The translations under genes were made by a program, and so were the position numbers. Of a stretch of 36,287 nucleotides of DNA, positions 1-36,287 are shown one piece after another. The notes under the pieces were generated by a model that was not told the DNA's origin, did not search any database, and saw only the letters and a list, made by a program, of their open reading frames with translations. Positions within the stretch are counted from its first letter, which is position 1. Each line of letters opens with the position of its first letter. The DNA comes from a virus: the IMG/VR virus record IMGVR_UViG_3300035698_024138, positions 1 to 36,287 of that record; one strand, 5' to 3'.

Positions 1-14
1 GGGGGTTTTATAAA

Positions 15-1262
15 ATGAGTATAATAAAAACCAACAAAAAAGTATATGTAGTTAGTGATTTACATATGGGGACCAAAACAAAATCAGATAATTTTATGGA
101 TAATGAAGAAGATTTCATTCAGTTTTTAAAATATGCTATAGAAGTTAATGATGGTATTGTTATAATTGCTGGCGATGTTTTTGATTTAAATGAGGGAACC
201 CAAGAAGAAATAATAGAGAAGTATGGATATCTTGTAGATATATTTAAGAAATATAATAAAGAAAATAAGTTATATTGTATACGTGGTAATCATGATGAGA
301 CAGTTGAGATTGAAGATTTATTTTTTCATGATATGATAATTTTAAATCAAAATGATAAAGCAATATTTATAAGTCATGGTCATAAATATTCTACTGCAAG
401 TAATAGTTTAGGTTTTGCTGGTAGAATATATAATGGTATTATAAATGGAATAGAGAAATATATGTTTGGTTATATTCAAGAATTATTTAAAAAGATAACC
501 AAGTTTATTGATGATAATAATAAAATTGCAAATAGATTAAATGATATAATAATCATGGACAAATATATATTTGGTCATACACATATAGTAGGAGAAATTA
601 TAGAAGATAATTCTTACAATTCTGGTTGTTGGGAGAATTTTAATCAAGATTATTTAGAAGTTTCAGATGGTAATATAGTTTGTAAAAAATGGTATGTGGA
701 AAGACAAAAGATATTATTAAATAAAATTAAAAGATATGATATTATTTTAATGAGACCAAATGTATTCAATATGTCAAAATATGCATTTGGTTATTTGTTA
801 AGATGGGCAACTGGAGAGAAATATTCACATTCATTATGGGTCCTTGGTGATAATAAATCACTCGAAGCAAGAATGGTTTCTGGCGTTTCTGATGTTGATA
901 TATCAAAACCAGAACATATGAATGACCATATGTGGGAAGCATGGGAAATAAAAAATTTAACTGAAGATGATAAAGTAATATTATCAGAATTCTTTAAAAA
1001 TAAAAAAGGTAATGGTTATGATTTTTTGGCAGTATTGATACAGATACCTCTTTATTTTTTATACTTAGCATTTGGAATTAAATTTAAAAATAAAAATAAC
1101 CCACTAGATTCTAATTATAGAGAATTCTGTCATGAATTAATTGTTGATGGGTTATTAGAAATAGGTAGAAATGTTGATGTTGAATCTGGAACTGATGGGG
1201 CATTTATAACTACCATAGAATTATATAATAGTAATTATCTTAAAAAAATAGACATTTTTTAA
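15..1262 (+). CDS. Metallophosphoesterase fused to a permuted NlpC/P60-like (YiiX-type) domain
   Basis: 415 aa. The N-terminal ~200 residues carry the calcineurin-like phosphoesterase metal-binding motifs in order: SDLH (D15, H17), GDVFD (D54), GNHDE (N92, H93), SHGH near residue 120 and GHTH near 187-190. This supports a two-metal phosphoesterase acting on a phosphodiester or phosphomonoester; the substrate cannot be told. The C-terminal half (about 235-415) looks like a circularly permuted papain-like/NlpC-P60 hydrolase: a histidine in YSHSLW (H272) comes before a cysteine in EFCHEL (C372), the His-then-Cys order of the YiiX/LRAT-like group, which cleaves amide or acyl bonds. A hydrophobic stretch (about 336-351) lies between them. 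A GGGGG run just before the ATG may be the ribosome binding site. The next gene follows after about 13 bases, suggesting cotranscription. The phosphoesterase call is firm; the second domain is likely but rests on two short motifs. Confidence 0.8.
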   Translation: MSIIKTNKKVYVVSDLHMGTKTKSDNFMDNEEDFIQFLKYAIEVNDGIVIIAGDVFDLNEGTQEEIIEKYGYLVDIFKKYNKENKLYCIRGNHDETVEIEDLFFHDMIILNQNDKAIFISHGHKYSTASNSLGFAGRIYNGIINGIEKYMFGYIQELFKKITKFIDDNNKIANRLNDIIIMDKYIFGHTHIVGEIIEDNSYNSGCWENFNQDYLEVSDGNIVCKKWYVERQKILLNKIKRYDIILMRPNVFNMSKYAFGYLLRWATGEKYSHSLWVLGDNKSLEARMVSGVSDVDISKPEHMNDHMWEAWEIKNLTEDDKVILSEFFKNKKGNGYDFLAVLIQIPLYFLYLAFGIKFKNKNNPLDSNYREFCHELIVDGLLEIGRNVDVESGTDGAFITTIELYNSNYLKKIDIF

Positions 1263-1275
1263 ATAGGAGGAAATG

Positions 1276-2970
1276 ATGGGATCTGATTTCAATATAATAT
1301 CTGGAACCGTCACATCACCAATATATGGCTTATTGCTATATAAGGGGGAATGGGACTCAAAAAATAACATGCCAAATTTACAAAAGCCAAATCACCCAAA
1401 TCGTGGTTGGTTTTATAAAATTTCAAAATCTAATGGGACTTATATAAAAGATAGTATAATAATATCTAATGGTTTTAAATGGGATAATTATACTGAAGAT
1501 ATTTTAATACCAATAGCAAAAAGAATATTGTATGTAAATCACAAAAAATATAATAAAGGTATGCAAAATGGTAGACTAATGACACCATTTATAAATATAA
1601 ATGATGCATTAAAAGTTTCAAAATCGGGTGATGAAATTATACTAACCCCTGGCACATATAATGAAAATTTAAATATACCATCAGGTGTAAGTATTTCAGG
1701 TATTGGTGATGGTTTAACTTATATTAATGGAAATGTAACTTCTGGTAATACATTTTTTAATATGAAAAATTTGACCATTATGGGAAATTTAACATTACAT
1801 GCAAAGTCATTTATATCCTCAGTTATTATTAATAATGGATGTCTTGATATATATAAGGATTCAGTTATTGAATTGTTAAAGTCAAATACAATAAAGGATA
1901 CATCTATTATAGTTAATGATGGGTTTGTTAAAATATTAGATTCAAATTTACATACATCTGGTAATATTTGTTTATTACAACGTGATGGGGAATTATTTTT
2001 AAATAATGTTAAAATGACTGGGACTAATCCTTATGGTGCTATTTCACAAACAAAAGGTGGTGTCTTTAGAGCAGTTAATATATCACTTGTAAATACACGA
2101 GGCGGTGATACATTAGATTTAACATATAGTACACCATCAGAAGCCACGCCAAATAGTCTTGTTTCTGTTATAAGTAATGGTGATATTGAATGCGGTGATA
2201 GATTCACATATGCAATGGGAATATCAAATGGTAAAATATATGGAGAGAATATAATACATTCTAATACAGATTTGATTTATAATAATTCAAATCTAGAAGG
2301 GCATAATCTTACTGAAGTATTAGATAATATATTAAATAATAATTCGGTTATAACAAATGATATGGTTGATATACCTGGCGGAATTGCCACATTGAATGGT
2401 AATGGTGAATTGAAAAATTCACAAGTACCTGTAAGTTTTAAGGTTATAAAGGTATATAAAGATATTGCGGATAGAGATTCTGATATTTCTAATATGTTTG
2501 AAGGTAAGCGTTGTTTTGTTATAGATGCCAGACATGATAGATTGGTTAATAAAGGACATGCTAAATATATATGGGATGGTTCTGCTTGGAAAAAATATGA
2601 AGAGATAGATAAATTTGAGATAGATTGGGAAGAGATAAGTAATAAACCAAAATTATTTACTTCTGAAAAACATGAACATATTGCATCAGATATAAAAGAT
2701 TTGAGTTCAGAAATAAGTACCAATGGTATAGTTGCCGGGAATAGAGAAAAAAGATCATACCCAGAAAAACATGAGAAGTTTGTTGATAATTTAAGTAATA
2801 TAGATTTCACTGATCTTTTTGGTTCTATTAAAAGGGTAGCAAAGGGTGATTCTAAATCAAGACCAACTGATCCAAATATGGGTGATATTTATTTTGATAA
2901 TGATATAAATGGTAAACCATTATTCTATGATGGTGGTAAATGGATTGATTTTACTGGAAAACCTATGTAA
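1276..2970 (+). CDS. Beta-helix fibre/appendage-like virion protein
   Basis: About 564 aa. AGGAGG ends six bases before the second of two consecutive ATGs (1273 and 1276), so 1276 is preferred. Residues ~90-350 contain short Gly/Asn/Ile-rich repeats typical of a right-handed parallel beta-helix, beginning with a DEIILTPGTY-type segment seen in pectate-lyase-like phage spikes. Further on is a KHEHIASDIKDL motif, the H-x-H...DI-x-DL pattern common in tail-fibre shafts. The C-terminus has RPTDPNMGDIYFD...PLFYDGGKWIDFTG, a pattern common at the ends of phage fibre and head-decoration proteins. This points to an external fibre or spike, perhaps binding host surface glycans. No catalytic residues are recognised. 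The gene ends just before a bidirectional terminator. Whether it is on the tail, neck or head is not clear. Confidence 0.65.
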   Translation: MGSDFNIISGTVTSPIYGLLLYKGEWDSKNNMPNLQKPNHPNRGWFYKISKSNGTYIKDSIIISNGFKWDNYTEDILIPIAKRILYVNHKKYNKGMQNGRLMTPFININDALKVSKSGDEIILTPGTYNENLNIPSGVSISGIGDGLTYINGNVTSGNTFFNMKNLTIMGNLTLHAKSFISSVIINNGCLDIYKDSVIELLKSNTIKDTSIIVNDGFVKILDSNLHTSGNICLLQRDGELFLNNVKMTGTNPYGAISQTKGGVFRAVNISLVNTRGGDTLDLTYSTPSEATPNSLVSVISNGDIECGDRFTYAMGISNGKIYGENIIHSNTDLIYNNSNLEGHNLTEVLDNILNNNSVITNDMVDIPGGIATLNGNGELKNSQVPVSFKVIKVYKDIADRDSDISNMFEGKRCFVIDARHDRLVNKGHAKYIWDGSAWKKYEEIDKFEIDWEEISNKPKLFTSEKHEHIASDIKDLSSEISTNGIVAGNREKRSYPEKHEKFVDNLSNIDFTDLFGSIKRVAKGDSKSRPTDPNMGDIYFDNDINGKPLFYDGGKWIDFTGKPM

Positions 2971-2980
2971 TGTAATAAAA

Positions 2981-3003
2981 AAAAAGCCCACTTTGGGCTT
3001 TTT
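2981..3003. terminator. Bidirectional rho-independent terminator
   Basis: A perfect 10-bp stem (AAAAAGCCCA paired with TGGGCTTTTT) with a CTT loop. The A-run on one side and T-run on the other allow it to end transcription from the fibre gene on the plus strand and from the convergent minus-strand gene ending at 3009. Confidence 0.9.
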
Positions 3004-3008
3004 ATTTA

Positions 3009-3539
3009 TTATAATGTTTCATTTAAAATCTCTGCTCTTTTATCTGCAGTTATCTGTAATTGACAATTATCCGAATATAATAATTTTATATTATTATTTT
3101 TTGCAAATTCATTAAAATCGGCTTTACTTACAATTACTAAAAGATTATCAAATGGTTTTCCAGGGTTATTATAAAGTGTTTCAATTCTATTAAAACCAGG
3201 ATCTATTCCATTTATTTTAACCAAATATCTGGAATGTTCATAATGTACCGGTATTCCTGGCCTAGATGTTATTTTGTAATAAGTTTCACTATCATTTTTA
3301 ACTGGTTGTTTTCTGGGTGATCCGTGCCATAATATTGGAGGAGTGTTTCCCCATTTTTCCACTTGATGATTTACATCTTCCAATGTTTGGGCAAAGCACA
3401 TGAACCCCAATGGAATAACGTATCTGTTTACATTATTTTTAAATTTTTTTTGAAATAGTTTAATCCCTGGGACAATTGCCATTCTTATATCATTTTCTAG
3501 CCCCGGTTTTTTTCTAGTAATTACTTCCCAACATTTCAT
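3009..3539 (-). CDS. Hypothetical protein, the only minus-strand gene
   Basis: 176 aa. On the minus strand AAAGGAGA lies seven bases upstream of the ATG at 3539 (protein start MKCWEVITRK), so the upstream in-frame ATG at 3557, which precedes this site, is rejected. The protein is basic, with many Pro/Gly turns (for example WGNTPPILWHGSPRKQP), no signal peptide and no membrane segment. I do not recognise the family. It is convergent with the fibre gene, sharing the hairpin at 2981-3003, and divergent from the RNA polymerase operon, so it is its own transcription unit. This layout suits an independently expressed accessory gene (moron-like) or a regulator, but nothing in the protein decides between them. 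Confidence 0.7.
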   Translation of the reverse strand: MKCWEVITRKKPGLENDIRMAIVPGIKLFQKKFKNNVNRYVIPLGFMCFAQTLEDVNHQVEKWGNTPPILWHGSPRKQPVKNDSETYYKITSRPGIPVHYEHSRYLVKINGIDPGFNRIETLYNNPGKPFDNLLVIVSKADFNEFAKNNNIKLLYSDNCQLQITADKRAEILNETL

Positions 3540-3563
3540 GGAAGTATCTCCTTTCATTTTATA

Positions 3564-3592
3564 TTGATTTGCATTAATTATTCTTATATAAT
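3564..3592 (+). promoter_or_regulatory. Host-type sigma70 promoter for the RNA polymerase operon
   Basis: TTGATT (3564-3569), a 17-base spacer and a perfect TATAAT (3587-3592). This predicts a transcript start near 3599, about 95 bases before the ATG at 3694. No copy of the T-run GGAACA motif is found here, fitting early transcription by the host enzyme. Confidence 0.6.
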
Positions 3593-3652
3593 ATATATAG
3601 CTAAAGTTTAAAATCTTTGGTAAATAATTTTAATAAAATTTGCTATATATAT
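3591..3652. repeat. Inverted repeat in the RNA polymerase operon leader
   Basis: ATATATATAGC at 3591-3601 is the exact reverse complement of GCTATATATAT at 3642-3652, separated by 40 bases and starting in the -10 box. It could be an operator or a leader stem. The arms are mostly alternating A/T, so chance is a real possibility. Confidence 0.4.
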
Positions 3653-3693
3653 ACAAGGGTGTAGAACAACTATTTTCGCATAGGGAGATAAAA

Positions 3694-5112
3694 ATGAATT
3701 ATACATACGAATGTGCAGATAAAAATAGCAATATTATTAGTGTTTCCAATGGAAAGGAAACTATAGAGTTTCACATGAATCAAGTAGGTATAGCCAAAAA
3801 AACATTTGTAATACATTCACAAATAAAACAAATATTAACATTAACTGGAAAATTCAATTGGTATTGTAAAAAATTGATTGAATATAGAAAAAATAAAAAT
3901 GATGTTAAAATAGTATCTAACATGATTAATGATTTTTTAAAGATTGCTAAAAATTATATAATAAAAAGAGATGATCTGGATTTTAATAATTTTATAGATA
4001 GAAAAAAAATAACAGCAAATACAATATGCATAGAAACAACAGAACTTAAGAAACTTTTTATATTAACAATTTTCTTAAAACTCTATTCACCTTTTTATGC
4101 AAGTGTTGAAAGAATAGATAATTATAAACATAGAGCAATATCCGCAGATGTCATAGAACGATTAGATGCTCAAAAATTATTATTAAAAATATATGAATTA
4201 GTATCTGTCAAAATATTTAAATGTTCAAGGGATGATATGTTTTTATTGCAACTGGTTAAGGTTAGGTCATCTGTAAGTGAAGAGACATTTGCATTACAGA
4301 CATTTAATTTTTTGGTTAGTTCTATATTGGTATCATTTGATTTAATACATAACCCAGTGACATTTATAGCCGCTTCTGTTGGTGAAATGACAAAATGGTT
4401 TTTAAAACAATTATATAGTGAAACAACAGTATATAAAGAAAATTCAGTTGTTCTTAGTAACTATGTTTCATTGGACGTTTCAAATAAAATAATATATGAT
4501 GATATTTTAAGGCGTGTTGATAAATATGTATTTGAAAGATTAAAAGTTAAAGATGTTGATTTATGGGAATTCCAAGATAACTTAGATGATGTTACTGAAA
4601 ATAATTTTTTGAAAACTTTTATTATACCAATGATGTCATTTTTATTAAAAGTTCCTATTACTATATTATTGGATCTTAAATTAGAACAAAAATATAAATT
4701 ACAATTATTTTTATATTGTATTGTTGAAGATTTGAAGGATGTTATTTCTGCTGATGGTAAGAAGGAAAGAAGTTATCTTTCTGATGTATTAAGACAAGTT
4801 ATAAAAAATGATAAGGGTTCTAATTATAAATGTAGAAATCTTGACTTAATATTCTCTAAAAATAGTGAGTATTATGGCTTGGAACATAAAACGTATTTAT
4901 ATAAATTAATATCTACAGTATTATCTGGATTACAAAAAGCAAAATTTAAACCATTATTTGGGGAAGAAATAGTAATAACACCAAAGGTAATGGTCAAAAT
5001 AGAAAAAGAAATAATACCAATAATTCAAAATCTTTTAGCATTAGAAGAAAGTGATATTGTTAAAAGTTTTAGAAAATATGTTGAGAATGAACTTCTTGCC
5101 ATAGAAATATAA
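3694..5112 (+). CDS. Unknown protein, first gene of the RNA polymerase operon; candidate accessory RNAP subunit
   Basis: 472 aa from the ATG at 3694, which has GGGAGA six bases upstream; an in-frame ATG at 3640 lies within the leader inverted repeat and has no ribosome binding site. The protein is largely alpha-helical by composition, with a beta-rich first ~45 residues, many Lys/Leu/Ile and no clear catalytic motif, signal peptide or membrane segment. I do not recognise the family by sequence. Its context is informative: it is the first gene after the sigma70-like promoter and is followed 23 bases later by beta' and then beta, with no terminator between. Known non-virion phage RNA polymerases of the phiKZ/AR9 type need an extra subunit of roughly this size for promoter recognition (phiKZ gp68, AR9 gp226). 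That this is the equivalent is inference from size and position only. Confidence 0.75.
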   Translation: MNYTYECADKNSNIISVSNGKETIEFHMNQVGIAKKTFVIHSQIKQILTLTGKFNWYCKKLIEYRKNKNDVKIVSNMINDFLKIAKNYIIKRDDLDFNNFIDRKKITANTICIETTELKKLFILTIFLKLYSPFYASVERIDNYKHRAISADVIERLDAQKLLLKIYELVSVKIFKCSRDDMFLLQLVKVRSSVSEETFALQTFNFLVSSILVSFDLIHNPVTFIAASVGEMTKWFLKQLYSETTVYKENSVVLSNYVSLDVSNKIIYDDILRRVDKYVFERLKVKDVDLWEFQDNLDDVTENNFLKTFIIPMMSFLLKVPITILLDLKLEQKYKLQLFLYCIVEDLKDVISADGKKERSYLSDVLRQVIKNDKGSNYKCRNLDLIFSKNSEYYGLEHKTYLYKLISTVLSGLQKAKFKPLFGEEIVITPKVMVKIEKEIIPIIQNLLALEESDIVKSFRKYVENELLAIEI

Positions 5113-5135
5113 AAAAAGGATAGGAGCGGAAAAGC

Positions 5136-8100
5136 ATGCTTCAAATTTTAAATATAGATAAATTTATACAAAAAAATCAACTAATACCAATTACTAGTAA
5201 AGATGTTTTAAAAGGTGGGAGGTTCCATCCAAATGGACCTTTCTCTGAAAAGATCTTTGGGTTGGAAAATAGCCCCGAATGGTCAAGTAGATTTTCATAT
5301 ATAGATTTAAATGTAAATGTGGTACATCCTGTTGTTTATAATATTTTAACAAGGATTGAACGTAAATTTATAGATCTACTAGAAGGTAGAAAAAGATTTA
5401 AATTAATCCGTGGTAAGGAATTTGATAAATTAGAAGAAGATCCAGACGGTGATATTAATGGTATTATATCATTTGAAGAAATATTTCCTACATATAAATT
5501 TAGAAAAGAATCAGAAGATAGAAAACAACTTGTAAATTATATGAAGAAATTAGGCCCAAATATTTATTATAATAAGATACTAGTAATCCCACCAGGATTC
5601 AGACCGGCATTCATTGAACCAAATGGAATGAAGGTTAAAATGATGGATGAAGTTAATAACCATTATTTAAAAGTATTATCTACTGCACAAAGACTTGGTA
5701 ATATAGCAAAAACAAATGAAATGGTTTATAATTATTCAGTTGCCGCTTTACAAAAATATGTTTATGAATTATATACATTTCTTAAAGATAAAATAAGTCA
5801 TAAGCATGGTTATATACGTCAAGCATTAATAGGTAAACGTGTTGATTTTAGTGGTAGGGCAGTAATCATTGGTGATAGAACTTTAAATATTGATCAAATA
5901 GGAATTAGTTTTAGGATATTAATAAAATTATTTGAATATCATTTATTACATTTTTTATTAAAAAAGATAACCGATGATACTAAACAAAAAATTTCTGATA
6001 AAATGATACCAAAATATGGAAAAAGTTATTCAATAGAAACATTAAGGGCGATGATTAGTGGTGTTTCCAAAGGGTATGAAGATGATGAAGATTTTATAAA
6101 ATTATTAGCTTTAATGTTAAAAGAAGTTATTAAAGGTAAACCATTATTATTAAAAAGAGATCCAATGCTTCATAGAGATGGTTGTAGAGCTTTTTACCCA
6201 GTAATATTTTTTGATAATGTTATACATCTTTCTCCTTGGACATGTACTGGTTTTAATGCAGACTTTGATGGTGATCAGATGGCCGTTATGTCATTAATGA
6301 GTAAAGAAGCTATGGAAGAAGCTAAGAACTTAATGATGCCTATAGCATCAACTGCAAGCATCAGAAAGACCAATCTACAACCAACACAAGAACAAATTGT
6401 TGGGATGTATATGTTAACAATAGATCCACCTGAAGATTTTAAAAAGAAAAAGTCAGTAACAATAAAAGATCCAGCAGATTTGGTAAAATATAATATATAC
6501 GATACAATAACATTTAAAGGAAAAACAACTACTGCAGGTAGACATATTTTTAATACAATTTTACCAAAATCCATAGGATTTATGGATGAAGTTATGGATA
6601 AAAAATCAATTAAAAATTTAGTTAACAAAATTGCTATAGAAAATACATCAGAAGAATTTTTACATTTTTCTACAGTTTTTAAAGATCTAGGGTTTAGAAC
6701 CGCCACATATATGACCAGAACAATAACTCTTAGCCAGTTAGTACAAGATAAAAAAGTAATGGTTATTAAAAAACAATTGCTAGCTGAAAAAGATATAGAA
6801 AAGAAATTTAAATTACAAGATGAAATTCAGAGCGAAATGAAAAGGGTTACTAAAGAAAATTCACCACAAATATATGATACGATAATGTCTGGTGGTAAAG
6901 GTAACTGGAAAAATGTTAGAGACCTTATGGGTTGTAAGGGTATAATTTTAGATACAGAAGGAAATCTTATAGACCCAATCATGTCCAATTTCTCGCAAGG
7001 ATTATCACCTGTAGAGTTTTTTAATTCTGGATCAGGTGCTAGGTCTGGTCTTATCGATAGAGTTCTAAATACGGCACCAGCTGGCTATGTTGGAAGACAA
7101 TTAGTTTATGCATTGTCCCCATGTGAAATAAATACAGAATTTAATGACTGTAAAACAAAAAGATATTTAAATATAAAATTAACAGATAAGGTTGCAAATT
7201 TAATACATGGTAGATATATTTTAGATGGTGACTTGTTAGTTAAGTTAAATCATAAAAATATTGGTAAATATAAAAATCAAGTTATTAAATTAAGAAGTCC
7301 AATGTATTGTAAAACCAAAAATATATGTAAAATATGTTATGGTGAATTATTTCAGAGATTGGGAACACCATACATTGGAATAGTTGGTGCACAAACATTA
7401 CATGAAATAGTTACACAGGCAACCATGCGGACCTTCCATTGCATTTTACCTGATATGTCATTATTATTAAGAGTAAATGGAAAAAAGAAAATAACTACTT
7501 TTAGAAATCTTTGGTTAGATGTGAAATCGGATATTGAAATTATTAATGGACAAGAAGAAAAGGTTATTAATGATATTGAAGTTTGGGATAATGATAAATG
7601 GACTAATGTTAAAAAGATAATTAGACATGATAAACATACTGATACTGAAATAGTGATGGTGAAATCTAGGGATAATTCATTTATAATTTCACAAGACAAT
7701 CACCCACATATGTTATCTGAAGATGGTTATGATTTTAAACAATATGAAGCAAAAGAATGTAAAGATAAATTATTATATTCAAATAATAGTTTTCCATTGG
7801 ACGGTATTGATGGTTTGACTGATGAATTATTGTGTAATTATATCAATGAATATGGAAAACCTTTAGATGATCATTTTGAAATAAAAACAAAATCAATTGA
7901 AATTATACAATATATTATTTTTATTCTAAAAAAATTTAATATTAAAGCAGATTTAAAATATGATGATGTTTTTTATTTATTAATTTACCCTGAAAATAAA
8001 AATAAGTTACATTTTAATTTATGTAATAATTTGGGTGATATAAATATCGGTAAACATGATAAATTAGAAAATAAAAATGAAATTAATTATTATAAGAATG

Positions 8101-8960
8101 TAATGTTTGATTCTAATGATAAGGTATATGATTTGACCACCGAATCTGGAACTTTGAATGTAAATGGAATGTGGACACATAATACCGGTGGCGCAGCAAC
8201 TATGATGAAGGTTGATATTTTTAAAGAAATAATTGGTAACAACCCAATGGTAAATGAAGATAAAATAAAATCTATTATAGAGTTATCTGGTAATGATGTA
8301 TTATCTAAAAAACCAGTAAGTGTTACAATATTACTTGAACATTTTACAAAAAAAGAATTGGAAATTACTGATGGTTTGATTCATTTAGATGTGCCATATT
8401 TTAATTTACAAGAAACAGGTAATAATGAGAAATTTGAAATAATTTTAAATTCACCAATTTCATTTAATATATTGAATGAAGATCAACAGGTAACATATAC
8501 TGATACGGAATTGAAGATAGTTTTCCCTGAAAAGAAACAAGTGATTGGTAAAATTGAAGTCCAAATGTCAAATCTGAGTTCATCATTTAAAATTACAATG
8601 GCATTATTGCAAGCAAGAACAAAAATATTTAGTCCAGAACAATACTTTAATAAATTATATGAATTATATGTTGCGACTACAGGTGCAGATGCAGATCTTG
8701 TTCATTATGAATTACTTACCGGTCAGGTTTTTAGAGATAAGGCTAGTAAAATGCCAGGAAGATTAAATGGATATAAAAATGCAGAACCAGTAAGTATAAA
8801 GAAAATACCATTTATGGAATCATGGTTTCTTGGGTTATTATTTGAAAATGCAGAAAAGGCAATTCAAGAAGGTTTATTATATGATACAAAATCTAATACA
8901 TTTTTAGAACGATTAGCTGCTGGTTATGTTGGTAAACGCGGTGATGGAGGCATAAAATAA
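5136..8960 (+). CDS. rpoC: DNA-directed RNA polymerase beta' subunit with intein
   Basis: 1274 aa precursor, about 1026 aa after removal of a 248-aa intein. Seen motifs in order: a SEKIFG segment near residue 40, GKRVDFSGRAVI (233-244), the catalytic NADFDGD (374-380, three Asp for Mg2+), GARSGLIDRVLNTA (from about 634), a four-Cys zinc site (C672, C725, C731, C734, with NICKICYG) and the trigger-loop start TMRTFH (ends at H768). After the intein the trigger loop resumes as TGGAA (from 1017). The N-terminal zinc ribbon of bacterial beta' is absent: the region after SEKIFG has no Cys cluster. Unlike phiKZ-type phages the chain is not split. Ribosome binding site TAGGAG lies nine bases upstream. 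Beta begins at the last base of the stop codon, so the two are translationally coupled. The spliced protein is shorter than bacterial beta' (roughly 1200-1400 aa). Confidence 0.96.
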   Translation: MLQILNIDKFIQKNQLIPITSKDVLKGGRFHPNGPFSEKIFGLENSPEWSSRFSYIDLNVNVVHPVVYNILTRIERKFIDLLEGRKRFKLIRGKEFDKLEEDPDGDINGIISFEEIFPTYKFRKESEDRKQLVNYMKKLGPNIYYNKILVIPPGFRPAFIEPNGMKVKMMDEVNNHYLKVLSTAQRLGNIAKTNEMVYNYSVAALQKYVYELYTFLKDKISHKHGYIRQALIGKRVDFSGRAVIIGDRTLNIDQIGISFRILIKLFEYHLLHFLLKKITDDTKQKISDKMIPKYGKSYSIETLRAMISGVSKGYEDDEDFIKLLALMLKEVIKGKPLLLKRDPMLHRDGCRAFYPVIFFDNVIHLSPWTCTGFNADFDGDQMAVMSLMSKEAMEEAKNLMMPIASTASIRKTNLQPTQEQIVGMYMLTIDPPEDFKKKKSVTIKDPADLVKYNIYDTITFKGKTTTAGRHIFNTILPKSIGFMDEVMDKKSIKNLVNKIAIENTSEEFLHFSTVFKDLGFRTATYMTRTITLSQLVQDKKVMVIKKQLLAEKDIEKKFKLQDEIQSEMKRVTKENSPQIYDTIMSGGKGNWKNVRDLMGCKGIILDTEGNLIDPIMSNFSQGLSPVEFFNSGSGARSGLIDRVLNTAPAGYVGRQLVYALSPCEINTEFNDCKTKRYLNIKLTDKVANLIHGRYILDGDLLVKLNHKNIGKYKNQVIKLRSPMYCKTKNICKICYGELFQRLGTPYIGIVGAQTLHEIVTQATMRTFHCILPDMSLLLRVNGKKKITTFRNLWLDVKSDIEIINGQEEKVINDIEVWDNDKWTNVKKIIRHDKHTDTEIVMVKSRDNSFIISQDNHPHMLSEDGYDFKQYEAKECKDKLLYSNNSFPLDGIDGLTDELLCNYINEYGKPLDDHFEIKTKSIEIIQYIIFILKKFNIKADLKYDDVFYLLIYPENKNKLHFNLCNNLGDINIGKHDKLENKNEINYYKNVMFDSNDKVYDLTTESGTLNVNGMWTHNTGGAATMMKVDIFKEIIGNNPMVNEDKIKSIIELSGNDVLSKKPVSVTILLEHFTKKELEITDGLIHLDVPYFNLQETGNNEKFEIILNSPISFNILNEDQQVTYTDTELKIVFPEKKQVIGKIEVQMSNLSSSFKITMALLQARTKIFSPEQYFNKLYELYVATTGADADLVHYELLTGQVFRDKASKMPGRLNGYKNAEPVSIKKIPFMESWFLGLLFENAEKAIQEGLLYDTKSNTFLERLAAGYVGKRGDGGIK
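7440..8183 (+). other. Intein in beta' (residues 769-1016), C1 / HN / Thr+1
   Basis: A 248-residue insertion interrupts the MRTFHxGG trigger-loop motif. It starts at C769 (CILPDMSLLLRV, block A), has a block-B-like SQDNHPHM with H856, block F VYDLTTESGTLNVNG (997-1011) and block G WTHN ending in H1015-N1016, followed by T1017 as the C-extein nucleophile. Removing it restores MRTFHTGGAA, close to bacterial MRTFHIGGAA. About residues 913-960 (IKTKSIEIIQYIIFILKK, then IKADLKY) resemble the second half of a LAGLIDADG homing endonuclease, but no full LAGLIDADG motif pair is seen, so the endonuclease is probably degenerate. The block B threonine of the usual TxxH is Gln here. Confidence 0.93.
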
Positions 8961-11900
8961 TGAGACTAGTTAGAGAAAACTTTTTTGTAAATAAAATAAA
9001 TCTCATATCTCAAAAAACACAGAAAATAAGATTTCAGAATCCAAAATTGGATATATATGATTTTGGTTATTTTATTTATTTTTTTCCAGAGAATACAGAC
9101 TTTATGAGTGTATATGATAGTTTAAGAATTAAACAAGATGATGTTGATACATTTATAAGCCCAAGAATAAATATAAAAGGTGTTAACGTAAATCCGTCTA
9201 AGGAATCTATTAATTTTGCCAGAAAACGTGGTCTGATGTCATTTGAAAAAATGTCAGATGTTTCACAAAGAAAAAATAGTAATGTATTAATGGATACTAC
9301 AGAAATATTAAGATACTTGAATCATAGATTTGATGGTAATTTCGATTCTGGTAGTATATCTAGTTTTATGAAGGATTTTTTTGAAAAAAGTGTAACTGAT
9401 AAAAAATATAAAAAAGTTTTATTATATGTTGTTGATAAGAAGAATAAAATTAATACCAATAGAAATGCAATTAAAATATTACCAATACTTAAGATGATGA
9501 AAAAAGGAATTGCCCCATTTCATATGATATTATATTGTATGATTGATGGGGAATCTGTTGGTTATATGAAAGTGTTTGATTTGGATAAAGTTAAACCAGA
9601 AGATGCTGCAACAAGATTTTATAATATATTAAAAACAGATTTGTCATTAAAAGATCCTGAAACTGAAAAGGAAGTTGAAGAAGAAAAGGAAGTTTCTGGT
9701 GATATTGGTATTAAAGGAAAAAGAACTGAAATACTTTTAAAGATACAAAATGTAAGTGAAAAGATTATAAATGATAAAATATTAAAAGGAATGGATGTTA
9801 CAAAATTTAAGGTTAAAGAAATATCTGAGGCGGTATCAAAATATTTAATTAATAACGTGAAAGATTACATTAAATTTCAACAAGGCGATATTAAATTTGT
9901 ATCATCAATATTAATGAAATCAATAATATCATCTGTATCGGGTATGAATTCTGATATTAATATAAATTATTATGTTGATATGGAAAATGATTCTCAAGAA
10001 GAAGTAAAAAATAAAGCAATTGAAATTATAAATAAGTTACAAGAAAATATGATAACAAAATATAATATAGAAAATTATAATACAGATAGAGTATTTTCAA
10101 AAATGGATTTAAATATAACTAGTGCAGGTAAAGTACCACTACAGGTATATAGAAAAAGACAAAATGATATGAAAGATAGATTATATAAAGATATAACAAA
10201 TTTGGTATCGTCATTTTCAAATAAAGAAGTTTCATTAAAATTAACAAAATTACAAGTTGAACCTGTAATAAAAGGTGATAAAGTGGATCTATCTGATTCT
10301 GATATTGTTAATTTAAGATTAGTATTTAAAGACCCAAATAATAGAACCCATCGATTGAAAATAGAGATACCAAAAATTGACCAATATGGATATTTTAGAA
10401 TTAATAATAGAAAAAAAATATTAATGAATCAATTGTCAGTATTCCCAATATTCTTTCCAGAACCACATGTATGTAGGTTGGGAACTAATTATGCTACTGT
10501 AAATATAACAAATACACCATTTAGAAATAAAGAATTTTTTAGAATTAGAATTGGTGGATTTAATATACCATTATTTCCATTACTTGCATCATATTATGGT
10601 CTAGAAAAAATTATAAAAGAATATAATTTAAATGTGAAAGTAGATAAACCTATCCAAAAATATCAATGGCAAATAAAAATATCAGATAAACTCGCAATTA
10701 TATTTGCTGAGAATGATATGAATGATAAAGTTAAAAGATCTATATTCCAGAGTTTTAATTCTATAAATTATTTAAAAATAAATTCAAATAAAGAAGTATT
10801 TAATAAAGAATTTTTTGTTCAAGCATTAATTAAATTTACTGGTAATAGGGGATGTATTTTTAATTTTAAAACTATAATAGAAAATATAATAGATGAAATT
10901 TCAAAAGAATTATTACTTATGAGAAATTTACCAATAGATTTTTTTAATATAGTGAAATATGCATGTTCAAAGATAGTAACTGATTATTCAGAAAAAAGAA
11001 ATGATCTTGCATCACAGAGATTAAGGTCATCTGAAATTATAGCATTATATGTATTTAAACAATTAAGTACTGCTTATAATATATTTGCAACTGATTGGAT
11101 AAGTGGTAATAGAGATGCAAAGATACATCTGAGAGCCAATGAGACAATGAAATTAATAGGTAAATCAGATCTTGTTAGAAATGCAGAGTATGTTAATCCA
11201 ATAGAGGAATTGAGTTTAATGACTAGGGTTACGTTTACTGGTGAAGGTGGTCTTCCAAATAAAGATGCAGTACCAAAACCATTGAGAAACTTGCATTCTT
11301 CTTACTTTGGTAATATAGATGCCATAGATACTTCTGAAAGTGATAGTATAGGTGTTAATCAGCAATTAACAGTTGGTTCTAGCTTATTAAATAATAGAGG
11401 CATGTTTAACATTAATCAAATGTCTAATGCAGATCCATCTAGAATATTGAGTGTTAGTGCATCTATAATACCATTTATAGAAAATACAGAATCTACTCGT
11501 GCAATAATGGCAGTTAACCAAACAAGACAAGCCATATGTTTAAAAGAGTTTGATGCCCCAGTAGTACAAACTGGTTATGAAATGGCACTTGGTGGTTTAT
11601 TATCTGATACATTTATAAAAAGGTCACCAGTTGATGGGTTTATAGTTGAAGTAAAACCAGACGAAGTGATAACTATTAGAGAAAATAAAACCAATAAAAT
11701 TATTAAGGTTGATATAAAGGAAAGTATGTGTTTCTCTGGTCAGGGTGTTCATGGTTCTGTTAAATATAGAATCAGACCAAATATTAAAATAAATGCTAGA
11801 GTTAAATCTGGGCAAGTAATAGCTGAATCTAATTTTATTAAAAATGGGACTATTTCAATAGGTAGAAATTTATTGGCCGCATTTATGAATTGGAATGGTT

Positions 11901-13186
11901 TTAATGTTGATGATGGATTGGTTATAAGTGAGAGTCTCGCAAAAAGTGAAAAATTAACATCAGTACATCAAAAGGAAATAGAGAAATTTATTGAAACAGA
12001 TTCTACAATAGAACAATGTGTAAAACTTGGTGATGTTGTTAAAAAGGGTGACCCCTTAATTTCATATATTGCAAAAGATGCATCTACATATGTGGATCTT
12101 GATCCAGATGAAATTCAAGATAAGTTGATTATAATAAGAGCACCATATGCAGGTAGGATAATATCATTAGGAATATATCCAAATGATGATATAAATAAAT
12201 ATCCTGCAATAAAGGAACAGTATAAATCATTTATTAAAATATTAGGACGCGGTGATATTGTTGGTAAAAATGTTAAAAAAGGTCTAATAGAGAAATTTGA
12301 AGGTATATGGATTAAGATTAATTTATCATATGATTCCCATATAGAAGTTGGTGATAAATTAACAAATAGACACGGTGCAAAAGGTGTTATATCTAAAATT
12401 GAAGCAGATGAAAATATGCCCAAAACAGAATGGGGTGAACAAGTTGATATTATACTCGGACCTCTTGGTGTTTTTTCTAGAACCAATCTTGGACAGGTTC
12501 TTGAAATGTATGCCGGGTTAATTGCAAAAACATTACCAAAAAGATTAGCAAAAATGAATCGTACTGGTGGAATGAAATTGGCAACTGAAGTACTTACTGT
12601 ATTAGATAAAACTGATAATTTGTATATTTCAAAGACAATTTTAACTGGACTAAGTTCTATGAGTGATATTGATTATAAAAATTATATAAATAGTAAAGTT
12701 AATGACGGTATGCCTTTAATATTTCCACCATTTAAAGCACCTAAAGTTCCTGATTTATTAAAGGCTTTAAAATATCTTGGGTTAAAGGATGGATATAATT
12801 TATATCTCCCAGAATTTAAAAGAAAAACTGATAAACCAGTACCTGTTGGGTATATTTATTATGAAAAGATGGAACATATTGCAGAACATAAGTTGGCGAT
12901 TAGAAGTGTTAAATCATATGTAAGTAAAACAGGGCAACCAAATGTTGGTAGAACAAGTGAGGGTGGTCAAAAGGTTGGTGAAGGTGATTCTTGGGCATAT
13001 GCTGCTTACAATGCAACTAATGTTTTACAAGAATTGTTTGGTCCAATGTCCGATCAATCATCAATAAAGAATCAAATGTTAAGTGAAATTATAGAAAACG
13101 GTGAAACATCATCTGTAAAACAAACAGGTGGTAAAACAAAGGATTTGGTAATGTCATATATGTTAGCAATGCATCTCATGCCATAA
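8960..13186 (+). CDS. rpoB: DNA-directed RNA polymerase beta subunit
   Basis: 1408 aa. The ATG overlaps the beta' stop codon by one base; GGAGG lies nine bases upstream. Conserved beta signatures are clear from residue ~477 on: GYFRINNRKKILMNQ (bacterial FIINGTERVIVSQ), SSYFG...IDTSESDSIGVNQQL (SHYGRICPIETPEGPNIGL), MAVNQTRQAI (MGSNMQRQAV), GDKLTNRHGAKGVI from residue 1131 (GDKMAGRHGNKG), ILGPLGVFSRTNLGQVLE and, near the C-terminus, GGQKVGEGDSWAYAAY (GGQRFGEMEVWALEAY). About 340 residues more than in E. coli beta precede the first of these. This extension is Lys-rich and includes an acidic patch near 237-245; its role is unknown. The gene order beta'-beta is the reverse of the bacterial rpoBC order. 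No alpha, omega or sigma gene is recognised in the window. Confidence 0.96.
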   Translation: MRLVRENFFVNKINLISQKTQKIRFQNPKLDIYDFGYFIYFFPENTDFMSVYDSLRIKQDDVDTFISPRINIKGVNVNPSKESINFARKRGLMSFEKMSDVSQRKNSNVLMDTTEILRYLNHRFDGNFDSGSISSFMKDFFEKSVTDKKYKKVLLYVVDKKNKINTNRNAIKILPILKMMKKGIAPFHMILYCMIDGESVGYMKVFDLDKVKPEDAATRFYNILKTDLSLKDPETEKEVEEEKEVSGDIGIKGKRTEILLKIQNVSEKIINDKILKGMDVTKFKVKEISEAVSKYLINNVKDYIKFQQGDIKFVSSILMKSIISSVSGMNSDININYYVDMENDSQEEVKNKAIEIINKLQENMITKYNIENYNTDRVFSKMDLNITSAGKVPLQVYRKRQNDMKDRLYKDITNLVSSFSNKEVSLKLTKLQVEPVIKGDKVDLSDSDIVNLRLVFKDPNNRTHRLKIEIPKIDQYGYFRINNRKKILMNQLSVFPIFFPEPHVCRLGTNYATVNITNTPFRNKEFFRIRIGGFNIPLFPLLASYYGLEKIIKEYNLNVKVDKPIQKYQWQIKISDKLAIIFAENDMNDKVKRSIFQSFNSINYLKINSNKEVFNKEFFVQALIKFTGNRGCIFNFKTIIENIIDEISKELLLMRNLPIDFFNIVKYACSKIVTDYSEKRNDLASQRLRSSEIIALYVFKQLSTAYNIFATDWISGNRDAKIHLRANETMKLIGKSDLVRNAEYVNPIEELSLMTRVTFTGEGGLPNKDAVPKPLRNLHSSYFGNIDAIDTSESDSIGVNQQLTVGSSLLNNRGMFNINQMSNADPSRILSVSASIIPFIENTESTRAIMAVNQTRQAICLKEFDAPVVQTGYEMALGGLLSDTFIKRSPVDGFIVEVKPDEVITIRENKTNKIIKVDIKESMCFSGQGVHGSVKYRIRPNIKINARVKSGQVIAESNFIKNGTISIGRNLLAAFMNWNGFNVDDGLVISESLAKSEKLTSVHQKEIEKFIETDSTIEQCVKLGDVVKKGDPLISYIAKDASTYVDLDPDEIQDKLIIIRAPYAGRIISLGIYPNDDINKYPAIKEQYKSFIKILGRGDIVGKNVKKGLIEKFEGIWIKINLSYDSHIEVGDKLTNRHGAKGVISKIEADENMPKTEWGEQVDIILGPLGVFSRTNLGQVLEMYAGLIAKTLPKRLAKMNRTGGMKLATEVLTVLDKTDNLYISKTILTGLSSMSDIDYKNYINSKVNDGMPLIFPPFKAPKVPDLLKALKYLGLKDGYNLYLPEFKRKTDKPVPVGYIYYEKMEHIAEHKLAIRSVKSYVSKTGQPNVGRTSEGGQKVGEGDSWAYAAYNATNVLQELFGPMSDQSSIKNQMLSEIIENGETSSVKQTGGKTKDLVMSYMLAMHLMP

Positions 13187-13187
13187 C

Positions 13188-13202
13188 TTTTTGGAACATA
13201 AA
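13188..13202 (+). promoter_or_regulatory. Repeated late-promoter-like motif, copy 1
   Basis: TTTTTGGAACATAAA directly after the beta stop codon and 48 bases (GG to ATG) upstream of the membrane protein gene at 13241. The sequence after it is free of G and C for about 15 bases. One of seven such copies. Confidence 0.6.
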
Positions 13203-13240
13203 ATATATAAAATTTAAAGATATGAAAGGAAATAAATATC

Positions 13241-14386
13241 ATGACCTTAATTAATTATTTCAAGTTATTAGAAATGGGTGCAAATGCATCCAATCCACAC
13301 ACAAACGAGATGTATTCTAGATTGGTATCAGAAGCTCCAAATATTGATAGTGCAGTTAAAGAATTATCAAGAGATTCAATGAAACTTAAAGCCCTTATAG
13401 ACAATATAGCAAATAATAATAAACCAGTTGTTAATAATACAAATCAACAAAACCCAGAATCCCTTCAGAGAATGTTATCAGAAGCAGATAATGGTCCCTC
13501 GATTGGAATAAAGCCAGGTCTTAATATTAACATGCCATCTGGTAGTTTTTTAAGTACAGTATTTGCATCTGTTTCAATAATTGCAGTCGCATATACATTT
13601 TTAAAGGATAGTTCAGAAGGACAAAAAGTAATTGCAAATTTGGGTAGAGATATTGGTAAAGTATATAGTGCAGCTTCTGACGTTGTAAATGATAATATTC
13701 AGGATATGAAAGAAGATCTACCAAATCCGTCAAATTTATGGAGATCTGTTAGTTCATTTTTCAGGGGCAAAAATCAAAATGTTTCATTATATTTAATATT
13801 AATAGCATTAGGTGTATCTTTAATAATTTTAACATTAAATGCATATTCAAATGAAACACAGAGTGGTCCTGGTGCAATTGCAGGTCCACCTCAATTATCA
13901 CCTTCAGCACCAATGAGTATAATGCCAGATATAAACTTTTTTAAGACAATAGAAGAAGCTGGGTTAAATAAAATTGAAAATGAAAATATTATAATGAAGT
14001 TTATAAGAGGAATTGATAGCGCCATTAGAACTGTTTTAAGAGGTTTTGGTACTAGATTATTAATATTGGTAAAAGATCCATTGGGGATAGCTGGTATTGC
14101 TTTATTACTTTTAGGTGTTTATGGAACTGTTAATTGGATTTTGGATAAAAGCGAATCCCCTGATGTTGAATATGATCAACATACACCACAGCCAGATGCA
14201 AATTGGACACCACCGGGAGCACCAACATCTACTCCTCCAACTGGTGGTAATGTAGGTAATTTATCAACGGTAATGGAAAATAGATTTTATTATAATGGAA
14301 TGCCACATGATGAATTAGTAATGAAATTAGAAAGTTTAAAATCTAAAATATCAAGAACATTAAAAAAGAAAAGAAGAAAATATTAA
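13241..14386 (+). CDS. Membrane protein with three predicted transmembrane segments
   Basis: 381 aa. Hydrophobic segments at about residues 103-121, 181-202 and 279-301 can span a membrane. They are separated by polar, Asn-rich (1-100) and Pro-rich stretches (206-230 and 315-340, for example TPPGAPTSTPPTGG). The tail ends in the very basic KKKRRKY. No catalytic motif is seen and I do not recognise the family. It is the first gene after copy 1 of the repeated motif, suggesting late expression, and its stop overlaps the ATG of the next gene by one base. It could be a virion protein acting at the host membrane during DNA entry, or a protein that remodels the infected-cell membrane. AAAGGA lies about 11 bases before the ATG. 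Confidence 0.75.
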   Translation: MTLINYFKLLEMGANASNPHTNEMYSRLVSEAPNIDSAVKELSRDSMKLKALIDNIANNNKPVVNNTNQQNPESLQRMLSEADNGPSIGIKPGLNINMPSGSFLSTVFASVSIIAVAYTFLKDSSEGQKVIANLGRDIGKVYSAASDVVNDNIQDMKEDLPNPSNLWRSVSSFFRGKNQNVSLYLILIALGVSLIILTLNAYSNETQSGPGAIAGPPQLSPSAPMSIMPDINFFKTIEEAGLNKIENENIIMKFIRGIDSAIRTVLRGFGTRLLILVKDPLGIAGIALLLLGVYGTVNWILDKSESPDVEYDQHTPQPDANWTPPGAPTSTPPTGGNVGNLSTVMENRFYYNGMPHDELVMKLESLKSKISRTLKKKRRKY

Positions 14387-14829
14387 TGGCTACAAATAAT
14401 AAAATAGAAAATCCAAAAATAGATGCACTATTGAAAGAGGGCGGTGAAAATAGAGCCGCCCTCTATTTTACTCTAAAAGATATAGATGAATTATTAGTTC
14501 TAGTTAAAGAATCATTTCCAAAGAATGCAAAATATGGAAAAGGTTATCAATATGCAGAACAGATAAAGGCATATGCAGAATTATATAGAACTGCATTACA
14601 ATACAGAAGTGAAATATCGAAATGTATAAAAAGCGAAATAGATATAATAATTAAAATAGATAGTGGTGGTGAGGATGTTGATAAAGTAGAAAATCTTAAA
14701 AAATTCAGTAAAGAATTATTAAGACAGGCAATGGATTTAAAAATACCAATAGATATTGGGAAAAATTATTACGATGAGGATAAAGAAATAAATGATGCAC
14801 ATAAATCTAAGAAGGGTATATTTAGTTAA
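14386..14829 (+). CDS. Small helical hypothetical protein
   Basis: 147 aa, highly charged and probably mostly alpha-helical (long Lys/Glu/Leu/Ile runs). No motif, signal peptide or membrane segment is visible and the family is not recognised. It has no good ribosome binding site of its own; the TAATG overlap with the preceding membrane-protein gene implies translational coupling, and so a shared function or stoichiometry. Codons 17-27 contain a striking GC-rich hairpin (14436-14464). Confidence 0.75.
   Translation: MATNNKIENPKIDALLKEGGENRAALYFTLKDIDELLVLVKESFPKNAKYGKGYQYAEQIKAYAELYRTALQYRSEISKCIKSEIDIIIKIDSGGEDVDKVENLKKFSKELLRQAMDLKIPIDIGKNYYDEDKEINDAHKSKKGIFS
14436..14464 (+). other. GC-rich hairpin inside a coding region
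   Basis: A perfect 9-bp stem, AGAGGGCGG (14436-14444) with CCGCCCTCT (14456-14464), and an 11-base loop, about 50 bases into the gene at 14386. It is followed by ATTTTA, not by a real T-run. It stands out against the very AT-rich surroundings. Confidence 0.6.
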
Positions 14830-14884
14830 TTTTTATTACTATAAAATTTTAAACATAAATAGATAAATAAATAAAGGAGAACAA

Positions 14885-16129
14885 ATGGCAAAAAAGAAGA
14901 GTGCTGCAGGAGCAGCCGCAGAAAAGAAAATTGTTAGTAATGTTCAGGCTGAATTAGATTTATTTCTTGGTACTAGTTATGGTATACAACAACCCAATAT
15001 AGAGGGAAAGGATACTATTCAAACTGGTATTGAACCAATTGATTTAATTTTGGGTGGTGGTTTTACTATTGGTGGTATAACTATAATAGTTGGTAGACCA
15101 TCTTCTGGTAAATCTGCATTGGCTGGTAATTTACTTGGGGAAGCTCAACGTAAATATGGAAAAGATCTATTATCTGTATATTTGGATAGTGAAGAGGGAA
15201 TGACATTGACAAGATTATATCAACTTGGTGTTAGAAGTCCTCGTATAAGACCATTTAACCAGATAAAGGTAGAAGATGTATTTAAAACTATTGATGGAAT
15301 ATGTCACTTTAAGGAATCAAAGAAAATTATAGACCAACCATCTATTGTTATTTGGGATTCTCTTGCAAGTACTATGACTGAAAAAGATGATAAAGCATTG
15401 GACCCAAAAGAAGTAATTGGATATAAGGCACGTCTATTGGCATTTGCAATTCCAAAATATCTTCCAAAATTAGCTAAATACAATATCTCACTTATAATTA
15501 TTAATCAGTTAAGAGATAGAGTTGATATGGGTATGTTTGCAAAACAAGGTGAATTAAAATACTTGAGAGATGGTAAAACACTTCCAGGTGGTAATGCTGT
15601 TAGGTTTGCCGCATCACATTTAATAGAAGTAAATGATGCTTCTCAATTAAAAGAGGAAGAATTTGGATTCAAGGGAAATAAAGTAACAATAACAACTATT
15701 AAAAACAGATTATTTCCTCCAAATATACCAATTAAAGTTGCATTTGATTATACACGAGGATTTGTTAATGTATGGTCTAAATTGATGATGTTAAAGGAAG
15801 AGGATTTAATCGTTGCAAGAGGTGGTTGGAGTTATATTCCAGGAGTTTATTATGATCCAGATAAATTGGATGATGATGGGAACGAAAAAGAAAAAGGGTT
15901 TAGATTAAAAGATACGGAAACATTATATGGATCAGATGAACCTTTTAGGATTGCATTCGATACAGTATTCAAAAGTTATGTTGATACATTAAATGCAAAA
16001 TATAAAATAGATATGGAAAAAGAAATTTCTGATGCCGAAATCAAATTAACAGTAAAACCTATAAAATCAGAAATAGAAGGTTTAGTAAAAGAAATTAATG
16101 ATGTTGATGATAAAATAGATAAGGAATAA
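14885..16129 (+). CDS. uvsX: RecA/UvsX-like recombinase
   Basis: 414 aa. The RecA-fold ATPase core is clear: TGIEPIDLILGGGFTIGG before the Walker A motif GRPSSGKS (70-77, catalytic K76), an acidic VYLDSEEG strand after it, Walker B IVIWDSLAS, and IIINQLRD corresponding to the RecA/UvsX segment leading to a DNA-binding loop. The N-terminal ~30 residues are Ala/Lys-rich and the C-terminus ends in an acidic tail. The length is close to T4 UvsX (about 390 aa). The expected role is ATP-dependent strand exchange in recombination-dependent replication and repair. AAAGGAG lies before the ATG. The upstream gap (14830-14884) lacks a full copy of the repeated motif, having only the weaker TTTTAAACATAAAT. 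A cellular-type RecA is less likely given the UvsX-like spacing. Confidence 0.88.
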   Translation: MAKKKSAAGAAAEKKIVSNVQAELDLFLGTSYGIQQPNIEGKDTIQTGIEPIDLILGGGFTIGGITIIVGRPSSGKSALAGNLLGEAQRKYGKDLLSVYLDSEEGMTLTRLYQLGVRSPRIRPFNQIKVEDVFKTIDGICHFKESKKIIDQPSIVIWDSLASTMTEKDDKALDPKEVIGYKARLLAFAIPKYLPKLAKYNISLIIINQLRDRVDMGMFAKQGELKYLRDGKTLPGGNAVRFAASHLIEVNDASQLKEEEFGFKGNKVTITTIKNRLFPPNIPIKVAFDYTRGFVNVWSKLMMLKEEDLIVARGGWSYIPGVYYDPDKLDDDGNEKEKGFRLKDTETLYGSDEPFRIAFDTVFKSYVDTLNAKYKIDMEKEISDAEIKLTVKPIKSEIEGLVKEINDVDDKIDKE

Positions 16130-16131
16130 TA

Positions 16132-16150
16132 TTTTTTTTTGGAACAAATA
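16132..16150 (+). promoter_or_regulatory. Repeated late-promoter-like motif, copy 2
   Basis: Nine T followed by GGAACAAATA, just after the recombinase stop codon. Its GG lies 130 bases upstream of the gene at 16271, the longest motif-to-start distance of the seven copies; the interval holds four hairpins. Confidence 0.55.
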
Positions 16151-16156
16151 ATATAG

Positions 16157-16236
16157 TAGACATCCATATGGAAGTCTAGAACCTGATATCAGCCAGGTGT
16201 TAAGAATATTCATTCTTTGAAACCTTACTGGGTAAG
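16157..16236 (+). promoter_or_regulatory. Structured leader: four consecutive hairpins
   Basis: Four non-overlapping inverted repeats in 80 bases. H1 is a 22-base inverted repeat at 16157-16178 (TAGAC/GTCTA around TCCATATGGA, one A-A mismatch). H2 is ACCTG/CAGGT (16181-16198). H3 is AAGAAT/ATTCTT with loop ATTC (16202-16217). H4 is CTTAC/GTAAG with loop TGG (16224-16236). They lie between motif copy 2 and the gene at 16271, so they would form in its 5' leader. No known riboswitch, ribozyme core or tRNA arrangement is recognised. Confidence 0.6.
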
Positions 16237-16270
16237 TTGATTAAAATAAAAACGAAAAAGGAGAGATCTA

Positions 16271-16789
16271 ATGAAAAAGATCACCGCTAAAACTATGGCT
16301 GTTAGGTTTTGGAAAGGTTTGGACCATGTTTTCTTTGAAAACAAAAACCCAAAATCTGTTATGACTGTTGAGGATTTTGAACTTTATAATTCTGATAAGG
16401 CTTCTCTTATCACAACTGCTATTGAATTACACATGAATTACAATAGTGTTATTGATGTTAGTTATCCAAAAAATATTTTTAAAGAATCAATCCGTATGGC
16501 TAATATTGCCAAAAAGGGTGCTATAAGTATTATAGAATCAAGAAAAGGTATTGATTTTATTAAGAAAATTAAAAGAAATAAAAAGCCAGTTGATGCAAAG
16601 AATAGAAGTATGAATGCTGTTAAATCAATAGCAGTAGATAATTTTCTTCTTGCAATGCCATTAATGGAATCTAAAAAGACTCCAGTGATTAAAGAAACAT
16701 TTTCAGTTGAACTTTTGACAGAGACATATAAGGTTATAAAAAATAATCTTTTACATATTGTTTCTAAATATGAAAGATTTAGAAAATAA
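16271..16789 (+). CDS. Hypothetical protein, probably highly expressed
   Basis: 172 aa, basic, no signal peptide, membrane segment or recognised motif. AAGGAGAG precedes the ATG. The first ~60 codons use more C-ending codons (ATC, ACC, GCT) than neighbouring genes, as the sheath gene also does, which together with the private motif copy 2 and the folded leader suggests strong expression. The residue range 78-110 is Lys/Ile-rich and probably helical. It may be an abundant virion or DNA-associated protein, but this rests on expression signals and charge only. The next gene follows after 29 bases. Confidence 0.72.
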   Translation: MKKITAKTMAVRFWKGLDHVFFENKNPKSVMTVEDFELYNSDKASLITTAIELHMNYNSVIDVSYPKNIFKESIRMANIAKKGAISIIESRKGIDFIKKIKRNKKPVDAKNRSMNAVKSIAVDNFLLAMPLMESKKTPVIKETFSVELLTETYKVIKNNLLHIVSKYERFRK

Positions 16790-16818
16790 TTTAAAATTAA
16801 AATAATTGGAGTTGACGT

Positions 16819-17547
16819 ATGCTCATAACAACATCTGGAATATGTAGCGATTCTGTCACTCCTGACATGTGTGCCAATATCACTAAATTGATGGAATATT
16901 TTTATGTAATGATTTATAAAGATCAAATTCTTGAAAAATCAAATGCAATGTATTCTGTCATTAGTGAGGGCAAGCATGGAAGAGTATGGAAACGTTTATT
17001 AGAAGCAATGCCCAATGGTGGGTATCAAACTGGTGGTTTAGCACCAACTAATATAATGATACAAATACCAAAATCAGGTCCAGATGGGAAAATTCAAAAT
17101 ATTGATTATTCTATATCTTCAAAAGTAGTTATTGATTTTAAATCCGGAACTGCAATAGGGGAGGCTTTAAGAAAAGATTTCTTAAGACCAGATAGCATAT
17201 TATCAGCTAAAAAAACTACTGATTATATAAAAAGTTTTTTTAGACGCCCGGTAAATAATAATGAAATATTGAATAATAAAGATAACTTGGTTATATTATC
17301 TAGTAGAGATATGGAAGAATTAAGTCAGAGTTTTTCCCAGAAAAATTCCATTCAAAAACTTTTTAACTTAGGGTGGCATGAAATAATAATTGATGATGCC
17401 ATGAATAGTGTTATAAATGTTTTTTCTCCATATGTTGGTGCTGGTAGATCTATCGTCACATATGCCGAAATGGATAGACTTTTGGGTATAAAAGATCCAA
17501 CAATGGGTCAAGTATCTAGTGCTACACGAAAATTATTTAATTATTAG
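16819..17547 (+). CDS. Hypothetical protein
   Basis: 242 aa. GGAG lies before the ATG. No signal peptide or membrane segment; mixed alpha/beta composition with a Gly/Pro-rich middle (PNGGYQTGGLAPTN, near residues 65-80). I do not recognise the family. It is the last gene before a strong terminator and probably cotranscribed with the gene at 16271. Position among virion genes makes a structural or assembly role possible, but nothing in the protein shows it. Confidence 0.72.
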   Translation: MLITTSGICSDSVTPDMCANITKLMEYFYVMIYKDQILEKSNAMYSVISEGKHGRVWKRLLEAMPNGGYQTGGLAPTNIMIQIPKSGPDGKIQNIDYSISSKVVIDFKSGTAIGEALRKDFLRPDSILSAKKTTDYIKSFFRRPVNNNEILNNKDNLVILSSRDMEELSQSFSQKNSIQKLFNLGWHEIIIDDAMNSVINVFSPYVGAGRSIVTYAEMDRLLGIKDPTMGQVSSATRKLFNY

Positions 17548-17570
17548 GGTAGTATAAAAATAATCCTTGA

Positions 17571-17602
17571 GCGGAGACGGTCTTTCCGTCTCCGCTTTTT
17601 TT
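17571..17602 (+). terminator. Strong rho-independent terminator
   Basis: Perfect 10-bp GC-rich stem GCGGAGACGG (17571-17580) with CCGTCTCCGC (17586-17595), loop TCTTT, then seven T. It is among the most GC-rich stretches of the window and ends the recombinase-region transcript. Confidence 0.95.
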
Positions 17603-17633
17603 AATGTTTATTATCAACGAAAGGAGTTGGAAT

Positions 17634-18269
17634 ATGCCTGAAATGGAATCAAGTATAACAATAATGGATTATAATAAAAAACAAGCACCAAAGCTTAAAT
17701 CTGATAATGGTAACCCAACACTTGGTACTAATGATCCTTATTATGATCTTAGTTTCAAAATAAAAGATTTTGATGACCCAAAAGAAGAAAAAAAATACAT
17801 AACATTTATAAAAAGAGCAATAAGAACAAGCCCAGAATATCATTTATGGAGAAAGTATATATTAGATGTTATTGGTGATAATTATTGTTTTATAACAAAT
17901 GAGCAACATGAAGATTGTACCATAGAAATACATCATCACCCATTCTCATTAGGAAAGATAGTTAGTGGTGTTGTTAATAAATCTTTAGAAAAAAATATAG
18001 AATTTACTTCATTTGATATAGTAAAGGAAGTAGTTGAATTACATTATTTAAATAAAATTGGATATGTTCCATTAATTACATCAATGCATGAAAGATTTCA
18101 TAGAGGGAATTTATCGATACCAATAGATTATGTGCATGGTAATTGGAAAGCTCTTCTTGATGATTATTCATGGGAAGATGAAGATAAGGAACTTATTAGC
18201 AAATATATAAGTGTTATTAATAGCAATATAGAATGGAAACGAAATAATTATCCTGGAAATAAAGATTGA
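17634..18269 (+). CDS. Hypothetical protein with His-rich HNH-like motif
   Basis: 211 aa from the ATG at 17634, preceded by AAAGGAG; an in-frame ATG at 17604 lies right at the end of the terminator and has no ribosome binding site. The central region has a CFITNEQHEDCTIEIHHHPFSL segment (HHH at 100-102; two Cys just before) and later MHERFHRG (H152, H156). The spacing of His pairs recalls HNH/His-Me nucleases, where the first His acts as base and later His/Asn bind metal. The match is partial, so nuclease activity is a suggestion only. It opens the baseplate block; no copy of the repeated motif precedes it and the gp53-like gene follows after 12 bases. Confidence 0.6.
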   Translation: MPEMESSITIMDYNKKQAPKLKSDNGNPTLGTNDPYYDLSFKIKDFDDPKEEKKYITFIKRAIRTSPEYHLWRKYILDVIGDNYCFITNEQHEDCTIEIHHHPFSLGKIVSGVVNKSLEKNIEFTSFDIVKEVVELHYLNKIGYVPLITSMHERFHRGNLSIPIDYVHGNWKALLDDYSWEDEDKELISKYISVINSNIEWKRNNYPGNKD

Positions 18270-18281
18270 AGGTGTAAATAA

Positions 18282-20192
18282 ATGGGGACTTTTAATATTA
18301 GATCAGAATCAAATGGTCCTGATATTGCATCAAATAATGAAGACAATATAAGAAATAGATATATAACATCTGATGGTATTGTATTTACATCACCAGACAT
18401 GAAAGTATTAGAAAATTATAGATACCAACTATTATATGGTGCATCTGAAATAAACATGGAACCAAGATATCATATGAGACCTGATTATTTATCATATGAT
18501 AAATATGGAACTGTAATGTATAGATATATACTTTTATATATAAATGATTGTTTTTCAAGAGAAGAATTTACAAAAAGGAAAATTATAGTTCCAAACCCAT
18601 CAACATTATATAAAATATTTATAAATAAGGATTTTTTGTTATCAAATGATATAGGTGAAGTTGATATCAGTTATTCTAGTAATATTAATTCCACATATAT
18701 ACAAAAAAATACAAATACTCTTACAAATATCACACCAACTACTTTAAATATTGTAAATAATCCCACTGGATTATTACGAAATGATATAATGGTTGCATGG
18801 CAAAGTTATGAAATAAATAGTTTAGGATTTCCATCATGGAAGGTATATTTCAAAACTTTTGATTATTTAGGAAATTATAAAGTTTTAGACCAAGATTTAA
18901 ATTCTGATATAACTGATAACAACTCTAGAGAAAATTTAAATATATCACAGCTTAAAAAAAATACATTTGTAGGCGTTTGGGAGTCCGTTAATGGTGATGG
19001 ACATCAACGTGGATTAGAATCAAGGGCATTTAGTATTATGGGTAGTAAAAGTTCATTAGAGAGCATATATGACGTTAATTCAGATATTAAATATGATCAA
19101 AAAAGACCGAGTATTGATAGTATATTTAATGATAAATATATGATAGTTTGGGAAGATTCTTCAACTCAAAATCAATATATAATGGGAAAAGTTTATGATG
19201 TTAACGGTAATATAATTAAGACAGATTTCAGAATATCATCGAATATAATATATGATGAATTAAAACCAGTAGTTAAATTATTCCCAGATGGTTATTCGGT
19301 TGTGGCTTGGGAAAAAAACTTTATACCATCATACACATCAAACATAACTGGGATCCCACCATCAGATGATTCTAAATTTCAAAATGATATAATAATGACA
19401 ATTATGGATCAGAATAATGTTATAACAATTCCGGAAAATATAGTTAATTCAAATAGAGAATATTTTCAGAATAATGTTGAAATTTTGGTTATTGATAATA
19501 ACAAATTTGTTGTTGTATGGCAATCTTACACAGATGATGCAACAAAATTTGATATTTATATGAAGATATATAATAAAAATGGATCTATTATTATGCAGGA
19601 TACCATTGTAAATAATTCTAAAATGGAAAGTGATCAAGTAAATCCAAAAATTTCATTATTGGATAATGGTAAATTTATTATTGTATGGGAAAGTAGAAAA
19701 ATTGAATATAATGCATATTCAAATATTTATGGTAAAATATTCAATTCAAATGGAATTGAAATTACAAAAGAATTTCTAATAACATATAATGATGTTGATG
19801 TATCAAATCCAAGCGTCACTGGGTTAGCTGACGGAACATTTACCGTATCTTGGAGTTCATATGTTAATGATGATTCTTTATATTCAACCGCTTCTGGTTA
19901 TGTTAATAGTTTAACATTGGATGAGATAATATTAAATGATTCAATTACAGATGAAAAAATATCAATATCTTTGATTGATGATGTAAGTGGTGAAAGATAC
20001 ACATTATTACAAAATATAAAATATGGATCATTTATTGATAATGGTCAATTGATTGGAAATTTGGATATAAAATTTGATATTAAAATGAAAAAAATGATGT
20101 ATTCACCAAATATATCAGTAATATTTGATACAATTAGAATAAATAGTAAATTAATGGGCAATCAAACAAATCCATTAATTCTATCAATATAA
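18282..20192 (+). CDS. gp53-like baseplate wedge domain fused to a seven-bladed beta-propeller
   Basis: 636 aa. Residues about 45-115 (PRYHMRPDYLSYDKYGT, then MYRYILLYIND and an IIVPNP segment) match the pattern of the T4 gp53 wedge family: RPD..A..YG...LW..IL..N followed by an I.IP segment. After it, seven repeats of about 57 residues each carry a hydrophobic strand ending in W plus acidic/polar residues (VAWQS, VGVWES, IVWEDS, VAWEKN, VVWQSY, IVWESR, VSWSSY), with Trp at 173, 233, 290, 343, 413, 469 and 524. This is the pattern of a seven-bladed propeller. The last ~90 residues form a different beta-rich end. gp53 closes wedges around the hub in T4; a propeller would add a surface for protein or glycan binding. 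The gp53 assignment is moderate; the repeats are plain. Confidence 0.72.
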   Translation: MGTFNIRSESNGPDIASNNEDNIRNRYITSDGIVFTSPDMKVLENYRYQLLYGASEINMEPRYHMRPDYLSYDKYGTVMYRYILLYINDCFSREEFTKRKIIVPNPSTLYKIFINKDFLLSNDIGEVDISYSSNINSTYIQKNTNTLTNITPTTLNIVNNPTGLLRNDIMVAWQSYEINSLGFPSWKVYFKTFDYLGNYKVLDQDLNSDITDNNSRENLNISQLKKNTFVGVWESVNGDGHQRGLESRAFSIMGSKSSLESIYDVNSDIKYDQKRPSIDSIFNDKYMIVWEDSSTQNQYIMGKVYDVNGNIIKTDFRISSNIIYDELKPVVKLFPDGYSVVAWEKNFIPSYTSNITGIPPSDDSKFQNDIIMTIMDQNNVITIPENIVNSNREYFQNNVEILVIDNNKFVVVWQSYTDDATKFDIYMKIYNKNGSIIMQDTIVNNSKMESDQVNPKISLLDNGKFIIVWESRKIEYNAYSNIYGKIFNSNGIEITKEFLITYNDVDVSNPSVTGLADGTFTVSWSSYVNDDSLYSTASGYVNSLTLDEIILNDSITDEKISISLIDDVSGERYTLLQNIKYGSFIDNGQLIGNLDIKFDIKMKKMMYSPNISVIFDTIRINSKLMGNQTNPLILSI

Positions 20193-20217
20193 TTATAAAA
20201 ATTCTTGGAGGAATCGT

Positions 20218-20526
20218 ATGAACATAAATAAATATTTCGAGGCATCACAAACACCAGAATCAAGAAAAAAAGAAGCTAGAGTTGCAGAAAAAAAACGGGA
20301 CAAAGAAAAAATAAAGACAAAACAACTTGATAATAAAAAGTCTGAAATTGATAATAAAATACAAATAAAAAAAGAAGAATTATCATCATTGGAGAAAAAA
20401 TTTAGAGATGGTCTTGAAGATCGTAGGAATGATTTAAGAGATTTTGAAAAAAAACAAAAAGAAAAAATTAAAAATAAAAGAAAAGAAATAACAGAGTTTT
20501 TAGATAAAAGGAATAAATTGAACTAG
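20218..20526 (+). CDS. Small coiled-coil protein
   Basis: 102 aa, about half Lys/Glu/Arg/Asp, with heptad-like spacing of Leu/Ile through residues 15-100, so one long coiled coil is expected. TTGGAGGA precedes the ATG. It sits between the gp53-like wedge protein and an unknown baseplate-region gene. A scaffold or chaperone for tail assembly is possible; no family is recognised. Confidence 0.72.
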   Translation: MNINKYFEASQTPESRKKEARVAEKKRDKEKIKTKQLDNKKSEIDNKIQIKKEELSSLEKKFRDGLEDRRNDLRDFEKKQKEKIKNKRKEITEFLDKRNKLN

Positions 20527-20537
20527 AGGGATTTAAA

Positions 20538-21431
20538 ATGGAAGATACTAATTTTAAACTTTTAACTATACCAAAAATTGCAAAAATAAATAGAATAAAT
20601 AAAGATGATTATGATTTAATTTTATCCTCATTTAAGATATTTACATCTAGGGAAACTGGTAATTTAAAAATTGTTTTTGATAAATTGCAAGATTATTTAA
20701 CCAAAAATGCTATGAATATAAATTCCAGCATTATTCCCGAAGAAGATCCAAATTACCCACTTGTTTGTAAAATATCACCAGATGGCAAAATAGGATGGAA
20801 TATTAGTTCTATCGGTAGATTGCCTATACAGGAAAGAAATATATTTTTATCAACATGGTTATACTGTATCAATATGTATTTTTCTTTAAATAGGGAACGT
20901 GTTCCATTTATAGAATGGTTTAATATTGGGTCAATAATGACCGGGATTATTACCAAATTATTCGGAAAACGGTATGGTATATATAATATGGAAACTAAGG
21001 ACCTTGAAAAATTGGATTTTTATTGTCATTTGTTTTCATTCAAAGGATTGACTAATAATGTAGATTTTAATAGTGGGATAAAAAATATAGTATCTTCTAG
21101 AAGATATAGGGTTAATCCATCATATTTTATGGAAGGATTATCTGATGATTTAGTTGAATTTTCAGATATAATTAGTTTTATTCAATTATTAGGTAAAGAA
21201 ATATTACCTGGTATAAATAAATTTGAGTTTTCATCTACCATACTAAATAGAATGGGGTTAGATAATTTGGTTATATTTGATAATATTAATTATTTTTCTT
21301 CATCAATAGCTGCCACATTATATCCAACTAAAAAATTCCCTCCTATATTTAAAATGTTTAATGATTCTGCGTATGGTAATATGCTTAGATATTTTAAAGA
21401 TAATATGTTTAAATATGAATATAGACGATAA
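20538..21431 (+). CDS. Hypothetical protein of the baseplate cluster
   Basis: 297 aa, no signal peptide, rich in aromatic residues and Ile/Leu. A hydrophobic stretch near residues 104-120 and another near 130-145 look like buried helices rather than certain membrane spans. GAGGGA precedes the ATG and the spike gene follows 25 bases later. The place between a gp53-like wedge protein and the spike suggests a hub or wedge component; the sequence itself is not recognised. Confidence 0.7.
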   Translation: MEDTNFKLLTIPKIAKINRINKDDYDLILSSFKIFTSRETGNLKIVFDKLQDYLTKNAMNINSSIIPEEDPNYPLVCKISPDGKIGWNISSIGRLPIQERNIFLSTWLYCINMYFSLNRERVPFIEWFNIGSIMTGIITKLFGKRYGIYNMETKDLEKLDFYCHLFSFKGLTNNVDFNSGIKNIVSSRRYRVNPSYFMEGLSDDLVEFSDIISFIQLLGKEILPGINKFEFSSTILNRMGLDNLVIFDNINYFSSSIAATLYPTKKFPPIFKMFNDSAYGNMLRYFKDNMFKYEYRR

Positions 21432-21456
21432 ATAAAAATAAAAAGGTGGAGATAAA

Positions 21457-22467
21457 ATGGTAGATATTAATAGACAGGCGATATTTGATACCAAAAAACA
21501 AATACCTAGATTATTTGGAAGATATAGGGCAATTGTATGGGATAATGTTGAATATGAAGAGGATGATCCCGCAAAATCATTTTTCGGTAGAGTAAAAGTA
21601 TTTATACCTGATTTTATGGAAAATAACCCATTTGAAGCTAAAGGTGATGTTAGACCCGATTGGTCATGGGCGTATCCTGCAAATAATTCAATTGGTGGTA
21701 GGAATGACAGTTCAAAAACTGATGACTATAAAGCAGATACGTATTGGGGAGAAAGTAATATACCAATAAAGGGATCTTGGGTCTGGGTATTTTTCGAAGC
21801 AGGCAATCCAAATAGATGTTTTTATGATGGTGCATGTGATATTATGAATTCACAGTTACCTCCAGAGAATCAAATAGGTAAAAATGATGATGATAAAAAA
21901 TTACCAAAATGGTATCATAGGTGGATAAAACATAGAAGTCCAGCCGGTAGAACTATTGTAATATCTGATTATGATTATGATGAACGAGTCGAAATAACAG
22001 GAAAAAAGAAAAAGCTAGGCACTGATGGTATATATGAAATAGATGGTAATCAAAGTGTAATTTTAATTGATGGTCGTGATGGTAGTGGTGAAGGAATTCC
22101 AGATACCGAAAAAATATTGATAAAGGATATTAATGGTAATTATATAAATATCTACACCAAGGATGATGAATTATATATTGATTTTAAAAAGAATATCCAT
22201 ATAAGATCCAGGGAAGGTGATATTTTTATGACCTCCGAAAAGGGAGATATTCATATTAACGCCAAAAAGGAAGTCAAAATCACATCAGGTGAAAGTTTAC
22301 ATTTGTTTAGTGGTAAAGAAATATTCGAAACTGCTAGTGGTGATATACATCATAAAGCAGATAAACACATATATGGTGATGGTGCCACTCAGAGGCACCA
22401 ACAGGGTCGTGCAATTAAAGGTACTGAGGCTGATAAGGCTAAAGAAAAACCTAATAGGGATGAGTGA
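21457..22467 (+). CDS. gp5/VgrG-like central spike protein lacking a lysozyme domain
   Basis: 336 aa. Residues ~18-130 form a gp5-type OB-fold: FFGRVKVFIPD, WAYP, then GSWVWVFFEAGNPNRCFY, the pattern of OB domains at the base of contractile-tail spikes. Residues ~150-235 continue with HRSPAGRTIVISD and a DGNQSVILIDGRDG segment. Residues ~235-310 contain short repeats (NIHIRSREGDIFM, DIHINAKKEVKI) that build the intertwined trimeric beta-helix needle. T4 gp5 carries a lysozyme domain between these parts; here nothing like it is present. The PAAR tip gene follows at once, as expected for spike plus tip. The trimer would pierce the outer membrane on contraction. Confidence 0.85.
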   Translation: MVDINRQAIFDTKKQIPRLFGRYRAIVWDNVEYEEDDPAKSFFGRVKVFIPDFMENNPFEAKGDVRPDWSWAYPANNSIGGRNDSSKTDDYKADTYWGESNIPIKGSWVWVFFEAGNPNRCFYDGACDIMNSQLPPENQIGKNDDDKKLPKWYHRWIKHRSPAGRTIVISDYDYDERVEITGKKKKLGTDGIYEIDGNQSVILIDGRDGSGEGIPDTEKILIKDINGNYINIYTKDDELYIDFKKNIHIRSREGDIFMTSEKGDIHINAKKEVKITSGESLHLFSGKEIFETASGDIHHKADKHIYGDGATQRHQQGRAIKGTEADKAKEKPNRDE

Positions 22468-22469
22468 TT

Positions 22470-22784
22470 ATGAGCTCTAATACACAAGCAAGATTGGGTG
22501 ACGAGTGTGGTGGTATTTGTGAATGTCATCTAATTCCAATAAATGTAACAGGAAAAATATCAACATCATCAAATGATTTTTTTGTTAATGGTAAAGGTGC
22601 TGCTAGACTAACAGATAAGGTTGAAGCTAGTTGTGGGCATGAAGGAGAAATTGTAACAAGTGCAACTTCTTTCTTTGTGAATGGATTGCCGGTTGCTAGA
22701 AATACATCTGATGGTGAAACCATATTGGGTGAATGTCCTATTATGGAAATAATAGAAGGATCGATTGATTTCTATGTTGAATAG
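22470..22784 (+). CDS. PAAR-domain spike tip protein
   Basis: 104 aa from the ATG at 22470, with AGGGA nine bases upstream; an in-frame GTG at 22464 overlaps the spike stop codon and is the alternative. The sequence shows the PAAR layout: ARLGDECGG..CHLIPINVTGKIS, then SNDFFVNGKGAARLTDKV and a repeat SATSFFVNGLPVARNTSD. Cys/His residues (CGGICECH, SCGHEG) are in place to bind the metal ion that stabilises the cone. In T4 the equivalent is gp5.4. It caps the spike encoded just upstream. Confidence 0.88.
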   Translation: MSSNTQARLGDECGGICECHLIPINVTGKISTSSNDFFVNGKGAARLTDKVEASCGHEGEIVTSATSFFVNGLPVARNTSDGETILGECPIMEIIEGSIDFYVE

Positions 22785-22800
22785 TTTTTTGGAACATAAA
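22785..22800 (+). promoter_or_regulatory. Repeated late-promoter-like motif, copy 3
   Basis: TTTTTTGGAACATAAA immediately after the PAAR stop codon, 36 bases (GG to ATG) upstream of the membrane protein gene at 22827. An A/T-only tract follows. Confidence 0.6.
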
Positions 22801-22826
22801 TTAAATAAATAAAAGGTAGAAATATT

Positions 22827-23606
22827 ATGACCAAAATATATACATATTTAGAAGAAAGATTTTTTTTAAATGAATCTATATTTTCTGCAAAGTCTGAAGA
22901 TGGTTTTAGAAATACATCAAATAGATTAACTAAATATGGGAAAAGTGTGGTTGAAGATTTTGATGAAAAAAAATTTGCCAATGCTGCTAATAAAATTGGT
23001 AAAGTTTCTGGGTTTGAAGGAAAAAAACCTGGCATTATAAATAAACATATAGGAAGAAAGATAGCAGAGGTTTTAAAAAAACAAGATGTAGATAAAAATC
23101 AAGTAACAGGTGCATTTGAAAAAGCAATCAGGGTATTTAATATGGGAGCATTAACAGTTGGTCTTGCAATATTATCCCCATTTATATGGATATATGCTTT
23201 TTTATCTATGTGTAAAGACATGTGGAAAGGTGATGATAATACTTCTTATAAAATATCTCCCGCAGTTTTGGGTAGTAAATATATGAACCTTATAAAAAAT
23301 TTATGGATCACTGTAAAACATAGAACACCTCATACCGAAAGATATTATAAAAAAATGTTTTTGGCTATTATTGGAATTCTTATAACATTTGTTGCATTAA
23401 AAATATTTGATCATGATGGTATTGATTATTGGGCAAGGGGTGCAATTAAATCAAAAATATATGCGGTGGTATTATTCTTATTAATATATTCTATATATGC
23501 TATATTTAAATTTTGCTCAGAGTTATCAAATTTAAAATTGACTGTTAAGAAAAAACCACATGAAGAAAATCCTACAGAAATGGAAGTTGGTAATGATAAT
23601 GGTTAA
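22827..23606 (+). CDS. Membrane protein with three predicted transmembrane segments
   Basis: 259 aa. Hydrophobic helices at about 106-129, 177-194 and 210-230 follow a soluble, charged N-terminal ~100 residues. The C-terminal tail is polar and acidic. Family not recognised. It directly follows copy 3 of the repeated motif, so late expression is likely, and it overlaps the next gene by 14 bases. AAGGTAGA precedes the ATG. Placed in the middle of baseplate genes, it may be an infection-stage or virion protein that meets the cytoplasmic membrane. Confidence 0.75.
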   Translation: MTKIYTYLEERFFLNESIFSAKSEDGFRNTSNRLTKYGKSVVEDFDEKKFANAANKIGKVSGFEGKKPGIINKHIGRKIAEVLKKQDVDKNQVTGAFEKAIRVFNMGALTVGLAILSPFIWIYAFLSMCKDMWKGDDNTSYKISPAVLGSKYMNLIKNLWITVKHRTPHTERYYKKMFLAIIGILITFVALKIFDHDGIDYWARGAIKSKIYAVVLFLLIYSIYAIFKFCSELSNLKLTVKKKPHEENPTEMEVGNDNG

Positions 23607-24630
23607 TGTAAAAATGTATATTGAAAATATAATGTTTTTAGAAACTAATGAACCTTTTGGTGAAATATTAGTAGAAGCTGAAGAAAAAATGGACGGCGCA
23701 AAAAAGGGATTTTTAAGTAAAATAGGACAATTGTTTAATTGGTTAGAAGCACAAGCTAAAAAATATATAATTGGATGGTATGATTATATAGCACACGCAC
23801 CAAGTAATCTATGGAAAGCTTTTAGAACTGACTGTGATAATTATGCAGATAGATATAAAATAAAAAATGCAGGTATGTTTACAAAATTAATATTTGGAAT
23901 ATCAAATACAATAGAATACATTTTACAGGGTATAGATAAAATACCATTTGTAGGTGGTGTTATAACTGGAATCATAAGACCATTTGTTGCATTATTAAAA
24001 ATTCTTACACCAAGAGGAATAGTTTCAGCAGTTAAATCTGTATTTGGTATTGTTTTTGGTTGCCTAATTCCTGGGGTTGGGAACATTTTATTAAAATTAT
24101 TTGGTTATTTAGGAAAGTTTATAAAATTTGCTTTAAGAATAACACCCAAACCTAAAACAAATAAAAACGTGGTATTAAATGAAGGTGTAATTGATTGGTT
24201 CACAAAAAAAATAAAATGGCTAATGAGTAAAACACTTGGTGCTGTCTGGTGGGCAATTAAACATTTGTTTAATGGGTTTGCTGATGCGTTTACAAATTTA
24301 GTTTTACCTTTAGCGTCATGTATAAATAAAAAGATGGCCCCATTTCAAGGATTTTTAAATGCACTACAGGGATCTGGTTCATCAATTAATTCAATAGGTA
24401 AAGGTGATAATCCAATTATTACAAAAACTAGAAATGCATTAATGAAAAAATTAGGAACTAAAAGCATAGAAAAAGTTGCGGTAGCTATGGCTGGGTTTGG
24501 TATGGTTAATTGTGTTTGGTTCTCATCATTAACGGCAATCGCTAGTTATTTTTCATATGTTGGATATGCTGTAATGATAGGGGAGGGTTTGGCAGTAGCC
24601 CAAACAATAATACCATTTTTTTCAATGTAA
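23593..24630 (+). CDS. Hydrophobic hypothetical protein, probably membrane-associated
   Basis: About 345 aa from the ATG at 23593, with GGAAG six bases upstream; ATGs at 23599 and 23614 are alternatives. Gly/Val/Ile-rich hydrophobic stretches lie near residues 108-135 and 145-175, and the last ~55 residues (from KVAVAMAGFGMVNC) are strongly hydrophobic with at least one likely membrane span. The protein is basic between them. It overlaps the upstream membrane-protein gene, suggesting the two products act together. Family not recognised. Pore or membrane-anchoring roles during DNA entry are conceivable, but unproven. Confidence 0.7.
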   Translation: MIMVNVKMYIENIMFLETNEPFGEILVEAEEKMDGAKKGFLSKIGQLFNWLEAQAKKYIIGWYDYIAHAPSNLWKAFRTDCDNYADRYKIKNAGMFTKLIFGISNTIEYILQGIDKIPFVGGVITGIIRPFVALLKILTPRGIVSAVKSVFGIVFGCLIPGVGNILLKLFGYLGKFIKFALRITPKPKTNKNVVLNEGVIDWFTKKIKWLMSKTLGAVWWAIKHLFNGFADAFTNLVLPLASCINKKMAPFQGFLNALQGSGSSINSIGKGDNPIITKTRNALMKKLGTKSIEKVAVAMAGFGMVNCVWFSSLTAIASYFSYVGYAVMIGEGLAVAQTIIPFFSM

Positions 24631-24651
24631 ATAAATGTTAAGGATATATAA

Positions 24652-25332
24652 ATGGAAAGTAAAAATGTAGTTTTGGATTTAGTTCATTGGTTTAATAAAT
24701 ATACCAAAGACAATTTAGCAATAACTCCAGATAATAATTATTTTTTTGTTAATATGAACTTACCATTTAATCCAAATTCATTATTCAGACTTATATTTGA
24801 TGATACTTTTAAATCAATAACAAGCCCTCCTAGCTATGAATATGGTATAGAGTTAATAAATAAACAAAATTTGGCTAGTAGTGAACTTAGAGATAGAACA
24901 TTAACATATCCAGAAATATCATTATATAAAGTTCATTATGATTTTTTTGGGTTTGAAGTTGGTACAATATGTGGTGGGGTATTAGTAGATCTTGCTAATT
25001 GTTTAGATATAACATTAGAAGAAGAAGCATTATTTGATAAATTATTAGAATATAGAGAAACTGGTACAACCAACCTTTCTATTATAATAATAAATGATTC
25101 ACCACAAACACAAATAACATATAATGATTTGGTATCAGAAAGATCAAAAGCAATTTATATTTATTTAGATTTATATGTAAATGATAATTTAAATCAAGAT
25201 GCATATTCATTAGACCTAGAAGATTGTTGTTTTGAGTTATGTTTATATATTTGGTTATTAAATGAAATATATAATTACTATAAAAATAATATATCACAAC
25301 TCACACCTGAAGATCCAGGGTGTATGATATAG
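24652..25332 (+). CDS. Hypothetical protein of the baseplate cluster
   Basis: 226 aa, acidic, without signal peptide or clear membrane segment. It is rich in Tyr, Leu and Asn, with a DLEDCCFELCLYIW stretch near residue 185-200 holding three Cys. AAGGAT precedes the ATG. It lies between the membrane-protein pair and the large wedge-like protein and is probably cotranscribed with both. A structural role fits the position; the family is not recognised. Confidence 0.7.
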   Translation: MESKNVVLDLVHWFNKYTKDNLAITPDNNYFFVNMNLPFNPNSLFRLIFDDTFKSITSPPSYEYGIELINKQNLASSELRDRTLTYPEISLYKVHYDFFGFEVGTICGGVLVDLANCLDITLEEEALFDKLLEYRETGTTNLSIIIINDSPQTQITYNDLVSERSKAIYIYLDLYVNDNLNQDAYSLDLEDCCFELCLYIWLLNEIYNYYKNNISQLTPEDPGCMI

Positions 25333-25353
25333 ACATTGCATTGGAGATAAATT

Positions 25354-27396
25354 GTGGGTATAGAATTTAATTTTTCCGAATTTTGGGAATTAATCGAATA
25401 TTTAAAAGATGGAAGAAAATATAGTGAGACCATTGCGCCAAAACCGGCTCCAGAGTTTTTAAATTCAAAATTAGAATCTACATTATTAGATACTCAAGAT
25501 ATATCTTTAAATTTTTTTAATAATATAATAGAACAATCTATATATTATAGTACTGATTGGTTAAGATTTAAAAACTTATTATTAGATTGGTATACTTCTT
25601 ATTCATTTTTTATGAATGTTCATAAAAATATTTCAAATCCAGAATATATAAATAAAGACTTAATGCTTGAATCTTTTGGATATCCATATTCAAGTTATCA
25701 TAATGATGATGTTAAGAAAAGTTTATTGTTAAATTATGTAAGTTTACTTAAAGGAAAAGGAACCCCCGAGACTTTAAGAGATATGTTATTTTTTACTACA
25801 ATACAAAACTTATATTTTTTTGAGTATTGGTTGGTGCAAGATTATACAAAAATTGGAACTGATTCTTTAAATTTTGTTCCTGAAATAGTATTTGCACCAG
25901 CAGATGGAAGTACAATTAATATAGATAGTTTATCAAAAAAATACACCGATTTATTTGATAAATCCACAAATACATGGTTTGATCCACATTGGTTTTATGA
26001 GGCGCAGGATGTGTTAAATTTAAATAGCACGAGTGATATAACATTACCATCAATGACCCCATATTATGGGTTATCATTTTTTGTGGATTGGCAAGCATCT
26101 CAAAAGAATATAACAATAAAAATAAATAGAATGTTAACTGATCAATATAATGAATATATAAAAACTGGATTAATTAATAATTTAGTTAGAACCATATATA
26201 TTGCGGAAGTTGATGCATTTGTATCAATATTGGAATTAATGCTTACAATTAATACATTGTATTCTAAAATTAATAATACAGAAGCTAGAATTAATATTGA
26301 TGAACGTCACTATGAATATAATAAAATTGAAAATAACTTAAGAGTAGATTTACCACCAAATTCAATTTTAATTGATGAATTTAATAATTCATTTAGAATA
26401 CCAGAAGCAGAAATAGACCCAATTACTGGGGAAGTTTTAAAAGATGCAAGACAGGTTCGTGATGAGTTATTAAAAGAAATTAAAGATAATTACACAATGT
26501 CTAGTAATTTTCCATTATTTGATAATATAACAGAATATGAAAATTTACTCAGAGAAATTAACCCAGACATGTATACAAATATTTTATTAACTATAGAAAA
26601 TAATGCAGAAGAAGATACTTTATTAGAATTACTTGAAGCATTAGATTTCTATGCACAGGGATTTAATCTTGGGGCTTCAAATTTTAGATATATGATTTTT
26701 GAACAATTTTCTAATACAAATAAAAAGAAATTATTTGATATTATTAATTTTTTCAAACCTTACCATGTTAGATTATTAGATTATGGTATTAGATATATTA
26801 TTAAAGATTTGCCAGGTGATGCAATGAGAGTTTCAGATAAAGTAAATAATGAAATAATCCAACAATTTAATGACTGGTTTTATTGGATGCCTTATAGTGA
26901 TGAGAATTTTGAAGGAAGATGGGATCAAAGTGTTGGGGGTGTATATTTACCAAAAAATTATTATAAAGATGAAATTAATACAACAATAAATACAGATATA
27001 AATGAAATAATTGGTTTTAATTTTAATAGTATATCAGATTTACCTGATTATAGCCCATTTATATCATTAGAAGATTATCTACTTAATAAAATTAGAAAGA
27101 CTGATTTACAACTACTAGACATAGTTGAATCTAATATACATACGGATCTTGGTTATGGTTTTAATTCATCCAGTCCATCATCTAAAATTAGAACTGATTC
27201 AGTTCCATTAAATATTGAATCTGAGATAGAAGTTAATTTGCAATTTAATGATTGGGATTATTGGAGACCTTATATAGACAATACATCTGGAAGAGAAACA
27301 GATAGACCAAATTTAGATACATCACCACCAAACATGAAATTAAGAGAATATCTTAAAGATCGTATTGAGATAACTGAAATAATTTTTGGAACATAA
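25354..27396 (+). CDS. Probable baseplate wedge protein (gpI/gp7-like) with C-terminal repeats
   Basis: 680 aa with a GTG start: GGAG lies seven bases upstream and no in-frame ATG occurs for over 80 codons. Residues ~105-150 contain LLKGKGTPETLRDMLFF, resembling the GTPxA.. segment of P2 gpI-type tail proteins, which relate to the C-terminal part of T4 gp7. Near residue 470 is FFKPYHVRLLDYGI, a pattern shared by several phage baseplate proteins. The C-terminus has two related units, QFNDWFYWMPY (F505) and QFNDWDYWRPY (F631), about 126 residues apart, suggesting a duplicated domain. It is late-type in context. Its stop codon lies inside copy 4 of the repeated motif, so the last codons (F-G-T-stop) are part of that signal. 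Wedge assignment is moderate. Confidence 0.65.
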   Translation: MGIEFNFSEFWELIEYLKDGRKYSETIAPKPAPEFLNSKLESTLLDTQDISLNFFNNIIEQSIYYSTDWLRFKNLLLDWYTSYSFFMNVHKNISNPEYINKDLMLESFGYPYSSYHNDDVKKSLLLNYVSLLKGKGTPETLRDMLFFTTIQNLYFFEYWLVQDYTKIGTDSLNFVPEIVFAPADGSTINIDSLSKKYTDLFDKSTNTWFDPHWFYEAQDVLNLNSTSDITLPSMTPYYGLSFFVDWQASQKNITIKINRMLTDQYNEYIKTGLINNLVRTIYIAEVDAFVSILELMLTINTLYSKINNTEARINIDERHYEYNKIENNLRVDLPPNSILIDEFNNSFRIPEAEIDPITGEVLKDARQVRDELLKEIKDNYTMSSNFPLFDNITEYENLLREINPDMYTNILLTIENNAEEDTLLELLEALDFYAQGFNLGASNFRYMIFEQFSNTNKKKLFDIINFFKPYHVRLLDYGIRYIIKDLPGDAMRVSDKVNNEIIQQFNDWFYWMPYSDENFEGRWDQSVGGVYLPKNYYKDEINTTINTDINEIIGFNFNSISDLPDYSPFISLEDYLLNKIRKTDLQLLDIVESNIHTDLGYGFNSSSPSSKIRTDSVPLNIESEIEVNLQFNDWDYWRPYIDNTSGRETDRPNLDTSPPNMKLREYLKDRIEITEIIFGT

Positions 27397-27397
27397 A
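27383..27397 (+). promoter_or_regulatory. Repeated late-promoter-like motif, copy 4, overlapping a stop codon
   Basis: TTTTTGGAACATAAA. The TAA at 27394-27396 is also the stop of the wedge-like gene, and the GG lies 35 bases before the ATG at 27423. Confidence 0.6.
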
Positions 27398-27422
27398 ATA
27401 TTAAATATAAAGGAGCCAGGAG

Positions 27423-28085
27423 ATGAATGAAACAAATATAACAATCCTTGACAATCAAAATAAAAATTTAAAAGATAAAACATCGGTAGATATGATAGTT
27501 GACGGTAATAATAAATATGGAATACCTAGAGGTGGTCTTGTAAAAATATTTGAGGAAATTAAAGGTAAAAAAAGAAAACTTATAAATAAATCTAATCTAA
27601 TTGTATATAGTGGGCGAAAAATATTGGCCCAACGTGCTATAAATATGGATAGGGTTTCAGGGTCTACTGAAAAGGATTACTATATTTCATGGTTTAGTAT
27701 GGGAACTGGTGGGACTGATGGTATTAATGTTTTACAACCAATACCACCAGCAGCAACTGACACATCTTTAACTTCAGAAATAATTATAAATGGAACAGAT
27801 GCCAATAATATAGATGGTGGAAGAAAACACCCAATAGATGGTTTTACGTTTGAAGCTGATGCAGAAAATTTAAATGAACCAATTATAATAAAATCAACAA
27901 TCACTATCGATTATGGTGATGCTAATGGTAATAATATAAGTGAAGCTGGGTTATGGATGTCAGATTCAGATAACACAAGCATCGTAAATGTATCAACTCT
28001 TACAATGTGGGCTAGAGTTACATTTAGTACATTACAAAAAGACAGTTCTAGAAAATTTATATTTGATTGGTATCTTTACTTTTAA
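27423..28085 (+). CDS. Probable virion structural protein
   Basis: 220 aa. AAGGAGCCAGGAG precedes the ATG. The C-terminal half ends ISEAGLWMSD...LTMWARVTFSTLQKD...FIFDWYLYF, a pattern I associate with small phage tail or baseplate proteins (EAGL followed by a MfaR.tF strand and a terminal aromatic strand). The N-terminal half is polar with a short Lys-rich segment (KGKKRKLINK). The protein is predicted mostly beta. It has its own copy of the repeated motif and ends 100 bases before the sheath gene, with motif copy 5 between. Baseplate or fibre-attachment role is inference. Confidence 0.65.
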   Translation: MNETNITILDNQNKNLKDKTSVDMIVDGNNKYGIPRGGLVKIFEEIKGKKRKLINKSNLIVYSGRKILAQRAINMDRVSGSTEKDYYISWFSMGTGGTDGINVLQPIPPAATDTSLTSEIIINGTDANNIDGGRKHPIDGFTFEADAENLNEPIIIKSTITIDYGDANGNNISEAGLWMSDSDNTSIVNVSTLTMWARVTFSTLQKDSSRKFIFDWYLYF

Positions 28086-28104
28086 AAATTAAAGACCTAA
28101 CATA

Positions 28105-28121
28105 TTTTTTTGGAACAAAAA
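28105..28121 (+). promoter_or_regulatory. Repeated late-promoter-like motif, copy 5, upstream of the tail sheath
   Basis: Seven T followed by GGAACAAAAA; the GG lies 73 bases before the sheath ATG. The rest of the leader (to 28184) is almost pure A/T and holds an A/T-only inverted repeat (TTAATTA/TAATTAA) before AAAGGAGGA. It probably drives sheath and tail tube together. Confidence 0.6.
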
Positions 28122-28184
28122 TAGTAAAAGAATAGTTAATAAGTTAATTAATTTTAATAATTAAATAAAAGGAGGAATAGCATT

Positions 28185-30857
28185 ATGGCTAGTGCTACCG
28201 GTCTACCAATTTCCCCTGGAGTATACTCTAAGATCACAGATCTTAGTACTTTTTTACAGGCGGTCCCAGGAACAACAGGATTTATTGCGTTTGTTTCTGA
28301 AAAGGGAGAGGATAATAAAATTCTTTTCCAAAGTAGTTACACTGAATTGATTCGTGAATTTGGTGAACCAAAAGTAAAAAAATATACCAAGTCCTTTGGA
28401 CAGGGTCTTTTAGTTGCAGAACAATTTCTTAAAGTTTCTGCATCTGCTTACGTTATGAGGGTTCTTCCTCCTACCGCAACATATGCGAATCTTTTCTTCG
28501 GTTTAGATATTACTACTCCTGGTGCCGAAAAATTATTTTTCGAATCCAGACCAAATATGTATACTATAGCTGACATTGAAACTCAGATGGAAGATGCAGC
28601 TAATCTTAATACAAATGGAACTTTGAGAGGTGTTGATGGGTTAGACTCAACTAAGACAACAATAACCCCATTATTTATATTCTATGCAAAGGCTAGAGGT
28701 GTTTGGTATGATAAATTATCAATTAATATAACACCATCATCTAATCTTTCAGATGTGTATGTTCTTGATGTTTATCAATCACAAGAATCAGATGGTCAAG
28801 ATGTTATAATTGAAAGTAGAAATATATCATTTGATGCCGATATTTTAGATGATTCTGGCGAAACATATTACATTGATCATGTTACTGAAAGATATTGCGA
28901 AAATGTTAGATGTTTTTCTAATGAGGATAATGTAAAGAATTTCGTTACCAATTGGTCCACCGCTGTAATAAGTGATGGTGTTAGACTTTCTGATTATTCG
29001 GGTGGATTGAATGATGGTGATACCATCTTAGTTGCATCTACTGATAAATCTGGCAATCCAGTAACTGCTACTGGTAACCTTACTGGTTATGAAGACTATA
29101 TTGCCAAATGGAATGCAGCTGGAACATCATGGTCATTTGTAACACCAGAGCTTGGAATGATGATCAAGTTTGGAGAAATTTCAGTTTTAGGTGTGATATC
29201 ACAGGTTGCACAATTCCCAACTACACCTAGTGTTGGTGATTCGTATCTTATTGCAGATGAAACAGTTGTGACAACGCCTTTAGTGGTATTACCAACTGCA
29301 TTTGTTGGTCATAGTAATGAGATAGCAATATTTGATGCATCTCCAACAACTCCAGCCACTGGTACTATTACATTTAATAATATTTCTGATGCTACAATTA
29401 CACCGAACCCAGCAGATACTATAACAATAGGTGACCAAACATACACATGTGTGGTTGCAGGTGCTACTGGTAATCAATTTAATGTTGGAACCACAGCAAT
29501 CGATCAAGCTACTAATTTAGTTGCTGCAATTAATGGTGCAACAATTACATCTGGTACTTATACTGGAACAATTACAGCTGATAATGCTAGTGGGACTGTA
29601 GCCACAGTTACAATTACCACTGATGTTTTAGGTAATGAAGGTAATACAATTGGGTTATCACAAACATATAATACTAATGTTGGTGGAACTGCTCCAATTC
29701 TTTCAGGTGCTTTATTTACTGGTGGTACTAGTGACGGTTGGGATTTCATAACTCCAGTTACTGGTCTTAGACTTAATAGATCAGATTTAACCATACAACC
29801 AGAATATATATTTAATGGTGGTCGTTGGTTAATCGAATCTGATACCAATCCACAAAGAACTTGGACATATGATGGTTCTAACTGGCTTGTTGATGATGTT
29901 ATTAGTTCAGTATTCACACAGCAGACACCAATTGATACCATTATAAAAAGATTTTCTAATGGTAGTGATGGTACTTTATTTGATGTTAATGGGAATATTG
30001 TTTCAAGTGTAGCTACCCAATTATTAACACAAGCATATGCAGGTGATATTGATCCATCAGTTCTTGATGATGAATGGCTTTGGTATTCATTAGTATTTGA
30101 TGCTGGTTATCCAAAACCTGTTAAAGATTCAATTAATGAATTGGCATCAGTTCTTAGAAGAGATTGTGTTGCTATTATTGATAATGGTGATAATGTATCT
30201 GTAGCTGATGCACTTATTGCAAGACAAGGTAACTTAACAACAGACCCAACTTATTCATATAATACTTTCTATACAGCAATTTATGAAAACTATAGTAAAA
30301 TATATGAATCATATTCCGGTACTGATATTTGGGTATCTCCTTGTTTCCATATGGCAAGAATAATTCCTCTTAATGATCAAACTACTTCAATATGGGCAGC
30401 ACCAGCTGGATATCTTAGAGCATCTGTACCAGAAATACAAGAATTAAGATATAACCCTAGATTGTCTCAGAGAGATCAATTATACCTTGCTCAACTTAAT
30501 CCAATAGTTAGGTTCAGAGAGGGATATGTTGTATGGGGTCAATTGACATCACAAACAAGACCAAGCGCACTTCAGGATCTAAATGTTGTAAGACTTGTTC
30601 TTTATATAAAAAGAGCACTTGAACAATATTGTAGAAACTTTATTTTTGATTATAATAATAGTGATACACATGCAAGAATTTCTCAAGGCATAAATTCATT
30701 TCTTTTAGTTTTCTCTGAAAGAGGTGGTTTAACATCTTATTCAGTTGATGTTGGTGCTACAGAATATGAATATAAAACCAAAACTTGTCATGTTAACATT
30801 TCCCTTGAACCAGTTAAAGTTCTTGAAAAAATAGAACTTAACTTCTTCATCAGCTAA
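28185..30857 (+). CDS. Tail sheath protein (gp18-like) with inserted domain
   Basis: 890 aa, longer than T4 gp18 (about 659). The N-terminus (LPISPGVYSKITDLSTF..PGTTGFIAFVSEKG) and the C-terminal ~220 residues (PAGYLRASVPEIQELRYNPRLSQ, VVWGQLTSQ, YIKRALEQYCRNF, ending in EPVKVLEKIELNFFIS) are typical contractile sheath sequence. Residues ~380-515 form a Thr/Gly/Ala-rich insertion including DTITIGDQTYTCVVAG and LVAAINGATITSGTY, a beta-rich module seen in other phage structural proteins and probably exposed on the sheath surface. The excellent AAAGGAGGA ribosome site and C-richer codons at the start suit a major virion protein. Subunits form the sheath around the tube and contract on infection. 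The tail tube gene follows 17 bases later. Confidence 0.92.
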   Translation: MASATGLPISPGVYSKITDLSTFLQAVPGTTGFIAFVSEKGEDNKILFQSSYTELIREFGEPKVKKYTKSFGQGLLVAEQFLKVSASAYVMRVLPPTATYANLFFGLDITTPGAEKLFFESRPNMYTIADIETQMEDAANLNTNGTLRGVDGLDSTKTTITPLFIFYAKARGVWYDKLSINITPSSNLSDVYVLDVYQSQESDGQDVIIESRNISFDADILDDSGETYYIDHVTERYCENVRCFSNEDNVKNFVTNWSTAVISDGVRLSDYSGGLNDGDTILVASTDKSGNPVTATGNLTGYEDYIAKWNAAGTSWSFVTPELGMMIKFGEISVLGVISQVAQFPTTPSVGDSYLIADETVVTTPLVVLPTAFVGHSNEIAIFDASPTTPATGTITFNNISDATITPNPADTITIGDQTYTCVVAGATGNQFNVGTTAIDQATNLVAAINGATITSGTYTGTITADNASGTVATVTITTDVLGNEGNTIGLSQTYNTNVGGTAPILSGALFTGGTSDGWDFITPVTGLRLNRSDLTIQPEYIFNGGRWLIESDTNPQRTWTYDGSNWLVDDVISSVFTQQTPIDTIIKRFSNGSDGTLFDVNGNIVSSVATQLLTQAYAGDIDPSVLDDEWLWYSLVFDAGYPKPVKDSINELASVLRRDCVAIIDNGDNVSVADALIARQGNLTTDPTYSYNTFYTAIYENYSKIYESYSGTDIWVSPCFHMARIIPLNDQTTSIWAAPAGYLRASVPEIQELRYNPRLSQRDQLYLAQLNPIVRFREGYVVWGQLTSQTRPSALQDLNVVRLVLYIKRALEQYCRNFIFDYNNSDTHARISQGINSFLLVFSERGGLTSYSVDVGATEYEYKTKTCHVNISLEPVKVLEKIELNFFIS

Positions 30858-30874
30858 AAAGGAGGTAAATAGAA

Positions 30875-31762
30875 ATGCCAATATCAGTACAAGATAAATT
30901 AGGCAATTATAAAACAGCCGAAAAAAATACATTTAGTAGAAAATTTGGACATGCCATCCATCCAGTAGATCCATATGTTACTGGTTACTTTTATGTGTTT
31001 TTTGAATTACCAACACTTGTTTGGGATGTGATTAATGCCAAATTTAAAGGGGCTGCTGCCTCTAGTCTTTTATATAAAGACGATCCAATTGAAAATGAAA
31101 AAGCAGCAACACCTCCAAACTTGGAATCATTACTTACCGCAACATGTACTGGTGTAACAACCGTACCAGGTGGAACTCTTAATAAAGTAGAGTTGACCGG
31201 TCAAGGTGGGGTTAAATACTCAGTTGCTGGTCATGTTGATTATACAAGTGAATTTGGTTGTAAATTTACAGAACTAACAGGATTACCAATTTTTAAGATT
31301 TTTTCTGCATGGTCAAATATGATAAGACAACATAATATTGGAACAAGTATGCTTGGTGATAATTACCAATTCGTAGGTGGTAAGTATACAAAAGCAAATT
31401 ATTCTGGTAGAGCTTATTATTGTACCGTAAAGCCAGATGGTCATACTCCTGAATTTTATGCTTGTTATGAAGGATTATTTCCTATGAAAGATCCACAAGA
31501 TTTATTTCAATCTGATGTAACTTCAGTAGATAAAGTTGAAATAGATATGACATTTAATGTGGATTATATATGGCAAGAACAATGGGTATATGATGCATGT
31601 CTTAAGAAGATAGGTTCGACAATGGCATCAAGAGATGAGATTATTAATTATGGTGGTAGTAATTATACAAGTAAAACTACTTCAAATGCTTCTACATTAG
31701 CGGGTGCTGGTACTCTTACCTCTATTCCAAGCTCCGATCAATTGGCGAGTCTTCTTAATTAA
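30875..31762 (+). CDS. Tail tube protein (gp19-like)
   Basis: 295 aa. AAGGAGGT precedes the ATG. It directly follows the sheath gene as in T4-like phages. The core has the tube-protein pattern of beta strands: PVDPYVTGYFYVFFELP near residue 30, LLTATCTGV, GLPIFKIFSAWSNMI and, near the C-terminus, CYEGLFPMKDPQDLF...VEIDMTFNVDYIWQE, which recalls the gp19 family. The last ~35 residues are Ser/Thr/Gly-rich and flexible. It should polymerise into the hexameric inner tube through which DNA passes. A terminator follows. The gene at 31871 encodes a clear paralogue, so one of the two could instead be a tube-initiator protein; this one, coupled to sheath and with better translation signals, is the likelier major tube subunit. 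Confidence 0.82.
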   Translation: MPISVQDKLGNYKTAEKNTFSRKFGHAIHPVDPYVTGYFYVFFELPTLVWDVINAKFKGAAASSLLYKDDPIENEKAATPPNLESLLTATCTGVTTVPGGTLNKVELTGQGGVKYSVAGHVDYTSEFGCKFTELTGLPIFKIFSAWSNMIRQHNIGTSMLGDNYQFVGGKYTKANYSGRAYYCTVKPDGHTPEFYACYEGLFPMKDPQDLFQSDVTSVDKVEIDMTFNVDYIWQEQWVYDACLKKIGSTMASRDEIINYGGSNYTSKTTSNASTLAGAGTLTSIPSSDQLASLLN

Positions 31763-31777
31763 AAACAAATAATTACC

Positions 31778-31812
31778 AAATCCTTCTCTATTTTTTAGAG
31801 AAGGATTTTTTT
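31778..31812 (+). terminator. Rho-independent terminator after the tail tube gene
   Basis: A perfect 13-bp stem AAATCCTTCTCTA (31778-31790) with TAGAGAAGGATTT (31796-31808), five-T loop, and a T-run to 31812. It separates the sheath/tube transcript from the paralogue gene. Confidence 0.93.
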
Positions 31813-31820
31813 ATGGTATA

Positions 31821-31836
31821 TTTTTTGGAACATATA
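31821..31836 (+). promoter_or_regulatory. Repeated late-promoter-like motif, copy 6
   Basis: TTTTTTGGAACATATA, starting nine bases after the terminator T-run. Its GG lies 44 bases before the ATG at 31871. Placement right after a terminator supports a promoter role over a 3'-end signal. Confidence 0.62.
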
Positions 31837-31870
31837 AATATATAATAGAAAATTTGGAGGTAAATGGAAA

Positions 31871-32731
31871 ATGTCAATAGAAACTCAAAATTATTTAGGA
31901 AATTTTGAAACAGCATCGCGAAATACATTTAATAGAAAATTTGGAGCAGCTATACATCCAGTAGATCCTTATATATCTGGATATTTTTATGTGTTTTTTG
32001 ATCTTCCATTTGGTGTATATGATATGTTGGAATCATTTACTGGACCATACAAAAATACAAAATATAACGATGATACGGTTGAACAACATACGTCAGAAGG
32101 AAAAGATTTTATAAAAATGAGCTCAATTGTTGGATTATTAACAGCAACATGTGTTGGTGTTACATCAATTCCAAGTGGAACGAATAATAAAGTAGAATAT
32201 GTATGTCAAGGTGGTTTAAAATATTCAGAAAATGGTTTTAATGAATATACATCTGAAATAAATTTAAGATTTATTGAAATAACCGGAATACCAGTATTCA
32301 AAATATTATCAGCATGGTCAAGATTATTAAAACATAAATCAATTGGTAATGTCATATCAACATCAGAAAGTGGTGAATCTTCATCATCAACTGGTAATAG
32401 TGATATTGGAAAAGAATATTTTGTGAATAAATATGATAAATCAAAATATTCTGGAAATATTTATTATTGTACAGTTAAACCAGATGGCCATACTATAGAA
32501 TATTATGCTTGTTATGAGGGTATTTTTCCTTTAAGAGATCCACATGATCAATTTTCTACTGATTTAACTAGTATAGATAAAAGAGAAATAGATATGACAT
32601 TTAATGTAGATTATATGTGGCAAGAACCATGGGTATATAAAGAATGTCTTGAAAGAGTCAAGTCAGTAATGGAAGTTAGTAGAAAAAGTATTTATGATTA
32701 TACGGGGGATATTACGTTATCAAAAAAATAA
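31871..32731 (+). CDS. Second tail-tube-type protein (gp19 paralogue; possibly a gp54-like tube initiator)
   Basis: 286 aa. GGAGGT lies about ten bases before the ATG. It aligns over its whole length with the protein at 30875: both begin with a LGN(Y/F)xTAxxNTFxRKFG segment and share HPVDPY, SGYFYVFF, LLTATCxGV, YTSE, FKIxSAWS, YYCTVKPDGHT, YYACYEG and IDMTFNVDYxWQE. It differs by a Ser/Gly-rich insertion near residues 170-185 and by lacking the flexible C-terminal tail. Codon use is more AT-rich than in the first copy. In T4, gp19 (tube) and gp54 (the baseplate ring that starts the tube) are related, so this may be the ring-forming partner. A terminator plus a private motif copy would allow a different expression level. 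Confidence 0.8.
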   Translation: MSIETQNYLGNFETASRNTFNRKFGAAIHPVDPYISGYFYVFFDLPFGVYDMLESFTGPYKNTKYNDDTVEQHTSEGKDFIKMSSIVGLLTATCVGVTSIPSGTNNKVEYVCQGGLKYSENGFNEYTSEINLRFIEITGIPVFKILSAWSRLLKHKSIGNVISTSESGESSSSTGNSDIGKEYFVNKYDKSKYSGNIYYCTVKPDGHTIEYYACYEGIFPLRDPHDQFSTDLTSIDKREIDMTFNVDYMWQEPWVYKECLERVKSVMEVSRKSIYDYTGDITLSKK

Positions 32732-32734
32732 ATA

Positions 32735-32751
32735 TTTTTATGGAACATAAA
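32735..32751 (+). promoter_or_regulatory. Repeated late-promoter-like motif, copy 7
   Basis: TTTTTATGGAACATAAA, three bases after the stop of the tube paralogue and 35 bases (GG to ATG) before the gene at 32777. The T-run is interrupted by one A, the only copy where this is so. Confidence 0.55.
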
Positions 32752-32776
32752 AAAATAAACAAAAGGATATGTTGTG

Positions 32777-33763
32777 ATGTTTAATAATAAAAATATACCA
32801 ATAATTAAAAGTGAAAATTTCTTTCAAAGTAAATACGATGAATTTAAAAGGGTAAATAATTCGAGTGATGAGGAGAAATCATATTCATTCACAACAAATA
32901 AACTTAAAAAAGATGTTTTAAATTTGATGTTGAATGATGATGATAGTCATTATAATATAAAAGGTAAAATGGGTGATAAATTGGAAGAATTTTTTGATAA
33001 GGGAATAATTGTACCTACATTTCAAAAAAAATCATCATACTTTGATACTCTTTCAATGTTTTGGAGTAAAGTAAGAAAAAGACAAACCAAAGTTTTGGCA
33101 TTTTTCAATCCAGAAAAAAATAATATAACATTAATGATGAGTAACTTAAGAGATAAAAATGGAGAAATAGAAGCCAAAAATTTAACGAAATTATTGGTTC
33201 ATGAAATTATACATTTTTGTGCCAGAAACAATCATGAAAATTATAAAGAAATATATTTTAATATATTTTTAAAATTTTATACATCATTTTTTAGAAATTT
33301 ATATGGCAAAGAAATATTTAATAAAATAGAAAATGATAAATATTATAAGGCATGTTTATATACTATGATGGAATGTTTATTTTTTAATGAGGATCCAAAA
33401 ATGGATTCATTGGGTGGTATATTGGTTTGGCCTGATGCATTTGCCGCACCATTTCATATGATGAAAAATAAATTATTTAAAGGTAATGATAAACCAGGTG
33501 AAATATTGGAAAAAGGTAGAGCTGGTATGAAAGATCTACTAATAAATTATCAAAATGTTGGATCGGATGAAAAAAATGTTAAGAAATATGCAGCAATACA
33601 TATGGGATTATTTTTTACATATCAAGACATGTTTCCTAATAAAAATATAACAACATTCCCATATCAAGAATTAATAGCGACAAGTGAAGTTGCTTCTATA
33701 ATGTCTGAATATAAATACCAGCAAAACGCAGTTGATTTAATCAACTCAACGGAGATAAAATAA
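32777..33763 (+). CDS. HExxH metallopeptidase-like protein
   Basis: 328 aa from the ATG at 32777 (AAAAGGA nine bases upstream; an in-frame GTG at 32774 is the alternative). LTKLLVHEIIHFCARNNHENY contains HEIIH at 142-146, the zinc-binding and catalytic motif of zincin peptidases, in a hydrophobic helix as expected. A third ligand is not certain; E in the later TSEVASIMSEY stretch or a downstream His is possible. No signal peptide. It lies between the tube paralogue and a large helical protein and has its own late-type motif copy. A virion-assembly protease or a host-targeting peptidase are both possible. The T4 prohead protease is of a different, serine type. Confidence 0.7.
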   Translation: MFNNKNIPIIKSENFFQSKYDEFKRVNNSSDEEKSYSFTTNKLKKDVLNLMLNDDDSHYNIKGKMGDKLEEFFDKGIIVPTFQKKSSYFDTLSMFWSKVRKRQTKVLAFFNPEKNNITLMMSNLRDKNGEIEAKNLTKLLVHEIIHFCARNNHENYKEIYFNIFLKFYTSFFRNLYGKEIFNKIENDKYYKACLYTMMECLFFNEDPKMDSLGGILVWPDAFAAPFHMMKNKLFKGNDKPGEILEKGRAGMKDLLINYQNVGSDEKNVKKYAAIHMGLFFTYQDMFPNKNITTFPYQELIATSEVASIMSEYKYQQNAVDLINSTEIK

Positions 33764-33778
33764 AACGAGGTGATATAA

Positions 33779-36287
33779 ATGGCCAACAATTTAATTGATA
33801 AAAGTACATTAGACGCTATAAATAATTTGAGAAAAACTTTAGAAATTTCAAATAGAATCAATAGCAAACATAGTGCGTCTACTGGTAATCCAAATGATAG
33901 CGAATCATTGCGAAAATTAAATGAAATTAAATGGAATCCGGCCAAATTTATTTCCGAATCAAAGAAATTCAATTCTACACTTGGTCCATTAATAGGTCAT
34001 AAAGCACAAATGATTATGGCACTTGATGGTGTTAAGTTACATGATGATACTATTAAAGATCTTGATAAAATATTTAATAAAACTAAAACCAATAGTTCTG
34101 GTATAATGGATGGACCAAGTTTATCAGAAAAAATTTTAAGAACATTATCAAATAGTTCCGATTCAACAAATAAAGTATTTCAATTTTTTAGTAGTTTCTT
34201 TACACCAAGAGCTGCAGGCAAAAAATCATCATATGAAATTGAATTAAGATATGGGAAAAATTCAATATCAAATATACAGCAAGGATTATATTATACACAT
34301 AGAAGGTTGTCATTTATACAAGAAGGAATAGAAACAATTGTAGAGATAATGCAACAAGCTAGAGAAGATAATAAAAAAGATAGAGTTACAATTCCTGGAT
34401 ATGAAAGAATAAGAAATACAAAAGGTGTAACTGGAGCAATTGGTGGAAAAATAGATAGGGCTGTGAAATATGTTGATGAAAGATTTGGTGATTTATCAAA
34501 AAACTTTTTAAGAACTAAAGCATTAAAAGGTATAAATGCACTTTCAAAGGTAGCCGGTCTTACTAAAGATGTTGGGTCAAGTACATTAAACCCACAAATA
34601 TATGCCGCTGGTTTGATGGGTGAAACAATTTTAAAAAAATTGGTAAAAGGTCTTGCAAATGATTTTGAAAAAGTTGATGAAATAATAGATAGGATTAATG
34701 ATACAGTTAATTCAGTTGTTGAAGAAGTTAATAATTTTAAATTAATAATGACTTCATCGAAATATTTTAACGGTAATACTAAATTATATTTAAATGATAA
34801 GAAACTTGCCGCTAATTTGCATAGACAATATACCAAATCTGCTAAAAATATACGCTATAATCTTTCTTTGATGGATTCAATAGGAAATGATATCGAGAAA
34901 GAAAAATCAAGAAAAAATGAAAACATATCTGAAATAATTGATATGTTTAATACATTACAGACTCGTTTGATTAGTATATCTTCTAAATTTGAAATTGATG
35001 GAAAATTATTAAAGTCTATAATGTTATCTACTACAGATAGTGTTTTAGAAGATGGCCAATTATCAAATGATTTAATAAATATACCACTTAATGATTTTAA
35101 AACAAAAAGTGGTGTTAATATTAAAAACCATCAGGCCAATTTAAAGAAAAAAAGTAATGCTAGTGTTGATATTAATGAGAAAAGACTTGATATAGAAACA
35201 AAAGACGTAAAATCAAAGTTAAAAGCTGTAAATAAAGACATTAAAGATGCTAGTAAAAAAGGATTAAAGCAAGTAAAAAGATATACTAATGCAGGAATTG
35301 GTGCATTAACTGAAACTACAAAAGAGTATTTTGAAGATATAAAAATTGCACAAGAAACATCAAAACTATCCCAATCAGTTTTAGATATGATGAAGGGTAA
35401 TAAGTCCACCGATGAATTAGAGAAATCTAGCATTGAAGATTTAAGATCAATATGTACACTTTTAGAAATAGAGTTCGATTCAAAAACTAAAAGGGAAACA
35501 TTGGCAAGAAAAATTACCAGTGCAATTCGCTTTAAAGATATAAAAGAGGAAGCATTAAGCGAAAATATAACTAGATTAACTAAAATAATAAAAGAAAAAA
35601 ATGAGATTGTTGAAAAACTAAAAAATAATGGTAAGCGATATGTAGATAAAGGTATTGAAAAAGGAAAAGAATATTTAAGTAAATTAAAAAAAGCAGTTGT
35701 CACAAAAGTAGACCCAATTAATGGTACAATGGTCGTTACCGACACTGATGGTACTGAGAAAGAAGTTCCAATAGGTAGTGGATTTATATCTGATACATAT
35801 ACCAAGAGTAAAAATTATATAAATGAAACAATTGAATCCAATAATTTAACCGATACCGTAAATAATATAAAGCAAAAAGCAGGCGATGTTTTAACAAAAG
35901 TAAAAGAAAAAACAAAGGCTTCAATATCAAATTTTACAAATGGTGAAACATCAGAATCAGATAATGTAACGATAAATGATAATAAACCAGTCAATAATAA
36001 AAACAAGGGAATAATACAAATAATAAAAGAACTTGTTTATGGTACTGATAATATTAAAAAAGCTGAAAAGGAAGCTAAGAAAAAACAAATTGGTTTAATG
36101 CCAATAATGGAAAAGAGAGTATTTGGGGAAACTGGTAAACCAAATGATCCAAATGATAAAGTTTCTTGGTGGTCTAGAATTTTTAGTAGTAAAAATGAGA
36201 AGAAAGAAGATAAAAAAGAAAAGAGCGTTTCTTGGTGGTCTAGAATTTTTAGTAGTAAAAATGAGAAGAAAGAAGATAAAAAAGAAA
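33779..36287 (+). CDS. Large helical virion protein, tape-measure candidate; partial, runs off the window
   Basis: The frame is open from the ATG at 33779 (ACGAGGTG upstream) to the last base, about 836 codons, with no stop, so the 3' end lies outside the window. The protein is Lys/Asn/Ser-rich and mostly helical, with long heptad-like stretches (about residues 150-340 and 450-640) and a short SAP-like segment near 559-583 (IEDLRSICTLLEIEFDSKTK). There are two moderately hydrophobic regions but no clear signal peptide. From residue 795 a 22-residue unit beginning VSWWSRIFSS is repeated in tandem. Size, helical character and a place soon after the tube genes suggest a tape-measure protein, whose length sets tail length; an internal capsid protein is an alternative. 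Minus-strand frames here are its shadow. Confidence 0.72.
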   Translation, partial: MANNLIDKSTLDAINNLRKTLEISNRINSKHSASTGNPNDSESLRKLNEIKWNPAKFISESKKFNSTLGPLIGHKAQMIMALDGVKLHDDTIKDLDKIFNKTKTNSSGIMDGPSLSEKILRTLSNSSDSTNKVFQFFSSFFTPRAAGKKSSYEIELRYGKNSISNIQQGLYYTHRRLSFIQEGIETIVEIMQQAREDNKKDRVTIPGYERIRNTKGVTGAIGGKIDRAVKYVDERFGDLSKNFLRTKALKGINALSKVAGLTKDVGSSTLNPQIYAAGLMGETILKKLVKGLANDFEKVDEIIDRINDTVNSVVEEVNNFKLIMTSSKYFNGNTKLYLNDKKLAANLHRQYTKSAKNIRYNLSLMDSIGNDIEKEKSRKNENISEIIDMFNTLQTRLISISSKFEIDGKLLKSIMLSTTDSVLEDGQLSNDLINIPLNDFKTKSGVNIKNHQANLKKKSNASVDINEKRLDIETKDVKSKLKAVNKDIKDASKKGLKQVKRYTNAGIGALTETTKEYFEDIKIAQETSKLSQSVLDMMKGNKSTDELEKSSIEDLRSICTLLEIEFDSKTKRETLARKITSAIRFKDIKEEALSENITRLTKIIKEKNEIVEKLKNNGKRYVDKGIEKGKEYLSKLKKAVVTKVDPINGTMVVTDTDGTEKEVPIGSGFISDTYTKSKNYINETIESNNLTDTVNNIKQKAGDVLTKVKEKTKASISNFTNGETSESDNVTINDNKPVNNKNKGIIQIIKELVYGTDNIKKAEKEAKKKQIGLMPIMEKRVFGETGKPNDPNDKVSWWSRIFSSKNEKKEDKKEKSVSWWSRIFSSKNEKKEDKKE
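36161..36287 (+). repeat. 66-bp direct tandem repeat, cut by the window end
   Basis: The sequence from 36161 recurs from 36227 without a single difference over the 61 bases available, giving a 66-bp (22-codon) period in frame with the host gene. The encoded unit is WWSRIF followed by a Lys/Glu-rich stretch. More copies may follow. Confidence 0.9.

Follow-up and report, generated by a model that had tools for sequence, protein, structure and literature searches.

Bacillus phage AR9 has two multisubunit RNA polymerases (RNAPs), and its late promoters follow the consensus AACA-N6-T(A/G), in which the last base is the start site (PMC5312081). The AACA element is read in the template strand by gp226, the sigma-like subunit of the AR9 non-virion enzyme (PMC9209446), four of whose five subunits are continuously expressed while the fifth is early (PMC5312081). 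Phage phiKZ follows a two-RNAP strategy with a sigma-like extra subunit, gp68, in its nvRNAP (PMC7598289). Moreover, phages carrying beta and beta' were collected from IMG/VR under the name of multimeric RNAP-encoding Caudovirales (mReC), in an account that does not mention promoters or sigma (PMC7481178).

The window analyzed here is the whole of a 36,287-base viral record (IMG/VR IMGVR_UViG_3300035698_024138), probably a fragment. The first-pass annotation had listed seven copies of a T-run motif as candidate promoters of the phage RNAP, and we recovered all seven in place, the T-run starts being exact and each run continuing into GGAACA(T/A)A.

13188..13207, + strand: copy 1, TTTTTGGAACATAAAATATA, T5 run, exact T5GGAACA, before gene 13241
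16132..16155, + strand: copy 2, T9GGAACAAATAATATA, exact T5GGAACA, before gene 16271
22785..22805, + strand: copy 3, T6GGAACATAAATTAAA, exact T5GGAACA, before gene 22827
27383..27402, + strand: copy 4, T5GGAACATAAAATATT, exact T5GGAACA, before gene 27423
28105..28126, + strand: copy 5, T7GGAACAAAAATAGTA, exact T5GGAACA, before the tail sheath gene 28185
31821..31841, + strand: copy 6, T6GGAACATATAAATAT, exact T5GGAACA, before gene 31871
32735..32756, + strand: copy 7 (imperfect), TTTTTATGGAACATAAAAAAATA, one mismatch to T5GGAACA (at 32735, T5, then A, T), before gene 32774/32777

All seven lie on the plus strand, as claimed earlier, and in or at the edge of gaps before start codons, each start codon lying 34 to 129 nt from its GAACA core (47, 129, 35, 34, 72, 43, and 34 nt for copies 1 to 7). 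Copy 4 overlaps the final four codons of the preceding gene, 25354-27396 (stop 27394-27396), in keeping with the edge position given in the first-pass annotation, copy 6 directly follows a terminator-like hairpin, and the gene after copy 7 may start at ATG 32777 instead of GTG 32774. The sheath and structural targets named by the first-pass annotation are supported by PHROGs, which back the sheath label of gene 28185 and the virion-structural labels of genes 27423 and 31871, in agreement with a late class. The exact form TTTTTGGAACA occurs six times on the plus strand and never on the minus strand, compared to a mean of 0.13 (maximum, 1) in dinucleotide-preserving shuffles of the window. When one mismatch is allowed, the count of seven is reached by 4 of 100 shuffles, and the signal is thus carried by the exact form. 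GGAACA as such is found 18 times on the plus strand and 3 times on the minus strand, and 6 of the 18 touch non-coding DNA, which makes up 3% of the window (binomial p, 2e-5).

Relatives in IMG/VR were reached with a conserved beta' piece (alignment A4, DFDGD region), which matched 80 loci, and with an independent motif search, TTTTTGGAACATAAA-N3..30-AAAGG, which returned eight loci. Contig G010, in which three motif copies each stand just before a start codon, was reached by both searches. Single-protein and three-sequence beta searches and a sheath search (viral contigs) yielded no relatives, a 480-aa alignment search of viral contigs yielded G001 only, and a beta alignment search of genome contigs yielded nothing. 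The AT-rich contig G017, found by the motif only, was set aside, showing no relation to the clade and no motif enrichment.

G001 is collinear with the window from gene 3694 to gene 27423, with 26 to 58% protein identity (beta', 48%; gp226-like protein, 58%). A T-run AGAACA, continuing with AAATATAATA or AATTAAAATA, is present in four orthologous gaps, before 13241 (ATTTAGAACAAAATATAATA), 16271 (T8AGAACAAAATATAATA), 22827 (T6AGAACAAAATATAATA), and 27423 (T6AGAACAAATTAAAATA), i.e., at the places of copies 1 to 4. G001 stops before the sheath gene that follows copy 5; the window gaps without the motif are mostly without it in G001 too. Hence, the position of the motif was kept while the flanking proteins diverged by about half, and the conserved core is GAACA. 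The leader between copy 2 and gene 16271 (window 16147-16270, ~115 nt) has inverted repeats, with no Rfam match in 16130-16270 even at an E value of 5, and the leader at the orthologous place in G001 is shorter.

Two possible additional copies lie in the window.

14847..14862, + strand: possible weak copy TTTTAAACATAAATAG, gap sequence before the UvsX-like gene 14885
4879..4893, + strand: possible internal copy TTGGAACATAAAACG, inside the specificity-subunit gene, ~255 nt before beta'

G001 has AATAAGAACAAATTTTAAA at the place orthologous to the weak copy, and coding constraint alone could account for the internal match. The RNAP operon had been described as lacking the motif, which is right for intergenic full-motif matches, but the description overlooks AGAACAAC ~31 nt before the likely start 3694 and TTGGAACATAAAA at 4879, within the specificity-subunit gene.

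Enrichment was measured in the upstream gaps of a panel of 14 related contigs (1.3 Mb, excluding the window), where GAACAA is the most enriched of the 4,096 hexamers. RGAACAWA is present there in 82 sense and 4 antisense copies, and this genome-wide test of strand and placement, done on relatives of 26 to 277 kb, speaks against copies lying mainly inside genes or on both strands at random, the outcome that would have refuted the candidate promoters. AGAACA shows a sense/antisense ratio of 78/7, whereas 27 of the 28 other permutations of its letters stay at or below 22 sense copies, with hardly any strand bias; only AAGAAC, which overlaps the motif, is higher (33/8). Of 31 AGAACAAA sites in the 193-kb contig G002, 20 fall in intergenic DNA (8% of the genome), and GGAACA, AGAACA, or GAACAA ranks first or near first among hexamers in the window, G001, G002, G009, G024, and G021. 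No enrichment of RGAACAWA or GAACAA was seen in AR9, LPJP1, YerA41, or JD-Fnp1. T5GGAACA does not occur as a set in AR9, LPJP1, phiR1-37, BpSp, PALS_2, JD-Fnp1, YerA41, and Carin-5; the exact window form is therefore lineage-specific. The T-run GG form belongs to the window phage and G010, and the clade-wide core is (A/G)GAACA(A/T)A. In GC-rich loci (L020, L023-L025, L028, and others), beta'-matching open reading frames (ORFs) of ~2,050 to 2,450 aa, perhaps fused RNAP chains, were noted; GAACA is not enriched in these loci, in which no gp226-like gene was seen.

The shape of the site was studied on copies aligned on the motif (98, then 122), with the same motif inside genes as the control. On the upstream side of both sets, T is favored at -6 to -2 and A or G at -1, and GAACA is followed by A (84%), A, two W, and then an A-rich block. 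In the 122 copies, A reaches 0.68, 0.80, and 0.79 at +11 to +13, where the intragenic controls are flat. Between +5 and +13 there is hardly any G; it reappears at +14, from which position the information in the 98 copies is at background. The best conserved A of the block stands 8 nt beyond the final A of AACA. AR9 AACA sites passed through the same pipeline gave T at 0.68 and then A at 0.62 at +11/+12, a register shared with the clade. The clade resembles AR9 in the AACA core, found on the non-template strand upstream of late and structural genes, and in the second conserved block 7 to 8 nt after AACA. The AR9 parallel drawn in the first-pass annotation is backed by the same -11 to -8 register, by a gp226 homologue beside the RNAP genes, and by the published AR9 consensus. 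Unlike AR9, the clade has an extra conserved (A/G)G before AACA, T-richness upstream, and the A-rich +11 to +13 block instead of T(A/G) at -1/+1. Of the seven window copies, four have T at +12 and four have the A at +11 or +13, which limits the precision of the predicted start sites to a base or two: near 13206 for copy 1, near 16154 for copy 2 (leader, ~115 nt), and near 22804 for copy 3.

The RNAP genes of the window lie upstream of copy 1, in the following arrangement.

3564..3606, + strand: candidate early promoter of the specificity-subunit/RNAP operon, TTGATT-17-TATAAT into TATAATATATATAGCTAAA
3694..5112, + strand: predicted gp226-like promoter-specificity subunit (profile and fold similarity to AR9 gp226)
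5136..8960, + strand: unsplit RNAP beta', set A, virion-type lineage (Pfam RNA_pol_Rpb1; tree)
7440-8183, + strand: probable in-frame intein in beta', ~248 aa (from sequence only)
8960..13186, + strand: unsplit RNAP beta, set A (Pfam RNA_pol_Rpb2; PDB beta subunits, E to 6e-65)

The first ORF of this operon was called from TTG 3640 and probably starts at ATG 3694. Comparison by hhalign of the clade profile with the AR9 gp226 family gave 79% (E value, 1.5e-5; 354 columns), whereas 24 control families of the clade gave at most 1% each against the gp226 profile; only family profiles gave this signal, a single-sequence hhalign against gp226 being not significant (1.7%). The AlphaFold2 model (pLDDT, 76) had AR9 gp226 (7s01_A) as its best Foldseek match in the PDB (probability, 1.00; E value, 1.8e-6; 467 columns), and this was the only confident one, the next, unrelated match having an E value of 0.72. 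The global TM score of the model against gp226 is low (0.36 to 0.38), which may be explained by a differing placement of the two domains. By family profiles and by the modeled fold, the product of ORF 3694-5112 is remotely homologous to AR9 gp226. Homologues of ~480 aa were found in 13 further clade loci as well as in G021, G025, and G014, the gene being present in 17 clade contigs; it was not found in the motif-bearing G024 and G010, both fragments. In the window and in G001, it directly precedes the set A beta' gene; in most relatives, the two are separated by about one gene at most. In G001, the gp226-like gene has an in-frame TGA (L015 7086-7088) where the window codon is glycine, with the frame open beyond, which may be an error, a recent break, or a recoded stop.

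AR9-type promoters carry deoxyuridine at -11 and -10 of the template strand, a base that reads as T in sequence records, and the AR9 requirement for uracil is due to a valine of gp226, V206. The position of V206, the uracil-gating residue of AR9, is V in all seven AR9-group proteins aligned, whereas it is F in the window protein and Y, F, A, or N in relatives, according to a profile alignment that is approximate. The AR9 glycosylase inhibitor was not found in the clade contigs, including the 277-kb G021. Given that neither T(A/G) nor the uracil gate was recovered, we do not class the motif as a deoxyuridine-dependent AR9 promoter.

Two beta'/beta pairs are encoded by each of the contigs G021 (L202-L215), G002 (L113-L122), G014 (L216-L221), and G026 (L123-L127), and none is split as in AR9 or phiKZ. 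In the beta' tree, set A groups with the AR9 virion RNAP and set B with the AR9 non-virion RNAP (split support, 98/98); the two sets apparently represent these lineages, on a tree with long AR9 branches that is good evidence but not final. The motif is found 0 to 2 genes upstream of set A operons in 12 of 18 distinct loci and of set B operons in 1 of 14, and a thirteenth set A locus, in G001, has an intragenic match only. Such a distribution would follow from late expression of set A and early expression of set B, and it mirrors the expression of the AR9 non-virion subunits. Set B is not present in the window. In G010, a variant site TTTTTGGAATATAAAAATATA with AATA for AACA (L030, ~5390-5443) stands before a gene upstream of set B. 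The window and G001 are organized otherwise, the gp226-like gene standing directly before set A and behind the candidate early promoter. At the candidate early promoter, an AT-rich element is conserved between the window and G001, and sigma-70-like matches are no more frequent than in shuffles, so that it is the conservation in G001 that supports the candidate, which may be a host or a virion-RNAP promoter. The AR9-like early motif ATATATAG/ATATATATTAT is not enriched in the clade. The probable beta' intein interrupts the trigger-loop motif (MRTFH^TGG), begins with CILPDMS, and ends with MWTHN before T, with no match in Pfam or NCBIfam; a different intein, starting with CYDKETE, appears to follow GDKL in the G001 beta.

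The clade shares with AR9 a gp226-family subunit and two phage multisubunit RNAPs but differs in its unsplit subunits and in the replacement of V206. With phiKZ, it has in common two RNAPs and a sigma-like extra subunit, gp68 being likened by its description, whereas phiKZ has late promoters with TATG at the start site and split subunits. Like the mReC, these are uncultivated tailed phages with beta and beta' in IMG/VR, beta and beta' being unsplit in the clade; the mReC markers MCP of VOG11186 and TerL of VOG01069 do not lie in the window. The best beta matches among isolates, those of Yersinia phage YerA41 and Cobetia phage Carin-5, show the same RNAP order, beta'-beta, with a small gene upstream; unlike in the clade, no gp226-like gene was found in YerA41 or Carin-5, nor in JD-Fnp1, and YerA41 and JD-Fnp1 also lack the motif enrichment.

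Altogether, we consider it very probable that the motif is a late promoter of the phage, functioning as in AR9 and read by a phage RNAP with a gp226-like subunit. In this model, a T-rich stretch, (A/G)GAACA(A/T)A, and an A-rich block whose top A is probably the start site would constitute one promoter class, at which, by homology with AR9, a phage multisubunit RNAP carrying the gp226-like subunit would open the DNA and read AACA at ~-11 to -8, presumably on the same strand as in AR9. Its targets would be the late and structural genes. The core would most likely be the second, non-virion-type beta'/beta pair (set B) encoded by the long relatives, while the window pair would probably be a virion-type enzyme and itself a late product. 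We give a probability of roughly 0.8 to this explanation as a whole, i.e., promoter class, gp226-like subunit, second non-virion-type core, and late targets. Counting against it are the A-rich block in place of the T(A/G) of AR9, the T at +12 in four window copies, the long AR9 branches of the tree, and the two motif-bearing fragments, G024 and G010, in which no gp226-like gene was found.

The same promoters could instead be read by the window's own virion-type set A RNAP with the adjacent gp226-like subunit, the enzyme making its own late transcripts. The absence of set B from the window and the linkage of the gp226-like gene to set A, directly before beta' in two contigs and within about one gene in most others, would favor set A as its core, against our preferred reading. 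Nevertheless, the tree places set A beside the virion RNAP of AR9, whereas gp226 is a subunit of the non-virion one (PMC9209446), and the motif, frequent at set A operons, is rare at those of set B. A virion-type enzyme whose own operon is, in relatives, often preceded by the motif makes the second RNAP the more likely reader, and we regard a set A reader as rather unlikely, while giving it more weight than any other alternative. Thus, of the earlier proposal of a promoter of the phage RNAP, the promoter part is supported, and the enzyme seen in the window is less likely to be the reader than the second RNAP.

Many ECF promoters have GGAAC as the core of their -35 element. The motif could therefore be a host sigma-factor promoter, in which either GGAAC would be an ECF-like -35 or TTGGAACA a degenerate sigma-70 -35, but neither a -10/-35 pair nor a second box 15 to 25 nt downstream is present in the 98 aligned copies, which counts against both forms, and occurrence of the motif follows the phage subunit across diverse contigs; a host promoter thus appears very improbable. 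We think just as little of a role in the RNA, for instance in enhancing translation or as a processing site: most aligned copies lie 35 to 58 nt before a start codon, as such an element might, yet the distance extends from ~23 to 184 nt without tracking the Shine-Dalgarno site (129 nt for the copy at 16132), and the conserved block stays at a constant distance from AACA but not from the start codon. Chance, or the composition bias of an AT-rich, purine-skewed genome, could produce the one-mismatch matches, which taken alone are marginal in the window, but it is refuted by the excess of the exact form over shuffles, by the permuted-letter and non-clade controls, and by the orthologous positions in G001.

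Beyond the reading of AACA by a phage RNAP, the chances seem to us evenly divided that this uncultivated large-phage clade combines two complete unsplit RNAPs with a gp226-family reader of an AACA promoter devoid of a uracil gate. If so, AACA reading and the gp226 subunit would either predate subunit splitting and deoxyuridine DNA or be independent of both, and we would see in this clade a living image of the ancestor, with two RNAPs, of the phiKZ/AR9-type phages. AACA recognition would then be separated from deoxyuridine and from split subunits, and the unsplit polymerases, possibly easier to express, could serve to test promoter reading by a sigma-like phage subunit. Comparative genomics alone thus points, for a whole uncultivated clade, to a probable promoter, to the genes that it serves, and to the enzyme likely to read it.

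On the minus strand, the window has a single clear gene (3009-3557), which has no match in Pfam and faces a bidirectional terminator at 2981-3003. The gene at 17604-18269 is a homologue of phrog_12252, a family that among isolates is limited to AR9/PBS1, BpSp, phiR1-37, LPJP1, and Staphylococcus jumbo phages, where it occupies two places per genome.
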